Assembly (NCBI RefSeq): GCF_003952425.1
Contig: NZ_CP034449.1
Coordinates: 1,550,001 to 1,614,000, forward strand
DNA: 64,000 nucleotides
DNA from: Mesorhizobium sp. M2A.F.Ca.ET.046.03.2.1
GTDB taxonomy: Bacteria; Pseudomonadota; Alphaproteobacteria; Rhizobiales; Rhizobiaceae
Direction: 5' to 3'
Shown here: positions 1 to 64,000 of the stretch, one piece after another
How the letters are laid out: each line of letters starts with the position of its first letter
How positions within the stretch are numbered: position 1 is the first letter of the stretch
Translations under genes and position numbers: made by a program
Notes under the pieces: generated by a model
Seen by the model: the letters and a program-made list of their open reading frames with translations, nothing else
The model's database searches: none
What the model was told of the DNA's origin: nothing

Positions 1-1004
1 TGGTGTCGAAGATGCGCGCCTCCTTCTGGGTTATCGGGCCGCTGCTTGCCCGCATGGGCGAGGCCAAGGTGTCGTTGCCCGGCGGCTGCGCCATCGGCAC
101 GCGCCCTGTCGACCTATTCCTCGAGGGCCTGCAGGTCCTTGGCGCGGAACTCGACGTCGACAATGGCTATGTCCTGGCCAAGACCCGGAATGGCCGCCTG
201 GTCGGCAATCGTTACGTCTTCCCGAAGGTTTCGGTCGGCGCCACCCATGTGCTGATGATGGCGGCCTCGCTCGCCAAGGGCGAGACGGTGCTCGAAAACG
301 CCGCGCGCGAGCCAGAGATCGTCAATCTCGCCGAATGCCTGATCGCCATGGGCGCCAAGATCCACGGCGCCGGCACCTCCACCATCACCATCCAGGGCGT
401 CGAGGCGCTGTCCGGCGCCCGTGTCCGCGTCATCCCCGACCGCATCGAGACCGGCACCTATGCCATGGCGGTGGCGATGACCGGCGGCGATGTGGTGCTG
501 GAAGGCGCGCGGCCCGACCTGTTGCAGACGGCGCTCGACGTTCTCGTCGAGACCGGCGCCGAGATCACGCCGACCAACGAGGGCATCCGCGTCAAGCGCA
601 ACGGCGCCGGCATTGCGCCGGTCGACGTGACCACCGCCCCCTTCCCCGCCTTCCCGACCGACCTGCAGGCGCAGTTCATGGGCCTGATGACCATGGCCAA
701 GGGCAAATCGCGCATCACCGAGACGATCTTCGAAAACCGCTTCATGCATGTGCAGGAGCTTGCCCGCCTCGGCGCCCACATCACGCTTTCCGGCCAGACG
801 GCGATCGTCGACGGCGTCGCCAAGCTCAAGGGCGCTCCCGTCATGGCGACCGACCTGCGCGCCTCGGTGTCGCTGGTGATCGCCGGCCTTGCCGCCGAGG
901 GCGAGACGACGGTCAACCGCGTCTACCACCTCGACCGCGGCTTCGAGCGGCTGGAAGAGAAGCTCTCGGGCTGCGGCGCGGTGATCGAGCGCATTTCGGG
1001 CTGA
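1..1004 (+). CDS. murA: UDP-N-acetylglucosamine 1-carboxyvinyltransferase, C-terminal part (5' end outside window)
   Basis: MurA transfers enolpyruvate from PEP to UDP-GlcNAc, the first committed cytosolic step of peptidoglycan synthesis. The frame is open to the left edge, and about 333 residues are present of a family length near 430, so the N-terminus is missing. Visible family signatures are [28 protein letters not shown] and the late segment [18 protein letters not shown] followed by the [10 protein letters not shown] tail. These belong to the inside-out alpha/beta barrel of the EPSP synthase fold. It is followed by a DUF2948 gene and hisD, an order commonly kept in Rhizobiales. The GTG at position 3 is internal, not a real start. 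Confidence 0.95.
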
Positions 1005-1095
1005 CGTACCGCGGCATTCTTTCCCAGCGGTTGCGCCGAGCGGAAAGACCGCATAACAGAACGTTGAATTGTCAACGTTCAGGTGCGTATTCCGC

Positions 1096-1527
1096 ATGGC
1101 TCTCAAGCTCATCGCGCTCGACGATCAGGATCTGAGCATCGTCTCGGCGCATGTCCAAGACGCCGTGATGAAGGTCTCCGACTTGGAGTACCTGCCGGCG
1201 GCCAAGCGCTTCGTGCTGACCATGAACCGCTTCGTCTGGGAGGCGAGATCGGGCCTGTTCCGCCAGCACAATGAACGGCGGCAGAGCGTTCTGCATTTCG
1301 ACCGCGTGCTCGGCGTCAAGACCAGCGGCATTCAACGCGACAAGCCCGCCGAAGTGCTGTCGCTGCTGGCGATCAGCTTCATTGCCATCAGCAAACCGGC
1401 CGGCATCGTCGAACTGGTGTTTTCGGGCGGCGGCACCATCATGCTCGACGTCGAATGCGTCGAGGCACGGCTTGCCGATGTCGGCGGCGCCTGGGAAGCC
1501 ACCTCGCGACCTGTGCACAGAGGCTGA
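1096..1527 (+). CDS. DUF2948 family protein
   Basis: A 143-residue protein starting MALKLIALDD. It matches the alphaproteobacterial DUF2948 family of about 140 residues, recognised by the opening, by DLEYLPAAKRFVLTMNRFVWE near residues 30-50 and by a conserved RVLGVKT segment. The upstream in-frame start at 1069 would add nine residues with no support, so 1096 is preferred. The function is unknown; the protein is soluble, with no signal or membrane segment. It lies between murA and hisD, two bases before hisD, so it is probably co-transcribed with hisD. The link to histidine synthesis is positional only. Confidence 0.85.
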   Translation: MALKLIALDDQDLSIVSAHVQDAVMKVSDLEYLPAAKRFVLTMNRFVWEARSGLFRQHNERRQSVLHFDRVLGVKTSGIQRDKPAEVLSLLAISFIAISKPAGIVELVFSGGGTIMLDVECVEARLADVGGAWEATSRPVHRG

Positions 1528-1529
1528 CT

Positions 1530-2822
1530 ATGGCCATCACGCTCCGCCAGTCCGATACCGATTTCGAACAGCGCTTTTCGGCCTTCCTCACCACCAAGCG
1601 GGAAGTGTCGGCCGATGTCGAGGCCGTGGTGCGGGACATCATCGCCCGCGTGCGCGCCGAAGGCGACAAGGCGCTGATCGACTACACGCTGAAGTTCGAC
1701 AAAGCCGATCTCGGCGCGCTCGGCATCGCCGTGTCGAAGGACGACATCGCCAAGGCCTATGAAGCGGCCGATCCGGCCACCGTCGAGGGGCTCAAATTCG
1801 CGCGCGACCGTATCCGTTCGCATCACGAGCGGCAAAAGCCGAAGGACGACCGCTACACGGATGCCGCTGGCGTCGAGCTGGGCTCGCGCTGGACGGCGAT
1901 CGAGGCCGTCGGCCTTTATGTGCCCGGCGGCACGGCGAGCTATCCAAGCTCGGTGCTGATGAACGCCGTGCCGGCCAAGGTCGCCGGCGTCGAGCGCATC
2001 GTCATCGTCGTGCCGGCGTCGGGCGGCGTCATCAATCCGCTGGTGCTGGTGGCGGCCGACCTTGCCGGCGTTTCGGAGATCTACCGCGTCGGCGGCGCGC
2101 AGGCCGTTGCGGCGCTTGCCTATGGCACCCAGACGATCAGGCCGGTCGCCAAGATCGTCGGTCCCGGCAATGCCTATGTCGCGGCGGCCAAGCGCCAGGT
2201 GTTCGGCACGGTCGGCATCGACATGATCGCCGGACCGTCGGAAGTGCTGGTGGTGGCCCGTGCCGACAACGATCCGGACTGGATCGCGGCCGACCTTCTG
2301 GCGCAGGCCGAGCATGATGTCTCGGCGCAGTCGATCCTGATCACCGACAATGCCGAATTCGGCAGGGCGGTCGAGCAGGCGGTCGAACGCCAGTTGCAAG
2401 TCCTGCCGCGCGGCGAGACGGCGGCCGCCAGCTGGCGCGATTTCGGCGCGGTGATCCTGGTGCCGACGCTCGATGCCTCGCTGCCGCTGGTCGACAGGAT
2501 CGCGGCGGAACATGTCGAGCTCGCCTTCGACGATGCCGAGGGCTTCCTTTCCAGGATGCGCAACGCGGGCGCCGTGTTCATTGGCCGGCACACTCCGGAA
2601 GTGATCGGCGACTATGTCGGCGGCTCCAACCACGTGTTGCCGACAGCACGTTCGGCGCGTTTCTCCTCGGGCCTGTCCGTGCTCGATTTCGTCAAGCGCA
2701 CCTCGATCCTGAAGCTCGGGCCGCAGCAGCTCAAGGCGCTGGCGCCCGCCGCGATCGCGCTTGCCAAGGCGGAGGGGCTCGATGCGCATGCCCGCTCCGT
2801 CGCGATCCGGCTGAACATGTAG
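1530..2822 (+). CDS. hisD: histidinol dehydrogenase
   Basis: HisD performs the last two steps of histidine synthesis, oxidising L-histidinol to histidine with two NAD, and is zinc dependent. The protein has 430 residues, the normal length. Family landmarks are the [19 protein letters not shown] segment, the [16 protein letters not shown] segment, [11 protein letters not shown], the AEHVEL motif carrying the catalytic Glu-His pair, and the C-terminal SNHVLPT and [14 protein letters not shown] motifs. ATG at 1530 follows the DUF2948 stop by two bases and is followed after two bases by the UPF0262 gene, so the three form a tight operon. A longer in-frame start near 1455 lies inside DUF2948 and was rejected. 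Confidence 0.97.
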
Positions 2823-2824
2823 CG

Positions 2825-3310
2825 ATGCCCGGCCGCGACCAAACCCGCCACAGGCTGACCGACGTCGAGCTCGACGAAACGATCGGACGTTCGACGCCCG
2901 ACGTCGAGCACGAGCGGGCGGTGGCGATCTTCGATCTCATCGAGGAGAACAGTTTTCGGCCGGTCAACGACGACGGCGCGGGTCCTTACAGGCTCAAGCT
3001 TTCGCTGGCCGAGTCGCGCCTGGTCTTTGCCGTCAGCCGCGAGAACGGCGCCGAGGTGGTCACCCACATCCTGTCGCTGACGCCGCTCAGGCGCATCGTC
3101 AAGGACTATTATTTGATCTGCGAAAGCTATTACGAGGCCATCCGCTCCTCGACGCCCAGCCATATCGAGGCGATCGACATGGGGCGGCGCGGCCTGCACA
3201 ATGAGGGCTCGCAGACCCTGATGGATCGGCTCGCCGGCAAGATCGAGATCGACTTCGACACGGCGCGGCGGCTGTTCACGCTGGTCTGCGTGCTGCACTG
3301 GCGGGGCTAG
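2825..3310 (+). CDS. UPF0262 family protein
   Basis: A 161-residue soluble protein. It carries the alphaproteobacterial UPF0262 signature: [10 protein letters not shown] near the N-terminus, [28 protein letters not shown], and a C-terminal region with [12 protein letters not shown] and [12 protein letters not shown]. No enzyme function is established for the family. It starts two bases after hisD, an arrangement widespread in Rhizobiales, so co-transcription with hisD is likely. There is no catalytic motif to suggest an activity. Confidence 0.9.
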
Positions 3311-3359
3311 ATCAGGATGACGTTTCGTTGAACCGCCGTCCTGGTCCAGCTCTTTGTTG

Positions 3360-3408
3360 GAGCATGATCTTTTCCAAAAACCGGTTCCCACTTTTTGGGA
3401 TCATGCTC
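3360..3408. repeat. dispersed palindromic repeat, half copy (copy A)
   Basis: Perfect 10-bp arms GAGCATGATC / GATCATGCTC at 3360-3369 and 3399-3408 enclose a CCAAAAACCGGTTCCCACTT core. The core matches the second hairpin of the longer copies at 5042, 33808, 35564, 41637 and 49208. It lies just upstream of the phosphatase start at 3411. Confidence 0.8.
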
Positions 3409-3410
3409 TA

Positions 3411-3860
3411 GTGCCCGTCCTGCCCCACTCGATCCTGTTTTTGTGCGGCATGAACGCCGTGCGCTCGCCGATCGCGGAGCAGCTGGCGCGCCGCATGCTG
3501 CCTGCCACCACCTTCGTCGCTTCGGCCGGCGTGCGCGCCGGCGAGCGCGATCCGTTCGTCGATGCGGTGCTTGCCGAGGACGACCTGTCGCTTGGCGAGC
3601 GCCAACCCCGGACGCTGGAGGATCTGGAGGATGATTATTTCGACCTGATCGTGACGCTGGCGCCGGAGGCGCACCACGCCGCGCTCGAGCTCACCCGCTC
3701 ACTCGCCGTCGAGGTCGAATACTGGCCGATGCCGGACCCGACCGACACCGGCGGGACGCGCGAGCACATCATGGCGGCCTATCGCGACGTGCGCGAGCGG
3801 CTGAAAACGCGCATAAGCCGACGTTTCCTGCTTCCAGAGGCAGCAAACGCCACGGATTAA
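3411..3860 (+). CDS. low-molecular-weight phosphotyrosine phosphatase / arsenate reductase-like protein
   Basis: A 149-residue protein of the LMW phosphotyrosine phosphatase fold. The P-loop is near the N-terminus as CGMNAVRSPIAEQL, with the nucleophilic Cys and the C-x5-R-S spacing kept. The late DPTDTGG segment supplies the general-acid Asp region. It would hydrolyse phosphotyrosine-type substrates or act as a thiol arsenate reductase; the sequence does not decide. GTG at 3411 is chosen because the upstream ATG at 3354 lies inside a palindromic repeat and would add 19 unrelated residues. It lies between UPF0262 and infA, a common rhizobial arrangement. Confidence 0.85.
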   Translation: MPVLPHSILFLCGMNAVRSPIAEQLARRMLPATTFVASAGVRAGERDPFVDAVLAEDDLSLGERQPRTLEDLEDDYFDLIVTLAPEAHHAALELTRSLAVEVEYWPMPDPTDTGGTREHIMAAYRDVRERLKTRISRRFLLPEAANATD

Positions 3861-3947
3861 GCGTGTTCACAAGCGCACGATTATCATATAGGTTCCGCCG
3901 CAATTTCCAGCCGGGTGCTGGAACTACCATCCAAGCAAAGGTATCGA

Positions 3948-4166
3948 ATGCCGAAGGAAGAAGTCCTCGAGTTTCCAGGTGTGGTCACCGAACTGCTGCC
4001 CAATGCGATGTTCCGCGTGAAGCTCGAAAACGAACATGAAATCATCGCCCACACGGCCGGCCGCATGCGCAAGAACCGCATCCGCGTGCTGACCGGTGAC
4101 AAGGTCCTGGTCGAGATGACGCCTTACGACCTGACCAAGGGCCGCATCACCTACCGTTTCAAGTAG
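3948..4166 (+). CDS. infA: translation initiation factor IF-1
   Basis: IF-1 binds the 30S A site during initiation. The product has 72 residues, the canonical size, with one S1/OB fold: [20 protein letters not shown], the [14 protein letters not shown] strand with its basic cluster, and the [12 protein letters not shown] end. ATG at 3948 gives the standard MPKEEVLEF start; the upstream in-frame start at 3915 adds 11 residues not found in the family. The neighbour maf begins 19 bases downstream, probably in the same transcript. Confidence 0.97.
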
Positions 4167-4185
4167 CAAATCGGCGTTAAGCACG

Positions 4186-4812
4186 ATGAGCATCCTGCAG
4201 AAGCTCGTGCTTGCCTCGGGTTCGCCGCGCCGCATCGAACTCTTGCAGCAGGCCGGCATCGAGCCGGACCGGGTGCTGCCCGCCGATGTCGACGAGACGC
4301 CGCAGCGCGCCGAGCATCCGCGTTCGCTGGCCAAGCGCCTGTCCAAGGACAAGGCCGAGAAGGCGCTGGCCTCGCTGAAAAGCGAGGAAGATTACGCGCC
4401 CGCCTTCATCCTCGCCGCCGACACGGTGGTGGCGGTGGGGCGGCGCATCCTGCCCAAGGCCGAGACGATCGACGACGCCATCAATTGCCTCGGCCTGCTC
4501 TCCGGCCGCTCGCACCGCGTCCATTCCGGCGTCTGCCTGATCACGCCCGGCGGCAAGCTGCGCCAGCGGCTGGTGGAGACCAGGGTGCGCTTCAAGCGGC
4601 TGCCGCGCGAGGAGATCGACGCCTATGTCGCCTCCGGCGAATGGCGTGGCAAGGCCGGCGGCTATGCCGTGCAAGGCCTGGCCGGCTCCTTCGTGGTCAA
4701 GCTGGTCGGCTCCTACACCAATGTGGTCGGCCTGCCGCTTTATGAGAGCGTGGCGCTGCTTTCCGGCGAAGGCTTCAAGGCGCACAAGAACTGGCACGTC
4801 GCGCGGCCATGA
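4186..4812 (+). CDS. maf: Maf-like nucleoside triphosphate pyrophosphatase
   Basis: A 208-residue Maf/Ham1-superfamily protein. These enzymes hydrolyse non-canonical or modified nucleotides to monophosphates and can affect septation. The N-terminal [12 protein letters not shown] binds the phosphate, followed by DVDET, the catalytic-base segment [23 protein letters not shown], and [13 protein letters not shown] near the C-terminus. Its last four bases overlap the yacG start (ATGA), indicating translational coupling. The subfamily (dTTP/UTP versus m7GTP type) cannot be fixed by eye. Confidence 0.92.
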
Positions 4813-5018
4813 GCCTGGACGACAAGGTGACACCGCTTCGGCCGAAGCGGCCCTGCCCCGAATGCGGAAAACCGTCCTCGCGCGAGCACTATCCGTTCTG
4901 CTCCGCGCGCTGCAAGGACATCGACCTCAATCGCTGGCTGAAGGGCGCCTATGTCATCCCCGGCCGTGAAGAGGAAGACGAGGACAGCCCGAAGCCTGGC
5001 CCCAAGGACGAGGGCTAA
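4809..5018 (+). CDS. yacG: DNA gyrase inhibitor / zinc-binding protein YacG
   Basis: A 69-residue protein with the YacG zinc finger CPECGK ... [15 protein letters not shown] at about residues 16-44, four Cys in C-x2-C ... C-x3-C spacing, followed by an acidic tail. In E. coli YacG binds GyrB and inhibits gyrase. It overlaps the maf stop codon by four bases, so the two are coupled. A repeat copy and tRNA-Phe follow. Confidence 0.92.
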
Positions 5019-5041
5019 GCGCCAGCGGCACGCCCCCTTCT

Positions 5042-5142
5042 AAACCGCGTCGCGATCTTTCAGATCGCTCCATGCGCTTTAGGTTTTGATTTTACGCATG
5101 TCTTTATCCCGAAACCGGTTTCCACTGCGGGAGACATGCTTA
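5042..5142. repeat. dispersed two-hairpin repeat (copy B)
   Basis: About 100 bases: a GCGTCGCGATCTTTCAGATCG hairpin region with a CATGCGCTTTAGG joint, then ACGCATGTCTTTATCCC and GGGAGACATGCTT flanking a GAAACCGGTTTCCACT core. It is nearly identical to copies E (41637) and F (49208). It lies between yacG and tRNA-Phe. Confidence 0.88.
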
Positions 5143-5363
5143 GGGTGGTTGCGGGCAATCAGATCCCGGCTTTGCCGGCAAGTGCGATTGCTCCTTTGCC
5201 GACATCGTTCGAACCCCATTGCGCGGCTGCGACAATTGCCCCGGAAAATCGCCCGTTAGGCGCTGGACAGCCAAGATTCCCGTGCTATAACCCACGCGCT
5301 TTCAAGGGGCGCCGCCTGGTGCCCTCGCGAAACCCGGCGGGCGCATCCCGTTAGCCGGCGCAG

Positions 5364-5439
<76 letters not shown>

Positions 5440-5653
5440 TCCCCTCTTCTCCCGACATTCCCTTTCGCCGAAGCTTCTACGCTGCGGATTCTGCAAGTGC
5501 CTGAAATCGTTGATACTTTTCTGTCAAATAGCGCATTTGAGCTGGGCCGGGAGCGCTTCGGGCGCATTTGGTCCAACGAGGCGGGGGGGGATGGTATTTC
5601 CGTTGGTATTCGACATCCTGATGGTATCGAAACAGCCAAGAGAGACCTGACAA

Positions 5654-6963
5654 ATGGCCCTCTCCGACGTGAAATGCCGCAACGCCCGCCCCGCTTCCAA
5701 GCTTGTCAAATTATCAGACGGGGGCGCGCTGCAACTATGGGTGCAGCCCACAGGCTCTCGCCTCTGGAGGCTCGCCTACCGCTTTGACGGCAAGCAGAAA
5801 CTGCTAGCACTGGGCGGCTATCCCCTTGTCTCCCTAGCCGAGGCGCGCCAGGCGCGCGATGACGCTAAACGGCTCCTGCTGGCTGGCATAGATCCTGGAA
5901 AGGAACGCAGCTTGCGGAAGGCCGATTCGGCAAAGGACTCCTTTCGCTCAATTGCGGACGAATATGTTGAGAAGCTGAAGAAGGAGGGACGTGCCGACCG
6001 GACGATCAGCAAGGTCAAAATGGCTCCTCGGCTTTGCCTATCCGACAATCGGCGACAAGTGCATTCGGGAAATCGATCCGGCCACCATCCTTACTGCCTT
6101 CGTCGCGTGGAGGTTCGCGGTCGATATGAATCGGCAGGCGATTACGCTCCACCATCGGTACCGTGTTTCGATATGCAATCGCGACTGCGCGCGCCGAGGC
6201 AGATCCGACGATCGCTTTAAGGGGCGCGCTCATCAGTCCAACGGTGAGTCCACGTGCCGCGATCACCGATCCTAAGGCCCTGGCCGGCTTGCTAAGGGCA
6301 GTGGATGCATTCGACGGACAACCAACAACCCGAGCCGCCCTGAAGCTGATGGCAATGCTGTTTCCCCGACCCGGCGAGCTGCGCGCGGCAGAATGGGAAG
6401 AGTTCGATTTCGAAAGCGCGGTGTGGAATCATTCCTGAAGCACGCATGAAAATGCGACGACCGCACCGCGTACCCCTTTCAAGGCAGGCCGTCAGTGTCC
6501 TGACCTCGCTTAGAGAACTCTCCGGCGGTGGATCCCTGCTCTTTCCCAGTGCTCGATCGGATTCGCGTCCGATCTCCGACAACACGCTTAACGCCGCGAC
6601 GCCATAGAGCGGCAACTGGCCCACATTGAGAACAACGACGTTCGTCGAGCCTATAAGAGGCTACCGCGCATGGTTTTCGAGCAACAGCATCAACTCTGCT
6701 GAACGAATGCGGAAAATGGCATCCGGACGGCCCGGGCTGAGCGCTGGGAAGAGCGCGTCAAGATGATGCAATGGTGGGCCGACTATCTGGATGAACTCGA
6801 GAGCAACAGCGTGCGGGTGATCTCAATCGGAGGACGCGCCAAGCCAGCTGTCTATGCGCCACCGGGAGGGTCGATTTTGAACCCAACATCGAAAGGTCAC
6901 CAAACGGCGAGACGAATATCCCACTCCCGAAAAACCTACCGATCGAACACTCGGCAATTCTGA
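5654..6963 (+). pseudogene. P4-type tyrosine integrase (DUF4102 N-terminus), multiply frameshifted and rearranged
   Basis: The N-terminal 120 residues are intact: MALSDVKCRNARPASKLVKL with the DUF4102 arm-binding domain (RLWRLAYRFDGKQKLLALG, LGGYPLVSLAEAR). Matching sequence then jumps frames near 6018, 6100 and 6150. The core continues as FRYAIATARAEADPT and ALKLMAMLFPRPGELRAAEW, the box I arginine region, up to a stop after 6435. Beyond it the family's C-terminal blocks occur in the wrong order: the LAHIENNDVRRAYKR block with the likely catalytic Tyr (6598-6660) comes before HGFRATASTLLNECGKW (6669-6728), which should precede it, followed by VKMMQWWADYLDEL. It is inactive. Phasing follows protein similarity, so the boundaries are approximate. 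Confidence 0.9.
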
Positions 6964-7476
6964 AAGCGAAATGGTTGGCCCGGAGGACGACGTCAAATAT
7001 TTTATTTTGTTAAGCTTTTCGTGGGCAGAAATCGAGATCTTTCCCGTATAGTTCCGTATGGTTCCGGCGCTCATTCGCTCTAACCCAATTCTCAGACGAA
7101 CCTACTGGTATCTGGCAGGGCGCCCAAGCCATCCCTGACCGGGCCGCGTGCTGGTGCGGTAGCTGCCGCTGCTTGGTGCATCGGCGGATGTCCGAATTGG
7201 GGCCGGAAGCGGAACGACTGTTCTTGGATGGCAGGGTAAGGAAGCCCACCTTGACATCAGCCGAGGCAAACCACCGGACCTGCCGACGCGTCGTCTGTTC
7301 TTGCCGGAACGCCTGCGCGGCATGCCGGGATACTCCGGATCTGCGCGCGGCCGCGAACTCTCGCTAGTCCACCAAAGATATCGGCGACATGGGAAAGCAG
7401 GTCCTGAAAAGGGTGACGCGGTCGGCCAAAATGCAGGTGACACAGCCGTGGGGACGTCAGCATTCCGAGGCAAGCA
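6964..7476. other. gene-poor stretch inside island
   Basis: 513 bases between the integrase remnant and the TetR gene. Short open frames exist on both strands between 7100 and 7470, but none shows a recognisable domain, a convincing ribosome binding site or a consistent frame. A Cys-rich reading around 7140-7180 (CWCGSC) hints at a decayed metal-binding protein but does not extend. It is probably degraded island DNA. Confidence 0.5.
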
Positions 7477-8187
7477 TCATGCGCTCACAAGCCTCATAAT
7501 GGTGTCGATATTAAATTCCAGACGCTCATTTAGAGCGTCTTTCTCCATGAGGTCGCGCTCGAAAATAATCGAGCCTGTGAACCTGTTGGTCAGATAGTAG
7601 TATCCGATCGCGGCGATCGTGATGTTGAGCTGCACTGGGTCGATACCGCCGCGGAAGTCGCCGCTGCTGACGCCCCGCTCAAGTATGCCCGACACCATGG
7701 CGACGAATTTGCGGCTGGCGGTCTTGATCAGCTCGGACTTCTTCACATGCTTGCCGCGGTGAAGGTTCTCGCTGTTGACCAGGGTGATGAACTCCGGATT
7801 CTTCAGATAATACTGCCATGTAAACCGCACGAGGCGTTCAAGGGCATCCCTCGGTTCCAAGTCGTCGAGATGAAGTTTCTGCTCGGCCGTGCGGATGTCC
7901 AGATAGGCATTTTCCACCACAGTCTGGAAGAGACCGTCCTTGCTGCCGAAATAGTGGTAAATCATACGCTTGTTGGCGTTTGCCTTGGCCGCGATAACAT
8001 CGACACGCGCGCCGCCGAGGCCGTTCTTGGCGAAATCGCTCTTCGCCGCTTCCAGAATACGAAGCTTGGTCGCTTCGGCATCCCGAAGCCGCTTCTTCTT
8101 GGCGACATTGCCTGATTTTCCGGACGTTGCGTCCACTTTGGCCGCTCCCTTGGTTCCAGTTCCAGCGTGTTGTCGACGATCGGTCAT
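7477..8187 (-). CDS. TetR/AcrR family transcriptional regulator
   Basis: A 236-residue regulator. After a 33-residue basic, disordered N-terminus it has the TetR helix-turn-helix: TKLRILEAAKSDFAKNGLGGARV, then IAAKANANKRMIYHYFGSKDGLF at about residues 65-87. The C-terminal ligand domain contains YLDIR and FTWQYYLKNPEFITLVNSEN, like the subgroup found beside catabolic genes. It is divergent from the ABC importer operon, with palindrome 8268-8283 between them. Matching palindromes occur in the other divergent promoters of the island, so it is probably the regulon's repressor, released by a pathway ligand or CoA ester. Ligand unknown. Confidence 0.92.
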   Translation of the reverse strand: MTDRRQHAGTGTKGAAKVDATSGKSGNVAKKKRLRDAEATKLRILEAAKSDFAKNGLGGARVDVIAAKANANKRMIYHYFGSKDGLFQTVVENAYLDIRTAEQKLHLDDLEPRDALERLVRFTWQYYLKNPEFITLVNSENLHRGKHVKKSELIKTASRKFVAMVSGILERGVSSGDFRGGIDPVQLNITIAAIGYYYLTNRFTGSIIFERDLMEKDALNERLEFNIDTIMRLVSA

Positions 8188-8267
8188 GCGCTGAAAGTCA
8201 TTTCAATTGTCCAAGAAGTCAACAGGCCGCGCACCGTGCCGCCGCTTGACTCTCACACATTCAGGAA

Positions 8268-8283
8268 GTAACTAGATGGTGCA
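8268..8283. promoter_or_regulatory. putative TetR operator 1
   Basis: GTAACTAGATGGTGCA: the left arm and centre match the operators at 18140, 24631 and 24745, while the right arm matches only TGGT. It lies between the TetR gene and the binding-protein gene, so it could govern both. Confidence 0.6.
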
Positions 8284-8378
8284 TTCAGCGACCAAGAGAG
8301 CGGTTTGGACGGCCTGGCTTCTCGGGGTTGCTCAATAGACGGCCCGCCCTTGCGGGCTGTCGCCAAATGGGAGGTAAC

Positions 8379-9491
8379 ATGTCGACTTTCATCAAGGATT
8401 TCATCGAGCGCGAGACCGTCAACCGACGCAATTTCCTGCTCGCCACGGCTGCCGGCATGGGGGCGATGGCCGTGCCATTCGCCTTCGGCGGCAGCGCTGC
8501 CCGAGCGGCGATCAGCGACCCGGCGATCGCCTGGTCGTACCGCGACCGCGCCTCGGCTTACTGGAACTCGATCGTGTCGGGCGGCGAGGCACTCGTGGAA
8601 TCCCTCGGCAAGACCAAGGATTCCCTCGTCTCGCTGATCAACGAAGGCTCCTCCGAAAAGTCGCTGGCCGACATCAAGGCGTTCCTGGCCAAGACCGGCG
8701 GCAAGTGCGCTATCGCCTGCGACGCCAATGACAGCCCGAACGCCCGTCCGGTGGTCGAGGCTGTGCGCGACGCCGGCGCCTACATTTCCACGATTTGGAA
8801 CAAGACCGACGACCTGCACCCGTGGGACATCGGCGACAATTACGTCTCGCACATGACCTGGTCGGACGAGAAGCCGGCCGAGCAGACGGCGCGGATCCTG
8901 TTCGACGCCATGGGCGGCAAGGGTGGCGTCGTGCATCTGGGTGGCATTGCCGCCAACAACCCGGCAATCGAGCGTCTGAACGGCTTGAAGAACGCCTTGA
9001 AGGACTTTCCCGATATCGAGCTTTTGGATGCTCAGCCCGCAGACTGGGACACGACCAAGGGCACGGAGCTGATGGCGTCTTTCCTGACGCGCTTCGGCGA
9101 CAAGATCACCGGCGTGCACTGCGCCAACGACAACATCGCCTATGGCGTGATCGAGGCGCTGCGCGCCGAGGGGATCGAGAATATGCCGATCGTCGCCTAT
9201 GACGGAAATCCGGAGGCCGTGAAGCTGGTGATGGAGGGCAAGCTCCTGGCGACCGTCTTCACCAATCCGCACTGGGGCGGCGGCATCACGGCGGCGCTCG
9301 CTTATTACGCCGCGACCGGCGCCTTCAAGCCTTCGGAAGAGCCGAAGGAGCACCGCGAATTCTACGGCCCGACGGTCCTGGTCACCAAGAAGGACGCGGC
9401 GGACTTCAAGGCCAAATATCTGGACGCCGTTCCTTCGTACAATTGGAAGGATTTCTGGGGACCGAGCAACGGCCAGATCAAGTACAAGTAA
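8379..9491 (+). CDS. sugar ABC transporter periplasmic substrate-binding protein
   Basis: A 370-residue binding protein of the ribose/galactose (peripla_BP_4) type. A twin-arginine export signal is visible, NRRNFLLATAAG followed by a hydrophobic run ending GSAARA near residue 45. The two-lobed fold is marked by LVSLINEGSSEKSL, KCAIACDANDSPNARPV, GVVHLGGIAANNPA, CANDNIAYGVIEALRAEGIEN and IVAYDGNPEAVKLV. ATG at 8379 follows GGGAGGTAAC and is preferred over an upstream start at 8328. It opens a seven-gene operon with two permeases and one ATPase, captures the substrate in the periplasm, and is probably TetR controlled via 8268. The substrate is unknown; a sugar, polyol or cyclitol is plausible. 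Confidence 0.9.
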   Translation: MSTFIKDFIERETVNRRNFLLATAAGMGAMAVPFAFGGSAARAAISDPAIAWSYRDRASAYWNSIVSGGEALVESLGKTKDSLVSLINEGSSEKSLADIKAFLAKTGGKCAIACDANDSPNARPVVEAVRDAGAYISTIWNKTDDLHPWDIGDNYVSHMTWSDEKPAEQTARILFDAMGGKGGVVHLGGIAANNPAIERLNGLKNALKDFPDIELLDAQPADWDTTKGTELMASFLTRFGDKITGVHCANDNIAYGVIEALRAEGIENMPIVAYDGNPEAVKLVMEGKLLATVFTNPHWGGGITAALAYYAATGAFKPSEEPKEHREFYGPTVLVTKKDAADFKAKYLDAVPSYNWKDFWGPSNGQIKYK

Positions 9492-9505
9492 TACGAAGCT
9501 CGATC

Positions 9506-9529
9506 GAGCGGCCCTGAAACGGGCCGCTC
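9506..9529 (+). promoter_or_regulatory. intra-operon stem-loop after binding-protein gene
   Basis: GAGCGGCCC (9506-9514) pairs perfectly with GGGCCGCTC (9521-9529) around TGAAAC. There is no T-run, so it is more likely an mRNA stabiliser or processing site than a full terminator. Such hairpins often raise binding-protein expression over permease expression. Confidence 0.6.
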
Positions 9530-9564
9530 CCCCCTATACGGCACGCTTGGACGGGAGGCCGGAG

Positions 9565-10530
9565 TTGCCACGCATCCTCACGCGGGAGAACGCGATCCGC
9601 TGGGCGCCCTTCATGGTGCTTCTCGCGCTCATAGTGCTATTCACGGCGATAAACCCCTCATTCCTGTCGCAACGCAACTTCGCGCGCATCGCGATCGCGG
9701 CGGCGCCCGCGCTCATGGTGGCGGTCGGGGTGACCTTCATCATCGTGATGGGTTCTATCGACCTTTCCATGGAGGGCGTCGTTTCCCTGACGGCCGTTCT
9801 TTTTTGCTTCCTGATGCTGGCGCTCGGCGGAACGCTCGCGTCGGGCGGCTGGATCGCAATCCCGGTCATTCTCGCCGTCGGGGCCGCGATCGGCCTGGTG
9901 AACGGTTTCATCCACGTCAAGCTGAAGATACCATCCTTCATGGCGAGCCTCGCGCTCGGATTCATCGGCACGGGCGCCGCGATCCTGCTGACCGGCGGCG
10001 ACATCGTCAAATTCAACGATCCGACGTTCCGCGCTCTGCTGACCTGGCGCATCCTCGGCTTTCCGCTGATGGTCTATGTCGCGGGGCTCTGCCTCGTCCT
10101 CGCCTGGTTCATCCAATCTCAGACCCGCCTTGGGCGTTACTTTTATGCGGTCGGCGGCGGCGAGGAACTCGCCCATGCCTCGGGCGTGCGGGTGCAGCAT
10201 GTGAGGATGGCCGGCTTCTCGCTTGCCGGCTTCTTTTACGCGATCGCGGCGATCCTGCAGGTGGCGAAGCTCGGCCAGGCCGAATCCGTCACCGGATCGA
10301 ACTTCATGTTCATGTCCATCACTTCGGTGGTGGTCGGCGGCGTGGCGCTCTGGGGTGGCATCGGCGGCGTTTGGAACACGCTCGTCGGCGTCCTGATCGT
10401 CGCCGTCATCAACAACGGCATGGTGGTCATCGGCCTGCCCGATTTCCTGCAGGCCGCCGTTCTCGGGCTGCTGGTCATCATAGCGGTCATCCTGTCGACG
10501 GACCGGCGCGCGGTCGCGTTCGTCAAGTGA
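9565..10530 (+). CDS. sugar ABC transporter permease (RbsC family), first permease
   Basis: An inner-membrane permease of about 321 residues, BPD_transp_2 / RbsC type, with eight to ten hydrophobic segments (PFMVLLALIVLFTAINP, APALMVAVGVTFIIVMGSI, VVGGVALWGGIGGVWNTLVG). The cytoplasmic coupling motif GGGEELAHASGVRV matches the family's G-N-x-x-A-A-x-x-S-G loop. Two TTG starts are possible, 9547 and 9565; 9565 is preferred because GGAGG precedes it. With the second permease at 12053 it probably forms a heterodimeric channel with the ATPase between them. Confidence 0.9.
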   Translation: MPRILTRENAIRWAPFMVLLALIVLFTAINPSFLSQRNFARIAIAAAPALMVAVGVTFIIVMGSIDLSMEGVVSLTAVLFCFLMLALGGTLASGGWIAIPVILAVGAAIGLVNGFIHVKLKIPSFMASLALGFIGTGAAILLTGGDIVKFNDPTFRALLTWRILGFPLMVYVAGLCLVLAWFIQSQTRLGRYFYAVGGGEELAHASGVRVQHVRMAGFSLAGFFYAIAAILQVAKLGQAESVTGSNFMFMSITSVVVGGVALWGGIGGVWNTLVGVLIVAVINNGMVVIGLPDFLQAAVLGLLVIIAVILSTDRRAVAFVK

Positions 10531-10537
10531 GGCCGCA

Positions 10538-12043
10538 ATGTATGAATTGAAAGCCGTCGAAAAGAAGTTTCCGGGCGTCCATGCGCTGAAATCGGTCGAC
10601 TTTTCCATCAGCCGGGGGGAGATCGTCGGGCTGGTGGGCGAGAATGGCGCTGGCAAATCCACGCTCATGAAGGTGATCTACGGCGCCTACCAGCCCGACG
10701 GCGGCGAGATGCTCATCGATGGCAAGCCTGTCCGGTTCGGCGGCCCGCGCGACGCCATGGAGCGAGGCATCGGCATGGTGTTTCAGGAGCAATCGCTGAT
10801 CACCAACCTGTCCGTGATGGAAAACATCTTCCTGGGCTATGAAGACCAGTTCTCGCGCTTCGGCGTGGTCAACTGGAAGGCGATGGCCAAAGCCGCCGGG
10901 AAGCAGCTTGCAAAGGTCAAGCTCGATATCGATCCGCGCACCATCACCTCGAGCCTTTCCTTCGCGCAGCGCCAGCTTGTGGAACTGGCCAAGGTGCTGA
11001 CGCTGGAGGAGCGGGTGCAGGGTCATCTGGTCGTCCTGCTCGACGAGCCCACCTCGGTGCTGGCCGAGGAAGAGGTGAAGCTATTGTTCAAGCTCGTGCG
11101 GGAGTTGACGACGCGCGCTTCATTCATCTTCGTGTCCCACCGCATGGACGAGGTGATGGAGCTCTCGGACCGAATCTACGTGATGAAGGACGGCCAGGTG
11201 GTCGATGTCGTCTCGCGCGGCGCAGCGACACCGGAGGCGATCCAGCACAAGATGGTCGGCCGCCATGTCGATAAGGAATATTACCGTGAGCAGCGGCAAA
11301 AGCCCTACGACGCGACGAGGCCGCTGGTGGAGCTGTCGGGCGTGGACCTGCCGGGACGGGTTCACGATATCTCGCTGACGCTGCATGCCGGCGAGGTCCT
11401 GTGCCTGGTCGGCACCGAGGGCTCCGGCCGCGAAGCGATCCTTCGAACAATCTACGGCATGCGCACGCCTACCAAGGGCACGCTGAAGATCAAGGGCGAG
11501 ACCGTCTCCAGGCTGACCGCCCGCGCAGCGGTGGAGCGCGGCGTCGGCTATGTGCCGCGCGAGCGCAAGATCGAGGGCATCGTGGCCGGCATGAATGTCT
11601 ACGAGAACATGACGCTCTCGCAAATGCCGCACTACGCGCGGATGGGCTGGCTCGACGTGGCCGACGAGCGTGCCCTTGCCCGGAAATGGATCGGCAAGCT
11701 CGCCATCAAGGCAAGCTCCGAATATGCCGACTGCGGCAACCTTTCCGGCGGCAACCAGCAGAAGGTCGTGCTTGCCAAATGGCGGTCGGGCGGCTCCGAC
11801 ATCATGCTGCTCGATCATCCGACCCGAGGCCTGGACATCGGCGCCAAGGAGGATGTGTACGACATGATCAGGGAGATGTGCGACGACGGGGTCGGCGTTG
11901 TCCTGGTCGCCGACACGCTCGAAGAGGCGATCGGCCTCTCCCACACCATCGTCGTCATCAAGGACGGTGAGATCCAGAAGCGCTTCGACTGCGTGCCCGG
12001 TTCCAAGCCGACGCTCTACGACCTTCTGCACTACATGATCTGA
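10538..12043 (+). CDS. sugar ABC transporter ATP-binding protein (RbsA family)
   Basis: A 501-residue protein with two tandem ATPase domains, the RbsA/MglA layout. Domain 1 has Walker A GENGAGKST near residue 35, a degenerate signature LSFAQRQLVELAKVL and Walker B VVLLDEPTSVL. Domain 2 has a degenerate P-loop GTEGSGRE near residue 290, signature LSGGNQQKVVLAKW and Walker B IMLLDHPTRGLD, where the catalytic Glu is His. Degeneracy in one site is normal in this family, but the His at the domain 2 Walker B position is worth noting. It energises the importer, lying seven bases after permease 1 and nine before permease 2. Confidence 0.94.
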   Translation: MYELKAVEKKFPGVHALKSVDFSISRGEIVGLVGENGAGKSTLMKVIYGAYQPDGGEMLIDGKPVRFGGPRDAMERGIGMVFQEQSLITNLSVMENIFLGYEDQFSRFGVVNWKAMAKAAGKQLAKVKLDIDPRTITSSLSFAQRQLVELAKVLTLEERVQGHLVVLLDEPTSVLAEEEVKLLFKLVRELTTRASFIFVSHRMDEVMELSDRIYVMKDGQVVDVVSRGAATPEAIQHKMVGRHVDKEYYREQRQKPYDATRPLVELSGVDLPGRVHDISLTLHAGEVLCLVGTEGSGREAILRTIYGMRTPTKGTLKIKGETVSRLTARAAVERGVGYVPRERKIEGIVAGMNVYENMTLSQMPHYARMGWLDVADERALARKWIGKLAIKASSEYADCGNLSGGNQQKVVLAKWRSGGSDIMLLDHPTRGLDIGAKEDVYDMIREMCDDGVGVVLVADTLEEAIGLSHTIVVIKDGEIQKRFDCVPGSKPTLYDLLHYMI

Positions 12044-12052
12044 GGGGCCTCC

Positions 12053-12994
12053 ATGGACATCCAACGCCTCAAGCCGCACTTCCCCTGGATCACCCTCCTG
12101 GTCCTGGTCACGATCGTCGGCATCGCCGATCCGAGCTTTCTCAAGCCCGCCAATCTGCTGAGCCTCGCAGGCGATATCGTGCCGCTGTTCATCATGGCGC
12201 TGGGACTGACCTTCGCGATCTACATCGGCGGCATCGACCTGTCGGCACAGTCGATGGCGAACATGATCACCGTCGTCGCCTCGGTCTATCTGGCGCCGTT
12301 GGGGATCTGGGTGGCGGCGCTCTGCATCCTTGCCGGGTTCACGCTGGGAACGCTCTCCGGCTACCTGACCACCCGCATGTACGTCCCATCCTTCATCTCC
12401 ACGCTGGCCGTCGGCGGGATCTGCTTCTCGGTGGCGCAATGGCTTTCCGGCAACCGCGCCCTGAACATGGACGCCACCCAGCGCAACGAGACGTTCGGCT
12501 GGATGATCGGTCGAACCGGTATCGTGCCGCACGAGCTCTTCATCGCCATCGGCCTGCTGGCGATCTGCTTGCTCTTAGAACGGCGCACGGTCCTCGGCCG
12601 GGCGCTGAAGGCAGTGGGCGCCGGCGAACTGGCTGCAGCCGCGTCCGGTCTCAACGTCGCCCGCTACAAAATCCTCGCCTTTGCGATATCCGGAGGGCTG
12701 GCCGCGGTGGCCGGGCTGCTGTTCTCCGTCAAGCTGTCGGGCGGCGCGCCGACGATCGCCAACGGCTTCCTGCTGCCGGCCATCGTGGCGGTGCTTGTCG
12801 GCGGAACACCGCTGACGGGCGGCGTCGGCGGTGTGCTCAACACCGCGATCGGCACGCTGATCGTGGCGGTCATCCGCGCCTCGATGCTCTATTTCGGCAT
12901 CGCGGCGACGCAGCAACAGATGGTTTTCGGCCTGGTGCTGATCGCGGCCATCGCCCTGACCATCGACCGCTCCAAGCTTCGCACGGTGAAGTGA
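12053..12994 (+). CDS. sugar ABC transporter permease (RbsC family), second permease
   Basis: A 313-residue inner-membrane permease of the same BPD_transp_2 family as the gene at 9565 but clearly diverged from it. Hydrophobic segments run through the protein (WITLLVLVTIVGIADPSF, IMALGLTFAIYIGGIDLSAQ, AIVAVLVGGTPLTGGVGGVLNTAIG). The coupling loop AVGAGELAAAASGLNVAR is present near residue 200. Two different permeases and one double ATPase indicate a heteromeric channel. The next gene begins eight bases downstream. Confidence 0.92.
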   Translation: MDIQRLKPHFPWITLLVLVTIVGIADPSFLKPANLLSLAGDIVPLFIMALGLTFAIYIGGIDLSAQSMANMITVVASVYLAPLGIWVAALCILAGFTLGTLSGYLTTRMYVPSFISTLAVGGICFSVAQWLSGNRALNMDATQRNETFGWMIGRTGIVPHELFIAIGLLAICLLLERRTVLGRALKAVGAGELAAAASGLNVARYKILAFAISGGLAAVAGLLFSVKLSGGAPTIANGFLLPAIVAVLVGGTPLTGGVGGVLNTAIGTLIVAVIRASMLYFGIAATQQQMVFGLVLIAAIALTIDRSKLRTVK

Positions 12995-13002
12995 GACAAG
13001 CC

Positions 13003-14034
13003 ATGGCAACAATGCGCGCCGCCGTCCTGACCGCTCCGCACCGTTTCGATCTGCGCGAGGTCGCCGTTCCGGAGGTGGGACCTGACGACGCCTTGATCCG
13101 TGTCCAGCGGACCGGCATATGCGGCACGGACATCCATATGTTCAACGGTCACTATGCGGCCGACCGGCTGCCGTTGGTGCCGGGCCACGAGTTTGCCGGG
13201 ACGGTCGCAGCGACAGGCGAGCGTGTGAAGCATATCAAGCCGGGCACGACCTGCGTCGCGGATATCAATATCGGCTGCGGCCAGTGCTATTGGTGTCGCC
13301 GCAACGAGATCCTCAACTGCCCGTCGATGACGCAGGTGGGCATCGGGCGCGAAGGCGCCTTCGCCGAATATGTGTGCGTGCCGGCCAGGCTTGTCATACC
13401 GGCCCCGGACGATGTGCCGGTCGAGGTGCTTGCCCTGACGGAGCCGGTGTCCTGCGTGGTGCGCGCCGCGCGCAAGGCGCAGGCGAGTTTCGGCCAGTCC
13501 GTGGTGATCCTCGGAGCCGGACCAATCGGCAATCTGCATGTCCAGATGATGCGCCTGTGCGGCGCCGCGCCGATCATCATCGCCGACCTGTCGCAAGACC
13601 GTTGCCGCCTTGCCCTTGCAGCCGGGGCGGACGCAGCGGTCGCCGATCCCGCCCAGCTTAAGCAGGAGGTGCTGAAAAGGACCGGCGGGCGCGGCGCGGA
13701 TCTTGTGATCGAAAGCGTCGGTTCGCCGCGGCTTTACGCGTTCGCTTTCGAGCTCATCCGCAAGGGCGGCCATGTCGCTTTCTTCGGCCTCAGCGGACCC
13801 AACGACACGGTGCCGGTCGATATCCTTCGCACCATACTCGAGGAGAACAGTCTCAAGGGCTCGGTTGCCGGCATGGGCGAAGACATGCACGATGCGCTGA
13901 CGCTCTTGTCGCATGGCCGCTTCCGAACCGAGGCGTTCACACGCGCGACCTTTCCGCTCGACGACATCCAGCGCGCCTTCGAGACCCTGGCCGAGCGGCC
14001 CCGGGATCTCAAGACGCAAATCATATTGAACTAG
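13003..14034 (+). CDS. zinc-dependent medium-chain alcohol dehydrogenase
   Basis: A 343-residue MDR-family dehydrogenase of the threonine/sorbitol dehydrogenase type. Catalytic zinc ligands are in GICGTDIHM and GHEFAGTV; the structural zinc Cys cluster is CGQCYWCRRNEILNC. The NAD-binding Rossmann motif is LGAGPIGNLHVQ. It would oxidise a secondary alcohol of the imported substrate or an intermediate, with NAD. It lies within the importer operon, eight bases after permease 2 and 66 before the aldehyde dehydrogenase, which probably acts in the same pathway. Confidence 0.92.
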   Translation: MATMRAAVLTAPHRFDLREVAVPEVGPDDALIRVQRTGICGTDIHMFNGHYAADRLPLVPGHEFAGTVAATGERVKHIKPGTTCVADINIGCGQCYWCRRNEILNCPSMTQVGIGREGAFAEYVCVPARLVIPAPDDVPVEVLALTEPVSCVVRAARKAQASFGQSVVILGAGPIGNLHVQMMRLCGAAPIIIADLSQDRCRLALAAGADAAVADPAQLKQEVLKRTGGRGADLVIESVGSPRLYAFAFELIRKGGHVAFFGLSGPNDTVPVDILRTILEENSLKGSVAGMGEDMHDALTLLSHGRFRTEAFTRATFPLDDIQRAFETLAERPRDLKTQIILN

Positions 14035-14100
14035 GCGCCGGCGCGACCCGCTTGCCAGGAGCAGTGGGCGGCCGGCGCACCGCCAGAACGGAGGCATTCC

Positions 14101-15597
14101 ATGCTCGATTTCACTGACCGCGCACCCCTGCCGGATGCACCACGCGAATTCGGGTTCTGGTCGGACGGATCCTGGCGCAAGGGCGGCGCATTGTTCGAGC
14201 GCCGGTCGCCGGGCCACGGCGTGCCGGTGACGCTCACGCCCAGATGCACGGTGGACGACCTCAATGCCGCCGTCGCGGCGGCGCGCCGCGCATTCGAGGA
14301 TCGCCGGTGGGCCGGACTGCCAGGCGCCGACCGGGCCGGCGTGCTGCTGAGGGCGGCCGAGACCCTGCGCCGCCGCCGCGACGAAATCGCCTATTGGGAG
14401 GTCCTGGAGAACGGCAAGCCGATCTCCCAGGCGCGCGGCGAGATCGATCACTGCATTGCCTGCTTCGAGGTCGGCGCGGGCGCCGCGAGGCTGTTGCATG
14501 GCGACAGCTTCAACAGTCTCGGCGACGGCCTTTTCGGCATGGTGCTGCGCGAGCCGGTCGGCGTGGTCGGGCTCATCACGCCCTGGAATTTCCCGTTCCT
14601 GATCCTGTGCGAGCGCATTCCCTTCATCCTTGCCAGCGGATGCACCGTCGTCGTCAAGCCTTCGGAGGTCACGTCGGCGACCACGCTGATGCTCGGCGAG
14701 ATCCTTTCCGAAGCCGGCGCGCCGGACGGCGTCTACAACGTCGTCACCGGATCAGGCCGGACGATTGGCCAGGCTTTGAGCGAGCATCCCGATGTCGATA
14801 TGCTGTCCTTCACCGGATCGACATCCGTCGGACGCTCATGCGTCCATGCGGCGGCCGATTCGAACTTCAAGAAACTCGGCCTGGAACTGGGCGGCAAGAA
14901 TCCGATCATCGTCTTCGCGGACAGCGACCTCGAGGACGCGGCGGACGGCGCAGCCTTCGGCATAAGCTTCAACACGGGCCAGTGCTGCGTGTCGTCGAGC
15001 CGCGTCATCGTGGAGCGCTCGGTCGCTCGCGAGTTCGAGGAAATCCTTGCCGCCAAGATGGCCAGGATCGTCGTCGGCGATCCGCTGCAGACGAAGACGC
15101 AGGTGGGAGCCATCACCACCGATGCGCAGAATTCGACCATCCTGAGCTATATCGACAAGGGCAAGGCCGAAGGGGCAACGCTTGTCGCCGGCGGGCAAGC
15201 GCTGGATTTCGGCGGCGGCCAGTATATCGCGCCGACACTGTTTTCCGGGGTCACGCCCGCAATGTCGATTGCCCGCGACGAAATCTTCGGGCCCGTCCTG
15301 TCGTCCTTCCATTTCGACACGGTCGAGGAGGCCATCGGCCTCGCCAACGACACGGTGTATGGCCTGGCTGCCAGCGTGTGGACAAAGAACATAGACAAGG
15401 CGCTGGTGGTGACGCGGCGCGTGCGCGCCGGCCGGTTCTGGGTGAACACGATCATGGCCGGAGGGCCGGAAATGCCGCTCGGCGGCTTCAAGCAGTCCGG
15501 CTGGGGAAGAGAGGCCGGAATGTACGGCGTGGAGGAGTACACACAGGTGAAGTCCGTCCACATCGAGATCAGGAAGCGTGCCCATTGGATCAAGTGA
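14101..15597 (+). CDS. NAD(P)-dependent aldehyde dehydrogenase
   Basis: A 498-residue ALDH-superfamily enzyme of normal length that oxidises an aldehyde to a carboxylate. Visible signatures are TPWNFPFLI with the cofactor-binding Asn, KPSEVTSATTL, FTGSTSVGRS, the catalytic Glu in LELGGKNP and the catalytic Cys in NTGQCCVSSSRVIVER. EIFGPVLSSFHFD and PLGGFKQSGWGREAG close the domain. An ATG follows GGAGGCATTCC. The stop TGA overlaps the next start (TGATG), so it is coupled to the GMC oxidoreductase, which could supply its aldehyde by oxidising a primary alcohol. This is inferred from context. Confidence 0.94.
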   Translation: MLDFTDRAPLPDAPREFGFWSDGSWRKGGALFERRSPGHGVPVTLTPRCTVDDLNAAVAAARRAFEDRRWAGLPGADRAGVLLRAAETLRRRRDEIAYWEVLENGKPISQARGEIDHCIACFEVGAGAARLLHGDSFNSLGDGLFGMVLREPVGVVGLITPWNFPFLILCERIPFILASGCTVVVKPSEVTSATTLMLGEILSEAGAPDGVYNVVTGSGRTIGQALSEHPDVDMLSFTGSTSVGRSCVHAAADSNFKKLGLELGGKNPIIVFADSDLEDAADGAAFGISFNTGQCCVSSSRVIVERSVAREFEEILAAKMARIVVGDPLQTKTQVGAITTDAQNSTILSYIDKGKAEGATLVAGGQALDFGGGQYIAPTLFSGVTPAMSIARDEIFGPVLSSFHFDTVEEAIGLANDTVYGLAASVWTKNIDKALVVTRRVRAGRFWVNTIMAGGPEMPLGGFKQSGWGREAGMYGVEEYTQVKSVHIEIRKRAHWIK

Positions 15598-17201
15598 TGA
15601 CGACAGGTTTCGACTATGTGATCGTCGGCGCAGGCTCTTCGGGCTGCGTTCTTGCCGCGCGCCTGTCCGAGAATCCGGCAGTCCGCGTCTGCATAATCGA
15701 GGCCGGAGGCAAGGACAGCCATCCGCTGATCCATATGCCGGTCGGCTTCGCCAAAATGACCACCGGACCGCTCACCTGGGGCCTGGTGACGGCTCCGCAG
15801 AAGCACGCGGACAATCGCGAGATCCTCTACGCGCAGGCAAAGGTGCTGGGCGGCGGCTCGTCGATCAATGCCGAGGTCTACACCCGGGGCCACGAGACCG
15901 ACTACGACCGGTGGGCGAACGAGGAAGGCGCGGACGGCTGGGCGTTCAAGGACGTGCGCAAGTACTTCCTTCGTTCCGAGGGCAACAGCATATTCTCCGG
16001 CAGGCTCCACGGCACCGACGGACCGCTCGGGGTGTCGAACATACCCGATCCGAACGTCGTCTCGCGCGCCTTCGTCCAGAGCTGCCAGGAATACGGGCTG
16101 CCCTATAATCCGGACTTCAACGGCGCGAAGCAGGAAGGCGCCGGCATCTACCAGACCACGACGCGCAACGCCCGCCGCTGCTCGGCCGCCGTGGGCTATC
16201 TCAAGCCTGCCCTGGCGCGCCCGAACCTCACGCTGATCACGGGGGCGCTGGTCCACCGCGTCGTCTTCAAGGGCCGCCGGGCCGTTGGCGTCGAATGCTC
16301 GGTCGGCGGCTCGCTGAAGGTCATAAATGCCGACAGCGAAGTGCTGGTCACCTCGGGAGCGATCGGAACGCCGAAGCTGATGATGCTGTCCGGCGTCGGC
16401 CCTGCGGATCACCTGCGTCAACATGGTATCGAAACGATCCAGGACCTCCCGGGCGTCGGGCAGAACCTCCAGGATCATTTCGGCATCGACATCGTGGCCG
16501 AGCTGAAAGGCCACGATTCACTCGACAAGTACAACAAGACGCACTGGATGCTGTGGGCCGGCATTCAGTACATGCTGTTCAAGACCGGACCGATAACGTC
16601 GAACGTCGTCGAGGGCGGCGCCTTCTGGCATTCCTCGGGGAATCATGCCGGAGCGGTTCCCGATCTGCAGTTCCACTTCCTGGCCGGAGCCGGCGCGGAA
16701 GCGGGCGTTCCTTCGGTCCCGAAGGGATCGTCCGGCATCACGTTGAACAGCTACACGCTGCGCCCGAAATCGCGTGGGAGCGTGACGCTCCGTTCGCCGG
16801 ATCCGCGCGACAATCCGGTCGTCGATCCCAATTTCCTCGCGGACCCGGACGACCTCAGAGTGTCGGTCGAAGGCATCAAGATCAGCCGGGAGATATTCAA
16901 TCAGCCTTCGCTGCGAAAATTCATCAAGGAACTCCGTTTCCCTGACACGAATGTGCGCTCGCAGTCAGACTATGAAGCCTATGCGCGACGCTCCGGCCGC
17001 ACCTCGTATCACCCGACCTGCACCTGCAAGATGGGGAATGATGCGATGTCCGTGGTCGACCCTCAACTGCGAGTGCACGGGCTGGATGGCATCCGCATCT
17101 GCGACAGCTCGGCAATGCCGTCCCTGGTCGGCTCGAACACCAACGCGGCGACTATCATGATCGGCGAGCATGCGTCGGACCTGATCCGAGGCAACCGCTA
17201 G
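15597..17201 (+). CDS. GMC-family FAD-dependent oxidoreductase (choline dehydrogenase-like)
   Basis: A 534-residue glucose-methanol-choline oxidoreductase. The FAD-binding motif is VIVGAGSSGCVLAARL at the N-terminus, the GMC signature is LGGGSSINAEVYTRG near residue 85, and the C-terminus has the catalytic His/Asn region: SYHPTCTCKMG, DSSAMPSLVGSNTNAATIMIGE. It oxidises a primary alcohol, passing electrons to a quinone or other carrier. It overlaps the ALDH stop by one base and closes the importer operon. Having both a zinc alcohol dehydrogenase and a GMC enzyme implies at least two alcohol oxidations in the pathway. Confidence 0.94.
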   Translation: MTTGFDYVIVGAGSSGCVLAARLSENPAVRVCIIEAGGKDSHPLIHMPVGFAKMTTGPLTWGLVTAPQKHADNREILYAQAKVLGGGSSINAEVYTRGHETDYDRWANEEGADGWAFKDVRKYFLRSEGNSIFSGRLHGTDGPLGVSNIPDPNVVSRAFVQSCQEYGLPYNPDFNGAKQEGAGIYQTTTRNARRCSAAVGYLKPALARPNLTLITGALVHRVVFKGRRAVGVECSVGGSLKVINADSEVLVTSGAIGTPKLMMLSGVGPADHLRQHGIETIQDLPGVGQNLQDHFGIDIVAELKGHDSLDKYNKTHWMLWAGIQYMLFKTGPITSNVVEGGAFWHSSGNHAGAVPDLQFHFLAGAGAEAGVPSVPKGSSGITLNSYTLRPKSRGSVTLRSPDPRDNPVVDPNFLADPDDLRVSVEGIKISREIFNQPSLRKFIKELRFPDTNVRSQSDYEAYARRSGRTSYHPTCTCKMGNDAMSVVDPQLRVHGLDGIRICDSSAMPSLVGSNTNAATIMIGEHASDLIRGNR

Positions 17202-17247
17202 GATTTGCCAGTCACCTCGGATCTGCTCGCTCTTCCGGTTCGCGCGC

Positions 17248-18069
17248 TCAGGCGTCGAAATCCGGAGCGTATGGGATCAGCCGCTTCCCGACAACGCGAT
17301 AACCGACGGCATTCATGGCGTTGATGCGGCCCATGTCGATACTCGACAAGGTGAAGTCCATCACGTCGAAATTCGAGCGGATGTTGTCCGGTTTGGTGGA
17401 CATTGTGTTGATCGGCAAACCCTTCTGCAGGATCCAGCGCAGCACGACCTGGGCGGCCGACTTGCCGTATGCGGCGCCGATATCGGCGAAAAGCGGATGC
17501 TTGAAGACCTCGCCGCGCGCGACCGAGCAGTAGGAAGACAAAGGGATACCCGTTTCACTCGCGGCCGCCAACAGCTTGCGCTGGTCAAGCAACGGGTGGA
17601 ATTCCACCTGGTTCGTGACGAGCGGCACGCCGGTAATCTGCCTAGCCTGGCGCATCATCGCCGCTGTGTAGTTCGAAACGCCGATGGTGCCGGCGAAACC
17701 CCGCTCCTGCGCCTCCTGAAGCAGTTCCAGGGAAAGCTTGATATCGCCTCCCGGCGTCGGCCAGTGAAGCAAAAGGATATCGACACGATCCAACCTCAGA
17801 TCCCGCAAGGACTGTTCGACCGATGGCATGAACCGTTCCCGCGAGAAGTTCTCAACCGTGACCTTTGTCGTGATGCAGAGCTCGTCCCTGGCTATGCCGC
17901 TCTCGGCCAGGGCCAGGCCCGTGTCGGCTTCATTGCCATAGGCCTGAGCCGTGTCGAATGCGCGGTAACCCGCATCGATCGCAGCCGCGATCGCAGCCCG
18001 CAGCGTATCCCCCTTAAGAGGGAAAGTTCCAAACATCCGCTGGTTCGCCTTCTGGAACATGATGTTCAT
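17248..18069 (-). CDS. aldo/keto reductase (2,5-diketo-D-gluconate reductase type)
   Basis: A 273-residue AKR with a TIM barrel. The catalytic tetrad is visible: Asp in GYRAFDTAQAY with Tyr in AYGNE, Lys in CITTKVTVENF, and His in LLLHWPTPGG. NADPH-binding segments are NQVEFHPLLDQ and the KPDNIRSNF loop near the C-terminus. It reduces a carbonyl or oxidises a hydroxyl of a sugar-like compound. It is convergent with the importer operon and divergent from the CoA-transferase operon, with operator 18140-18155 between, so it belongs to the regulon. The substrate cannot be assigned from sequence. Confidence 0.92.
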   Translation of the reverse strand: MNIMFQKANQRMFGTFPLKGDTLRAAIAAAIDAGYRAFDTAQAYGNEADTGLALAESGIARDELCITTKVTVENFSRERFMPSVEQSLRDLRLDRVDILLLHWPTPGGDIKLSLELLQEAQERGFAGTIGVSNYTAAMMRQARQITGVPLVTNQVEFHPLLDQRKLLAAASETGIPLSSYCSVARGEVFKHPLFADIGAAYGKSAAQVVLRWILQKGLPINTMSTKPDNIRSNFDVMDFTLSSIDMGRINAMNAVGYRVVGKRLIPYAPDFDA

Positions 18070-18139
18070 AAAAATCCTCCCGCTGGTTGCCGTCGGCGCG
18101 GAGCTTGCCTTGCAAGCCGCAGGCGGCTATATCACGTTT

Positions 18140-18155
18140 ATAACTATCTAGTTAC
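18140..18155. promoter_or_regulatory. putative TetR operator 2
   Basis: ATAACTATCTAGTTAC: arms TAACTA and TAGTTA around TC, one mismatch from the perfect palindrome at 24631-24646. It lies between divergent starts at 18069 and 18183. Confidence 0.78.
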
Positions 18156-18182
18156 TTATTGCCAAGCCTTTGGAGAGGTAGC

Positions 18183-19754
18183 GTGAGCAAGGTCAGGTCC
18201 GCAGCGGAGGCTGTCGCCGCGATAGGCGACGGAGCGGTGGTAGCGGTCAATTCGTCGTCCGGCCTGCTTTGCCCGGATGCCGTGCTTGAAGCCCTTGGCA
18301 AACGTTTCCTAGGCGAAGGGGCGCCGCGCAACATCACCACCATCCATCCGATTGCCGCCGGCGACATGTTCGGCACCAAGGGGGTCGATCACATCGCCCT
18401 GCCGGGCTTGATCAGCCGCATCATCGGCGGCTCATATCCCTCAGGACCGACCAATGCCGAGCCGCCGCTGATCTGGCAGCGTATCCTTGCCGAGGATGTG
18501 GCGGCATGGAACTTCCCCTCCGGGATCGTGTTCGACATGCTACGCGAGGGCGCGGCGCAGCGTCCGGGTGTGTTGACCAAGGTCGGCATGGAGACATTTG
18601 TCGATCCGATGCTCGAGGGCGGAGCCATGAACGCTTCGGCCCGGAAGGCGCCGATCGTGCGGCGCGTCGAATTCAACGGCGAGACCTGGCTTCACTTCCC
18701 TCCCCTCCGGCCGGATGTGGCGATCATCCGCGCGACTACCGCCGACGAGAAGGGAAACCTCACCTTCGAGCAGGAAGGCGCGACGCTTGGCGCCATGGAA
18801 ATGGCGCTTGCGGCGCGCAACTGCGGCGGCATCGTCATTGCCCAGGTCAAGCGCGTCGCGGCTCCGGGCACGCTACGGCCGCATGATGTGCATGTGCCCG
18901 GTATCCTGGTGGATTTCATCGTCGAGGCGCCGGACCAGCTGCAGACCACGGCGACCGCTTATGACCCGGCCATATCGGGAGAACTGTTCCGGCCGCTGCA
19001 CACATTCCGTACCCCGGAATACAATGTCTCCAAGGTCATCGCGCGTCGCGTCGCGCAGGAGCTTCGAGCGGGCTGGGCAGTCAATATCGGCTTCGGAATC
19101 TCGGCCAACGTGCCTCGCATCCTGATCGAAGAGGGCCTGCACGGCGCCGTCACCTGGGTGATCGAGCAAGGGCCGGTGGGCGGCGTGCCGTTGCTCGACT
19201 TCAAGTTCGGCTGCGCCTCCAACGCGGAAGCCTTCGTCGCCTCCCCGCACCTTTTCACCTACTTCCAGGCCGGAGGCTTCGACTGCTCCTTGCTGTCGTT
19301 CCTCGAAATCGGCTCCGACGGATCCGTCAACGTCTCGCGGCTTTCCTCGACGCCGCATCGCACCGCCGGCGCCGGCGGCTTCGTGGACATCACCTCGCGG
19401 GCGCGCAAGATCGTGTTCTCCGGCAACTTCAACGCCGGCGCGAAGATGCGGCTGGAGAACGGCAAGCTGGTCATCGACAAGGAAGGCAAGGTCGCAAAGA
19501 TCGTCCCGAAGGTGGACCAGGTCAGCTTCTCAGGCGCGCGCGCCGTCAGCCAGGGCCAGGACGTCACCTATGTGACGGAAAGATGCGTCATCCGCCTGAC
19601 CGCCGACGGCCTGGTCGTCACCGAAATAGCCCCCGGGCTCGACCTCGAGCGCGATGTCCTGCGGCAGGCGGCGGCTCCTCTCGTGGTCTCGCCGGCACTG
19701 AAGCTGATGGAGGCGGCGCTGTTCCTCGACCAGCCGATCGGGTTGCGGCTGTGA
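18183..19754 (+). CDS. family I CoA-transferase (YdiF / propionate CoA-transferase type)
   Basis: A 523-residue fused alpha-beta CoA-transferase. This family moves CoA from acetyl-CoA or succinyl-CoA to a carboxylic acid through a glutamyl-CoA intermediate. The N-terminal half starts VRSAAEAVAAIGDGAVVAV; the catalytic Glu is expected in VIEQGPVGGVPLLD, followed by FGCASNAEAFVASPHLFTYF and the FDCSLLSFLEIGSDGSVNVS segment. GTG at 18183 follows GGAGAGGTAGC and is preferred over an upstream in-frame start at 18159. It overlaps the enoyl-CoA hydratase start by four bases. Role inferred: activating the carboxylate made by the ALDH. Confidence 0.9.
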   Translation: MSKVRSAAEAVAAIGDGAVVAVNSSSGLLCPDAVLEALGKRFLGEGAPRNITTIHPIAAGDMFGTKGVDHIALPGLISRIIGGSYPSGPTNAEPPLIWQRILAEDVAAWNFPSGIVFDMLREGAAQRPGVLTKVGMETFVDPMLEGGAMNASARKAPIVRRVEFNGETWLHFPPLRPDVAIIRATTADEKGNLTFEQEGATLGAMEMALAARNCGGIVIAQVKRVAAPGTLRPHDVHVPGILVDFIVEAPDQLQTTATAYDPAISGELFRPLHTFRTPEYNVSKVIARRVAQELRAGWAVNIGFGISANVPRILIEEGLHGAVTWVIEQGPVGGVPLLDFKFGCASNAEAFVASPHLFTYFQAGGFDCSLLSFLEIGSDGSVNVSRLSSTPHRTAGAGGFVDITSRARKIVFSGNFNAGAKMRLENGKLVIDKEGKVAKIVPKVDQVSFSGARAVSQGQDVTYVTERCVIRLTADGLVVTEIAPGLDLERDVLRQAAAPLVVSPALKLMEAALFLDQPIGLRL

Positions 19755-20521
19755 GCGATCCCCGCCTCGACCTCAGCTTCGACGGAGCGGTCGCGCGAGT
19801 GACCATCCGCCGGCCTGAGAAGCTCAACGCCCTCGATGCCGCGATGGTCGATGCGCTCGTGCCGTTGTGCAGGGCGGTGGAGCGTTCCGCGGCGAAGGTG
19901 CTGATCCTGTCCGGCGAGGGCGAGAAGTCGTTCTCCGCGGGCGGCGACGTCGCCGCCTGGAGCGCGCTCGACCCGGCGGAGTTCGCGCGCCACTGGATCC
20001 GCGACGGCCATGCCGGCTTCGACGCTCTCGCCAGGCTTTCGCAACCGGTCATTGCCGTCCTCAACGGCCATTGCCTTGGCGGAGGCCTGGAGCTTGCGGC
20101 CTGCGCCGACTATCGGATCGCCGAGAGCCACGCCCGCATCGGTCTGCCTGAAACCGGCCTTGGGATCACACCGGGCTGGTCGGGCACCCAGCGCACGGCT
20201 CGCCGTTTCGGCACCCAGTTGATCCGCCGCATGTCGCTCTTCGGCGAGGTCTATTCCGCCGACGAGGCCTTGAGATTGTCGCTTGTCGACAAGGTCGTCG
20301 GCAAGGGTGACGGCCTCGCGGCGGCCGAACAACTTGCCGCTATCGTCGCAGGCCGGTCCGCTACCGCCACGGAGCTCGCCAAGATGCTCATCAACGCTGC
20401 CGAAGGCGAGGAACGGGAGCGTGTCCTGGATGCGTTTGCCGGACGTATCGCCGCCGGCAGCGACGACCTTCGGGCGGGCCTGGCTGCCTTCCGGGAAAAG
20501 GGCCTCCGGTCGAGAGATTGA
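19751..20521 (+). CDS. enoyl-CoA hydratase/isomerase family protein
   Basis: A 256-residue crotonase-fold protein. The oxyanion-hole segments are SFSAGGDVAAW near residue 60 and NGHCLGGGLELAACADYRIA near residue 105, followed by IGLPETGLGITPGWSGTQR, where the catalytic Glu is in LPETGLG. The other usual hydratase Glu position (GGG-E type) reads GGGLELA, so hydration is plausible, though isomerase or lyase activity is possible. GTG at 19751 overlaps the CoA-transferase stop (GTGA), so the pair is translationally coupled. It would add water to an enoyl-CoA made by the acyl-CoA dehydrogenase. Confidence 0.92.
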   Translation: MSDPRLDLSFDGAVARVTIRRPEKLNALDAAMVDALVPLCRAVERSAAKVLILSGEGEKSFSAGGDVAAWSALDPAEFARHWIRDGHAGFDALARLSQPVIAVLNGHCLGGGLELAACADYRIAESHARIGLPETGLGITPGWSGTQRTARRFGTQLIRRMSLFGEVYSADEALRLSLVDKVVGKGDGLAAAEQLAAIVAGRSATATELAKMLINAAEGEERERVLDAFAGRIAAGSDDLRAGLAAFREKGLRSRD

Positions 20522-20645
20522 TCTCGAGCCCGATCTGAACGCAGTAGAAATCTGTTTCGCAGGGCGGCGGCTGACCACTCAACAGCCCTCGAACGTGGCA
20601 TATCCGTACGGTTGCGAGCGATGCCCGGCTGTCCAGCTTCTGTCT

Positions 20646-21506
20646 TCAACAAACGGAGCGGAAGCGCTCCACGCAGGCGTCCAGCACGTCCCCGGGGTCA
20701 CGCTTCCACCAGTTCTGCGCCGAGAACACCTCCACCTCGCACGGCCCGTCGTAGCCGGCCGCTTCCACCGCCGCGCGGATCGCCTTCAGGTCGGCCACGC
20801 CGTCACCCATCATGCCGCGGTCGAGCAGCACGTCGCGTGTCTGCGCCAGCCAATCGCACAGGTGATAGCCAAAAATGCGTTTCGGCCCGGCCCGCAGCAA
20901 TTCGCCGGCGAGCGCGCGATCCCACCAGACGTGGTAGACGTCGACCGCGACGCCAACGTTGGACGCATCAATGGCAAGGCAAAGATCGACCGCGTCGCGC
21001 ATCGTCACCAGGCAGGAGCGGTCGCCACCATAAACCGGATGCAGCGGTTCGAGAGCCAGGCGAACGCTTCTGGCCGCCGCGTAGGCTGCAGCTTCGGCGA
21101 CACGGTCAGCGACCAGCTTGAGGCTTTCGCCGATGCCTTTCGTTCCCGGCTCGACGCCGCCGCAAACGATGGTCAGAACAGGGGCGCCGAGACCCGCGGC
21201 CATGTCGATCGCGGCGCGGAAATCGTCCATGATCGCCGCGCGGCCGGGCAGCCCCATGGGGCCGGTGAGGTAAGGCGCGCGGCACAGGCCGACGACACTC
21301 AGGCCGGCCGCGCGAACCCGCTCGCCGATCTCGACGGCGCGGTCGCCGATTTCGCGACGCCAGAAGACGATGCCGGGTATGCCGCGCTCAGCGCAGGCAT
21401 CAAGCACACGCTCGATAGGCCAGCCCGCGCCGTGCCCGTCCAGATTATGGCCGAGCGTCGCCGTATTGAGCGCCAGCGCGGAATGGTTCGCCGTGAAGTC
21501 GCGCAT
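20646..21506 (-). CDS. sugar phosphate isomerase/epimerase family protein (AP_endonuc_2 TIM barrel)
   Basis: A 286-residue xylose-isomerase-like TIM barrel. Metal-site residues typical of the family are visible: ALEPLHPVYGGDRS (Glu, His), VGVAVDVYHVWWD (Asp, His), YHLCDWL (His, Asp) and CEVEVFS (Glu). N-terminal ALNTATLGHNLDG and the segment RVLDACAERGIPGIVFWRREIG fit the hydroxypyruvate isomerase/IolE side of the family. It is last in a four-gene operon, eight bases after the DUF993 gene. It could isomerise or dehydrate a keto-sugar intermediate; no substrate is evident. Confidence 0.88.
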   Translation of the reverse strand: MRDFTANHSALALNTATLGHNLDGHGAGWPIERVLDACAERGIPGIVFWRREIGDRAVEIGERVRAAGLSVVGLCRAPYLTGPMGLPGRAAIMDDFRAAIDMAAGLGAPVLTIVCGGVEPGTKGIGESLKLVADRVAEAAAYAAARSVRLALEPLHPVYGGDRSCLVTMRDAVDLCLAIDASNVGVAVDVYHVWWDRALAGELLRAGPKRIFGYHLCDWLAQTRDVLLDRGMMGDGVADLKAIRAAVEAAGYDGPCEVEVFSAQNWWKRDPGDVLDACVERFRSVC

Positions 21507-21514
21507 GTTTCCGG

Positions 21515-22663
21515 TCAGAGCCCATAAAGGGCAAGCAGCTTGCGCATGCGTGCGGCCGCCAGCTCGGGATCCGCCAGGAGGCCGCAGCCGTCGGCCAGCT
21601 TGAACACTTCCACGAAATAGGGCAGCGGCCGCATCGACTGGGCGCCCCCGAGCATGACGAAATGATCCTGGAACCCGTTCAGCCAGGCGAGGAACACGAC
21701 CCCCGTCTTGTAGTATTGGGTGGGCGCTCGAAAGATCAGACGCGCGAGCGGCACGGTAGGATCCAGCGCGGCGTGGAACCCCTGGCTATCGCCCCGGCCG
21801 AGCCGATCGATGGCGTAGGCGGCGGCCGGCGCCAAGGGATCGAAGATACCAAGCAGAGCGTGCGAGAACCCCTGTTCGTCACCCGCGATCAGCTCCGGAT
21901 AATTGAAGTCGTCGCCGGTATACATCTTCACGCCGGCGGGCAGACGGCGGCGCATCGCGATCTCCTTCTCCTTGTCGAGGAGGGAAATCTTGATGCCGTC
22001 GACCCTAGCGGTGTTGTTTCCGATGATCGCCAAGACCGTCTCGAGCGCGTCCTCGAAGCGGGCGGCTCCCCAATAACCCTTGAGGGCCGGATCGAACATC
22101 TCTCCCAGCCAGTGCAGGATCACCGGCCTGTCGCAGCGCGCGAGCACATCGCCATAGATCGAAACATAATCCTCGGGCGAACGCGCCACGGCCGCCAATG
22201 CCCGGCTGGCCATGACGATCAATCTGCCGCCGACCTTCTGGATGGCCTCGAGCTGCTCGAAATAGGCTCGGCGAACATCGTCGAGCGTGCGTGCATCGGC
22301 CGGTCCGAGCTGATCGGTGCCGGCGCCGTTGAAGACGAGCGCGTCGGGCAGCTCGCTCCTGGTCCTGCGGATCAGCTCCAAGGCCGAAGGCCAATCGAGG
22401 CCCATGCCACGCTGCGCGGTGTCCATCGCCTCGGCGATGCCGAGGCCGAGGCCGTGAAGATGGCACCTGAATGCCATCGTGGCCTTCCAGTCGATGGCGG
22501 CGGGACCGCCGGGATCGTTGAAGCTGAAAGGATCCGCCACAACATGGGCCGCCGACAGCACGGTACGTGGCGCATCAGAGGGCAATCGCGCGGCCGGAAT
22601 CGTCTTGCCTTGAAGCCGGTAGTCGGAAAGTCTGCCCGTGTTATCCGGCAGTTGGATGATCAT
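21515..22663 (-). CDS. DUF993 family protein, dihydrodipicolinate-synthase-like TIM barrel
   Basis: A 382-residue protein resembling DUF993, a family annotated as dihydrodipicolinate-synthase-like. Visible stretches are SFNDPGGPAAIDWKATMAFR near residue 50, LPDALVFNGAGTDQLGP, RPVILHWLGEMFDPALKGYW, ARVDGIKISLLDKEKE with a central Lys candidate Schiff-base residue, and MYTGDDFNYPELIAGDEQGFSHALLG. Related class I aldolases use such a Lys for C-C cleavage, so retro-aldol cleavage of an oxidised intermediate is plausible; this is inference. It lies between the SDR and the TIM-barrel isomerase genes. Confidence 0.82.
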   Translation of the reverse strand: MIIQLPDNTGRLSDYRLQGKTIPAARLPSDAPRTVLSAAHVVADPFSFNDPGGPAAIDWKATMAFRCHLHGLGLGIAEAMDTAQRGMGLDWPSALELIRRTRSELPDALVFNGAGTDQLGPADARTLDDVRRAYFEQLEAIQKVGGRLIVMASRALAAVARSPEDYVSIYGDVLARCDRPVILHWLGEMFDPALKGYWGAARFEDALETVLAIIGNNTARVDGIKISLLDKEKEIAMRRRLPAGVKMYTGDDFNYPELIAGDEQGFSHALLGIFDPLAPAAAYAIDRLGRGDSQGFHAALDPTVPLARLIFRAPTQYYKTGVVFLAWLNGFQDHFVMLGGAQSMRPLPYFVEVFKLADGCGLLADPELAAARMRKLLALYGL

Positions 22664-22690
22664 GGCGTTCTCCCTGACGATACGCCGCAG

Positions 22691-23473
22691 TCAGAACCGC
22701 GGCACCAGCATGCCCGCGTCGACGGCAATGACATGGCCGGTCGTATAGGGCAGCTCGCCCGTGGCGAGCGTCGCCATGACGCGACCGACATCTTCCGGCT
22801 TGCCGAGGCGGCTTATCAATGTCAGCCCCTCCTCGTCGATGCGGCGCTGATAAGTCTCGCTGACCGCCTTGGTCATGGCCGTTTCGATCAGGCCAGGCCT
22901 GATGTCGTAGACAGCGATGTTCTCGCGACCAAGGCGGACGGCGAAGACCTGGCTGACCATCGCGGACCCGGCCTTGGACACGCAATATTCGGCGCGCGGC
23001 TCCGCCACCGCCGTGGCATTGGAGGAAGAGACGTTGATCAGGCTGTAGAAGCGGCCGTCATCGCGCTCGCGGGCAAGCAGCCGCCTAGCCCAACGCTGCG
23101 ACAGGAAGAACTGCGCCTTGGTGTTGATTGCCTGGCAGCGGTTGTAGCTCTCCTCCGTCACGTCGAGCGGGTCGCCGCGAGAAATGACCGACACGCCGGC
23201 ATTGTTGATCAGCGTCGACAGGGGACCGATGGCGGCCTCGGCGGCTTCGAGCATGCTTTCGTGGCCGCCGAGATCGGCAACGTCGCCCGCGACACGCGCG
23301 ACCGGGCCGCCGAGCGCAGCGACGGCGGCTTCGGCGGCTTTCAATTCCTCGTCATCGGACGGACCGTTGAGCGCCACGCCGAATCCGCGCCGGGCGAGCT
23401 CCAATGCCGTCGCAAGCCCGATGCCGCGGCTCGATCCCGTGACGAAGGCTGCATGACGCGATCCGGCACTCAC
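22691..23473 (-). CDS. short-chain dehydrogenase/reductase (3-ketoacyl reductase type)
   Basis: A 260-residue classical SDR. The cofactor motif is VTGSSRGIGLATALEL (TGxxxGIG) at the N-terminus, then NNAG in LINNAGVSVI, catalytic Ser in NVSSSNATAV, and YxxxK as YCVSKAGSAMVSQ; PGLIETAMT and GHVIAVDAGMLVPRF complete the fold. It probably oxidises a hydroxyacyl or sugar hydroxyl, or reduces a keto group. It overlaps the acyl-CoA dehydrogenase stop by four bases and is followed 27 bases on by the DUF993 gene, so all belong to one transcript. Confidence 0.92.
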   Translation of the reverse strand: MSAGSRHAAFVTGSSRGIGLATALELARRGFGVALNGPSDDEELKAAEAAVAALGGPVARVAGDVADLGGHESMLEAAEAAIGPLSTLINNAGVSVISRGDPLDVTEESYNRCQAINTKAQFFLSQRWARRLLARERDDGRFYSLINVSSSNATAVAEPRAEYCVSKAGSAMVSQVFAVRLGRENIAVYDIRPGLIETAMTKAVSETYQRRIDEEGLTLISRLGKPEDVGRVMATLATGELPYTTGHVIAVDAGMLVPRF

Positions 23474-24615
23474 GCCCGGGCTCCATGCTTGAGGAGCTCG
23501 CGGGCGATGATCATGCGCTGGATCTGGTTGGTGCCTTCATAGATCTGGGTGATCTTGGCATCCCGATAGAGGCGCTCGACCTCGAAGCCGCGTATGTAGC
23601 CGGAGCCGCCGAAGACCTGCACGGCATCGGCGGTGCGCGCCACGGCTATGTCTCCCGCGAAACATTTGGCGATCGAGCAGGCCTTGGTTGCATTCTCCCC
23701 CGCATCGATCTTCTCGGCGGCGCTGCGCACGAGCAGACGGGCCGCCTCGATGTCCTTCGCCATGTCGGCAAGCAGCCACTGCACGCCCTGGAAATCGGCA
23801 ATCGGCTTGCCGAACTGACGCCGCTGCTGGGCATAGTCGACCGCTGCCTCGAGCCCGGCCTGCGCTATGCCGACGGCCAGCGAGGCGATGCCGACACGCC
23901 CCTTGTCCAGCACGCTCATCATCATGTGGAAACCGCGACCTTCTTCGCCCAGCAGCGCTTCGGGACCCAGGACGACATCGTTGAAATTGAGCGCGCCGAC
24001 CTGGCTGGCCCGCTGACCCATCTTATGTTCCTTCGGACCGCGCTCTATTCCCTTGGCGTGCAGGTCGACGATGAAGATCGACATGCCGCGATGGCCCGCA
24101 TCCTTGTCGGTGCGCGCCAGCACGAAACCGACGTCGGCGACCGGCGCGTTGTGGATCCAGATCTTGCCGCCGTCCAGCCGCCATCCGTGCCCGTCGCGCG
24201 TGGCGGTGGTGCGTATCCCGGAAACATCGGTCCCGGCTTCAGGCTCGGTGATGCAGTAGGCAGCCTTCTTCTCGGCGCGCATGGCCGGACCCAGCCACTG
24301 CTGCCGCTGCGCCTCGCTGCCATGCTGGACAAGCAAGGTGCTGATCAGCTCGACGAGGCCGCATTGATCGGCGACGGACGCATAGCCGCGCGACAGCTCT
24401 TCCATCACCAGCGCATAGGTAAGCGTGTCGAAGCCGGGACCGCCCATGGCCTCCGGAACGCCGATACCGAAGAGACCGAGCTCGCCCATCTGCTCATATA
24501 TCTCGCCAGGAAAGCGCTCATCCCGATCAAGCGCCTCTGCAACTGGACGAATGACATCCTCGGCAAACTGGCGCGCCATCTCGCGCACCTGCTGCTGCGT
24601 TTCGCTCAGCGGCAC
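23470..24615 (-). CDS. acyl-CoA dehydrogenase
   Basis: A 381-residue FAD acyl-CoA dehydrogenase with the three-domain layout. The N-terminal helical domain starts LSETQQQVREMARQFAEDVI; the middle strands show CITEPEAGTDVSG and GWRLDGGKIWIHNAPVAD; the C-terminal domain has GVQWLLADMAKDIEAARLL, the QVFGGSGYIRGFEVERLYRDA motif and ITQIYEGTNQIQRMIIARELL, whose Glu (YEGT) is the catalytic base. It desaturates an acyl-CoA thioester. It begins the leftward operon acyl-CoA dehydrogenase, SDR, DUF993, isomerase, immediately downstream of operator 24631-24646. Confidence 0.94.
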   Translation of the reverse strand: MPLSETQQQVREMARQFAEDVIRPVAEALDRDERFPGEIYEQMGELGLFGIGVPEAMGGPGFDTLTYALVMEELSRGYASVADQCGLVELISTLLVQHGSEAQRQQWLGPAMRAEKKAAYCITEPEAGTDVSGIRTTATRDGHGWRLDGGKIWIHNAPVADVGFVLARTDKDAGHRGMSIFIVDLHAKGIERGPKEHKMGQRASQVGALNFNDVVLGPEALLGEEGRGFHMMMSVLDKGRVGIASLAVGIAQAGLEAAVDYAQQRRQFGKPIADFQGVQWLLADMAKDIEAARLLVRSAAEKIDAGENATKACSIAKCFAGDIAVARTADAVQVFGGSGYIRGFEVERLYRDAKITQIYEGTNQIQRMIIARELLKHGARA

Positions 24616-24630
24616 GGCCGACCTCCCTAT

Positions 24631-24646
24631 GTAACTATCTAGTTAC
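24631..24646. promoter_or_regulatory. putative TetR operator 3 (perfect palindrome)
   Basis: GTAACTATCTAGTTAC: 7-bp arms around TC, fully palindromic apart from the two central bases. It lies 15 bases upstream of the acyl-CoA dehydrogenase start. Confidence 0.82.
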
Positions 24647-24744
24647 TCCTACGCTGGAATCGTCGGCGGCGTCAAGCGGCGGACTTCGCATCGCCATGCG
24701 TTGCCGTTACAAGTGCTTGCGGCTTCGGTCGAACTTAACTAGAA

Positions 24745-24760
24745 ATAACCAGATGGTTAC
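24745..24760. promoter_or_regulatory. putative TetR operator 4
   Basis: ATAACCAGATGGTTAC: arms TAACCA / TGGTTA around GA. It has the same layout as the palindrome at 24631 with one symmetrical base change per arm. A further half-site, TTAACTAGA, sits just upstream at 24735-24743. It is 14 bases before the aldo/keto reductase start at 24775. Confidence 0.75.
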
Positions 24761-24774
24761 TAATGGAGGATATC

Positions 24775-25791
24775 ATGAAGCCATCTGACAAGCGCGTATT
24801 CGGCCGGTCCGGCCTCAACGTCACGGCCTTCGCGTTCGGAACCGCTCCCATCGGCAATTTCCTTCATCCCATAGACGAGCAGACCGCGGATGCCATGATT
24901 CAGACCGCATGGGACGCGGGCATACGCTTCTACGACACGGCGCCGATGTACGGCCACGGCCTCTCGGAACTGCGGGCCGGGCATTCGCTGCGCTGGAAGA
25001 AGCGCGACGAGTTCGTCCTCGCCAGCAAGGTGGGCCGGGTGCTGAAGCCCGCGAAGCGCTCCGAGATCGACTTCGCGCCGTGGTCAAACGCCGCGCCGAA
25101 CACCATGAATTTCGATTACTCCTACGACGGCACAATGCGGTCGTTCGAGGATTCGCTGCAGCGCCTGGCGCTTGAACACATCGACATGCTGTTCATCCAT
25201 GACATCGATCGGTTCACCCGTGGCGACGAGCAGCCGGAAGTGTTCCGGCAGGCGATGGATGGCTGCTGGCGGGCATTGGAGAAACTGCGCTCCGAAGGCG
25301 TCGTGAAGGCGATCGGCGTTGGGGTCAACGAATGGCAGGTTTGCCACGAGGCGCTGAAGCAGCGCGACTTCGACTGCTTCCTGCTGGCGGGCCGCTATAC
25401 GCTGCTCGAACAGGAAGCCCTCGACGAGTTCCTGCCGCTTTGCGTCGAGCGCGGCGCGGCGGTGCTGGTCGGCGGGGGCTTCAATTCCGGCATCCTGGCC
25501 ACGGGCGCCGTTCCCGGCGCCAAGTACAATTATTCACCGGCGCCAAAGCCCGTCATGGAGAAAGTGGCGAAGATCGAGGAGGTCTGCCGCGCGCATGGCG
25601 TGCCGCTGCCGGCCGCCGCCTTGCAGTTCGTGGTGGCGCATCCGGCCATCCCGTCCTTCTGCGCCGGCACTCGCACTGTCCAGCAACTCGAGCAGAACCT
25701 TGCCTGGTTCAGTTACCCGATCCCCGGCGAGTTCTGGCAAGACCTGAAGAAGAACGGGCTGTTGCGGGAAGACGCGCCGGTGCCGGCATGA
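24775..25791 (+). CDS. aldo/keto reductase (aldose 1-dehydrogenase / pyridoxal dehydrogenase type)
   Basis: A 338-residue AKR similar to the L-fucose or D-threo-aldose 1-dehydrogenase and pyridoxal 4-dehydrogenase group. The catalytic residues appear in GIRFYDTAPMYGHG (Asp, Tyr), VLASKVGRVL (Lys) and DMLFIHDIDRF (His). ALQFVVAHPAIPSFCAGTRTVQQLEQN provides the C-terminal cofactor loop. ATG at 24775 follows TGGAGGATATC; an ATG at 24763 would lie within that binding site region and is less likely. It probably oxidises an aldose to a lactone. It overlaps the MaoC gene by four bases and is divergent from the acyl-CoA dehydrogenase operon. Confidence 0.9.
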   Translation: MKPSDKRVFGRSGLNVTAFAFGTAPIGNFLHPIDEQTADAMIQTAWDAGIRFYDTAPMYGHGLSELRAGHSLRWKKRDEFVLASKVGRVLKPAKRSEIDFAPWSNAAPNTMNFDYSYDGTMRSFEDSLQRLALEHIDMLFIHDIDRFTRGDEQPEVFRQAMDGCWRALEKLRSEGVVKAIGVGVNEWQVCHEALKQRDFDCFLLAGRYTLLEQEALDEFLPLCVERGAAVLVGGGFNSGILATGAVPGAKYNYSPAPKPVMEKVAKIEEVCRAHGVPLPAAALQFVVAHPAIPSFCAGTRTVQQLEQNLAWFSYPIPGEFWQDLKKNGLLREDAPVPA

Positions 25792-26267
25792 GTGTCGACG
25801 TCCGAGGGAAATCGCTCACAGGCCTCGGGTTGAGCTACGAGGACGTGGAGATCGGCGACCATTTCGAAACGCCTTCCACAGAAGTGACCGCGGCCATCAT
25901 AGAAGCGCTCGCGGAAATGACCGGTGACCGGTTCGAAATCCACATGAGCGACGAGGCGGCACATCGGCACGGCTTCCCGGCGCGTGTAGCGCATGGTCTG
26001 CTTGTGCTGTCCCTTGTCGATGGTCTGAAGAACAATGCCGTCGCCCGGTTCCGAGCCGTGGCCTCGCTCGGCTGGAGCTGGAGGTTTTCAGCCCCGGTGC
26101 TCGCCGGCGACATCATCAAAGCCGAGGTGACGGTCGCGGAAAAGCGGGCCACTCGCAATCCGGCCCGCGCGATTGTTCGTCTGCGGTTCGTCGTTTGCAA
26201 TCAGTGGGGACGGACCGTACAGGAAGGCGAGAACGAGTTGATGATTTATCGACGTGACATGGCTTGA
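25788..26267 (+). CDS. MaoC-like hot-dog dehydratase
   Basis: A 159-residue hot-dog-fold protein of the MaoC/(R)-hydratase group. The dehydratase signature is recognisable: DRFEIHMSDEAAHRHGFPARVAHGLL, with the Asp/His pair of the family at about residues 44-60, followed by WSWRFSAPVLAGDII and VTVAEKRATRNPARAIV. It hydrates or dehydrates an enoyl-CoA, possibly with the other stereochemistry from the crotonase at 19751. It overlaps the aldo/keto reductase stop (ATGA). It is the last cargo gene before the right end of the island. Confidence 0.9.
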   Translation: MSVDVRGKSLTGLGLSYEDVEIGDHFETPSTEVTAAIIEALAEMTGDRFEIHMSDEAAHRHGFPARVAHGLLVLSLVDGLKNNAVARFRAVASLGWSWRFSAPVLAGDIIKAEVTVAEKRATRNPARAIVRLRFVVCNQWGRTVQEGENELMIYRRDMA

Positions 26268-26624
26268 GAGAATTCGTTCCTACCTCCATAGAGGCAAAGC
26301 ACGCGATCTGCTTTCAGGCAACGACGGAGCTTGACTCTACGACCGAGATGAGGCGCAAGGCTGACATTCCTTGCGCATGACTTTCGAATATCGCCTAAGA
26401 TTGATGCTCACTCCGCCAGTCCCAAGATGATGACGGTTTCAATCTCCGATACGCTGCCTCCGCGTAGCGAACCCTGAGGCCCGATCACCGCGCCATCCGA
26501 GATACAGTGGCAAGGGACGCACAGGTTCTATTGGGGAACCGAACCTATCCATTTCTATTGGTAGCAACTGCGGCTGACCTTCCCTACGCATCTGAAAGCA
26601 AACGAGGATTTTTTTCACTAAGAT
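26268..26624. other. non-coding right edge of island
   Basis: About 360 bases after the MaoC gene without a convincing reading frame, promoter or repeat. It ends at the attR-like repeat at 26625. It is probably the decayed end of the element. Confidence 0.5.
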
Positions 26625-26642
26625 TCCGCCTCTGGCACCATC
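26625..26642 (+). other. attR-like degenerate direct repeat of tRNA-Phe 3' end
   Basis: TCCGCCTCTGGCACCATC matches 5423-5441 except for one missing G in the GGG of the acceptor stem. The flanks differ from the tRNA, so it is not a second tRNA. It lies 357 bases after the last cargo gene and marks the likely island boundary. Confidence 0.75.
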
Positions 26643-26909
26643 GACTTAAGGTTGTGCGTATCTGCTCCTAAACCTTTGTTTTTCAATGCGATTTTCTTTC
26701 GTTACTATCTTCAACAGCCTAACCGCAACATTCGGCTCCGTTAACCGGAACCGAACCGGCGCTTGAGGCGCGTGAGGTCGCGACGGCATTCCGGCCACGC
26801 CCACCTTGCCAATGAAAACACCTGACTCTTTCCGGCTGGCTGTTGCGCAGAAAGAGGCAACCAGTGGCTGCCCTTCGCGTTGGTCATCATATTCAGCCGG
26901 GAAGATTCG
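26643..26909. other. intergenic region right of island
   Basis: 267 bases between the attR-like repeat and the flavodoxin-like gene. No gene, repeat or EcfG-type promoter was recognised. The CCGGAACCG near 26746 lacks a matching NGTT at the right distance. Confidence 0.4.
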
Positions 26910-27533
26910 ATGCCGCTCACCGCTTTTGCCTTGAATTGCACACTCAAGATTCCTCGGGACGATGACGAGTCCTCGACCGATCGAATGCTTGCTGAGTTGA
27001 CCAACGCTTTGGCGGCACATGACGTCGGATGCGAAACGGCACGTGCGCTCGTCCACAACATCAAGCCCGGCGTGCTCTCCGACCTGGGCGAAGGCGACGA
27101 CTGGCCGAAGCTGCGGGAAAAGATCCTGGCCGCCGACATCTTCATCCTTGGCCTGCCAATCTGGATGGGGCAGCCGTCGTCCGTTGCCAAGCGCGTGATG
27201 GAGCGGATGGACGCATTCCTGTCCGAGACCGACGACAGCGGACGCATGCCGGCGGCAGGCAAGGTCGCGTTGGTGGCGATCGTCGGCAATGAGGATGGCG
27301 CCCATCACTGCCATGCCGAGTGCTATCAGGCGCTCAACGATGTCGGCTTCACCGTTCCCGCCAATGGCGGCGTTTACTGGGTTGGAGAAGCGATGGGCGA
27401 CGTCAACTTCGTCGATCTTCCCGGGACACCGGAGAAAGTCGTCAGCATGATCAAGATGGCGGCTTCCAATGCCGCTCATCTGGCCGGGCTCTTCAAGACC
27501 AAAAACTATGCCGGCGTGCCTGCCGGCGAGTGA
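26910..27533 (+). CDS. flavodoxin-fold NAD(P)H oxidoreductase
   Basis: A 207-residue flavodoxin-like FMN protein. It begins MPLTAFALNCTLK, the phosphate-binding strand and loop, with DRMLAELTNAL as first helix. ADIFILGLPIWMGQPSSVAKRVMERMDAF is the FMN isoalloxazine-binding segment, and VALVAIVGNEDGAHHCHAECYQAL follows as in WrbA/NADPH-FMN reductase relatives. ATG at 26910 follows GGGAAG; the upstream start at 26880 is less likely. It probably acts as an FMN reductase or quinone reductase. It is the first gene outside the island and faces the aldehyde oxidoreductase operon. Confidence 0.82.
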   Translation: MPLTAFALNCTLKIPRDDDESSTDRMLAELTNALAAHDVGCETARALVHNIKPGVLSDLGEGDDWPKLREKILAADIFILGLPIWMGQPSSVAKRVMERMDAFLSETDDSGRMPAAGKVALVAIVGNEDGAHHCHAECYQALNDVGFTVPANGGVYWVGEAMGDVNFVDLPGTPEKVVSMIKMAASNAAHLAGLFKTKNYAGVPAGE

Positions 27534-27763
27534 TATCGTACTCTTATCGCCCGGCCAGGACATCGGCATTTCCGCCGATGCCCGCACCGGCAAAGGAAGA
27601 ATGGCGCTTGGACCGAAGGTGCGGGACAACGCCTATAGCGCCAACTGCCGGGAGCGTCGCCCATGTTGCCGCTAATGCCGACCAAGTCCGCGTGCCGAGG
27701 ATCATCTTCGGGAGCTGGACGCACGGCTGAGCGCCTTGCCCGTCCGAAGGAGTAGCAGGACTG

Positions 27764-30049
27764 TTAGACGAGCAGTTGCTCGATCCTGATCGGCAGGTCG
27801 CGGATACGCTTGCCGGTGGCGTGGTAGACCGCGCTGGCGACGGCAGCGGCCGTGCCGACATTGCCGAGCTCGCCGAGGCCTTTCACGCCGGCGGGGTTGA
27901 CCGCATGGTCGACCTCCGGCACCAGGATCACCTGCAGGTCCTTGATGTCGGCATTGACGGGCACAAGGTAGTCTTGCAGGTCGCGATTCACATAGCGCGC
28001 GTAGCGCCTGTCGACCTCGGTCGCCTCATGCAACGCCTGACTGATGCCCCAGATCATGCCGCCCATCAGCTGGCTGCGCGCCGTGCGGGTGTTCATGATG
28101 CGGCCGGCGGCAAAGGCGCCTGCGATGCGCGGCACGCGGACTTCCCTGGTATAGCGGTTGATGCGGACTTCGACGAACTCGGCGCCGAAGGCGTATTTCA
28201 CGGAATCCTCGTCCTGCTCGCCGCCATGGAACTCCGGCGTTCCGGCATAGAGCTTCTTCAGCGCCTCCGGCGTCGCGTTCTTGGGGGCGAACTCGGCATA
28301 TTCCTCGATCGCGCCGACCTGCATGGCTTTCAGGACATCCCCGACCTTGGCCGACGCGCCGCTCTTCGCCACGATCTTGCCGCCGGCAAGCTCGAATTCC
28401 TCATTATGGGAGCTGGCCAGCGGACCGCCTTCCGCGGTCGCTGCGGCGTAGAGCTTGGTGCGGATAGCGTCGCAGGCCATGAGCACCGCCGAGCAAACAC
28501 TTGCCGTGGAGATCGACCCGCCCGAGACCGGAGCCGGAGGCAGGCTGCTGTCGCCCATTTCGACGCTGATCCTATCGATGCTCACGCCGAGACGCTCCGA
28601 CGCCATCTGGCCGGCCACCGTGCGAACGCCTGTGCCGATCTCGTGCGAACCGCATTGCAGCCGCACATCGCCGTCGACCGTCAGGCGCACGCGCGCCGCG
28701 CATGGCGCGACGGCAGTGGGGTAAATCGCCGTGGCGCAGCCCATGCCGACCAGCCAGTCGCCGTCGCGCATCGCGCCGACCTTCGGATCGCGGTCGGCCC
28801 AGCCAAAAGCTTCCGCCGCCTGGTCGTAGCACTGGATCAGCGAACGGCTGGAGAACGGCTTCTTGCCGATCGGCTCCGCCTTCGGTTCATTGATCCGACG
28901 GAATTGGACCGGATCCATGCCAAGCGCCACTGCCATCTCGTCCATAGCGTTTTCAAGCGCGTAAACATAAGGCGTCTCAGGCGGTGAGCGCATGTAGCCC
29001 GGCGTGTTGCGGTCCGCCTGCACCAGCGAGACATGGGTCAGCACCGAGCCGTAGCCGTACATGCGGCCGGTGGCCGACGTGCCGCCGACGACATAGGCGT
29101 CCGGGCGCGACGTCACCTCCCAGCCTTCATGCGCGAAGGCGGTGATGTGGCCGTCCTTGCCGGCGCCGATGCGGATGCGGTGCCGGGTTTCGGCCCGGTA
29201 GGTCTGCGTGCCAAAAGCCTGCATGCGGCTGGTCACGCAGCGCACCGGACGTCCGAGGCGCTTGGCGGCCACCGCCACGATTGCCGTGCGCGGAGTCATC
29301 GGCCCCTTCGAGCCGAAGGCCCCGCCGATGAAGGGGCTGACGATGCGCACCTTCGCAGGGTCGATCTTCAACTGCCTTGCCAGCTCGACCTTCCAGCCGG
29401 TCACATTCTGCGACGGCTCGTGAACGGTCAGCTGGTCGCCTTCCCAGAAGGCCGTCGTTGAAAACAGCTCGATCGGGTTGTGATGCTGCGTGGGCGTCGA
29501 ATAGCGCTGGTCGATCTTGACCGCGGCATCGGCATAGGCCGCATCGAAGTCGCCTGCCTTCACATCTTCCTTGAACAGAGGGCTCTTTCCGGCGGCAGGG
29601 ATGGTCGCCGTCCCCGGGCTGTCGAAAGTCGCAGTCGGCTTCTCTTCCTCGTACTCGGCGCGGATCAGCCGCGCCGCTTCTTCGGCCGCCTCGAATGTCT
29701 CAGCAACCGCGAGCGCGACGATCTGACCGTCATGGAAGATCGTCCGATCGTGCAGCGGTCCGATAGAAGTCGCGCCGGAATTGCCGAATTTCGGTTTGTC
29801 CACCTTGTCCATGTCGCCATAGGTGACGATGTCGAGCAGGCCGGGCACCGCGCGGGCGTCGTCGAGACGAAGCTTCGTCACTTTGCCCTTGGCAATGCTG
29901 CTGGTGGCCAGCGCGCCATAAGCAATGTTGGCGGTGGGCAGATCGGCGGGGTAGTGGGCTTGTCCGGTGACTTTCAACCGTGCATCGACGCGCGGCAGCG
30001 GTTCGCCCATGTTCTCCTTGGGTCTGGGAGCGGCAGCGTCCATGGTCAC
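27764..30049 (-). CDS. paoC: molybdopterin-binding large subunit of periplasmic aldehyde oxidoreductase (PaoC-like)
   Basis: A 761-residue molybdenum hydroxylase large subunit of the xanthine dehydrogenase superfamily. It starts after PRVDARLKVTGQAHYPADL, the conserved entry to the family. Cofactor segments are FIGGAFGSKGPMTPR, the CGSHEIGTGVRT region, PAPVSGGSISTAS and the C-terminal GVKGLGELGNVGTAAAV, where Glu is the catalytic base. It oxidises aldehydes to acids with water as oxygen donor. It overlaps the FAD subunit gene by four bases in the order 2Fe-2S, FAD, Mo, as in E. coli paoABC (yagTSR). It has no signal of its own; export would depend on the PaoA partner. Confidence 0.92.
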   Translation of the reverse strand: MTMDAAAPRPKENMGEPLPRVDARLKVTGQAHYPADLPTANIAYGALATSSIAKGKVTKLRLDDARAVPGLLDIVTYGDMDKVDKPKFGNSGATSIGPLHDRTIFHDGQIVALAVAETFEAAEEAARLIRAEYEEEKPTATFDSPGTATIPAAGKSPLFKEDVKAGDFDAAYADAAVKIDQRYSTPTQHHNPIELFSTTAFWEGDQLTVHEPSQNVTGWKVELARQLKIDPAKVRIVSPFIGGAFGSKGPMTPRTAIVAVAAKRLGRPVRCVTSRMQAFGTQTYRAETRHRIRIGAGKDGHITAFAHEGWEVTSRPDAYVVGGTSATGRMYGYGSVLTHVSLVQADRNTPGYMRSPPETPYVYALENAMDEMAVALGMDPVQFRRINEPKAEPIGKKPFSSRSLIQCYDQAAEAFGWADRDPKVGAMRDGDWLVGMGCATAIYPTAVAPCAARVRLTVDGDVRLQCGSHEIGTGVRTVAGQMASERLGVSIDRISVEMGDSSLPPAPVSGGSISTASVCSAVLMACDAIRTKLYAAATAEGGPLASSHNEEFELAGGKIVAKSGASAKVGDVLKAMQVGAIEEYAEFAPKNATPEALKKLYAGTPEFHGGEQDEDSVKYAFGAEFVEVRINRYTREVRVPRIAGAFAAGRIMNTRTARSQLMGGMIWGISQALHEATEVDRRYARYVNRDLQDYLVPVNADIKDLQVILVPEVDHAVNPAGVKGLGELGNVGTAAAVASAVYHATGKRIRDLPIRIEQLLV

Positions 30050-31068
30050 ACCTTCATGTCTCGGGTTTCAAGCAGCGCCCGCACCAGCGTTCGTTTTCCA
30101 AGCTCGATCTTGAATGCGTTGTGCTGGCGCGGTTGGGCTTGGGCGAAGGCGGCGTCGGCCGTCGCTTCTGCCGATGTCTCGTCGAGCTTCTTGCCTTGCA
30201 GGCTTTGTTCGGCCGCGCCGGCACGCCAGGGCACGGTCGCCACACCGCCGAGCGCAATGCGTGCCTCGCGCACGGTCTCGCCGTCCAGGTCGAGCGCGAC
30301 GGCCGCCGAAGCCAGCGCAAAGGCATAGGATTCGCGGTCGCGGATTTTCAGGTAAAGCGAGCGCCGTGCCCACGGGATGGCGGGCACTTCGATCGCAGTG
30401 ATGATCTCGTCAGCGGCGAGATCGGTCTCGATATGTGGCGTGTCGCCGGGCTGCCGATGCAGCTTGGCGAACGGGATCTTTCGTGCGCCGCGCGAGCCTT
30501 CGGCATGGACGACAGCATCGAGCGCTATCAACGCCTGGGCGAAATCGCCATGGTAAGTGGCGATGCATGCATCGCTGTCCCCCAGAACCGCATGCTGCCG
30601 GTTGAAGCCTTCCATCGCCGCGCAGCCGGAGCCAGGCACACGCTTGTTGCATTGCCAAGACGTCTCGCGGAAATATTCGCAGCGCGTGCGTTGCAGGATG
30701 TTTCCGGCCAGGCTTGCCATGTTGCGGATCTGGCCGCTTGCCGCCAAACGCAAACTGTCGGCAATGACGGGATAGCGCTCCTTGACCTCTCGGTGATCCG
30801 CAGCCTCGCCCATACGCACCAGGGCGCCGAAGCGGATGCCGTCATCGGTTACCCGGATTTGCCTCAGTCCAGACTCCTTGAGCCGGTTGAGATCAAGCAG
30901 GCGGTTGGGTTCCGCCACGCCGAGTTTCATGTAGTCGGCAAGGTTGGTACCCCCCGCGATGAACTGCGCATTTGCTCGCGTGGGTTGATCGTCGTTGGTC
31001 GTGAACCGGGACGCGATCGCGACCGCCGCGGAGATGTCGGCAGGCTGTTCATAGACGAACGGACGCAT
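30046..31068 (-). CDS. paoB: FAD-binding subunit of aldehyde oxidoreductase (PaoB-like)
   Basis: A 340-residue CO-dehydrogenase-flavoprotein-type subunit. FAD binding is marked by FIAGGTNLADYMKLGV near residue 38 and SGQIRNMASLAGNILQR near residue 112. The following insert has Cys residues in TRCEYFRETSW and CNKRVPGSGC, the extra [4Fe-4S] ligands that distinguish PaoB from ordinary family members. It passes electrons between the 2Fe-2S subunit and FAD. It is one base from the PaoA gene and overlaps PaoC by four bases. Confidence 0.92.
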   Translation of the reverse strand: MRPFVYEQPADISAAVAIASRFTTNDDQPTRANAQFIAGGTNLADYMKLGVAEPNRLLDLNRLKESGLRQIRVTDDGIRFGALVRMGEAADHREVKERYPVIADSLRLAASGQIRNMASLAGNILQRTRCEYFRETSWQCNKRVPGSGCAAMEGFNRQHAVLGDSDACIATYHGDFAQALIALDAVVHAEGSRGARKIPFAKLHRQPGDTPHIETDLAADEIITAIEVPAIPWARRSLYLKIRDRESYAFALASAAVALDLDGETVREARIALGGVATVPWRAGAAEQSLQGKKLDETSAEATADAAFAQAQPRQHNAFKIELGKRTLVRALLETRDMKV

Positions 31069-31069
31069 G

Positions 31070-31687
31070 TCAGGCTCCCTTCGTCTCGTCGCGCGCCTGC
31101 AGGATGGCGGCGACGATGTTGGGATAGGCGGCGCAGCGGCAGATATTGCCGCTCATATATTCGCGGATGTCATTCTCGGATTCGGCGTGACCTTCATTGA
31201 CGCAACCGATCGCCGACAGGATCTGGCCCGGCGTGCAATAGCCGCACTGGAAGGCATCGTGGTCGATAAAGGCCTGCTGCATCGGATGCAGCTTGCCGTC
31301 GCTGGAGGCGAGCCCTTCGACCGTCGTGATGTCCTTGCCTTCGTTCATCACGGCGAAGCTCAGGCAAGACAGCACCCGCTTGCCGTCGACCAGCACCGTG
31401 CAGGCGCCGCACTGGCCGTGGTCGCAGCCCTTTTTGGTGCCGGTAAGGCCGGCATGGTCGCGGAGGGCGTCGAGCAGGCTGGTTCGGGTGTCGAGCGAAA
31501 GTTCATAGGGCTGCTCGTTGATCCTGAGCGACGTTACGACCGGCTGCCTCAATTTTGTTTGGGGGATGACTGGCGCCTCAGCCCGCGCGGTCGATGCTAG
31601 CAACGGTGCTGCCGCCGCCGAAACAGTACCTGCCATGAACCTTCTTCGACTGAACCCGTTGTTTGATGCGACTGACGGCTGGGACAT
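31070..31687 (-). CDS. paoA: 2Fe-2S subunit of aldehyde oxidoreductase with Tat signal (PaoA-like)
   Basis: A 205-residue iron-sulfur subunit with a twin-arginine signal SRRRFMAGTVSAAAAPLL at residues 13-30, which would export the folded heterotrimer to the periplasm. The plant-type ferredoxin cluster Cys are in KKGCDHGQCGACTVLVDGK plus RVLSC; the second cluster is in FQCGYCTPGQ and NICRCAAYP. It is the first gene of the operon and starts 32 bases downstream of a GGAAC-N16-GGTT site on the same strand, suggesting stress control. The periplasmic enzyme probably detoxifies aldehydes. Confidence 0.93.
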   Translation of the reverse strand: MSQPSVASNNGFSRRRFMAGTVSAAAAPLLASTARAEAPVIPQTKLRQPVVTSLRINEQPYELSLDTRTSLLDALRDHAGLTGTKKGCDHGQCGACTVLVDGKRVLSCLSFAVMNEGKDITTVEGLASSDGKLHPMQQAFIDHDAFQCGYCTPGQILSAIGCVNEGHAESENDIREYMSGNICRCAAYPNIVAAILQARDETKGA

Positions 31688-31719
31688 GGCTCGCTCCTGG
31701 CTGGCTGGTCTTGTGCGCT

Positions 31720-31744
31720 AACCTTTCGATGGTTCCATTGTTCC
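31720..31744 (-). promoter_or_regulatory. EcfG-type promoter, paoABC-like operon
   Basis: On the minus strand, GGAAC (31740-31744), 16-base spacer and GGTT (31720-31723), 32 bases before the PaoA start. A second GGAAC overlaps the spacer without a matching -10. Confidence 0.65.
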
Positions 31745-31821
31745 GGCGCTGAACGCAGAACCGCGACACTTCACCAAACTGTGAGGCTCCTGCTCAACCG
31801 GAGTGCCGCGAGGCTTCGCCG

Positions 31822-31846
31822 GGAACATGCGGCGTGGCGAGGCGTT
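31822..31846 (+). promoter_or_regulatory. EcfG-type promoter, PPC-domain gene
   Basis: GGAAC (31822-31826), 16 bases, CGTT (31843-31846): an exact match to the EcfG/RpoE2 consensus, 34 bases before the ATG at 31881. Confidence 0.72.
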
Positions 31847-31880
31847 CTGTGCCAGTCCATCTCTCCGTCAGTAGGGCATC

Positions 31881-32323
31881 ATGAAATCAAAGCTGGTCAC
31901 TGAAACCTCTGGACAACGAATATTCGTGGTCGTGCTCGATCCGGGCGAGGAAGCCTTCGCCTCCCTCACGGCTTTCGCGGGGCAGAAGGGAATTACCGGC
32001 GCCTCGCTGACGGCGATCGGCGCCTTCGAGAGAGCAACGGTCGGATGGTTCGATTTCGGCTCGAAATCCTACCGCAAGCTACCGGTCGACGAGCAGTGTG
32101 AGGTGCTGAGCGCCATCGGCGACATCGCCGTCGACGACAGCGGCAAGCCAGCCTGCATCTGCATGCGGTGCTGGGCCTGAGCGACGGATCCACCCGCGGT
32201 GGGCACCTGCTGGAAGGCGTGGTGAAGCCGACCCTCGAAGTCACGGTGACGGAATCGCCCGTCCATTTGCGGCGTACGAAACGACCCGGCCTCGGCATCG
32301 CCCTGATCGATCTCGACGCGTAA
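31881..32323 (+). pseudogene. PPC/DUF296 DNA-binding domain protein, single frameshift
   Basis: The first 90 residues match the PPC (DUF296) domain: VLDPGEEAFASLTAFAGQKG, LTAIGAFERATVGWFDF. Frame then fails at about 32151 and the original frame ends at 32180. Reading one base differently continues the domain: LHLHAVLGLSDGSTRGGHLLEG (split by the shift) then VKPTLEVTVTESP and GLGIALIDLDA, ending TAA at 32321-32323. A single missing base explains it. The promoter upstream is still intact, so either the inactivation is recent or there is a sequencing error. PPC proteins in bacteria are small trimers of unclear function. Confidence 0.85.
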
Positions 32324-32370
32324 AATCTCGCGCTACCGAAACCGCATCTTCGATCGAGCGTTCAAGCTTG

Positions 32371-32802
32371 ATGGAACATGCGGATGTCTTTACGCGAAAC
32401 GCAGCCGTCGAGCGATACGGCGGATGCCTGTGCGGCAACATCCGCTACCGCCTGACGGGGGAGCCGCGCGTGCATTACTGCCATTGCGATATGTGCCGGC
32501 GCACGACCGGGAGCGCCTTCGCCGTGCTTGGCTGGGCGCCTGTCGCCGGCCTCTCGTGGCTGACCACGGAACCAGCCTATCGCCGCTCCTCGCCGATTGC
32601 CCGCAGAAGCTTCTGCCGGTCTTGCGGTACGCCGCTTACCCTTGCCTACGACGCGAACCCGTACGAGGTCGCGATGCATATCGGGACCTTTGACGATCCG
32701 TCCGGGCTTGAGCCGCGTCATAATTACGGTTCCTCGCAACGGCTCGGCTGGGTCTGCTGCGGCATCGACCTGCCGCACCATGACACGGAAGAACGATGGT
32801 AG
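32371..32802 (+). CDS. GFA family (glutathione-dependent formaldehyde-activating enzyme-like) protein
   Basis: A 143-residue zinc protein of the GFA/CENP-V family. The metal-binding Cys sets are GGCLCGNIRY, YCHCDMCRRTTGS and SFCRSCGTPLTL, the standard three motifs. Most family members lack proven formaldehyde activity, so the product name is only a family label. ATG at 32371 follows an in-frame TTG at 32368. The stop overlaps the ligase start by seven bases, so these genes are coupled. Confidence 0.9.
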   Translation: MEHADVFTRNAAVERYGGCLCGNIRYRLTGEPRVHYCHCDMCRRTTGSAFAVLGWAPVAGLSWLTTEPAYRRSSPIARRSFCRSCGTPLTLAYDANPYEVAMHIGTFDDPSGLEPRHNYGSSQRLGWVCCGIDLPHHDTEERW

Positions 32803-33806
32803 CGGCGCACCGGAGCTTGCCGTTGCCATCGGAAACGCCGCCGATGGAAGCGCGAACGGCGGAAGCCTTGCCCGAGGGAAATGGTTCCTGGCAATACGAG
32901 CCGAAATGGGATGGCTTTCGCTGCCTTGCCTTCAAGGACGGCAAGGCCGTCGATCTCAGGGCGAAATCCGGAAAGCCGCTTGGCCGTTACTTTCCCGAAT
33001 TGATGGCGACGATGCAAAGCCTCGATGCGGAGGATTTCGTCGTCGACGGCGAGATCGTCATCGAGATCGACGGTCGCGCTTCCTTCGACGCGCTGCAGAT
33101 GCGGCTGCACCCCGCGGAGAGCCGTATCCGCAAGCTGAGCATAGAGACGCCGGCGCGGCTGATCCTGTTCGACATGCTGGTCGCCCCGGGAGGCAAGATC
33201 ATGCTCGAACGACCCTTGCGCGCCCGGCGCGAGGCTTTGGAGGCTTTTCTGTCCAAGGCGGCCAATCTCGGCCTCCAGCTGTCGCCATCGACCACCAATG
33301 TCGCCACCGCCAGGCAATGGCTGCAAGGCGCCGGCCACGGCCCGACCGATGGTGTCGTCGCCAAGATGCTCGACGAGCCATATCGGCCGGGCGAGCGCGC
33401 GATGGTCAAGGTCAAGCGGCTGCGCACCGCCGACTGCGTGGTCGGCGGTTTCCGCTATCTGAACGGCAAACGACAGGTCGGATCGCTTCTGCTCGGCCTC
33501 TACAACGACAATGGGCAACTCGATCATGTCGGCTTCACATCGACCATCGCCAATGAAGACCGCGCGGCGCTCACGGCGAAGCTCGAGGCGTTGCGCGGAG
33601 GGCCGGGCTTCACCGGCAAGGCCCCGGGCGGTCCGAGCCGCTGGAGCACAGAGCGCAGCGGTGAATGGGAGCCGGTGAAGCCGGACCTGGTTGTCGAGGT
33701 TCGTTTCGACCATGTCACCGGTGAGCGCTTCCGGCATGGCACGAGGTTGCTGCGCTGGCGGCCGGACAAGGCGCCGCAGCAGTGCACGTTCGAGCAGATC
33801 GCGTAG
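32796..33806 (+). CDS. ATP-dependent DNA ligase (LigC/LigD ligase-domain type)
   Basis: A 336-residue ATP-dependent DNA ligase. Motif I is YEPKWDGFR with the adenylated Lys at residue 37; DGEIVIE gives motif III, PTDGVVAKMLDEPY with motif IV, and RAMVKVKRLRTADCVVGGFRY motif V. The C-terminal OB-fold ends at RFDHVTGERFRHGTRLLRW. Length and lack of polymerase or nuclease domains fit the LigC group, implicated in repair in stationary-phase or stressed rhizobia. Start 32796 overlaps the GFA gene; an alternative ATG is at 32844. A repeat copy begins two bases after the stop. Confidence 0.92.
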   Translation: MVAAHRSLPLPSETPPMEARTAEALPEGNGSWQYEPKWDGFRCLAFKDGKAVDLRAKSGKPLGRYFPELMATMQSLDAEDFVVDGEIVIEIDGRASFDALQMRLHPAESRIRKLSIETPARLILFDMLVAPGGKIMLERPLRARREALEAFLSKAANLGLQLSPSTTNVATARQWLQGAGHGPTDGVVAKMLDEPYRPGERAMVKVKRLRTADCVVGGFRYLNGKRQVGSLLLGLYNDNGQLDHVGFTSTIANEDRAALTAKLEALRGGPGFTGKAPGGPSRWSTERSGEWEPVKPDLVVEVRFDHVTGERFRHGTRLLRWRPDKAPQQCTFEQIA

Positions 33807-33807
33807 C

Positions 33808-33912
33808 CTAAAGCGCGTCGCGTTAAACCGGATTCATGCGACGCGCTTTAGGTTTTTGTTTCATGCATGTCGTCTTCCCAAAACCGAGATCACTTTTGGG
33901 CGACATGCATTA
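33808..33912. repeat. dispersed two-hairpin repeat (copy C)
   Basis: TAAAGCGCGTCGCG pairs with GCGACGCGCTTTA, forming hairpin 1; ATGCATGTCG at the second half pairs with CGACATGCAT, forming hairpin 2. They are joined by GGTTTTTGTTTC. It lies immediately after the ligase stop. Confidence 0.88.
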
Positions 33913-33936
33913 ATCTGTCGGAGACAGCCTGGAGGA

Positions 33937-35148
33937 TCATCTCTTGAACGCGAAGAGGCTCGCATCCGCATCCTCCTTGCCGGCGATGGAAGCCGAGACG
34001 ATCTCGGACGCGATCTGTGAAAACGTGATTCCGTTTCCGCCGTAGCCCATCACCGCATGAACGCGCGCGTGGCCGGGCACACTGCCGATAATCGGAAGTC
34101 CGGTGTCGGTGGCTCCGAACGAGCCGGTCCAGGCGAATTCCGCCGCGGTGTCGAGTCGCGGGAAGATTTTGCCGAGTTTCTCCTCAAGCCGGTCCGTCTT
34201 TTGCGCGGTCAGGGCGTCGCGCCTCTCCTCGTCGGTGAACCCCTCGTCTTCGCCGCCGCAGATCACGCGACCATCGGATGTCGCCCTGAGATAGAGATAA
34301 GGGTCCGAAGCTTCCCAGATCAGGGCGGCGAGCGGCCAGATCTTCTCCGGCTGCGGCCGGGTGGCAATCGCCCATGTCGAGATGATGCGATGGCGCATCT
34401 TCGGCACGATATCGAGCAGCTCGTAGCCGGTCGTAAGAACAAGATGGCGAGCCTTGATCACAGGCCCATGTCGCGTCGCCACCGTCACGCCGAGGCGGGT
34501 ATCGTCGATGGCGGTTGCTTCCGCCGGCGCATAGAACCGCGCTTTGCCTAGCAGCGCCCTCATCAGCAGTCCGGACGTCAATTTGCGTGGATCGAGCGCC
34601 AGATTGCCATGGCTCAGAATCGCTGCGGCGCGCTCTATCCCGAAATCTTCTCTCAGCTTCTTGCGTGGCAGGAAGGACGCTCCAATGCCTGCCTCACGAC
34701 GCGCTTCGGCCTCGCTGTGCAGCTCCGGTGCATCGAGCCGATTGCCGGCCAAGTAGAGCGACGGCGTCTCGGCCGACCGGCAGCGAATATCGAGTTCCGC
34801 GATGCGTCCGCGCAGATTGAGCAGCGACAGCCTCGAGCGGATCCAGGCCTGCCGAGCGGCATCGCCTCCAATCATCCTGGACAGCCTTGTCAGCGGTTGA
34901 TCGATCTCGAACGCGACGAGCGCCGTCGTGGCAGCCGTCGAGCCCTGCAACGGCCCACGCCTGTCGATGCAAATGACGGCGTGGCCGTCGCGGGTCAAAG
35001 CTTCGGCCATCATCGCGCCGCTAATGCCCATGCCGACGATCAGGACATCGGTCTTTGCATCTCGGGTCAGGCGTTCCGCCGGCACCGCGGGCGAGCGATA
35101 GGCAGACCAGACAGGTTTGCCGCTTCTGAGATCGAGCTGGCGAGGCAT
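33937..35148 (-). CDS. FAD-dependent oxidoreductase (DAO family)
   Basis: A 403-residue D-amino-acid-oxidase-fold flavoprotein. After 35 residues, VLIVGMGISGAMMAEALTR forms the FAD-binding GxGxxG motif, followed by CIDRRGPLQGSTAATTALV. The substrate domain has WEASDPYLYLRATSDGRVICGGEDE; the C-terminal FAD segment is SVPGHARVHAVMGYGGNGITFSQIA. It resembles the GbuA/puuB-like oxidoreductases, so an amine or amino acid substrate is possible but not assigned. The ATG at 35148 gives MPRQLDLRSGKPVW; longer starts run into the divergent small gene and were rejected. Confidence 0.85.
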   Translation of the reverse strand: MPRQLDLRSGKPVWSAYRSPAVPAERLTRDAKTDVLIVGMGISGAMMAEALTRDGHAVICIDRRGPLQGSTAATTALVAFEIDQPLTRLSRMIGGDAARQAWIRSRLSLLNLRGRIAELDIRCRSAETPSLYLAGNRLDAPELHSEAEARREAGIGASFLPRKKLREDFGIERAAAILSHGNLALDPRKLTSGLLMRALLGKARFYAPAEATAIDDTRLGVTVATRHGPVIKARHLVLTTGYELLDIVPKMRHRIISTWAIATRPQPEKIWPLAALIWEASDPYLYLRATSDGRVICGGEDEGFTDEERRDALTAQKTDRLEEKLGKIFPRLDTAAEFAWTGSFGATDTGLPIIGSVPGHARVHAVMGYGGNGITFSQIASEIVSASIAGKEDADASLFAFKR

Positions 35149-35228
35149 GAAAGTTCCCGGTTCCGCACGATAAGTCACAAGGCGCCGGTGCTGTTCCCGG
35201 GCAACCGCGCCGTGATTGGATATGAAGC

Positions 35229-35253
35229 GGAACAACTGTTTCGGCGAGAGGTT
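35229..35253 (+). promoter_or_regulatory. EcfG-type promoter, small acidic protein
   Basis: GGAAC (35229-35233), 16 bases, GGTT (35250-35253), 31 bases before the ATG at 35285. Confidence 0.68.
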
Positions 35254-35284
35254 CTTCACTTGAAGCTCAGAAATGGAGAACCTC

Positions 35285-35566
35285 ATGGACCCGCGCGACA
35301 AACAGCGGCCTGCAAAGACCGACGAAACCGAAGCGCCGACCATCGAACAGCAGGACTGGGACGCTCTGGAGGGCAGCAGGATCCTGCCTGACAGCGTCGC
35401 GGTGAACGGTGATCCGCAGGATGATGCCGAAGCCGAAGGGGACCTTCCGGAAGAGGATGACGACAACCCCTTCCAGGACAGCGACGAAGCCTTGCCTGAT
35501 GACGAAGAAGAACGCGTCCTGTCGAAGGACCCTTCCAAGGAAGGCAACCGGTTCGACGAGGTCTGA
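35285..35566 (+). CDS. small highly acidic protein
   Basis: A 93-residue very acidic hydrophilic protein without Cys, signal or membrane segment. Composition is rich in Asp and Glu (DDAEAEGDLPEEDDDN, DEALPDDEEERV), so it is probably intrinsically disordered. ATG at 35285 follows TGGAGAACC; an in-frame ATG at 35273 lies upstream of that site. Its TGA stop is shared with the start of repeat copy D. No domain was recognised. The EcfG-type promoter upstream suggests a stress protein. Confidence 0.7.
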   Translation: MDPRDKQRPAKTDETEAPTIEQQDWDALEGSRILPDSVAVNGDPQDDAEAEGDLPEEDDDNPFQDSDEALPDDEEERVLSKDPSKEGNRFDEV

Positions 35567-35669
35567 TGCATGTCGCCCAAAAGTGCGCAGCGGTTTTGGG
35601 AGAACGACATGCATCAAAACAAAGACTTAAAGCGCGTCGCGCGAATCCGCTTCGACGCGACGCGCTTTA
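35564..35669. repeat. dispersed two-hairpin repeat (copy D, inverted)
   Basis: Reverse orientation relative to copy C: TGATGCATGTCGCCC / GAACGACATGCATCA arms first, then TTAAAGCGCGTCGCG / CGACGCGCTTTAA. Its first bases TGA are the stop codon of the acidic protein gene. Confidence 0.88.
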
Positions 35670-35682
35670 AGAGCCGACCGGC

Positions 35683-36432
35683 TCAGATTTCCAGCAGCGC
35701 GTAGGGACGGCCCGTCGGCTTCGTGATGTGCATGGCGACGTTGTAGACTTTGGCGCCGCCGGGGGTCTGGCCCTCGAAAGTGCCACGGTGGGCATGGCCG
35801 TGCACGACCGCGCTCACCTTGAACCTGTCGATCGTTTCGGCAAGCCGCGACGATCCGAGGAACGGAAAGATTTCCGGCGGCTCGCCGGCGACCGTCTCCG
35901 CGATCGGCGCATAGTGAAGCACCACCAGCGTGCGCTTGGCGCGGACCTGCCGCATGGCGTTCTCGAGCCGCATCGCCTCGTTGACGCTCTCGGCCACCAT
36001 GGCCTTGATCGCGGGCTCGCCGAAAGAGCCAAGCATCCTCGGGCCGAAGCCGCCGACAAAACCCTTGACGCCGACAAAGCCGACTTCCATCACCTCCGTC
36101 GCTTGCCCATCGAGGAGATAGACACCGGCCTGGCGGAGCGTCGCCGCGATCTGGTCGACGCAGCCGGATTCGTAATCGTGGTTGCCGAGCACCGCGACCA
36201 CGGGAATGGAGCAGGCGCGCAAATCCTCCGCGAGGAGCTCGGCCTCCTTCGGCTTGCCGAGATTGGTGAGATCGCCGGTGAGCACCAGGACGTCTGCTTC
36301 TCGGGAAACCTCGCCGAACAGGTCGCGGTAGGAAGTCTGCGCATCTTCCTGAACATGCAGGTCGCCCATGGCGGCAATCTTGACCTTGCCGTTGCCGCTC
36401 GCTTTGCGGCCCGTCCTGCTTTGTTCAGCCAT
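35683..36432 (-). CDS. metallophosphoesterase (calcineurin-like)
   Basis: A 249-residue calcineurin-type phosphoesterase. Dinuclear metal motifs are in order: AAMGDLHVQ, LTGDLTNLG, LGNHDYES, and near the C-terminus VVHGHAHRGTFEG. It would hydrolyse phosphomonoesters or diesters; the substrate is unknown. ATG at 36432 gives MAEQSRTG and is preceded by GGAGAATTC; an ATG at 36447 is possible. It overlaps the end of the upstream nucleotidyltransferase gene by eight bases, so the two are co-transcribed, and may act together on RNA, DNA or nucleotides, which is speculative. Confidence 0.92.
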   Translation of the reverse strand: MAEQSRTGRKASGNGKVKIAAMGDLHVQEDAQTSYRDLFGEVSREADVLVLTGDLTNLGKPKEAELLAEDLRACSIPVVAVLGNHDYESGCVDQIAATLRQAGVYLLDGQATEVMEVGFVGVKGFVGGFGPRMLGSFGEPAIKAMVAESVNEAMRLENAMRQVRAKRTLVVLHYAPIAETVAGEPPEIFPFLGSSRLAETIDRFKVSAVVHGHAHRGTFEGQTPGGAKVYNVAMHITKPTGRPYALLEI

Positions 36433-37231
36433 CGCGGAATTCTCCAACGCCGCCGACGCCGGCGAAGCCCCATTCCTTGACGTCGATCTCGTAGTCGACC
36501 TGCGACAGAAGCCGGCCGCGACAGATCTTCATCCGCGGCGAAGGCAGTTGCCGCTGCCTGGCGAGCCGGTCGAGCAGATTGTCGAGCAGCCAGTCGGGAA
36601 TGTGGTCGCGTTCGCTGGGATAGATCCATCTGAAATTCAGCAACTGCATCAAGAGCACCTCCCAGTGGGTGTCGAGATAGGAGAGCAATCTTTGCCAGTC
36701 GATCTGCTCATGCGCCTTGAGTATGGTATGGGCGATGTCGGCGCCGTCATGCCGGCCCCTGTCCTGGATGAAGCATTTCGACCAGATAAGCTCGGTCGGG
36801 CCGATGATCCTGACCCGGCTGCCCAGCAGCTCGACCTGGCGGGCATGCTCCAGCCACTGGTCCTTGACCTGCATGGTCCCGTTGGCGGACGCAAAGATCA
36901 CGTCGAAGAAATGCGGGCCCTCGAAGACCTTGCCCAGCCAGCGGTCATCCTCGATCACGACGGCGTAGCCGATATCCTTGAAATGGGTGAGGATGCGTGG
37001 GCAATCGCCGGGCTTGCAGAAGATGTCGAGGTCCTTGGTCTGGCGCACGACACCGGTATAGGCGCTGACGGCATAGGTCCCGGCGACCAGAAAAGGAATG
37101 TCGGTGGCGGTGAGCTCGCGGATTGCACTCGTGTAGAACGCTTCCGCCTCCGCGCTCTTCAGCGTCGGCTCCGCCTTTGCATCGATAACCGGCAGCGTCG
37201 CCAGCACTCCCGGCAACTCGTCATTGGCCAT
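36425..37231 (-). CDS. nucleotidyltransferase-fold protein
   Basis: A 268-residue protein with a minimal nucleotidyltransferase fold: FLVAGTYAVSAYTGVVRQTKDLDIFC near residues 48-73 has the GxxA core and a DLDIF-type metal motif, followed by DVIFASANG. The region QVELLGSRVRIIGPTELIWSK is typical of the family that modifies or resembles antitoxin or aminoglycoside nucleotidyltransferases. ATG at 37231 gives MANDELPG after GGAGCAACGG. It is followed by the coupled metallophosphoesterase gene. Substrate unknown. Confidence 0.8.
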   Translation of the reverse strand: MANDELPGVLATLPVIDAKAEPTLKSAEAEAFYTSAIRELTATDIPFLVAGTYAVSAYTGVVRQTKDLDIFCKPGDCPRILTHFKDIGYAVVIEDDRWLGKVFEGPHFFDVIFASANGTMQVKDQWLEHARQVELLGSRVRIIGPTELIWSKCFIQDRGRHDGADIAHTILKAHEQIDWQRLLSYLDTHWEVLLMQLLNFRWIYPSERDHIPDWLLDNLLDRLARQRQLPSPRMKICRGRLLSQVDYEIDVKEWGFAGVGGVGEFRDG

Positions 37232-37275
37232 CAACCGTTGCTCCGGCTTTCGATCTTCATTCCCATGTTTCGGTA

Positions 37276-37300
37276 AACAGCGGCAGACCGACGTTGTTCC
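37276..37300 (-). promoter_or_regulatory. EcfG-type promoter, nucleotidyltransferase operon
   Basis: GGAAC (37296-37300), 16-base spacer and TGTT (37276-37279) on the minus strand, 44 bases before the ATG at 37231. Confidence 0.55.
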
Positions 37301-37344
37301 GCGCTTGACGTCACGCTTCGACGAGCTTCGCCAGGACAGAGGCG

Positions 37345-37506
37345 CTAGTCGCCTTCGTCCCGGTACAGACGCTGGGTTGCCCGGTCGCTCTCGCGCCGCT
37401 CTGCCGGTCCGCGGCGGCGGCGGGTAAGGAGAACGTAGACGATCACGAGCATGAGAATGAGGGGACCGCCCGCGACGACGATGAACCACAAGTCGGTGCC
37501 TGACAT
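37345..37506 (-). CDS. small single-pass membrane protein
   Basis: A 53-residue protein: MSGTDLWFIVVAGGPLILML begins one transmembrane helix at residues 7-29, followed by a basic, hydrophilic tail (TRRRRGPAERRES). ATG at 37506 follows GGAAGGAAGATC; upstream in-frame starts have no support. No family was recognised. An EcfG-type promoter lies 60 bases upstream, in line with other small stress-type membrane proteins nearby. Confidence 0.7.
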   Translation of the reverse strand: MSGTDLWFIVVAGGPLILMLVIVYVLLTRRRRGPAERRESDRATQRLYRDEGD

Positions 37507-37566
37507 TGATCTTCCTTCCCGGACTGAAGGCTGTGCTCCCGCAAGCAGAGGCGCCGGTGGTGCGCT

Positions 37567-37591
37567 AACCGGTGAAAGGTTCAAATGTTCC
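37567..37591 (-). promoter_or_regulatory. EcfG-type promoter, small membrane protein
   Basis: GGAAC (37587-37591), 16 bases, GGTT (37567-37570) on the minus strand, 60 bases upstream of the ATG at 37506. Confidence 0.62.
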
Positions 37592-37597
37592 GCTTTC

Positions 37598-37623
37598 GGA
37601 ACGGAGACCGCACATCAGTCGTT
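37598..37623 (+). promoter_or_regulatory. possible EcfG-type promoter with 17-base spacer
   Basis: GGAAC (37598-37602), 17 bases, CGTT (37620-37623), 200 bases upstream of the DUF982 remnant. Its distance makes it the weakest of the set. Confidence 0.4.
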
Positions 37624-37822
37624 GGTGGCTTGAACACGCTGGCAGCTCGCCTGACCCCGTAGGGATGAAGCCCGACCTGCGTTTTCGTCCGTGACACAGG
37701 ATTGCAGGCCGGGCCTGGCCTAAGTGAGGGACAAAGGCCAACCTATGTTGCACGATGATTGCGCCGCCGCCTTAACATAGGTTGTTGATGGCGGCGGGGA
37801 TTGAGCGCTTCTCTTTGGGCGA

Positions 37823-38070
37823 ATGGTCAGCGGTAAAGCGATCATGCGCTCAAAACGCATCAAACGTTTTCGCAAACCGGTAATCGTGCAGCCCGGCCGG
37901 ATCGATCGTGATCGGGTGGTGGTCACTGTGCTGGATGCGGCCGACGTCCTTCTGCATACCTGGCCGAAGCCCAACTCCCGCGCCCGGCATCACGCCATCA
38001 GGGCGTGGCGCGCCAGGCTTTCGTAGACGCCGCAAAGGACGCCAGGATTTTCCTGGGCGACCAAGCCTGA
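37823..38070 (+). pseudogene. DUF982 family protein, internally deleted and frameshifted
   Basis: The first part matches the small rhizobial DUF982 family: FRKPVIVQPGRIDRDRVVV, VLDAADVLLHTWPKP, ARHHAIRAW. The expected middle helix (about ten residues) is missing, and the rest resumes in another frame as ARQAFVDAAKDARIFLGDQA ending TGA at 38068-38070. The original frame stops at 38026. Intact members of about 80-90 residues are common in many copies in rhizobia; their function is unknown. A deletion that also shifts frame explains both changes. Confidence 0.78.
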
Positions 38071-38072
38071 CG

Positions 38073-38300
38073 CTATTTCTGGCCGCGCGCTTCTGGCCGG
38101 GTGCCTTGAGCACTTTGCCAAGGCGGATCAAGGCTTCTGTCTCGCCCGATCTTGGCCAGCAACTGTCGGGACTGCTGCAGCAAAATCCGACTTCTGGCGA
38201 TAGCGGAACCGGTTTCGCCGATCAGACGCTCCGCGCGTCGCCGGGTTTGGAGAAGATGTTCCAGGTCGAGCTGGATGCGAGGCGAGCGCAGATCATCCAT
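38073..38300 (-). CDS. small hypothetical protein
   Basis: A 75-residue, mainly helical hydrophilic frame beginning MDDLRSPRIQLDLEHLL, with RRRAERLIGETGSAIARSR and a basic tail. No domain was recognised. A GGAAC-N16-TGTT site ends only seven bases upstream of the ATG at 38300, so the message would be nearly leaderless. A longer in-frame start at 38345 crosses the promoter and was rejected. Opposite-strand frames show no family similarity. Confidence 0.45.
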   Translation of the reverse strand: MDDLRSPRIQLDLEHLLQTRRRAERLIGETGSAIARSRILLQQSRQLLAKIGRDRSLDPPWQSAQGTRPEARGQK

Positions 38301-38307
38301 GATGCCG

Positions 38308-38332
38308 AACACCGGGGGAAGCCGCATGTTCC
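38308..38332 (-). promoter_or_regulatory. EcfG-type promoter, small hypothetical protein
   Basis: GGAAC (38328-38332), 16 bases, TGTT (38308-38311) on the minus strand. Confidence 0.48.
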
Positions 38333-38479
38333 CTTCAGCCGCCAAACCGCTCCAGCGCTGCCATGATAACTCTCAGCGGCCGATGCAGCTCAGGGCGGAC
38401 AAGAGCGGCGCACATCAGGTACCACCTGCGCCTGTTTGCCCGCTGGCCGGGTGCTGCAACGCTTGCTTGACGGCTTCAA

Positions 38480-38629
38480 TCAACGCCGGCGGGCAGGTTG
38501 GCCTTCGTAGAGATCTTCGTAAAGCGAGCGGACTATGTCCTCTATCGACACGGACGGATCGGACTGCACGAGCTCGCGCGCAACAGCCTTGATGTCGGAA
38601 AAGTCATAGCCATTGGCAGCGGAGACCAT
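38480..38629 (-). CDS. small acidic protein, 49 residues
   Basis: A short frame translating to MVSAANGYDFSDIKAVAREL followed by VQSDPSVSIEDIVRSLYEDL and a basic end. The amphipathic helix pattern (DIKAVARELV, IEDIVRSLYEDLYEG) and coding-like third-position GC support a real gene. A weak AAGAGAAC site precedes the ATG. No family is recognised. It lies in a stretch otherwise lacking genes, upstream of a terminator on the other strand. Confidence 0.5.
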   Translation of the reverse strand: MVSAANGYDFSDIKAVARELVQSDPSVSIEDIVRSLYEDLYEGQPARRR

Positions 38630-38749
38630 TTTGTTCTCTTGTTGCTTGGCTGAGCGCCTCGCGGGCGTCCCCAGGCGCCACTCAACCGGGTCCGCCGGGT
38701 GACGCTGAAGATATCTGCGCCCGGCTCAGGTCCCCGACAATAACGCAGG

Positions 38750-38870
38750 TTAAAGCGACTCTTTCCGGGCTCGGATAAATTTCAACCCTGGCTTACAAGA
38801 CGGTGGCAACCGAAGAGAGCCGGAGGGCCCGCCTAACTCTACCCCCAGGCGAGGCGGGCCCTTTTTGCGA
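38750..38870 (+). ncRNA. candidate small RNA ending at a strong terminator
   Basis: No reading frame explains the sequence before the perfect terminator at 38824-38866. GGCTTACAAGACGGTGGCAACC and AGAGAGCCGGAGG upstream look structured. The 5' end is a guess, and no named family is recognised. Confidence 0.35.
38824..38866 (+). terminator. rho-independent terminator
   Basis: AGGGCCCGCCT (38824-38834) pairs perfectly with AGGCGGGCCCT (38852-38862), 17-base loop, followed by TTTT. The orientation is rightward only. No coding gene ends here on the plus strand, so it may end a small RNA. Confidence 0.85.
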
Positions 38871-38999
38871 TCGGGGTCTTGACCGCGCCCAAGCTTCCAA
38901 AGAATTTCCGCCTCCCTCGCATGGGTTAATGCGTGGCGAGGCAGGGCGCAATTATCAAATGCAAACATAACAAAAGCGCGGCTAAGGGAAGGTTGCGGC

Positions 39000-39218
39000 G
39001 TGATCAAATATTATCCTGTGCGGCTGAACGAGCTTATAGAACACTACATGGAAACGCGTTCCTCGCAGCGCACGCCGGTGTCGGTCGCCGCGGCCACGAG
39101 GGCCATCTTGACCGTCATGCCGGATTGCTCGGTCGAGAGGCCGCAATTGAGCAACATGATTGCGCGATCGGCCGTCAGGCATGGTTACGCCGTGAGCTTC
39201 GATTTGACGGCCATCTAG
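39000..39218 (+). CDS. small hypothetical protein, 72 residues
   Basis: A GTG-started frame after AAGGGAAGG: MIKYYPVRLNELIEHYMETR, then SVAAATRAILTVMPDCSVERP and ARSAVRHGYAVSFDL. The composition is that of a compact soluble domain, with a helical N-terminus. No family is recognised. It is convergent with the response regulator gene 14 bases downstream. The SD spacing and lack of a better frame support it. Confidence 0.6.
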   Translation: MIKYYPVRLNELIEHYMETRSSQRTPVSVAAATRAILTVMPDCSVERPQLSNMIARSAVRHGYAVSFDLTAI

Positions 39219-39232
39219 TCCGCACCAACCCA

Positions 39233-39622
39233 TTATCGATCGCAAGGGATCGGCAGCGACTCGCGCGTCATGTCCACAATGTGGTGCGCCAGTTCCGTTG
39301 CGTCGCAAGGTTTTTCGAACCTGCGAATCTCAGCAAAGCGTGGGGGGATGGCAGCGGCGTCATAGCCGGTGGCGAACACAAACGGAAGCCGCCTTTCCAG
39401 CAGCGCGTCCGCCACGGCAAAGTCGATGCCACCGGCCAGATCGAGATCAAGTATGGCGGCGTCGACGCAATCCAGGTCAAGGGAGTTCAAGGCCTTGTCA
39501 CGGGTCGCGAAGGGTCCGATGACCGTCAGCCCGAGCCCCAAGAGGGCTTTTGTGATATCCTCAGCCAGAAAATACTCGTCTTCCATGACCAGAACACGAG
39601 CGCCGGCGAATTTCTCGTTCAT
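39233..39622 (-). CDS. single-domain response regulator (FATGY motif)
   Basis: A 129-residue receiver domain. Acidic pocket VMEDEYFLAEDI, phospho-acceptor Asp in ILDLDLAGG, PFVFATGYDAA with the conserved Thr in the FATG-Y motif, and Lys in FEKPCDATEL. The lack of an output domain and the FATGY motif match the single-domain regulators that modulate the general stress response in alphaproteobacteria. ATG at 39622 follows GGGAGGCTTGCC; an ATG at 39646 is possible. It is divergent from the Crp/Fnr-HWE kinase operon, and the shared promoter holds TTAACATAGGT. Confidence 0.9.
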   Translation of the reverse strand: MNEKFAGARVLVMEDEYFLAEDITKALLGLGLTVIGPFATRDKALNSLDLDCVDAAILDLDLAGGIDFAVADALLERRLPFVFATGYDAAAIPPRFAEIRRFEKPCDATELAHHIVDMTRESLPIPCDR

Positions 39623-39729
39623 GGCAAGCCTCCCGAGCGGAGTCATTTGGACCGTCTTACGCGGTCCGACATTAACATAGGTAAGGTCGCCGCCGCATCA
39701 TTGTGTGTATCACGGGAAAGAGGACTGGG

Positions 39730-40473
39730 ATGAGGCGACCTCTGATCCGCAAGCTTGAGAAATTCACGCGGCTTTCGCAGGCCGACAAGGAGATGCTGGT
39801 CAGAATTGCGGCGCAACGCGTCCGACGCTTCGCCGCGCGCGAAGACATCATCCACGAAGGCGAGAAACCTGAGTTCATCAACCTGATCAACGAGGGCTGG
39901 GCCTGCCGCTATAAGACCCTCGAGGACGGGCGGCGGCAAATCATTGCTTTCTTCCTCCCCGGCGATCTCTGTGACCTCAACGTCTTCATCCTGAAAGAAA
40001 TGGACCACTCGATCGGCGCCATCACGCCAGTCGCGGTCTCGGAGATTTCGCGCGCCGCCTTCGACGAGATGATGATCGGACATCCGCGCATCACTCAGGC
40101 TCTGTGGTGGGAATCGCTGGTCGCGGCGGCGATCCAGCGCGAGTGGACAGTCAACCTCGGCCAGCGCGATGCGCTCGAGCGGATGGCGCATCTGTTGTGC
40201 GAGCTGTTCATCCGGCTGGAGGCCGCCGGCTGCACAAGCGACAGCAGTTGCGAATTCCCGTTGACGCAGACGGAACTGGGCGAGACGCTGGGCATGTCGA
40301 CGGTTCACGTCAATCGCACGCTGCAGGAGCTGCGCGCCTCGAACCTCATCGTGCTGAAGGACAGGACGCTGACCATTCCCAACCTCCAGGCACTGCAGGA
40401 TGTCGCGCTGTTCAATCCCAATTATCTGCATCTCGATCGCGAGGGCAGGCATCTCGACGCCAACGAGGAGTGA
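39730..40473 (+). CDS. Crp/Fnr family transcriptional regulator
   Basis: A 247-residue regulator. Residues 20-140 form a cyclic-nucleotide-binding-like sensor domain (FAAREDIIHEGEKPEFI, IAFFLPGDLCDLNVFIL), and the C-terminal winged helix has FPLTQTELGETLGMSTVHVNRTLQELR as recognition region. It lacks an N-terminal Cys cluster, so it is not an FNR-type iron-sulfur sensor. ATG at 39730 follows GAGGACTGGG; 39703 is also possible. It overlaps the HWE kinase start, so the two are coupled. Confidence 0.92.
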   Translation: MRRPLIRKLEKFTRLSQADKEMLVRIAAQRVRRFAAREDIIHEGEKPEFINLINEGWACRYKTLEDGRRQIIAFFLPGDLCDLNVFILKEMDHSIGAITPVAVSEISRAAFDEMMIGHPRITQALWWESLVAAAIQREWTVNLGQRDALERMAHLLCELFIRLEAAGCTSDSSCEFPLTQTELGETLGMSTVHVNRTLQELRASNLIVLKDRTLTIPNLQALQDVALFNPNYLHLDREGRHLDANEE

Positions 40474-41561
40474 TGTCCAAGGGCCCGCCCAACAAGCCGC
40501 TTGAACGCGGTCTGGCAGATGTCAAGACGGCCTTGCGCGGGCATGGGCGCGCCGAAGCCCGGCTGCGTGAGAGCGACGAGACCCTGCGGGATTTCGCCGA
40601 AGCCGCCTCGGATGTGCTCTGGGCCCGCAATGCCGACACGCTGCAGTGGGAATACCTGACGCCGGCCTTCGACGCCATTTACGGGATGAGCCGCCAAAAG
40701 GCCCTGGCCGGCGACAATTTCGCCACCTGGATCGAACTTATCGTGCCCAAGGATCGCGAGCATGTGCTGGGCCAGATCGCGCGCATACGCGACGGCGAAC
40801 GCGCAACCTTCGAATACCGCATCTGCCGGCCGGCCGACAGCGAGATACGCTGGCTGCGCGATTCCGGCTTTCCGATGCGCGATGAGGCTGGAAAGGTCGC
40901 CCATATCGGCGGCGTCGGCCAGGACATCACGCGCCGGAAGCAAGCCGAGGAACAGCAGCAGGCTCGCTTCGCCGAGTTGCAGCATCATATGCGCAACACG
41001 CTGGCCGTGATCCGCTCGATCGTGCGGCGTACGATGGAGAAAAGCGAATCCCTGGACGAAGCCGCGGCTCACCTGGAAGGGCGCATCAACGCTTTCGCCC
41101 GCGTGCAGGCGGCGATCACACGCCGTCCGTCGATCGAGATCAACCTGGCATTAATCGTCGCCGAGGAATTGCGCGCCGCCGGGGGCCGGGAGGGCGATAA
41201 CCTGACGATCGAGGGGCCGCCATTGACGCTCGCCCCCAAGGCTGCCGAGACGATGGGCTTGGCCATCCACGAACTGGCGACGAACGCGTTGAAATACGGG
41301 GCGCTTGCCAGCTCCAACCGGGCTGGCCGCATCGACATCGGATGGCGTTTGGAGGAAGATCTGCTCCGCTTCGTCTGGGCTGAAAGCGGTGTTGACGATT
41401 TGGAGCAGACCGAGCGACGAGGCTTCGGTTTCGAGGTGCTCGAGCGGACCTTGCCTTACGAGCTCGGAGCGACGGTGGAGTTGCGGTTCGCTCCGAGCGG
41501 TCTCAATTTCACGGCTGCCGTCCCGCTTCGCGCCATTAGAGCAATTGCAGGAAAAGTGTGA
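40473..41561 (+). CDS. PAS-domain HWE histidine kinase
   Basis: A 362-residue soluble kinase. A PAS/PAC domain covers about residues 40-155 (WARNADTLQWEYLTPAF, GGVGQDITRRKQAEEQ). The HWE kinase domain follows: phospho-acceptor His in ELQHHMRNTLAVIRSI, the N-box ETMGLAIHELATNALKYGAL, and the defining W-x-E in RFVWAESGV. HWE kinases commonly feed the general stress response. It overlaps the Crp/Fnr gene (TGATG). The last residues (IAGKV, TGA) are encoded within a repeat element. Confidence 0.93.
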   Translation: MSKGPPNKPLERGLADVKTALRGHGRAEARLRESDETLRDFAEAASDVLWARNADTLQWEYLTPAFDAIYGMSRQKALAGDNFATWIELIVPKDREHVLGQIARIRDGERATFEYRICRPADSEIRWLRDSGFPMRDEAGKVAHIGGVGQDITRRKQAEEQQQARFAELQHHMRNTLAVIRSIVRRTMEKSESLDEAAAHLEGRINAFARVQAAITRRPSIEINLALIVAEELRAAGGREGDNLTIEGPPLTLAPKAAETMGLAIHELATNALKYGALASSNRAGRIDIGWRLEEDLLRFVWAESGVDDLEQTERRGFGFEVLERTLPYELGATVELRFAPSGLNFTAAVPLRAIRAIAGKV

Positions 41562-41638
41562 GCGGCTTCCGCTGGAAATTGCGAGAAAACAAAGAGATAG
41601 AGTGGTTCGCCGCTTCGGTGAAGCGGCGAACCACTCTA
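41538..41638. repeat. second interspersed repeat with long perfect hairpin
   Basis: AGAGCAATTGCAGGAAAAGT begins a sequence of a type common between genes in Rhizobiales, followed by CAAAGAGATAGAG. It ends in a perfect 19-bp stem, 41598-41616 with 41620-41638, around a three-base loop. It contains the kinase stop codon (41559-41561) and abuts copy E. Confidence 0.75.
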
Positions 41639-41740
41639 AAGCCGTCGCAATCTTTCAGATTCGCTCCATGCGCTTTAGGTTTTTGACTTACGCAGGTCTT
41701 TATCCCGAAACCGGTTCCCACTTTCGGGAGACATGCTTTA
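41637..41740. repeat. dispersed two-hairpin repeat (copy E)
   Basis: Same as copies B and F: CGTCGCAATCTTTCAGATTCG, CATGCGCTTTAGG, CTTTATCCCGAAACCGGTTC and GGGAGACATGCTTTA. Its last bases supply the TAA stop (41738-41740) of the leftward membrane-protein gene. Confidence 0.88.
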
Positions 41741-42673
41741 GCCGACAGCGGTCGTAACCGTCCGGGAGTCGCTGCGCAAATAGCCCGCCTCGTCTTCGTC
41801 TCTTTGCCTGCCGCCTAGCGCTGCCGCGACCGCAGCAATGAACGCGCCAATCACCAGCGACAGCGCGCCAACCAGTGCAGCGGCGGCGCTCGCCTTGCGG
41901 GCCTTGTCGGCGGCTGCCTTGGCTTTGTTCTTGGCGTCCTCGGCACGCGCCAGGACCTCGTCGACCCGCTTCTGCGCCTCCGCCTGGGGAAGGCCCGTGC
42001 GGGATGCCACGAGTTGGGCAAGATAGGCCTTGTCATCCGCGCTCATTTCGCCGTTCGCAGCGCTGATTGTCAGTATGCGCGCGGCCTGTGCCGCGGCGTC
42101 CGCGTTGTTTTGGGGCGTTGCCGCCGCTGTAGGCGCGGCCGCGTTGCCGGCCGGCCGGAAGAGCGCGTCCACGAAATAGCCGGCGAGATCGTTAGCGGAC
42201 GGATTTTGCGCCGACGAAGCCTGCGAAGCCGCACCGGCGGCCGCGCCGCTCAGCAAACCAGTCGTCGCCTGGGCGCCCGTCCCCGCAATTCCGGAGACCG
42301 CCGAGCCGAGGACCGTGGCCACGAGCAGCGTAGCCAGGGCCCAGGCCAGGAACCCATGCGCGGTGTCGCGGAAATACACCTCGTCGGTATGCACGTTGAC
42401 CCACTTCGTGCGGAGCCGCCCGGCGACATAGCCGCCTAACGCAGATGACAGCCATTGCACGATAACGAGCCAGACCGCGGTCGACACCGCAAATGTCGTC
42501 AGGGAAGGGCTACCCCATGGCGACATCATCGCCAAGCCGAGTCCGGAACCGACAAGCATGAGGATGACGGTCAAGGTGGCTGCCGCAAAAGCGCCGGCCA
42601 CGATCGGCCCCCAATTGACGGCGGAGGATGATGTCTCAATCGTTGCCGGTTCGTCGGCCGGGGAAAAGGTCAT
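41738..42673 (-). CDS. multi-pass membrane protein, putative stress-associated
   Basis: A 311-residue inner-membrane protein. About four transmembrane segments: residues 22-50 (GPIVAGAFAAATLTVILMLV), 60-85, 108-132 and 258-285 (AAALVGALSLVIGAFIAAVA). Between the third and last is an Ala/Gln/Asn-rich, partly helical region (EDAKNKAKAAADKARKA). This layout is seen in proteins annotated as hypothetical or PhnA-like in rhizobia. Its stop lies inside repeat copy E. It lies nine bases downstream of the tiny gene at 42683, so both probably share a transcript. Function unknown. Confidence 0.8.
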   Translation of the reverse strand: MTFSPADEPATIETSSSAVNWGPIVAGAFAAATLTVILMLVGSGLGLAMMSPWGSPSLTTFAVSTAVWLVIVQWLSSALGGYVAGRLRTKWVNVHTDEVYFRDTAHGFLAWALATLLVATVLGSAVSGIAGTGAQATTGLLSGAAAGAASQASSAQNPSANDLAGYFVDALFRPAGNAAAPTAAATPQNNADAAAQAARILTISAANGEMSADDKAYLAQLVASRTGLPQAEAQKRVDEVLARAEDAKNKAKAAADKARKASAAAALVGALSLVIGAFIAAVAAALGGRQRDEDEAGYLRSDSRTVTTAVG

Positions 42674-42682
42674 CGTGGGCTC

Positions 42683-42760
42683 CTAACGTGCAAAAAGCAT
42701 CAAAAGGATGATGATCGGAATTGGAACGCCGAGCAGCCAGAGCAGAATACCTCGTCCCAT
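42683..42760 (-). CDS. tiny membrane peptide, 25 residues
   Basis: ATG at 42760 is preceded by TAGGAGGACGAA, a strong ribosome binding site. The product is MGRGILLWLLGVPIPIIILL followed by MLFAR: one hydrophobic helix with a Pro kink. Similar very short peptides occur in other rhizobia next to membrane or stress genes (recalled from memory). It lies immediately upstream of the membrane-protein gene at 42673, so it may be a small partner or a leader peptide. Too short for ordinary gene finders. Confidence 0.72.
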   Translation of the reverse strand: MGRGILLWLLGVPIPIIILLMLFAR

Positions 42761-43069
42761 TTCGTCCTCCTATAAGTAGTGTTTGAATTCTTGTATTTAA
42801 TTCCTGGATCTCGCTTTCGTTCCGCCTGATCTACTTCTTTCAATCAGCTGTTAAACTCAGGGCCTGACGCAAACGCCATCACGGCCCACAAATCTTGGAC
42901 CGACCGAAGGCTCGCCCGCAAAGGGGGTGAACGGGCGAGCCTTTCGATAGGACGCCTGCCCAAGACCGCGCATTCGGGACGCGGAACGCGCCGGCGCCGA
43001 CCGAACTAAGAAAGTAGCGAGATGTTCCGAACGAAAAGCAGTCTGCTGGTCGGGGGCGCCGCCTCTCCG
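42761..43069. other. intergenic region with a terminator-like hairpin
   Basis: 309 bases between the tiny gene (leftward) and the isochorismatase gene (leftward). Contains the leader of the tiny gene and the hairpin at 42908-42942. A GGAAC at about 42819 on the minus strand lacks an NGTT at the right spacing. No gene was seen. Confidence 0.5.
42908..42942 (-). terminator. terminator-like hairpin
   Basis: AGGCTCGCCCG (42908-42918) pairs with CGGGCGAGCCT (42932-42942) around a 13-base loop. The T-run is weak on both sides. It is downstream of the isochorismatase gene and probably ends that leftward transcript. Confidence 0.55.
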
Positions 43070-43666
43070 CTATCGCCAGCATTCGAGAATTGCCTCCACC
43101 GGCGCGACCTCGACATGGTGGGAGTACCGCTTGGTGAAGAGTTTCAGGATGTTCTCATAGGCCTCATCGGACGCGCTGCAGATGGCGTCCTCCGCGAGGA
43201 TCGTTCGATAGCCAAGATCGATAGAGCCGAGCAGGGTCGCCAAAACGCACATATCGGCCTCACCGCCGCTGACGATGACCTCCTCGACGCCTTCGGACTG
43301 AAGCACACCAGCGAGTTCGCCGCTCAGCCACGGCGAATAGATCGGCTTGTCGAACACGCGCGCCGGCGGGATATGGACGGCAAGCTCGGGCAGAAGGTCC
43401 ACCGCCTCCTTGCCGGCCCTTGCGATCGTCATGTCCGCCCAATGCTCATAATATTGTTTCCACTGGCCGTGGCCCTCGCCCGGATTTCGCGCGGGGATGA
43501 ACCTGGTGAAGATCGTGGCTTCTGGTCGCTTGCGCACCAGCCTCTGAACTTGTGGCAGGATCACGGGCAGCCAATCGACCGCCCATGGCCACGGCGGCGT
43601 GAACATCTGCTGCATGTCCACGCAAATATGGACGGCTTTCGCCGAGATCGGTGAGAGCGCGCTCAA
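43070..43666 (-). CDS. isochorismatase-family cysteine hydrolase
   Basis: A 198-residue cysteine hydrolase of the isochorismatase/nicotinamidase fold. Catalytic Asp in HICVDMQQMFTPPW near residue 17, Lys in FDKPIYSPW, and Cys in GGEADMCVLATLLGSIDLGYRTIL with the preceding cis-peptide loop. It hydrolyses an amide or similar bond; the substrate is unknown. The start is TTG at 43666; no in-frame ATG precedes the catalytic Asp at a sensible site. It overlaps the upstream small gene by four bases, so translation is coupled. Confidence 0.85.
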   Translation of the reverse strand: MSALSPISAKAVHICVDMQQMFTPPWPWAVDWLPVILPQVQRLVRKRPEATIFTRFIPARNPGEGHGQWKQYYEHWADMTIARAGKEAVDLLPELAVHIPPARVFDKPIYSPWLSGELAGVLQSEGVEEVIVSGGEADMCVLATLLGSIDLGYRTILAEDAICSASDEAYENILKLFTKRYSHHVEVAPVEAILECWR

Positions 43667-43902
43667 AGCATATGACCCTCAAATCGCGGCGATATCGCGA
43701 GAGCAGTTCGCGTGTCGAATTCCTGTGTCAGGCTGGACTCTTTGATGCGGCAGGCCAAGGCGCGCATTGCGCGTGCCACGGGATACATCTTGATGCGTTC
43801 AAATTCCCTCGCTTGCGCCTCGGCCATGGCCGCGCACCGTTCCCGTTCGGCGATTTCAGGACAAAGATTTTCGGCAGCATATTCCATGTTGGATTTCTCC
43901 AT
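43663..43902 (-). CDS. small hypothetical protein, 79 residues
   Basis: A hydrophilic, mostly helical frame: MEKSNMEYAAENLCPEIAER, AAMAEAQAREFERIKMYPVA, MRALACRIKESSLTQEF. A second ATG at 43887 follows GGAGAAATCC and may be the true start. It overlaps the isochorismatase start. No family is recognised. A GGAAC-N16-AGTT site ends 17 bases upstream of the ATG at 43902, so it could lead an EcfG-controlled pair with the hydrolase. Confidence 0.55.
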   Translation of the reverse strand: MEKSNMEYAAENLCPEIAERERCAAMAEAQAREFERIKMYPVARAMRALACRIKESSLTQEFDTRTALAISPRFEGHML

Positions 43903-43919
43903 CGCGTTGTCTGCCGCTA

Positions 43920-43944
43920 AACTCCGACTAAAGTCCTCCGTTCC
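43920..43944 (-). promoter_or_regulatory. EcfG-type promoter, isochorismatase operon
   Basis: GGAAC (43940-43944), 16 bases, AGTT (43920-43923) on the minus strand. Confidence 0.5.
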
Positions 43945-44228
43945 ATCAAGGCAGGCGCTTGCCACATTTTTCGAAAAGCGCTCGCGCCGACCGGCCTCGA
44001 TTTGCCAAGTCGCAATAACAAATGATGTTTTTGGCCAGTGCGCCGGAAAATTCATCGAACGATTGGCCCGATACGAGGTTTGTTGCCGTCATCGGCTGCA
44101 GAGCCAGCGTGGCGGCTGACGCTGCCGGATTTGTCGTCCAGGCACCTTCGGCACCCAAGCGGATCCAACCCAAGATCCGCCCCGCCACGGCCGGGCGATT
44201 TTTTACGTCATGGAAACGAGGTCGTTGG

Positions 44229-44253
44229 GGAACAAAGGGCCGGAACGGTGGTT
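44229..44253 (+). promoter_or_regulatory. EcfG-type promoter, DUF4142 operon
   Basis: GGAAC (44229-44233), 16 bases, GGTT (44250-44253), 32 bases upstream of the ATG at 44286. Confidence 0.68.
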
Positions 44254-44285
44254 CGGTGCCACCAAGACCAAAGGAGCCTTGCCCC

Positions 44286-45014
44286 ATGAGCATGCGGATA
44301 TTCCTTATCCCATCGGCGACCGCCGCGCTGATGCTTGCCCTCCCTGCCTTCGCGGCCGACGACGCGCAGACCTTCGTCAACAAGGCTGCGATAGGCGGGA
44401 TGTTCGAAGTGGATTCGAGCAAGATCGCGCAGGACAATGCGAAGGATCAGCAGATCAAGGATTTTGCCAAGCGCATGATCACCGATCACGGCGCGGCGAA
44501 CGCCAAATTGCAGAAGATCGCCGGCGAGCAGAAGCTGCAGGTGCCGGCGCAATCCGATGCCGCTCATAAGAGCGATCTGGAACGATTGCAGAGCACGACG
44601 GCTTCGCTGGACCAGCCTTACGTCGAGATGCAGCGTAAGGCGCATGCCGACGCCGTCGGCCTGTTCGGGGCCTACGCCAAGGATGGAGACAATCCTGCCC
44701 TCAAATCTTTCGCAGCGGAGACGCTGCCGACGCTGAAGATGCATCAGGACATGATCGAGAAGATCGCAGGCGCCAGCGCGAGCACGCCGGCGGTCAAATC
44801 GGCATCGACGCCCAAACCACCCGCTCCGGTCCCCGGCGCGAACAGCTTCACCGAAGCGCAGGCGAAGAAGCGCATCCAGGACGCCGGCTATGCGGACGTC
44901 TCCGCCCTCGCCAAGGACGAACAGGGCATCTGGCGCGGCCAGGCGACGAAGGACGGCAAAGGCACCTCCGTCGCGCTCGATTACCAGGGCAACGTCTTTG
45001 CCGGCCAACAGTAG
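44286..45014 (+). CDS. DUF4142 domain-containing exported protein
   Basis: A 242-residue protein with a Sec signal, MSMRIFLIPSATAALMLALP ending AFA-A near residue 24. The mature part is a four-helix ferritin-like bundle of the DUF4142 type: FVNKAAIGGMFEVDSSKIA, AKDQQIKDFAKRMITDHGAAN, YVEMQRKAHADAVGLFGAYA, LPTLKMHQDMIEKIAG. After a Pro/Ala linker a C-terminal domain (AQAKKRIQDAGYADVSALAK, WRGQATKDGKGTSVALDYQG) resembles PepSY-like modules. The domain is common in stress-induced periplasmic proteins. It is followed 14 bases on by the glycine-zipper gene. Confidence 0.85.
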   Translation: MSMRIFLIPSATAALMLALPAFAADDAQTFVNKAAIGGMFEVDSSKIAQDNAKDQQIKDFAKRMITDHGAANAKLQKIAGEQKLQVPAQSDAAHKSDLERLQSTTASLDQPYVEMQRKAHADAVGLFGAYAKDGDNPALKSFAAETLPTLKMHQDMIEKIAGASASTPAVKSASTPKPPAPVPGANSFTEAQAKKRIQDAGYADVSALAKDEQGIWRGQATKDGKGTSVALDYQGNVFAGQQ

Positions 45015-45028
45015 ACAGGAGAACCGAC

Positions 45029-45628
45029 ATGCAAACGATCACCGCCCTGTTCGACGACTATGACGATGCCGCCGACGCCGTGGGCGCGCTGGAGTCCACC
45101 GGCGTTCCGTCATCCGACATCAGCATCATGGCCAACAATGCCCGCGGCTGGCATAGGAACACGCAATCCCCCGCAGCCGAGGATGCCGCCAGCGGCGCCG
45201 GCATCGGCGCGGTCGTGGGTGGCGCCGGCGGCCTGGCAACGGGCCTGGGCGCGATGGCGATACCGGGCGTCGGGCCGGTGGTCGCGGCCGGCTGGCTGGC
45301 GGCGACGGCCGCGGGCGCCGTCGCCGGGGCGATTGTGGGCGGCGCGGCCGGCGGCATCATCGGCAGCCTGACCGACGCCGGCGTGCCGGAGCAGGACGCG
45401 CATGTCTATGCCGAAGGCGTCCGCCGCGGCGGCACGCTGGTGACGGCTCGTGTCGAGGACGACCTCGCTTCGGAAGCCCGTGAAGTTCTCCGCAGCTCCG
45501 CATCGGTCGACATCGCCGACCGCCGCAGTGAATACCAAGCGGACGGATGGACAGCATTCGACCCGGCTGCCGGCGATTATTCGGCTGACGATGTCGAGCG
45601 CGAGGCGGCGCGACGGCGGGGAGCCTGA
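45029..45628 (+). CDS. general-stress-17M-like glycine-zipper membrane protein
   Basis: A 199-residue protein. An N-terminal ferredoxin-like GSP17M-type domain (TALFDDYDDAADAVGALE, SDISIMANNA) is followed by a glycine-zipper membrane region at residues 55-115 (GAGIGAVVGGAGGLATGLGA, AIVGGAAGGIIGSL) and again a short alpha/beta part (DAHVYAEGVRRGGTLVTARV). This fits proteins annotated as general stress or low-pH-inducible in rhizobia. It lies in an operon with the DUF4142 gene and the small membrane protein that follows. Confidence 0.82.
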   Translation: MQTITALFDDYDDAADAVGALESTGVPSSDISIMANNARGWHRNTQSPAAEDAASGAGIGAVVGGAGGLATGLGAMAIPGVGPVVAAGWLAATAAGAVAGAIVGGAAGGIIGSLTDAGVPEQDAHVYAEGVRRGGTLVTARVEDDLASEAREVLRSSASVDIADRRSEYQADGWTAFDPAAGDYSADDVEREAARRRGA

Positions 45629-45687
45629 GCCAGACACCCAGACACTCGGACCGGCTTGCCCTCGACAAAGGCCAGGAAGGAATCGGC

Positions 45688-45900
45688 ATGAGACGTGTTG
45701 TTTTGCCGCTCATACTGACCTTGATCGTGCTGCTGGCATGTTACTGGGTCTTCATTCGTGTCGACAGCGGCTCATCTTCGGCGCCATGGAAGCGCACGCC
45801 CGAACAAAACCAGGGCGGGAATGCGCCGCAGGATAGCTCGCCAGCTGCCGGCATCACGAAGAATCCACAGGACGCCAGCAAGATGCCGGGGGCTCAGTGA
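45688..45900 (+). CDS. small membrane-anchored protein
   Basis: A 70-residue protein. An N-terminal membrane helix (residues 4-24, VVLPLILTLIVLLACYWVF) is followed by a polar, Pro/Ser/Gln-rich exterior tail (SSSAPWKRTPEQNQGGNAP). ATG at 45688 follows AGGAAGGAA. It is last in the DUF4142 operon. No family recognised. Confidence 0.7.
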   Translation: MRRVVLPLILTLIVLLACYWVFIRVDSGSSSAPWKRTPEQNQGGNAPQDSSPAAGITKNPQDASKMPGAQ

Positions 45901-45927
45901 CAGTCGAAATCCGTTGCTCCCGAATGG

Positions 45928-46191
45928 CTACTCGCGCGGCACGAACTTATTGAAACGGCTGGTGCTGCCCTCCGCGGTCATGTCCTGGTGAACGAACGCC
46001 AGGTTGTTGTCGTCCAGCACCTTGAAGAAATCCTCCCATTCGATCGGCCTCAGATCTTCGTCGCCGGCGCCGAAATCGACCCGCAGCGTTGCAGCCTTCC
46101 CCGGCGTCGCGACAACTGCAGGTCGGCCTTCGCGCGCCTCGATCCAAGCTCGGATCACTTCGTGATTTGAGGTGGTCATGGCCTCGCTCAT
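45928..46191 (-). CDS. small protein of the family often labelled 1,4-alpha-glucan branching enzyme
   Basis: An 87-residue soluble protein: NHEVIRAWIEAREGRPAVVA, LRVDFGAGDEDLRPIEWEDF, FFKVLDDNNLAFVHQD. It fits a family of short proteins that databases sometimes mislabel as glucan-branching enzyme, having the EW-x-x-F-F...L-A-x-V-x-x-D pattern. It is too short for any such activity. ATG at 46191 follows AGGAGGCCGC. The EcfG-type promoter 37 bases upstream supports stress expression. Confidence 0.75.
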   Translation of the reverse strand: MSEAMTTSNHEVIRAWIEAREGRPAVVATPGKAATLRVDFGAGDEDLRPIEWEDFFKVLDDNNLAFVHQDMTAEGSTSRFNKFVPRE

Positions 46192-46228
46192 TGCGGCCTC
46201 CTGCTGACAGTTCCCTTCTCTCGAAAGC

Positions 46229-46253
46229 AACCCCGCAGGCATCCGCTTGTTCC
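46229..46253 (-). promoter_or_regulatory. EcfG-type promoter, 87-residue protein
   Basis: GGAAC (46249-46253), 16 bases, GGTT (46229-46232) on the minus strand, 37 bases before the ATG at 46191. Confidence 0.68.
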
Positions 46254-46304
46254 CGTCGGGCCCGGTTTTGTAGGCTCGCCGCAACCGAATATCGGCAGAT
46301 AGAG

Positions 46305-46337
46305 AAGGCCCGCTGCCTGCATGCGGCAACGGGCCTT
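46305..46337 (-). terminator. hairpin downstream of katE
   Basis: AAGGCCCG (46305-46312) pairs with CGGGCCTT (46330-46337), with TGCC/GGCA extending the stem. The T-run on the minus side is weak. It probably terminates the catalase transcript. Confidence 0.6.
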
Positions 46338-46422
46338 GTCAGGTCTTGATGGGACCCTGGATCGCTGGAGGGAGGGCGATCTTCTTTCGAACCGGCAGGC
46401 GCTCGAAATGTTCCCGCGAAAA

Positions 46423-48537
46423 TCAGAGTTTGACGGCACCTTCCCTCGCCCAAAGCCGCAGCTTGCGGCAAGCCTCGACGAATGAGCGCGCGGAATCGCC
46501 GCCCGTGAGTTCGATGAGCCCCTCATCCGCATCGGCTGCTACCCCGGCGCTTGCCAGCAGAGGTCCGGCATCCGCGACGAAGCCGATGAACTTCAGATGC
46601 GCGAAGGCATCGGACACGAAGTCCTTTGCCGCAGCATCCCTGGACAGCATCTCGGCGCCTTCCTCGGAAACGAGCAGCACGACCGCATCGAAGAGAACGG
46701 AAGGACCGCCGTCGATCATGTGATTGGCTTCGATCCAGCTGCCATCGCCTGCCTCGACACCGCCCACCCGGCGCGCCACGATTTCCGCCTTGGCGCCTTC
46801 GGCTTGCGCCGCATCCCGCACCGCTTGCAGCAAGCCGGAATCGATGCCGTCGCTGACGAGCACGCCGATCTTGCGGCCCTTGAAGCTGTCCGGCCCGTTG
46901 TTGATGATGCTGAGCGCGGGCGACAGCTCGAGGTCATCGCGTGTCGGCACAGCGGCGTCGGCAGGGGCCGGCATGGTCTTGATGCCGAGCTTGTCGGCGA
47001 CCGTGGTCGCCAGCGTCTCGTCGATGTTGAGCAGATGGGAGATCATCCGCTCGCGGATGACCGGCGTCTCGACCTTGCTCAGTTCGAACGTCAAAGCCAT
47101 CCCGATATGACGCTGCTCAGGCTCGGTCTGGCTGAGGAAGAATTGCCGGGCCTGGCTGTAGTGATCGGCGAAGCTCTCCGCCCGCAGCCGGACCTTCTGC
47201 CCCTCCTCCGCATCGGCAAAGGAGCGGAAGCCCCGCTCGGGTGACTCACGCGGCCCCTCGCCCCAGGAATTCGGCTGATAGTTGGCGCGGCCGGCGGGAT
47301 TGCGCATCGCCATGTGACCGTCCTGCTGGAAATGATGGAAGGGACATTTCGGCGCGTTGATGGGAAGGTGGGTGAAGTTGGGGCTGCCCAGGCGCTTGAG
47401 CTGCGTGTCGAGATAGGAGAAGTTGCGTCCCTGCAGCAGGGGATCGTTGGAAAAGTCGATGCCTGGCGGCACGTTCTGCGTCATGAAGGCAACCTGTTCG
47501 GTCTCGGCGAAGAAGTTCTCAGGCATGCGATCGAGGACAAGCCGCCCGACCGGGATCGGCTCGATGATCTCCTCGGGAATGATCTTGGTCGGATCGAGGA
47601 TGTCGAAGTCGAAACTGTCGGCGAAATCCTGGTCGAAGAGCTGGACACAGAGCTCCCACTCCGGAAAATCGCCCGACTGGATGGCGTTCCAGAGGTCGCG
47701 GCGGTGGAAATCGGGATCGGCGCCGTTGATCTTCACGGCTTCGTTCCAGACCACCGACTGCATGCCCAGCTTCGGCTTCCAGATGAATTTGACGAAGGTC
47801 GATTCATCCTTGGCGTTGACAAGACGGAACGTGTGCACGCCAAAACCCTGCATGAACCGGAACGACCGGGGAATGGCGCGATCGGACATGATCCACATGA
47901 TCATGTGCATCGATTCCGGCGTGAGCGAGATAAAATCCCAGAAATTGTCATGCGCGGATTGAGCCTGCGGGAACGCCCTGTCCGGTTCCTCTTTCACGGC
48001 ATGGACCATATCCGGAAACCTGATCGCATCCTGGATGAAGAAGACCGGGATGTTGTTGCCGACGAGGTCCCAATTGCCCTCCTTGGTATAGAGCTTCACG
48101 GCGAAGCCCCGCACATCCCGCGCCAGGTCGAAGGACCCCTTGCTGCCGGCGACGGTCGAGAAACGAACGAAGGCGGGTGTCTTCTCGCCGGGCCGCTGGA
48201 AGATATCGGCCTTGGTGTACTTGGCGAGCGACTCATACGTCTCGAAGAAGCCATGGGCGCCGTAGCCGCGCGCGTGGACGACGCGCTCGGGGATGCGCTC
48301 ATGATCGAAATGGAAGATCTTTTCGCGGAAATGAAAATCCTCGATCAGCGTGGGACCGCGGTCGCCGATCTTCAACGTGTTGTGGTCATCCGCGATCGGC
48401 GCGCCAAGCGCCGTCGTCTGCACCTCGACCTTGCCTTCGGCCACCTGATGCAGCTCGCCGCCACTGCCGCGGACAAGTTTCTGGTCGTGAATCTCAGCCA
48501 CGGCTGTAGCGTCGGCCGGGGAAGCTTTCTTCGGCAT
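46423..48537 (-). CDS. katE: large-subunit monofunctional catalase (KatE/HPII type)
   Basis: A 704-residue clade 2 catalase that dismutates hydrogen peroxide. The catalytic His is in [12 protein letters not shown] near residue 88, the catalytic Asn in [14 protein letters not shown], and the proximal haem Tyr in [14 protein letters not shown] near residue 400. The C-terminal 180 residues form the flavodoxin/class I amidotransferase-like domain ([36 protein letters not shown]) characteristic of HPII. ATG at 48537 gives [13 protein letters not shown] and follows a 37-base leader from an exact EcfG consensus promoter. The longer in-frame extension to 48753 crosses the promoter and was rejected. 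Confidence 0.96.
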
Positions 48538-48574
48538 TGTCGGTGTCCCTTGTGCTCGCTGAATGATGTTGCCG

Positions 48575-48599
48575 AACGAGCAATCAGGGCGAATGTTCC
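48575..48599 (-). promoter_or_regulatory. EcfG-type promoter, katE
   Basis: GGAAC (48595-48599), 16 bases, CGTT (48575-48578) on the minus strand; exact consensus, 37 bases before the start at 48537. Confidence 0.8.
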
Positions 48600-48629
48600 A
48601 GCCGGTGGAGCGGGCATCCCCAGCTCGAA

Positions 48630-48812
48630 CTATTTTTGAACGGCGTCCGACCCATCCCCTGCCCCGCTTGCCTGGGAACGGTCCGGCGTTACCCGCGACG
48701 ATGCACGCACGGGCATCTCTCGCGGCGCAGGGATGCGAGATTTTCGGCGCCACCAGCGCGGCAGGAACTCGGCCATCAGGCTTTGAATCAGGCTTTTCAT
48801 CCGATTGCCCAT
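48630..48812 (-). CDS. small basic hypothetical protein, about 60 residues
   Basis: Reads [20 protein letters not shown] followed by a basic stretch [19 protein letters not shown] and a Ser/Gly/Asp-rich tail. An amphipathic helix at the N-terminus might bind a membrane. There is no clear ribosome binding site, but an exact GGAAC-N16-CGTT site lies 16 bases upstream of the ATG at 48812, which argues for a real transcript. The second Met at 48800 is an alternative start. No family is recognised. Confidence 0.48.
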
Positions 48813-48828
48813 GGAGGGTTCACAGGCG

Positions 48829-48853
48829 AACGGATGCCGGCCCTGATTGTTCC
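48829..48853 (-). promoter_or_regulatory. EcfG-type promoter, small basic protein
   Basis: GGAAC (48849-48853), 16 bases, CGTT (48829-48832) on the minus strand; exact consensus. Confidence 0.62.
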
Positions 48854-48887
48854 GGGTCGGCGCGATCAGAGCGTCGTCAGTTGAAAA

Positions 48888-49076
48888 TCAATTGGGACGG
48901 GCCTTGCGCGCACGCAACGCGATCGCGGCGTCCAGCTTTCGCGCCAATTCCAGCATTCGGGAAGGCGCTTCCTTGGATCCCAGCGCCTCCAACGCGACGG
49001 TCGTCTCGCGTTCCGGCGTTGTCGTCTCGGACAGCGTCTGTTCCGATCTCAGTGCTTCACGAACCTTCCGTGCCAC
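48888..49076 (-). CDS. small hypothetical protein, 62 residues
   Basis: A GTG-started frame: MARKVREALRSEQTLSETTT, then VALEALGSKEAPSRMLELAR and KLDAAIALRARKARPN. It is basic and helical, with no known domain. A GGAAC-N16-GGTT site lies 33 bases upstream, with TAACATGGGTTAATG between. It superficially resembles NepR in size but lacks the NepR core. The frame on the opposite strand has no family support. Confidence 0.48.
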   Translation of the reverse strand: MARKVREALRSEQTLSETTTPERETTVALEALGSKEAPSRMLELARKLDAAIALRARKARPN

Positions 49077-49109
49077 GGCCGCGCCCTAACATGGGTTAAT
49101 GCCTCCACT

Positions 49110-49134
49110 AACCCACTGACGGAAAAAAGGTTCC
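49110..49134 (-). promoter_or_regulatory. EcfG-type promoter, 62-residue protein
   Basis: GGAAC (49130-49134), 16 bases, GGTT (49110-49113) on the minus strand. Confidence 0.58.
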
Positions 49135-49207
49135 TGCTTCGCTTCTCCGCTGGACCGACGAACCTCCTTTCGATGCAGCTTTCCCGAACCCGGAAGTCGA
49201 CGTCGCC

Positions 49208-49313
49208 TAAAGCGCGTCGCGATCTTTCAGATTCGCTCCATGCGCTTTAGGTTTTTTGATCTTACGCATGTCTTTATCCCGAAACCGGTTCCCACTTCGG
49301 GAGACATGCTTTA
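49208..49313. repeat. dispersed two-hairpin repeat (copy F)
   Basis: TAAAGCGCGTCGCGATCTTT, CATGCGCTTTAGG, CTTTATCCCGAAACCGGTTC and GGGAGACATGCTTTA; nearly identical to copies B and E. Its end supplies the TAA stop (49311-49313) of the alpha/beta hydrolase gene. Confidence 0.88.
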
Positions 49314-50207
49314 TTGCCTGCCGAAGTCGACCAGGAATCTCTCCAGCCTCTCCCGGACCTGGCCAGGAGCTTCCCTCGTCGGGAAATGACCGACACCCGG
49401 CAGGAGCACACGCTCATAACCGGCGGTAAAATACGGCTCCTTGCCTTCGGAGGAATCCGGCAGAACGACGCGATCGTCGTCGCCATGAAGGACCAATGTC
49501 GGCACCAAGATGACCTCCGCCTCAATTTGCTTGCGCGCAAGTTCAGCATAGCGCGGGTCGGGATCCGCCTCGCCCCAGCGCACGCGATAGGAATGCAGCG
49601 TGACATCCGGCCAGTCGGGATTTTCGAAGGACCTCGCCACCCGTTCGAACAGCGCGTCGTCGAACCAGCCTGGGGGACTCCAACTGTCCCACTGGAAACG
49701 CGCGAAGGAGCGACCGTGCTGCCGCACGAACTCTTCGCCGCGCCCGGTCGCCATGAACCACTGATACCAGAAGGCTTTCGTCTGCTCCAAAGGCGGCGTC
49801 GGAGGCGGGCCGGGCTGCCACCCCAGCGAAAGCGCCGCGCAGCATGTTATGCGCTGCGGAAAGACGGAGGCGAGCAGATAGGCGATACGCGCGCCCCAGT
49901 CATGGCCGACAACCGCGAACCGTTCGAGGCCGATGGCGTCGGCAAAATCGAGCGCGTCCTGCGCCATGGCGGCGATCTCGCCTGAGCGCATCGTTTGATC
50001 GGAGTGGAACGAGGTCTTCCCAAATCCGCGCAGCCATGGCGCGAAGGTTCGGAGGCCCGCGGCCTGAAGCGATGGCGCCACATCCGCAAAAGTCGTCGCA
50101 TCATCCGGCCAACCATGGAGGAGCAGCACAGGCGGTCCATCCTCGGATCCACCGCTCAGATAGGCGACCCGCAAAAGCGAAGTATCGCAGAAAACAGGTT
50201 CTTGCAT
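49311..50207 (-). CDS. alpha/beta hydrolase (epoxide-hydrolase-like)
   Basis: A 298-residue alpha/beta hydrolase. Oxyanion HGWPDD near residue 31, nucleophile elbow VVGHDWGARIAYLLA with Asp as nucleophile, the acid in LVLHGDDDRVVLPD, and the His in LLPGVGHFPTREAP. An Asp nucleophile points to epoxide hydrolase or haloalkane dehalogenase relatives rather than esterases. ATG at 50207 follows GAGGAGGCGTCC. It is divergent from the TPP enzyme. The stop codon belongs to repeat copy F. Confidence 0.9.
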   Translation of the reverse strand: MQEPVFCDTSLLRVAYLSGGSEDGPPVLLLHGWPDDATTFADVAPSLQAAGLRTFAPWLRGFGKTSFHSDQTMRSGEIAAMAQDALDFADAIGLERFAVVGHDWGARIAYLLASVFPQRITCCAALSLGWQPGPPPTPPLEQTKAFWYQWFMATGRGEEFVRQHGRSFARFQWDSWSPPGWFDDALFERVARSFENPDWPDVTLHSYRVRWGEADPDPRYAELARKQIEAEVILVPTLVLHGDDDRVVLPDSSEGKEPYFTAGYERVLLPGVGHFPTREAPGQVRERLERFLVDFGRQ

Positions 50208-50297
50208 GGACGCCTCCTCATGCGCCCACAGTGCAGTGGGCGCCCAACCCTGCGCAATCGGGTTCCTTTTGGTCTTGAGCCGCCTCGATCCGGCGAG

Positions 50298-50322
50298 GGA
50301 ACCAACCGCAGCCTCGCTGGTT
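50298..50322 (+). promoter_or_regulatory. EcfG-type promoter, TPP enzyme operon
   Basis: GGAAC (50298-50302), 16 bases, GGTT (50319-50322), 26 bases before the ATG at 50349. Confidence 0.68.
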
Positions 50323-50348
50323 CGGAAAGCCAACAGCGGAGCCTCGCC

Positions 50349-52109
50349 ATGCAAAATGCAGCCGAAATTCTCGTCGACACCTTGATTGCCTGGAACGTCG
50401 AAGTCGTGTTCGGGTTGCCTGGCGACGGCATAAACGGCGTCATGGAAGCGCTGCGCAAGAACCAGGACAGGATATCCTTCGTCCAGGTGCGGCACGAGGA
50501 ATCGGCCGCCTTCATGGCTTGCGCCTACGCCAAATGGACAGGGAAGCTCGGGGTGTGCCTCGCAACATCCGGGCCCGGCGGCACGCATCTTCTCACCGGC
50601 CTCTACGACGCCAAGCTCGACCAGGCGCCGGTGCTGGCGATCACCGGCATGCAGTTCCATGACCTGATCGAGACTTTCACGCAGCAGGATGTCGATCTTA
50701 CCCGCGTCTTCAACGACGTCAGCGTCTACAACGTCCAGGTCTCGGACGCGGCGCATATGGAAAACGTGGCAAGCCTCGCCTGCCGCACGGCGCTCGCCCG
50801 CAAGGGCGTCGCGCATCTCTCGATCGCCAGCGATATCCAGGAACAGCCCGCCGACGCGGCCAAGCGATCCAAGCGCAACCGGCCGGCGCACACGCCGCAA
50901 GACATGTTCGCTCCGCATTGCCTCGCGCAGGATGTGGAGCTGGACAAAGCGGCGGCAATCCTCAACGACGCGCGGCGCGTGGCGATCCTGGCGGGGCGCG
51001 GAGCGATCGGGGCGGCGGCCGAGCTCGAAGAAACGGCCCGGTTGCTGCAGGCGCCGATCGTCAAGGCCTTGCTTGGCAAGGCGGTGCTGCCGGACGACCA
51101 TCCCTACACCACGGGCGGCATCGGCATTCTGGGCACCTTGCCATCGCAGGAGGCGATGGAGACGTGCGACGCCGTCCTCATCGTCGGCTCGACCTTCCCC
51201 TATATCGAGTACTATCCGCAGCCTGGCAAAGCCCTTGGCGTCCAGATCGATTGCGACGCGCAGCGCATCGGCCTGCGCTTCCCGGTCGAGGCCGGTCTGG
51301 TCGGCGATGCGGCGGAGACCTTGCGCGCCCTCAACAAGCGGCTGAAGCAGAAGGGCGACGGCGCATTCCTGGCGACCGCGCAGAGCTCGATGCAGAAATG
51401 GCGCGAGATGATGCGCCAGTCGGAAGATGGCTTGGCCCATCCGCTCAAGCCGCAACGCGTCGTGCGCGCCTTCGGCGAGCGCCTTGCCGAGAATACGGTG
51501 CTGGCGACCGATTCCGGCCAGAACACGGAACTTGCCGCGCGCCATGTCGATCTCCGCGCGGGACAGGCTTTCGGCGTTTCGGGCGCGCTCGCCTCCATGT
51601 CCTGCGGTTTGAGCTATGCGATCGCGGGCGGCATCGCCTTTCCGGGCCGGCCTGTCGCGGCGATCGTCGGCGACGGCGGTCTCGCCATGCAGCTCGGCGA
51701 GTTCTCCACGGCGGTGCGCTACGGCATTCCGCTGAAAATCCTGGTCATCAAGAACAACATGCTGAACCAGATCGCCTGGGAGCAGATGATGTTCCTCGGC
51801 AACCCGCAATTCGGCTGCGAATTGCAGCCGATCGATTTCGCCAAGGCCGCCGAAGCGATGGGCGGAAAAGGCTTCAGCATCGAGCGGGCGGAGGAGGTCG
51901 AGCGCGTGCTCGACCAGGCTTTCGCCACCAGCGGGCCGGTGATCATCGAGGCGCTGGTCGACGCCTACGAGCCGATGATGCCGCCAAAAATGCCGCCCGA
52001 TTACGCCAAGAACTTCCGCAAGGCGCTGCCGCAGACTCCAGGCCACGATGAGATCGAGGAAAACGTCGCTCGGGAGCCTGCCAGGACGATGATGGAGGCG
52101 GGCGAATAG
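50349..52109 (+). CDS. thiamine diphosphate-dependent enzyme (pyruvate oxidase / acetolactate synthase family)
   Basis: A 586-residue TPP enzyme of the POX/AHAS family. N-terminal domain: FGLPGDGINGVMEAL and VQVRHEESAAFMACAYAKWTG, the activating Glu in RHEES. The central domain has AAILNDARRVAILAGRGAIG. The C-terminal TPP site is IVGDGGLAMQLGEFSTAV with NNMLNQIAWEQM downstream. It resembles pyruvate dehydrogenase (quinone) and proteins loosely called acetolactate synthase; an FAD site is not evident by eye. It lies 12 bases upstream of the methyltransferase-esterase fusion, so it leads a two-gene operon under an EcfG-type promoter. Confidence 0.88.
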   Translation: MQNAAEILVDTLIAWNVEVVFGLPGDGINGVMEALRKNQDRISFVQVRHEESAAFMACAYAKWTGKLGVCLATSGPGGTHLLTGLYDAKLDQAPVLAITGMQFHDLIETFTQQDVDLTRVFNDVSVYNVQVSDAAHMENVASLACRTALARKGVAHLSIASDIQEQPADAAKRSKRNRPAHTPQDMFAPHCLAQDVELDKAAAILNDARRVAILAGRGAIGAAAELEETARLLQAPIVKALLGKAVLPDDHPYTTGGIGILGTLPSQEAMETCDAVLIVGSTFPYIEYYPQPGKALGVQIDCDAQRIGLRFPVEAGLVGDAAETLRALNKRLKQKGDGAFLATAQSSMQKWREMMRQSEDGLAHPLKPQRVVRAFGERLAENTVLATDSGQNTELAARHVDLRAGQAFGVSGALASMSCGLSYAIAGGIAFPGRPVAAIVGDGGLAMQLGEFSTAVRYGIPLKILVIKNNMLNQIAWEQMMFLGNPQFGCELQPIDFAKAAEAMGGKGFSIERAEEVERVLDQAFATSGPVIIEALVDAYEPMMPPKMPPDYAKNFRKALPQTPGHDEIEENVAREPARTMMEAGE

Positions 52110-52121
52110 AAGGCGATTGCG

Positions 52122-54113
52122 ATGCTTGATCTTTCCCGTGAGCGTCGACGGATGGTCGATGTGCATCTTGGCCGGCGCGGCATCCATGATCGGGAAATCC
52201 TGGCGGCGATGCGGGAGGTTCCGCGCGAAGTCTTCGTGGGCCCAGGGTATGAGGAATTCGCCTATGAGGACGGACCGCTGCCGATCGCGGAAGGGCAGAC
52301 GATATCGCAGCCTTACATCGTTGCCTTCATGCTGGAGATGGCGGAAATCGGCCCAGGCGACCAGGTGCTCGAGGTCGGCACGGGATCAGGCTACGCCGCC
52401 GCCGTCATGAGCCGCGTCGTCGACCATGTCTACACGATCGAACGCCACGCGCCACTGGCCGAGGACGCACGGCGACGCTTTCAAAGACTAGGCTACGGCA
52501 ACATCGAAGTGCGGATCGGCGACGGCACCAAAGGCTGGCCCGAAGCAGCACCCTTCGACGCCATCGTGGTGGCGGCGAGCGGACCGGGCGCACCGCTGGC
52601 CTTGCAGCAGCAGCTCGACGTCGGCGGCAGGCTGGTCATTCCGGTGGGCGACGATCCCGACGAGCAGCGGCTGCTCAAGGTGACCCGCACGGGCGCATCG
52701 ACCTATAGCGAGGAGGATTTCGGCGGCGTGCGCTTCGCCCCGTTGATCGGCGAACAGGGCTGGCGGGAGGAAAGCCGCCCGGCGACTGTCCCCACGACGC
52801 CACTGGCGCGCAAACGCAGCCTGCCGGAAATGATCGCCGCGGTCGCCGAGCCGCTTTCCGACTTCGACGACCCTGCGTTTGCCGAACCGTTCGACCGTTT
52901 CGCGGACCGGCGGATCGTCCTGCTCGGCGAATCCAGCCATGGCACGTCCGAATTCTACCGGGCGCGCGCGGCGATCACCAAAAGGCTGATCGAGAGGCAC
53001 GGCTTCGCAATCGTCGCGGTCGAGGCCGACTGGCCCGATGCAGCGGCCATCGACCGCTATGTCCGCGGTCGAGGCGCCTCGCCCGGCGCCAATCGGCCGT
53101 TCCAGCGCTTTCCAAGCTGGATGTGGCGCAACACCGATGTCGCGGCATTCGTGGAATGGCTGCGCAAGCACAATGACAAGGTCAAGGCGCTGCAGCCGCA
53201 AGCAGGTCTCTACGGCCTCGACATCTACAACATGCGCGGTTCGATCGCCGCCGTCCTGGAGTATCTCGACCGCGTCGACCCGGAAGCGGCAAGGGTTGCG
53301 CGGGAACGCTATGGCTGCCTTACGCCGTGGCAGACCGAGCCGTCGACCTACGGCCGCGCCGCGCTGACCAAGGGCTACCGCGAATGCGAGGAAGCGGTCC
53401 TCGAGCAGTGCCGCGACATGCTGGCGAGGCAACTCGATCATGCCGGCCGGGGCGGCGAGGAACTGTTCGACGCCGCGCAGAATGCCCGGCTCGTCGCTTC
53501 GGCGGAGCAGTATTACCGCGTCATGTATTATGGCGGACCGCACTCCTGGAATCTGCGCGACACGCATATGTTCGAGACGCTGGGCCATGTGCTGGATGCG
53601 CATGGCCCGAACGCGAAGGCCGTCGTGTGGGCGCACAATTCCCACATCGGCGATGCCCGCTACACCGAAATGGGAATCTCGCGCGAGGAAGTGAATATCG
53701 GCCAGCTCTGCCGGCAGCGCTTCGGCGATGCCGCGGCTCTCATCGGTTTCGGCACGCACACCGGCACTGTCGCGGCGGCGAACGACTGGGACGGCGAGAT
53801 GGAAATCAAGTCGGTGCGGCCATCGCGCGAGGACAGCTACGAGCGGCTCTGCCACGAAGCCGGCATCGACCGGTTCCTGCTTGACCTGACACGCGCCCCG
53901 AAGCTGCGCGACCGGCTGACCGAACGCCGCCTGGAACGGTTCATCGGCGTGATCTACCGGCCGGAAACCGAACTGCACAGCCACTATGCCGACGCTTCTC
54001 TGGCGCGGCAATTCGATGCCTTTGTCTGGTTCGACGAGACCAGCGCGGTTACGCCGCTCGGACCCGAACACGCCGCTGAAGGCATGCCAGAAACCTATCC
54101 GTTCGGCGTCTGA
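52122..54113 (+). CDS. fusion of protein-L-isoaspartate O-methyltransferase and erythromycin-esterase-like domain
   Basis: A 663-residue two-domain protein. Residues 1-215 are a PCMT methyltransferase that repairs isoaspartyl residues: EGQTISQPYIVAFMLE, SAM motif VLEVGTGSGYAAAVM and GGRLVIPVGDDPDEQRLL. Residues 235-663 are an erythromycin esterase (EreA-type) domain: RIVLLGESSHGTSEFYRAR with the active His, VEADWPDA, VVWAHNSHIGDARYTEMG. EreA-type domains hydrolyse macrolides in a few cases, but most members are uncharacterised. No frameshift separates the halves. It is probably transcribed with the TPP enzyme. Confidence 0.92.
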   Translation: MLDLSRERRRMVDVHLGRRGIHDREILAAMREVPREVFVGPGYEEFAYEDGPLPIAEGQTISQPYIVAFMLEMAEIGPGDQVLEVGTGSGYAAAVMSRVVDHVYTIERHAPLAEDARRRFQRLGYGNIEVRIGDGTKGWPEAAPFDAIVVAASGPGAPLALQQQLDVGGRLVIPVGDDPDEQRLLKVTRTGASTYSEEDFGGVRFAPLIGEQGWREESRPATVPTTPLARKRSLPEMIAAVAEPLSDFDDPAFAEPFDRFADRRIVLLGESSHGTSEFYRARAAITKRLIERHGFAIVAVEADWPDAAAIDRYVRGRGASPGANRPFQRFPSWMWRNTDVAAFVEWLRKHNDKVKALQPQAGLYGLDIYNMRGSIAAVLEYLDRVDPEAARVARERYGCLTPWQTEPSTYGRAALTKGYRECEEAVLEQCRDMLARQLDHAGRGGEELFDAAQNARLVASAEQYYRVMYYGGPHSWNLRDTHMFETLGHVLDAHGPNAKAVVWAHNSHIGDARYTEMGISREEVNIGQLCRQRFGDAAALIGFGTHTGTVAAANDWDGEMEIKSVRPSREDSYERLCHEAGIDRFLLDLTRAPKLRDRLTERRLERFIGVIYRPETELHSHYADASLARQFDAFVWFDETSAVTPLGPEHAAEGMPETYPFGV

Positions 54114-54117
54114 CGCC

Positions 54118-54142
54118 GGAACATTCCGCGCCGCTTCCGGTT
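54118..54142 (+). promoter_or_regulatory. EcfG-type promoter, 67-residue protein
   Basis: GGAAC (54118-54122), 16 bases, GGTT (54139-54142), 24 bases before the ATG at 54167. Confidence 0.66.
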
Positions 54143-54166
54143 CGAAAGACATAACGAGGAACGACC

Positions 54167-54370
54167 ATGAGCGGAAACCAGCACCCGAAATCGAAAAAAC
54201 CGAGCGATGCCGATCTGGGCAATGATCCCGGCATTGGAACCTCCAAGGGCACCATCAAGGAAGGCGACGAGCTGGAGCACGGCGAGAACACTGTCGAAGG
54301 TGATGTCGAGAATGACACCACCGACGCGGGTGGCATCAACCCGCGCCAGAAGGTTCGCACGAACAAATAA
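54167..54370 (+). CDS. small hydrophilic protein, 67 residues
   Basis: A fully polar protein: MSGNQHPKSKKPSDADLGND, KGTIKEGDELEHGENTVEGD and DTTDAGGINPRQKVRTNK. No hydrophobic core, so probably disordered, like hydrophilin-type stress proteins. The start follows AACGAGGAACGACC. An EcfG-type promoter lies 24 bases upstream. No family is recognised. Confidence 0.68.
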   Translation: MSGNQHPKSKKPSDADLGNDPGIGTSKGTIKEGDELEHGENTVEGDVENDTTDAGGINPRQKVRTNK

Positions 54371-54467
54371 ATCCAGAAACAACACCGATCAACATAGTAT
54401 AATCGTTAAATTTGTCCGGCGTACATCAACATTGATCAACAAAATCTGCACCCGATCAGCGACCTTT

Positions 54468-54492
54468 GGAACATCCGGGCGCATTTCTTGTT
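54468..54492 (+). promoter_or_regulatory. EcfG-type promoter, exported low-complexity protein
   Basis: GGAAC (54468-54472), 16 bases, TGTT (54489-54492), 41 bases before the ATG at 54534. Confidence 0.56.
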
Positions 54493-54533
54493 GATTCTAA
54501 TCGCAATCAGGCGATCAACAGGAGATTATTACC

Positions 54534-54842
54534 ATGATCAAACTTCTTTCCGCATCGGTACTTGCAATTGTCCTGGCGACTTCCGCGATGGCCCAAACCA
54601 GCGGCTCGGGCACCGGGGACGGCACCAACGGCACCGGCCCAACCACAGGCACCACTGGCACCGGCGCCGCAACAGGCACGGGCAGTAGCAACGGCACGAT
54701 CGATCCAAACGCCACCAACAGCACGAACAGCACCAAGTCCAACGGCGCAAACGACCGCTGCAAGGACGCGGCCGGCAACGACACGGACAACAATACCGCT
54801 ACCGGCAACACCACATCCAATATCCAGAACTGCAACAAGTAA
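54534..54842 (+). CDS. exported Gly/Thr/Asn-rich low-complexity protein
   Basis: A 102-residue protein. Signal peptide MIKLLSASVLAIVLATSAMA (cleavage after AMA) followed by a low-complexity stretch rich in Gly, Thr, Asn and Ser (GSGTGDGTNGTGPTTGTTG, NATNSTNSTKSNG) and a short tail with two Cys (RCKDAAGN ... QNC). Such composition suggests a disordered envelope or secreted protein. A strong rho-independent terminator follows. No family is recognised. Confidence 0.75.
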   Translation: MIKLLSASVLAIVLATSAMAQTSGSGTGDGTNGTGPTTGTTGTGAATGTGSSNGTIDPNATNSTNSTKSNGANDRCKDAAGNDTDNNTATGNTTSNIQNCNK

Positions 54843-54865
54843 GCCTGGAGCCCATTCACGCCGAA

Positions 54866-54900
54866 GGGCCCGCCTTTCTCAGAAGCGGGCCCATCTTCTT
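54866..54900 (+). terminator. rho-independent terminator
   Basis: GGGCCCGC (54866-54873) pairs with GCGGGCCC (54885-54892) around an 11-base loop, followed by ATCTTCTT. It ends the gene at 54534-54842. Confidence 0.75.
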
Positions 54901-54928
54901 GGGCGATCGCGTGCTAGAGCACTTCCCA

Positions 54929-55309
54929 CTACATGCCGCGGTCGGGGACATAGAGGCAGAAGGAGTGCTGCGACTTCATATCGCCACCCGGCTTGCATTC
55001 GTGAAAGTTTTCGTCGCGCGATCGCTTTATGCGGTGGTCGCTGTAGGGAATCAGCTCGCCGGTCGAGAGCTGATAGCCGTATTTCGTCTCTTTCACATCC
55101 GAAGGCGGTGCCTGGTAGCAATCCACCCCAGCGCAGCAGGAAGGGTCATACTGCCAGCCCTCCGGCGCCTGGTGGCCCGATGCCGGGACGCAAAGGAGGC
55201 TCGCTAGGACGCTTGCCGTCAGAGGAAGCCATGCCCGCCGGCGGAGTGGACGTAGCCCAACCGCCGCTGCCCGTGCCTGCAGATGTTCGCTTGACGCTGT
55301 TGTGTTCAT
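54929..55309 (-). CDS. exported Cys-rich hypothetical protein
   Basis: A 126-residue protein. A basic N-terminus (LRPLRRRAW) precedes a hydrophobic signal (LPLTASVLASLLCVPASG) near residues 28-45. The mature domain has Cys pairs (YDPSCCAGVDCYQAPPSD, FHECKPGGD, SFCLYVPDRGM) and YGYQLSTGELIPYSDHRIK. These features fit a small secreted domain seen in rhizobial hypothetical proteins, with disulfides likely. No EcfG-type promoter was found upstream. Function unknown. Confidence 0.7.
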   Translation of the reverse strand: MNTTASSEHLQARAAAVGLRPLRRRAWLPLTASVLASLLCVPASGHQAPEGWQYDPSCCAGVDCYQAPPSDVKETKYGYQLSTGELIPYSDHRIKRSRDENFHECKPGGDMKSQHSFCLYVPDRGM

Positions 55310-55437
55310 AGCCGATCCGCCGTGGTTGCGGCGGCTCCGGACGGTTCCAGAGCCTCACGATCCGCCGCCGGATCGTCGGCGGCGGCTTTCCCCGAACTTA
55401 GAAGTCATAGCTATGTTCCACGACGTCTGCGGCGCCA

Positions 55438-55752
55438 TCATTCCTTTATATAGGCGCCGGGCTGACGGCCGCTCCGGGGCGCTTTCGCGTCCTTGGAATG
55501 CTCCGCGACCGCAGGGCCGGCGCCTGAGCTTTTTTCGGTCGCCGGGCTCGGCGTCGGTTGCCGCGGCGGATTGCGGCCTTCCGATTGGTGGGTCTTGTCC
55601 TCGACCTCGCCCTGTTTGCGGCTAAGGCCTGGATCGACGTGAGGTCTTTCGTTGCTGGCGGCGTCCTGGGAAAATTCGTCGCTCGGATCCGGATCGGTAT
55701 TCGCCGGATATTTCCTGGCGCCCGTCTCGCGATGGTTCTGGATGTTGTTCAT
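55438..55752 (-). CDS. small disordered hydrophilic protein
   Basis: A 104-residue very polar protein: MNNIQNHRETGARKYPANTD, ASNERPHVDPGLSRKQGEVE, and a Pro/Ser/Ala-rich tail ending SGRQPGAYIKE. No hydrophobic core, so probably disordered, like other stress-type small proteins here. ATG at 55752 follows CCGGAGATCAGTC; a longer start at 55854 crosses the promoter. No family recognised. Confidence 0.65.
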   Translation of the reverse strand: MNNIQNHRETGARKYPANTDPDPSDEFSQDAASNERPHVDPGLSRKQGEVEDKTHQSEGRNPPRQPTPSPATEKSSGAGPAVAEHSKDAKAPRSGRQPGAYIKE

Positions 55753-55777
55753 GACTGATCTCCGGTTGATGGAAGAA

Positions 55778-55802
55778 AACACCGGCGCGAGGACGGAGTT
55801 CC
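55778..55802 (-). promoter_or_regulatory. EcfG-type promoter, disordered protein
   Basis: GGAAC (55798-55802), 16 bases, TGTT (55778-55781) on the minus strand, 25 bases before the ATG at 55752. Confidence 0.55.
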
Positions 55803-55901
55803 CGCCTCCCGGGCAGCCGAAACAAAGTCCTCGGTGGAACAAACCTCCCCCCACCGGATTAGGCGCCGGCAGGGGAGCTCAGCCGCGAGAGGAGTCCGGC
55901 A

Positions 55902-56104
55902 TGAACAGGGAAGAACGGATCAGGCAGCGCGCCCACGAGATATGGGAACGCGAAGGCCGCCCCGAGGGGCGCCAGCAGGAACATTGGGATCAAGCCGTTC
56001 AGGAGATCGAGTCAGAAGGTTCGGAGGCCGAGCGCGGTCCGGTGGCGCCCGATCCTGCTGTTGGGGTCGGCTCGGACCTGGCCGCCAACAGGCCAGGCGG
56101 CTGA
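55902..56104 (+). CDS. DUF2934 domain-containing protein
   Basis: A 67-residue protein with the DUF2934 signature: REERIRQRAHEIWEREGRPE followed by GRQQEHWDQAVQEIES. This short helical motif is common in rhizobia, often in several copies, and tends to accompany stress proteins; the role is unknown. ATG follows GAGAGGAGTCCGGC. It is divergent from the gene at 55752 and eight bases before the small membrane gene. Confidence 0.85.
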
Positions 56105-56112
56105 GGTCGCGG

Positions 56113-56250
56113 ATGCGCCGTATCATATTCGCAGTTGGCCTTGTGGTGATCGTTCTGGTCGCCCTCTGGCTGTGGGCTGGCCAGAATGGCGGGCGTCCGG
56201 CTGGCGGTGCCCAGCAGCCCTCGCCTCATGCTATCGACCAGAATGGCTGA
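56113..56250 (+). CDS. small single-pass membrane protein, 45 residues
   Basis: Reads MRRIIFAVGLVVIVLVALWL then WAGQNGGRPAGGAQQPSPHA and IDQNG: an N-terminal membrane helix at residues 4-22 and a polar tail. It resembles the small membrane proteins at 37345 and 45688 in design. It starts eight bases after the DUF2934 gene with GAGGTCGCGG upstream, so it is probably in the same transcript. No family is recognised. Confidence 0.6.
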   Translation: MRRIIFAVGLVVIVLVALWLWAGQNGGRPAGGAQQPSPHAIDQNG

Positions 56251-56264
56251 GACGATGAGGCGCT

Positions 56265-56867
56265 TCATCGCGCGGCGGTGTCGCCGGCCTTGTGCCGCTT
56301 TGCCTTGGCTGGAACGAGCCGGCCCGAGTTGGCGCGCAGTCCTCTGAAGAACTCCTCCACATAGGGCAGCAGTTCGAACAGCACGATAATGACCATCACG
56401 GCGGCAATATATGTCACCGGCAGTTGCTGATGTTTCCAGGTCAGATCGAAGCGAGCTTCTTCCGTTCCGGCGCCAAATAGCGCCAGGAATTGCCCCCAAT
56501 GCAGCGCCACCACGATGACCAGGCCCATCAGCGGGATCATCTCCAGGAAGCTGTGCACATGCTGCTCGATAGGGCTCACCGTGCGCGCCGTGGTCGCGTA
56601 GCGCACGTCCCACATCGCTGTCGCTTCATGGACAAAGAAGGTGACGATCATCACGGAGACCACCAGGGCGTTCACCTCGAGGAACATTGCCGCAAGCAGC
56701 GGGATCCCGACCTCGGCGAACATCAGGAGATGGATGAGCGATTCCTTCGCGCCGGTGGTGGATTCTATGTGGGTCGCGCGGTGGCAGAGCCAATCGGCAA
56801 ACCCCGCGATCAGCCAGACCGGCAAGACGAAATACATCAGGATGAGGACCATCGGATCGTCAAGCAC
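56265..56867 (-). CDS. multi-pass membrane protein with conserved His motifs
   Basis: A 200-residue inner-membrane protein with four or five hydrophobic segments: VLILMYFVLPVWLIAGFADW (residues 7-26), LIHLLMFAEVGIPLLAAMFL, VVSVMIVTFFVHEATAMWD, IPLMGLVIVVALHWGQF and TYIAAVMVIIVLFELLPYV. His-containing motifs HRATHIES, HEATAMWD and EQHVHSFLE flank membrane segments, as in membrane di-iron hydroxylase-like proteins, but the spacing is not canonical. It is eight bases after the small gene at 56876, forming an operon. Confidence 0.75.
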   Translation of the reverse strand: MLDDPMVLILMYFVLPVWLIAGFADWLCHRATHIESTTGAKESLIHLLMFAEVGIPLLAAMFLEVNALVVSVMIVTFFVHEATAMWDVRYATTARTVSPIEQHVHSFLEMIPLMGLVIVVALHWGQFLALFGAGTEEARFDLTWKHQQLPVTYIAAVMVIIVLFELLPYVEEFFRGLRANSGRLVPAKAKRHKAGDTAAR

Positions 56868-56875
56868 GGCTGCCC

Positions 56876-57070
56876 CTATCTATCGCCATTGTCTGCGTCC
56901 CGCTTCAGCTTTGCCGCCTCGCGATCGAGCACGCGCGGATCGTTTCCGTATTTCAGGATCAGCGCCAGCGCCAACCCGCTTGGAATTCCCGCTCTTTCCG
57001 CGAGGTCGCGGACCCGTTCGGCATTCTCACGCTCGTTATCATCCTTGGAGGCTTCGCCGTGCGATGTCAT
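56876..57070 (-). CDS. small hydrophilic protein with helix-loop-helix pattern
   Basis: A 64-residue protein: MTSHGEASKDDNERENAERV then RDLAERAGIPSGLALALILK and YGNDPRVLDREAAKLKRDAD. It resembles small DUF3606-like or related rhizobial proteins without a certain family. ATG at 57070; the frame extends further upstream to 57157 but crosses the promoter. It precedes the membrane protein at 56867 by eight bases. Confidence 0.65.
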   Translation of the reverse strand: MTSHGEASKDDNERENAERVRDLAERAGIPSGLALALILKYGNDPRVLDREAAKLKRDADNGDR

Positions 57071-57104
57071 GGTCCTGGTTCCGGCCAAGTCCCGCCTCGT
57101 GCCG

Positions 57105-57129
57105 AACCGCGGGCCGGCGCAATGGTTCC
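57105..57129 (-). promoter_or_regulatory. EcfG-type promoter, 64-residue protein and membrane protein
   Basis: GGAAC (57125-57129), 16 bases, GGTT (57105-57108) on the minus strand, 34 bases before 57070. Confidence 0.66.
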
Positions 57130-57170
57130 ATGCCTGCCGGATCGGATCGAAGCGCATGCAGCGAACGGCC

Positions 57171-57195
57171 GGAACGGTTCACCCGTCGCTGCGTT
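57171..57195 (+). promoter_or_regulatory. EcfG-type promoter, response regulator
   Basis: GGAAC (57171-57175), 16 bases, CGTT (57192-57195); exact consensus, 108 bases before the start at 57304. It is back-to-back with the leftward site at 57105-57129. Confidence 0.66.
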
Positions 57196-57303
57196 CTAAC
57201 ATCTGGCTTCCCTGCGGCCTCCTGTCATGCGCGCCGATGTCGGCGCGGCATGGTCCAGGGCTGCGGTCTCACCACGTCGGAATGCCATTGACGGAGTTCG
57301 GGT

Positions 57304-57906
57304 GTGCGAAACCTCAGGGGACTTCACCTCTTGATTGCGGAGGACGAGTGGCTGCTCGCCAGCGATCTCGCGACCTTCTTCGCTGACATGGGCGCGATCA
57401 TCCTGGGACCGGTGGCGACGCTGGAACAGGCCGGACGACATGCCAAAGCAGCCGAGGCCGCGATCCTGGACATCGACCTGCACGGCCGCAAGATTTTTCC
57501 GGTGGCGGACGAACTGATGCTGCGCAACGTGCCCTTCGTGTTCTTCAGCGGATATGACGACATCGCCATCCCCGAACATTTGCGTTTCGCCAGCAGCCTG
57601 AGCAAGTCCTCGAACCGCATCAGCCTGGTCGATGCGTTGTTCCCGCCGGAGCCCTCCGCAGAGCCAGCGACCGTCGCGCAGCCGGTGTCTGCGGCGGAGG
57701 ACGTCGTCGCGCTGCTGCCCAAGCTCCGGCTTACCGCACGTTTGCTGCTGGACGATGCCGGGGCCTCTGACCGCCTTGTCGAGCACACTCTGGAACAGGC
57801 GCTTGAGGATATCGACAAAAGGCCCGAGGCCTCATCGATCGCCGACTGGCTGAACAGCATTATGCGCAGGATAGCCTGGTCGCGCGGAGCCTCTCTTTTG
57901 CACTGA
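57304..57906 (+). CDS. response regulator with receiver domain and helical C-terminus
   Basis: A 200-residue protein. Residues 5-120 are a receiver: LLIAEDEWLLASDLA, phospho-acceptor Asp in AAILDIDLHGRK, PFVFFSGYDDI with Ser in place of the usual Thr, and a Lys in SLSKSSNRIS where most have K-P. A C-terminal segment (EDVVALLPKLRLTARLLL) of unknown role follows, without an HTH. It is related to the single-domain regulators of the FATGY type at 39233 and 63320. The GTG start at 57304 has an EcfG-type promoter upstream. Confidence 0.85.
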   Translation: MRNLRGLHLLIAEDEWLLASDLATFFADMGAIILGPVATLEQAGRHAKAAEAAILDIDLHGRKIFPVADELMLRNVPFVFFSGYDDIAIPEHLRFASSLSKSSNRISLVDALFPPEPSAEPATVAQPVSAAEDVVALLPKLRLTARLLLDDAGASDRLVEHTLEQALEDIDKRPEASSIADWLNSIMRRIAWSRGASLLH

Positions 57907-57943
57907 TCGGGCCGCCGGCGACCTGCGCTCGCCGGCAACTCTC

Positions 57944-58375
57944 TTATTGCACGAAGCGGCTTCTGAGCCATCCGAGGATCCGATTGCCCTTTACAATCCG
58001 ACGCACCCGCGCGGCGGCCCAGCTGGCCTGCATCGTCGCGCCGGTATGGCAGCTGCAGACGACATCATGCAATTGCCAATCGGAGAGTTCGAAGAAGCGC
58101 TTCGCCTCGCCATAGGTGTCCGATTGCAACCCGGCCGCGCGCAGCAGCGGATCATCGAAGGCAACCGCGAGCGGCGAGCCATCCGCCCGCACCCGTTCAC
58201 GGACGCCGGGATCGACATATTCGGTGCCCGTCAGCGCCGAGAGGCAACGCTGAGGATTGCGATCGAGCAATTCCGCCCACCGCTCGATCCGCTGCCTTCT
58301 CGTCGCAAGGGGAATCAAGCCGAGCCGATCGACGATTGCCACCGATTGAAGTTCGTATGAGGTCTGATGCTTCAT
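57944..58375 (-). CDS. hypothetical protein, 143 residues
   Basis: A soluble protein: MKHQTSYELQSVAIVDRLGL, IERWAELLDRNPQRCLSALT, FFELSDWQLHDVVCSCHTGA and VRRIVKGNRILGWLRSRFVQ. No domain is recognised with certainty; the single CSC motif is not a metal site by itself. ATG at 58375 follows CAGGAGACAGC. It is convergent with the response regulator and has an EcfG-type site 157 bases upstream. Confidence 0.65.
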   Translation of the reverse strand: MKHQTSYELQSVAIVDRLGLIPLATRRQRIERWAELLDRNPQRCLSALTGTEYVDPGVRERVRADGSPLAVAFDDPLLRAAGLQSDTYGEAKRFFELSDWQLHDVVCSCHTGATMQASWAAARVRRIVKGNRILGWLRSRFVQ

Positions 58376-58532
58376 TGCTGTCTCCTGTGGTTGTGGCGGC
58401 GACATCTGCACGGCGGCGCGGCAGGTTCTGCCGGGGCCTGAAGCCCACGCCAGCGAGGGCAGGCGCGGGCCGACCAGGTGTTGCCCACCCGTCTTCAACA
58501 GACGCCTTGGTATGGCGTCCGAAGCGAACCCG

Positions 58533-58557
58533 AACTGCCAGCGATCTCCTATGTTCC
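58533..58557 (-). promoter_or_regulatory. EcfG-type promoter, 143-residue protein
   Basis: GGAAC (58553-58557), 16 bases, AGTT (58533-58536) on the minus strand; distant (157 bases) from its start. Confidence 0.45.
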
Positions 58558-58602
58558 AGCCACCTTTTGGGACAGCGGGCAGGCGCTTGAACCGGCAGCG
58601 AT

Positions 58603-58627
58603 GGAACATCGCGTGGATTGCATTGTT
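58603..58627 (+). promoter_or_regulatory. EcfG-type promoter, CheB operon
   Basis: GGAAC (58603-58607), 16 bases, TGTT (58624-58627), 84 bases before the CheB start at 58712. Confidence 0.54.
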
Positions 58628-58711
58628 AAACACCTGACCGGTCGCTGAACCGCGATGGCGCCATCACCGCAACGGAGCGGTTCTTACAGCCCAATGGAGG
58701 CTCGTCGCGGA

Positions 58712-59767
58712 ATGGCCCGTTCCACAAGCCCAACGAACAACCACAACATCATCGTTATCGGCGCGTCGGCCGGCGGGATCGAGCCTCTGAAGCGGATCGT
58801 CGCCGATCTGCCCGCCGATCTGGCGGCGGCCGTGTTCGTCGTGGTGCATATCGGCCAGGTCAGCTACCTGCCCGATATCCTCGACCGCGCGGGGAGGCTC
58901 GAAGCGCAGCCGGCCAGGAACGGCGCGGCGTTCAGGATGGGCTGCATCTATGTGGCGCCGCCGGGTTTCCATCTTCTCCTTCACGATGGCCATATGATGC
59001 TGCGGCGCGGCCCGCGCGAAAACCTCGCCCGGCCGGCCATCGATCCTTTGTTCCGTTCGGCGGCGCTGAGCTACGGCGCCAGCGTCATCGGCGTGCTGCT
59101 GTCGGGTGCGATGTCCGACGGCACCGCCGGGTTGAGGGCCGTCAAGGCCGTCGGCGGGCTGGCGGTCGTCCAGCATCCTAAAGATACGCTGGTACCTTCC
59201 ATGGTGGAAAGCGCGCTGCATTATGTCGAGGTCGACCACTGCCTGCCTGCTGCCGAGCTCGGCGCTTTGCTTGCAAAGCTGACTGCCGAGCCGCCGGGCG
59301 AGACCTTTGCGGCACCGCCGATGGTAAGATTGGAAGCGGCCATCGCCGCGCAGGAGCATTCGACCATGAAAGACGAAGATCGACTTGGGCAATTGTCGGT
59401 GTTTACATGCCCGGAATGCCACGGGCCGTTGTGGGAGATCGAAGACGGTGACATGCTCCGCTATCGGTGTCATACCGGGCATGCCTTCACCGCCGACGCA
59501 GTGATAGAGGCTCAGGCTATCGAAGCGGACGAGATCCTGTGGAGCCTGCTTCGCTCGCATCAGCAGCGGGCGGAGTTTGCCCGGCGCATGGCCGAGCGGG
59601 AAAAGACACGGCGTCGCTCCGAACTGGCCAATCAGTTCGGCCAGCGGGCGCGGGAATACGAAGCGGATGCCGCCGTCATCGAGCGCATCCTTGAGAGCAG
59701 GCGAGCACGGTTAGGCGGCAATGGCGCGGGCGGCGAGGAAGACAGGCACGACAAGAGCGAAGGCTAA
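58712..59767 (+). CDS. CheB-type methylesterase-domain protein with C-terminal zinc-ribbon-like segment
   Basis: A 351-residue protein. The CheB methylesterase domain occupies residues 10-195: IIVIGASAGGIEPL with the catalytic Ser, FVVVHIGQVSYLPDIL (His), GVLLSGAMSDGTAGLRA (Asp). It has no receiver domain, so it is not a classic chemotaxis CheB. The C-terminal part has CPECHGPLWEIEDGD and YRCHTGHAFT, a pattern typical of standalone CheB homologues near HWE kinases, with a coiled-coil tail (RSHQQRAEFARRMAEREKTR). ATG at 58712 follows GGAGG. It overlaps the following hybrid gene by 47 bases. Confidence 0.88.
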   Translation: MARSTSPTNNHNIIVIGASAGGIEPLKRIVADLPADLAAAVFVVVHIGQVSYLPDILDRAGRLEAQPARNGAAFRMGCIYVAPPGFHLLLHDGHMMLRRGPRENLARPAIDPLFRSAALSYGASVIGVLLSGAMSDGTAGLRAVKAVGGLAVVQHPKDTLVPSMVESALHYVEVDHCLPAAELGALLAKLTAEPPGETFAAPPMVRLEAAIAAQEHSTMKDEDRLGQLSVFTCPECHGPLWEIEDGDMLRYRCHTGHAFTADAVIEAQAIEADEILWSLLRSHQQRAEFARRMAEREKTRRRSELANQFGQRAREYEADAAVIERILESRRARLGGNGAGGEEDRHDKSEG

Positions 59768-62700
59768 CGACGCGCCCGAGGCCGCAACGGAGGGGGCACC
59801 TTTCCCGATTATCGGCATCGGCGCGTCGGCCGGCGGCATCGCGGCCCTGCAACGGTTCTTTCCCGAAGTGCCGGCCGAAAGCGGCTTTGCCTATGTGGTC
59901 ATTCAACATCTCGATGCCGAGCACGAAAGCGTTCTCGCCAGCATCATCCAGCGGTCGACCTCGATCGAGACGCTGACGGCGGCCGAAGACATGGAGATCG
60001 AGCCCGACAAGATCTACGTCACGCCGCCCGGTGTATCGGTGACGGTGCGTGGCCAGCATTTCCATATGGCCAAAATGGCCACGACGCGCGCCAGACGGAC
60101 GCCGATCGACGATTTCTTCACCTCGCTGGCGCAGGAGCAGTCGGAGAACGCGGCGGGAGTGATCCTGTCCGGCACTGGCAGTGACGGCACCATCGGGCTG
60201 AGAGCCGTCAAGGAACGCGGCGGCCTGACCTTGGCGCAGGAAAGCGCCGAGTATGACGGCATGATGCGCAGCGCCGTCCAGAGCGGCCTGGTCGACATGG
60301 TGCTTCCGGCCGAGGAAATGGCGGGCAAGCTCACCAGCTATTTCCGCCACGCCAACCACACCGATGGCGAGCGCGACCGCCGCAAGCGCGATGTCGCCGA
60401 GCAGCTTTCGCGCATCGCGGCGCTGCTTCGCGTGCGCACCGGCCATGATTTCAGCGGCTACAAGGACAACACGATCCTGCGCCGCATCCAGCGCCGGATG
60501 CAGGTGCTGCAGATCGACGACCCGATCGCCTTTTACGAGCGGCTGCGCGACGAGCCGCAGCAGGTCGATCTGCTCTTCCAGGACCTGCTGATCGGCGTCA
60601 CCAGCTTCTTTCGCGACGAGCACGCCTTCGATGTGCTGGAAAGACTGGTCATTCCCCGGCTCTTCGAGAACCGAAAGCCCGACGAGACGATCCGTGTATG
60701 GGTGCCCGGCTGTGCGACGGGCGAAGAGGCCTATTCGATCGCTATGCTCTTAAAGGAGAGCGCTCCGCGGGGCGCCGCCTCGCCCAATCTGCAGATTTTC
60801 GCCACCGATATCGACGAGCGTGCGCTGGAGGTGGCCCGCGCCGGGCGCTATCCTGCAACGATCGCCACGGACATAACGCCGAAGCGGCTCAAGGAGTTCT
60901 TCTCGCGCGAGGACGGCACTTACCGCGTTTCGGCCGATCTGCGCGAGGTCTGTCTGTTTTCCTCGCACAACCTGTTGCGCGACCCGCCCTTCTCCAAGCT
61001 CGACCTGATCACCTGCCGGAACCTCCTGATCTATATGGGCCCGGAACTGCAGGAAAAAATCATTCCGATCTTCCACTACGCTCTGCGCAACAACGGCTAT
61101 CTCTTTCTCGGATCCTCGGAGAACGTCACGCGGCACGCCCGCCTGTTCTCCACCGTGGACAAGGCGAGCCGCATCTTCCAGAAGCGTGGCGGGATGACCC
61201 CGCAGCGGTTGCCCGAATTCCCGCTCGCCGCCGCCGCCAGGCACACCGTGCCGAATACACGGCAGCGGGCGACGAACGGAACCTTGCAGGAAGTGGCGGA
61301 GCGTCTTCTCGTCGAGCGATTTGCGCCGGCCTATGTGGTGGTCAACGCTGGTGGCGAATTGATGCATAGTTCGGGCGGTACCGGCAAATATCTCGAGCTC
61401 GCCGCGGGCGCCCCCGACCACAACGTCTTTTCCATGGCAAGGCGGGGCCTTCGCATGGACCTGCGCGCGGCGCTCCACAAGGCGGCCAGCACAGGACAGG
61501 TGGCGATCCAGAACAAGATCACCGTCGGCACCAATGGCGGCCGGCAGACGATCAGCCTGGCCGTGCAACCGTTGCCCTCCGACGGCTCGGCGGACCCGCT
61601 CTACATGCTGGTCTTCCGCGACATCGGCGGCATCAAGGCGGAGTCGGAGGACGAGCCCGTCCACACGACCGACGATGTCGAAAGCGCCAATGTCAGCCAG
61701 CTCGAAAGGGAGCTGAGGGAAACCAAGGAGCGGCTGCAGATTACCACGGAGGAGCTCGAATCCTCCAATGAGGAGCTGAAATCCTCCAACGAGGAATTGT
61801 CGTCGATCAACGAGGAGCTGCAGTCGTCCAACGAGGAACTGGAAACCTCGAAGGAGGAGCTGCAGTCGATCAATGAGGAACTGCAGACGGTCAATGCCGA
61901 GCTCAACATTCGCGTCGACGAGCTCAGCCGCGCCAACAACGACATGGCCAACCTGCTCGAAAGCACGCAGATCGCCACCGTGTTTCTCGACCGCGACCTC
62001 TGCATCAAGAGCTTCACTCCGACCGCCCGCGACCTTTTCCGCCTGGTCGAGAGCGATGTCGGTCGGCCGCTGGCGCATGTGCGGCCGCGCTTCCCCGCTG
62101 ACGGGCTGCAGGCCGACATGGAGCAGGTGCTGCTGAGGCTTGGCACGATCGAGCGGCAGGTCGAAGGTACCGACAGCGGCCGGCGCTACATCATGCGCGT
62201 CCTGCCCTATCGCACCGTCGACAACGTGATTGCCGGCGTCGTCGTCACCTTTGTCGATGTCACGCAGATCGCGCGGGCGGAGGAAAAGATCGGCGTGCTC
62301 TCGCACGACCTGCGCAACCGCGTCGAAAGCCTCGAGACCCTGCTCGACCTGGTGCCGGTCGGCATCTTCATCGCCGAAGACGGCGACGGCGCGGAGATCC
62401 GCGCCAACCGCCGCGCGGTGGAATTCATGGGGCAGCGCTCCACCGGCGACAAGCTCATTTCAGTTCCCGCCGTCCTGCCGCTGACGCTCAACGGCGTTAA
62501 GGTGGATGCTGAAGAGCAGCCTCTGCGAAAGGCGATTCGCACCGGAAAACCTATCCCCGGCTACGAAGCGCAAATCCTGCACGAGAATGGTTCGGGCATC
62601 GACGTGATGATGTCGGCCAACCCGCTTTTCGACGAAAACGGCAAGGTGCGCGGCGCCATCGCGACCCTTGTCGACATATCGAGCCACAAGGAGGCAGAGC

Positions 62701-63296
62701 GCAGCCAGGAGAGATTGCTGCACGAACTGCAACATCGCGTGAAGAACATCCTGGCCACAGTCACCGCGCTGGCTTCACGCATGGTTGGCACATCGAGTTC
62801 AATCGGTGATTTCTTTTCCTCGTTCCAGCAGCGGCTGCAGGCAATGGGCCGAACGCACGAAGTGCTGTCTTCCTACAACTGGCGCGATGCCGATCTCGAG
62901 CAGCTGCTGCGGGCAGTTCTAACGCCCTACAGCAGCAAGCTTCGCCAGAACATCGTCATTGACGGAAAATCACTGCAGCTCGGCGCAAGCGTGGCCGCGA
63001 CACTTGGCATGGTGTTCTTCGAGCTTGCTAGCAATGCGGCGAAATATGGGGCGCTCTCGACCGAGGACGGCCGCGTCGAAGTGGCCTGGAGAACCGACAA
63101 ATCGGGTGTGCTGTCAATCCGATGGAAGGAAATCGGCGGGCCTGCCGTAGACGAGCCGACGCGACTGAATTTCGGAACAAGCTTTATAAAGCAAAGTTTA
63201 GAGTATGAGCTTGGGGGGAAGGTCGACCTGCGGTTCGAGCCCTCCGGGCTTGAGTGCGACATCCAGATACCGTTGGCACCCGCCACGGACCGCTGA
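59721..63296 (+). CDS. CheB-CheR-PAS-HWE histidine kinase hybrid
   Basis: A 1191-residue signalling protein. Order: CheB-like methylesterase domain (GIGASAGGIAAL, VIQHLDAEHES, ILSGTGSDGTIGLRA; residues 25-210); CheR methyltransferase (SFFRDEHAF, SAM site WVPGCATGEEAYSIA, ITCRNLLIYMGP; residues 225-490); a long coiled coil of repeated EELxSSNEEL units (residues 655-735); PAS regions (THVR-like, VGIFIAEDGDG); and an HWE kinase (LLHELQHRVKNILATVTALA, SIRWKEIGG) ending near residue 1190. The arrangement is known in alphaproteobacterial stress or chemoreceptor-like signalling. A response regulator follows 23 bases on. Confidence 0.94.
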   Translation: MARAARKTGTTRAKANDAPEAATEGAPFPIIGIGASAGGIAALQRFFPEVPAESGFAYVVIQHLDAEHESVLASIIQRSTSIETLTAAEDMEIEPDKIYVTPPGVSVTVRGQHFHMAKMATTRARRTPIDDFFTSLAQEQSENAAGVILSGTGSDGTIGLRAVKERGGLTLAQESAEYDGMMRSAVQSGLVDMVLPAEEMAGKLTSYFRHANHTDGERDRRKRDVAEQLSRIAALLRVRTGHDFSGYKDNTILRRIQRRMQVLQIDDPIAFYERLRDEPQQVDLLFQDLLIGVTSFFRDEHAFDVLERLVIPRLFENRKPDETIRVWVPGCATGEEAYSIAMLLKESAPRGAASPNLQIFATDIDERALEVARAGRYPATIATDITPKRLKEFFSREDGTYRVSADLREVCLFSSHNLLRDPPFSKLDLITCRNLLIYMGPELQEKIIPIFHYALRNNGYLFLGSSENVTRHARLFSTVDKASRIFQKRGGMTPQRLPEFPLAAAARHTVPNTRQRATNGTLQEVAERLLVERFAPAYVVVNAGGELMHSSGGTGKYLELAAGAPDHNVFSMARRGLRMDLRAALHKAASTGQVAIQNKITVGTNGGRQTISLAVQPLPSDGSADPLYMLVFRDIGGIKAESEDEPVHTTDDVESANVSQLERELRETKERLQITTEELESSNEELKSSNEELSSINEELQSSNEELETSKEELQSINEELQTVNAELNIRVDELSRANNDMANLLESTQIATVFLDRDLCIKSFTPTARDLFRLVESDVGRPLAHVRPRFPADGLQADMEQVLLRLGTIERQVEGTDSGRRYIMRVLPYRTVDNVIAGVVVTFVDVTQIARAEEKIGVLSHDLRNRVESLETLLDLVPVGIFIAEDGDGAEIRANRRAVEFMGQRSTGDKLISVPAVLPLTLNGVKVDAEEQPLRKAIRTGKPIPGYEAQILHENGSGIDVMMSANPLFDENGKVRGAIATLVDISSHKEAERSQERLLHELQHRVKNILATVTALASRMVGTSSSIGDFFSSFQQRLQAMGRTHEVLSSYNWRDADLEQLLRAVLTPYSSKLRQNIVIDGKSLQLGASVAATLGMVFFELASNAAKYGALSTEDGRVEVAWRTDKSGVLSIRWKEIGGPAVDEPTRLNFGTSFIKQSLEYELGGKVDLRFEPSGLECDIQIPLAPATDR

Positions 63297-63319
63297 CATC
63301 CTCGCGCTGGGTACCGGGA

Positions 63320-63709
63320 ATGAACACGAATACACTCTTGTCCGACCTTAAAGTCCTGGTGGTTGAGGACGTGTTCATGCTTGCGCAGGACTTGGCCGAC
63401 CAGTTGAGCGGTGCCGGATGCACCGTGGTCGGACCGGTGCCCACGGTTCAACAAGCGCTGGATCAAGCGGACAGTATCGCCCTGGATGGTGCCGTGCTGG
63501 ACGTGAATCTTCGCGGCGAGCGAAGCTTTCCTTTGGCCGAGCATCTGGCGCGTGGCGGCGTGCCTTTCATTTTTCTCACCGGATATGACAGCGTCACCGT
63601 CTTCCCCGATCAATTCAGGGACGCGCAGAAGCTAGCCAAGCCCGTCGACTACAAGATGCTGATCGAGGCGGTGTCGCGGTTCCGCAAAGGTGATGCCGCG
63701 TCGGGCTGA
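63320..63709 (+). CDS. single-domain response regulator
   Basis: A 129-residue receiver domain. LKVLVVEDVFMLAQDLAD gives the acidic pocket, phospho-acceptor Asp in GAVLDVNLRGE, PFIFLTGYDS with Thr, and Lys in LAKPVDYKML. No output domain. It closely resembles the regulator at 39233 and belongs to the same FATGY-like single-domain class. ATG at 63320 follows ACCGGGA; the upstream frame start at 63254 overlaps the kinase and is unlikely. It is probably the cognate partner of the HWE hybrid. Confidence 0.9.
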   Translation: MNTNTLLSDLKVLVVEDVFMLAQDLADQLSGAGCTVVGPVPTVQQALDQADSIALDGAVLDVNLRGERSFPLAEHLARGGVPFIFLTGYDSVTVFPDQFRDAQKLAKPVDYKMLIEAVSRFRKGDAASG

Positions 63710-63741
63710 AGTCCAGCTTGGGCTCGTTGAATTGGCCTGAT

Positions 63742-64000
63742 CTATTGCTCGGTGCGATCCCCTACCAATTGGCTCGCCAGTTCGACCAGATGCCGGATCG
63801 GCGCCGGCTTGGGCACATAAGGCGCGCCGTGGAAGATCGGCGACTGGAACTCCGGATCGTAGCCCGAATGGACGACGAAAGGCACGCCCGCTTCCTTGAG
63901 GCGGGCGGCGGTGACACCGCGCTGGCCATCGAGCAGTTGGATATCGATAATGGCAAGGTCCGGCCTGTGATCGTCCAGCCAAGTCGCGGCTGCCCGCTCG
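63742..64000 (-). CDS. response regulator receiver, C-terminal part (5' end outside window)
   Basis: The leftward frame is open to the right edge; 85 residues are visible before the TAG stop at 63742-63744. It shows PDLAIIDIQLLDGQRGVTAA with the phospho-acceptor Asp, VPFVVHSGYDPEF with the Ser/Thr position and YVPKPAPIRHLVELA with the conserved Lys. The missing 5' part should hold the first beta strand and acidic pair. It ends 33 bases from the convergent regulator at 63320-63709. Confidence 0.85.
   Translation of the reverse strand, partial: ERAAATWLDDHRPDLAIIDIQLLDGQRGVTAARLKEAGVPFVVHSGYDPEFQSPIFHGAPYVPKPAPIRHLVELASQLVGDRTEQ

Follow-up and report, generated by a model that had tools for sequence, protein, structure and literature searches.

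The closest described systems each share part of the chemistry considered here. In sphingomonads, the polyethylene-glycol (peg) operon encodes a GMC alcohol dehydrogenase, followed by an aldehyde dehydrogenase (ALDH) and by activation of the acid with CoA. The locus described here would share this succession of GMC, ALDH and CoA activation, but the peg operon has an acyl-CoA ligase in place of the CoA-transferase and is not known to include a ribose-type importer, an acyl-CoA dehydrogenase (ACAD), DUF993 or an isomerase. In the oxidative deoxyribose/deoxyribonate pathway, as in our proposal, a sugar is converted into an acid and then into a 3-keto acid, which undergoes C-C cleavage with involvement of CoA and yields glycerate-type products. 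That pathway differs in cleaving with a BKACE (DUF849) enzyme and acetyl-CoA, and it is not known to involve ACAD, crotonase, MaoC or DUF993. The non-phosphorylative Entner-Doudoroff pathway is similar in its sugar oxidation, its aldolase of the DHDPS superfamily, its conversion of glyceraldehyde into glycerate and its MOFRL glycerate 2-kinase, which is also present in the loci of some relatives of our cluster. However, the cluster has a CoA-thioester module instead of a sugar-acid dehydratase and, unlike classical beta-oxidation, no thiolase for the cleavage.

The preliminary description of the locus held that no characterised pathway has this gene set. In the open-access literature searched we indeed found none, nor any description of the set, of DUF993 or of the structure 7VPF, and 4DNH is not mentioned there among the matches listed. 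The pathway proposed below, if true, would provide a first function for DUF993 and for solved, functionally unassigned structures (SMc04132, SMc04130), and would link sugar catabolism with the logic of beta-oxidation.

Gene content and layout of the locus

The locus is a block of 17 genes in a Mesorhizobium genome, at positions 7477-26267 of the window (the whole stretch of 64,000 nucleotides that was analysed). The importer and enzyme genes listed in the preliminary description were all recovered as intact frames (Table 1), and a TetR-family regulator is a further member of the set. The genes form about six units distributed over both strands, which rules out one operon; those encoding ACAD, the SDR, DUF993 and the isomerase are adjacent and point in one direction.

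Table 1. Features of the locus, with positions in the window
Feature	Position	Strand	Basis or location
tRNA-Phe (gaa), likely integration site	5364..5439	+	ARAGORN
Integrase remnant, sole domain matched Arm-DNA-bind_3	5654..6220	+	Pfam PF13356, E 3e-24
TetR-family regulator (TetR_N + TetR_C_29)	7477..8187	-	Pfam
Imperfect putative operator GTAACTAGATGGTGCA	8268..8283		between TetR and binding protein
CUT2 (ribose-type) solute-binding protein	8379..9491	+	Peripla_BP_4; NCBIfam allose/ribose binding below cut-offs
CUT2 permease 1	9547..10530	+	NCBIfam
CUT2 ATPase, two ABC domains	10538..12043	+	Pfam/NCBIfam
CUT2 permease 2	12053..12994	+	Pfam BPD_transp_2
Zinc alcohol dehydrogenase (Zn-ADH; Tdh/IolM-like, below cut-offs)	13012..14034	+	Pfam; NCBIfam
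Aldehyde dehydrogenase (ALDH)	14101..15597	+	Pfam Aldedh, 541 bits
GMC (choline-dehydrogenase-like) FAD oxidoreductase	15597..17201	+	NCBIfam; PDB relatives
Aldo/keto reductase 1 (AKR1; DkgB-like, below cut-off)	17248..18069	-	profile matches
Putative operator ATAACTATCTAGTTAC	18140..18155		between AKR1 and CoA-transferase
Family I CoA-transferase (YdiF/FadX type, EQG motif)	18183..19754	+	profile matches, residue alignment
Crotonase / enoyl-CoA hydratase	19751..20521	+	Pfam ECH_1, 149 bits; NCBIfam
AP_endonuc_2 / xylose-isomerase-like TIM barrel	20646..21506	-	Pfam; model pLDDT 95
DUF993 protein, DHDPS-type fold (predicted), invariant Lys225	21515..22663	-	
SDR (PRK12745-type, above NCBIfam cut-off)	22691..23473	-	NCBIfam
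Short-chain-type acyl-CoA dehydrogenase (ACAD), YEGT catalytic Glu	23470..24615	-	profile matches, residue alignment
Putative operator GTAACTATCTAGTTAC	24631..24646		upstream of ACAD-SDR-DUF993-isomerase
Putative operator ATAACCAGATGGTTAC	24745..24760		upstream of AKR2-MaoC
Aldo/keto reductase 2 (AKR2; L-galactose-dehydrogenase-like)	24763..25791	+	profile matches
MaoC-type hydratase	25788..26267	+	Pfam
Att-like direct repeat matching the 3' end of tRNA-Phe imperfectly (1 substitution and 1 gap)	26622..26643	+	local alignment

The importer is of the CUT2 type, with a Peripla_BP_4 binding protein, a BPD_transp_2 permease (the scan covered permease 2, permease 1 being assigned by NCBIfam) and a double ATPase. 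It exceeds the cut-off of none of the listed NCBIfam models for named sugars (ribose, allose, etc.), the best being allose with 88 of 335 bits. By eye, the leader of the binding protein is of the twin-arginine type. Its closest solved chain among the matches listed is 2rjo (264 bits), named merely as a twin-arginine signal protein, so that the solved-structure search gave no ligand; we take the ligand of 2rjo to be a sugar.

Catalytic residues were scored in alignments of each window protein with its stop-free tblastn matches (at least 45% identity and at least 85% coverage; some are near-duplicates). The CC pair of ALDH (31/31) and the His of the GMC protein (41/41) are conserved throughout. 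The same holds for the catalytic Glu (EQG) of the CoA-transferase, which has a CoA_trans domain (39/39), Glu114 of the crotonase, one of its two Glu (33/33), the Glu of ACAD, which has three ACAD domains (52/52), Tyr and Lys of the SDR (58/58), and Asp and His of MaoC (17/17). Among the NCBIfam matches listed for the cluster proteins, PRK12745 of the SDR is the sole one above its cut-off.

The cluster adjoins a tRNA-Phe gene and an integrase remnant and may be a tRNA-borne genomic island. The att-like repeat of 22 nt was first noticed by eye and scored afterwards in one stretch of 633 bases, where its alignment score of 32 was reached by none of 300 shuffles; its gapless pattern had at least one match in 5 of 100 shuffled windows. 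When the loci of 11 relatives were scanned for tRNA genes, ten had none and one had a tRNA-Gly.

The TetR regulator and its putative operator

The palindrome GTAACYAnnTRGTTAC is present in the three divergent promoters of the cluster, as three strict sites and an imperfect one (Table 1). Variants like the latter (GTAACTAnnTAGTGCG) occupy the same position between the TetR and binding-protein genes in three related loci (L010, L180, L183). The three strict sites are the only ones in the whole genome (7.37 Mb). Over 30 genomes, 39 strict sites were counted versus 3 for the reversed control, and 9 of these genomes have none. Less favourably, with up to two mismatches allowed, the plain palindrome was found at 2 places in the genome, both in the cluster, versus 12 for the reversed control.

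We then considered 80 loci containing DUF993. Plain shuffling of the three promoters had served as a first null, and 200 permuted palindromes were used on these loci. At a match of at least 12 of 14 positions, 49 real sites were obtained, versus a mean of 1.3 and a maximum of 15 for the permuted palindromes. At least 13 matching positions gave 18 real sites (permuted maximum 1) and, less favourably, at least 11 gave 89 (permuted mean 18, maximum 155 in one of the 200 permutations). Among the 49 strong sites, 47 are found no more than 350 bp before the start of a pathway gene; regions so placed make up 11.7% of the bases. Since the divergent units have this predicted operator in common, the 17 genes likely form one regulon under the TetR protein. 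The single regulon postulated in the preliminary description is thus supported, the same palindrome standing before the regulator and its putative target units.

Distribution of the gene set

The cluster is patchy within the genus (14 of 146 genomes). The gene order from TetR to AKR2 is collinear in six further Mesorhizobium genomes, four of which also have a MaoC match, and 27 of the 80 DUF993 loci have no fewer than 8 of the 17 families. The gene set is therefore not a chance neighbourhood. It was found in relatives by the neighbourhood search that had been advised, including Sinorhizobium meliloti 1021, whose symbiosis plasmid pSymA carries 16 of the 17 genes at about 765-789 kb (MaoC is the unmatched one). 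The loci L003 and L004, whose contigs are as long as those of L113 and L114, are not independent of the latter. When 398 genomes were sampled across the phylum, DUF993 itself was detected in 36; this sample takes in the genome of the window and six positive genomes of the genus. The ACAD-SDR-DUF993-isomerase row, in the same direction, occurs in Alpha-, Beta- and Gammaproteobacteria. Sugar-type uptake and CoA chemistry, whose association was the core of the initial proposal, are conserved together across classes. Two clusters of the comparison (c24 and c32) look like antisense artefacts of the simple gene caller.

Uptake varies among relatives: it is CUT2 in the window and CUT1 in L024, L033 and L083. 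On a contig of 14.1 kb (L060), TRAP genes at the contig end adjoin a TetR-CoA-transferase-crotonase-ACAD-SDR-DUF993-isomerase series; no ABC, ADH, ALDH or GMC match was found on this contig, and the locus may run on past its end. Such an arrangement, with an acid transporter in place of the alcohol-to-acid genes, is what one would predict for CoA steps that start from the acid. In L022, a gene with a shikimate-dehydrogenase domain follows the isomerase gene, and a similar one was seen by eye in L036 only; a quinate/shikimate reading is not general.

The CoA module is present in 35 of the 80 loci and one Gfo/Idh family in 37, with no overlap (0/80). As they never occur together, they may represent alternative routes, two in number, that supply a single cleavage cassette. 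This exclusion is limited to one Gfo/Idh family, because the second DUF993 cluster of the genome of the window, which L146 and L149 resemble, combines CoA-transferase, crotonase and ALDH genes with a Gfo/Idh gene of another kind; this second cluster has no ACAD or isomerase match. In the Gfo/Idh-DUF993-isomerase clusters (Bradyrhizobium and others), TetR, DUF993 and the isomerase are about 50%, 59% and 42% identical to those of the window, and in 6 of the 37 loci the Gfo/Idh gene is preceded by a similar operator. These clusters have a Gfo/Idh oxidoreductase and NMT1-, TctC- or CUT1-type uptake, whereas the window has the CoA module and a ribose-type importer. SMc04130-SMc04133 of S. meliloti probably constitute such a cluster. 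In the open-access literature searched, members of SMc04130-SMc04136 are named in two articles. In the matching passages, SMc04132 stands in a table that belongs to a part dealing with PhaR and global gene expression (PMC12542648), and SMc04134 appears solely as a node of predicted networks (PMC11387232).

Candidate pathway and alternatives

The predicted model of DUF993 is a TIM barrel of the DHDPS-type fold (class I aldolase-like). Lys225, invariant in 121 of 121 aligned sequences, aligns with the Schiff-base Lys of DHDPS in a weak profile match (E 0.03, thin alignments). Near the YN.P motif carrying the proton-relay Tyr of DHDPS, DUF993 has HWLG in a weakly aligned region, and the position of this catalytic Tyr seems to be held by His/Trp. 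DUF993 differs from the DHDPS/N-acetylneuraminate lyase superfamily by its low identity (10-18% with the DHDPS-type matches listed), its additional length (about 90 residues) and its separate Pfam family. Because profile scans of the cluster detected no thiolase, the cleavage step rests on DUF993, which by its fold is a candidate for it. The neighbouring TIM barrel, with Glu153 conserved in 58 of 58 sequences, is probably a metal isomerase. Its model is closest to SMc04130 and 7vpf, then to IolI, among the top Foldseek chains listed, to which the comparison extended.

Our preferred reading, to which we assign a probability of about 0.45, is a horizontally mobile catabolic regulon converting a sugar or polyol into an acid and then a CoA thioester, followed by desaturation, hydration, oxidation and cleavage by DUF993. 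The TetR protein, presumably a repressor, would occupy the palindromes until a substrate-derived inducer frees them. A hexose-like sugar, a polyol or a small glycoside would be taken up by the ribose-type ABC importer and oxidised by Zn-ADH, AKR2, GMC and ALDH to a sugar acid (deoxy or branched), which the YdiF-type CoA-transferase would convert into its thioester. ACAD would desaturate the latter and pass electrons to ETF and ETF-QO; we know of no precedent for an ACAD acting on a polyhydroxy acyl-CoA. After hydration by the crotonase and/or MaoC, the SDR would form a beta-keto compound that DUF993 may cleave by Schiff-base (retro-aldol) chemistry, the isomerase recycling one fragment and glycerate being one end product. 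This order largely follows the preliminary description, which proposed it for a branched or polyol-like substrate; both order and substrate are inferred. ETF beta is a neighbour in 10 of the 80 DUF993 loci, glycerate kinase in 8 and ETF-QO in 5, also at plasmid loci; the cluster of the window itself has none of the three. These neighbours point to an oxidative ACAD flux and to glycerate.

A more specific version, which we advance tentatively and consider rather doubtful, is that a polyhydroxylated acid is beta-oxidised as its CoA thioester and that DUF993 represents a new class I lyase family replacing thiolase. The DUF993-isomerase cassette, fed by Gfo/Idh elsewhere, would then be one cleavage module serving two upstream chemistries.

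The order of the steps could also be reversed. DUF993 and the isomerase would act first on the oxidised sugar, in a non-phosphorylative route resembling that of KDG aldolase, and the CoA enzymes would merely turn the short acid that is set free (3-hydroxypropionate/acrylate type) into propionyl-CoA or some other thioester of central metabolism. We consider this unlikely. The YdiF/FadX kind of the CoA-transferase, the 37 Gfo/Idh-DUF993 loci devoid of a CoA module and the glycerate kinase genes would agree with it, as would acryloyl-CoA reductase being the best NCBIfam model for ACAD, but the latter match is far under the cut-off (376 of 640 bits). Moreover, ETF and ETF-QO in some clusters favour oxidation over acryloyl-CoA reduction, and ACAD and SDR stand ahead of DUF993 in a single gene row.

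Even less probable is a small glycoside or sugar ether (glycosylglycerol type) as the substrate. GMC and ALDH would turn the alcohol of the aglycone into an acid, and CoA activation followed by ACAD and hydratase would lead through an enol ether to a hemiketal, freeing the sugar without a glycosidase. The several kinds of sugar-type importer associated with the pathway (CUT2 and CUT1), the glycerate kinase at some loci and the GMC-ALDH-CoA sequence known for polyethylene glycol are in line with such a substrate, but a glycosidase would be a simpler route, and DUF993 and the isomerase are poorly accounted for. Two unrelated pathways under a common regulator, i.e. a sugar branch (importer, ADH, AKR, isomerase, DUF993) and a fatty-acid-like branch (CoA-transferase, crotonase, ACAD, MaoC), would suit the scattering of the units over both strands but are very improbable given the single row of ACAD, SDR, DUF993 and isomerase, the operator common to divergent units and the families found together in 27 of 80 loci.

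For the pSymA cluster, whose locus tags we take to begin with SMa139-SMa142, the open-access literature yielded nothing on Sinorhizobium under these tags among the matches listed, and no mutant phenotype of the cluster was found there. Term searches in PMC4961836, PMC8844928, PMC5596199 and PMC5940162 found nothing on the locus. A pSymA-cured S. meliloti has been described, the wild type growing on 73 carbon sources and the cured strain on 69 (diCenzo 2014, PMC4207669). Since this strain exists and pSymA carries nearly the whole gene set, the question is testable by standard genetics.

Gene content of the cluster and its operator

The window (1,550,001-1,614,000) belongs to a single contig of 7.37 Mb, and among named organisms the nearest matches to its DUF993 protein come from Mesorhizobium (98% and 95%), so the window is probably from a Mesorhizobium. 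The cluster encodes TetR, four importer proteins, a zinc alcohol dehydrogenase (Zn-ADH), ALDH, GMC, AKR1, a CoA-transferase (CoAT), a crotonase (ECH), an AP_endonuc_2 isomerase, DUF993, SDR, an acyl-CoA dehydrogenase (ACAD), AKR2 and MaoC. The gene set named in the preliminary description is therefore present in full, every gene being intact; the catalytic residues of the enzymes are preserved, and the layout corresponds to about six units on both strands (Table). The open literature that we searched contains no description of DUF993 and no relevant description of the gene set as a combination; subscription papers, mostly outside this search, may describe either.

Table. Features of the cluster and its surroundings
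Feature	Window position	Strand	Remark
tRNA and integrase remnant	5364-6220		
Cluster	7477-26267	both	17 intact genes
Unit TetR		-	
Unit SBP (solute-binding protein) to GMC		+	
Unit AKR1		-	
Unit CoAT-ECH		+	
Unit ACAD-SDR-DUF993-isomerase		-	
Unit AKR2-MaoC		+	
Imperfect operator copy	8268-8283		TetR-SBP promoter
Operator	18140-18155		one base different from GTAACTAnnTAGTTAC
Operator palindrome	24631-24646		GTAACTAnnTAGTTAC
Operator	24745-24760		ATAACCAGATGGTTAC
Imperfect repeat of tRNA-Phe end	26622-26643		22 nt, att-like
Molybdopterin-type oxidoreductase genes	27764-31552		downstream of cluster; MoCoBD, FAD_binding_5, Fer2

Comparison of the three divergent promoters revealed a common 16-mer (score 28; the best of 30 shuffles reached 24), and none of 100 shuffled windows contained a match to the palindrome. 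With up to two mismatches, the plain palindrome occurs at two places genome-wide, both in the cluster, and its reversed control at 12; since the control is commoner, the position of the operator and not its number is informative. The degenerate strict form RTAACYAnnTRGTTAY was found at three places in the genome, all in the cluster (control: 0). Asymmetric variants like the imperfect copy occupy the same place in one further locus (L010), in S. meliloti (L180) and in Roseateles (L183). This common operator supports the single regulon that had been proposed for the cluster, whose TetR probably binds the palindrome.

In 30 genomes with DUF993 loci, the strict form occurs 39 times vs. 3 for the control, with at least one site in 21 of these genomes. 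Thirty-one sites are inside loci already in our comparison set. Among the eight others, three adjoin pathway genes (L175, L176, L177), one adjoins a TetR homologue and a CUT1-like importer (L174), and four are beside or inside unrelated genes (L171, L172, L173, L178). At L172 and L173, from two Gluconobacter genomes, the site precedes an MFS gene (by eye) away from the cluster, reflecting either chance or a regulon member.

Across the 80 DUF993 loci, we found 49 sites matching at least 12 of the 14 operator positions, spread over 28 loci; for 47 of these sites, a pathway gene starts within the next 350 bp downstream. With a threshold of at least 11/14, a site precedes ACAD in 26/31 cases, CoAT in 21/27, AKR1 in 13/17, AKR2 in 12/14, SBP in 4/8, ALDH in 3/16, GMC in 3/26, TetR in 7/47 and Gfo/Idh in 6/37. 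At this threshold no site directly precedes DUF993 (0/80), because this gene sits within its gene row.

Two types of DUF993 locus and the proposed route

CoA-type loci were defined by at least two of CoAT, ECH, ACAD, SDR and MaoC, and membership of the alternative Gfo/Idh family by at least 45% identity; this family resembles IolG and levoglucosan dehydrogenase in profile matches below cut-off. The CoA module is present in 35 of the 80 loci and the Gfo/Idh family in 37, never both, within the stretch taken per locus (up to ~21 kb) and for this one family; the remaining 8 loci, several at contig ends, have neither. This mutual exclusion suggests that the CoA module and the Gfo/Idh family each supply DUF993 with the ketone it requires. 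CoAT-ECH is joined to distantly related Gfo/Idh genes in three loci (L083, L146, L149). Both cluster types occur in one genome (G897), at different places: the CoA-type cluster (L025) and a Gfo/Idh-DUF993-isomerase row (L175) that carries a strict operator site, as does the TetR-CUT1 locus (L174) of the same genome. In Bradyrhizobium, a 465-aa protein (L041:571-1968 and relatives) accompanies Gfo/Idh-DUF993; it has no Pfam match and a weak likeness to muconate cycloisomerase (E 0.08).

Beside the enzyme classes, the common operator and the conservation of the cluster, which are observed, we infer all reactions of the pathway and the identity of its substrate. An alcohol would be oxidised to an acid by Zn-ADH, AKR2, GMC and ALDH, and CoAT would convert the acid to a CoA thioester. 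ACAD would desaturate the thioester, with electrons passing into ETF; hydration by ECH and MaoC (the latter missing from several relatives' clusters) and oxidation by SDR would follow. DUF993 would then be the cleaving enzyme, the TIM barrel would act as an isomerase, and glycerate would be among the products. Two less probable readings have the CoA steps acting on a short acid, or the route proceeding by ether cleavage.

Some CoA-type loci carry additional genes: ETF beta (10/80), glycerate kinase (8/80), Dabb (10/80), ETF-QO (5 loci); a few loci add HbpS, a cupin-like protein, an OprB porin or a galactonate-type MFS. TRAP genes adjoin TetR-CoAT-ECH-ACAD-SDR-DUF993-isomerase on one contig (L060, 14.1 kb) and are near ACAD-SDR-DUF993-isomerase on another (L022, 9.6 kb); these contigs are short, and genes missing there are therefore weak evidence. 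The window's genome has a second DUF993 gene, 57% identical (L083, G000:C1 4,828,000-4,847,900), accompanied by LacI (by eye), Gfo/Idh, CoAT (70% to the window's), ECH, ALDH and a CUT1-type importer with binding protein; no operator match of 11/14 was found at this locus. In another family of the class, three loci (L136, L138, L141) combine CUT1-type transport, with a binding protein that we label GtsA, with two GMC proteins, SDR, DUF993, LacI (by eye) and glycerate kinase; an AMP-ligase gene is nearby in L136.

Distribution, plasmid copies and probable marks of integration

DUF993 was found in 134 of the 146 genus genomes, and a match of at least 77% to the window AKR2 in just 14, window counted; most of the remaining DUF993-positive genomes probably carry the paralogue only. 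Six more genomes are collinear from TetR to AKR2 (L113-L118), four of them with a MaoC match, and ACAD-SDR-DUF993-isomerase-AKR2 are together in L119-L125. A window-type SDR (E up to 1e-60) was detected in seven of the 385 genomes screened from the class, window counted, and DUF993 in 36 of the 398 genomes of the phylum sample and in none of 14 well-known control genomes. Another ribose-type ABC locus of Mesorhizobium (L126-L129) encodes a relative of AKR2 (62-64%) and gave no match to DUF993.

On plasmids, tblastn detected DUF993 in 144 records, 65 of which are from Sinorhizobium, and the part from SBP to ALDH is covered to at least 80% in 51 of the 58 matching records. All 17 cluster genes were matched on a Sagittula plasmid, and 16 on Paracoccus and Roseateles plasmids, MaoC being absent. 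The pSymA of the model symbiont S. meliloti 1021 (L185, 765,000-792,000; record without annotation) also matches 16/17 genes, with no match for MaoC; VOC, a second zinc dehydrogenase, glycerate kinase and ETF alpha/beta neighbour these genes, and three operator-like sites are present. In S. meliloti ml47 the gene set of pSymA is annotated, the isomerase match spanning 0.73 of its length.

In the window, tRNA-Phe, 2.0 kb from the cluster, and an adjoining integrase arm-domain remnant on one side bracket the cluster with the att-like repeat on the other; these three elements appear to be marks of past integration. Among 11 relatives' loci scanned for tRNA, 10 had none and one had a tRNA-Gly.
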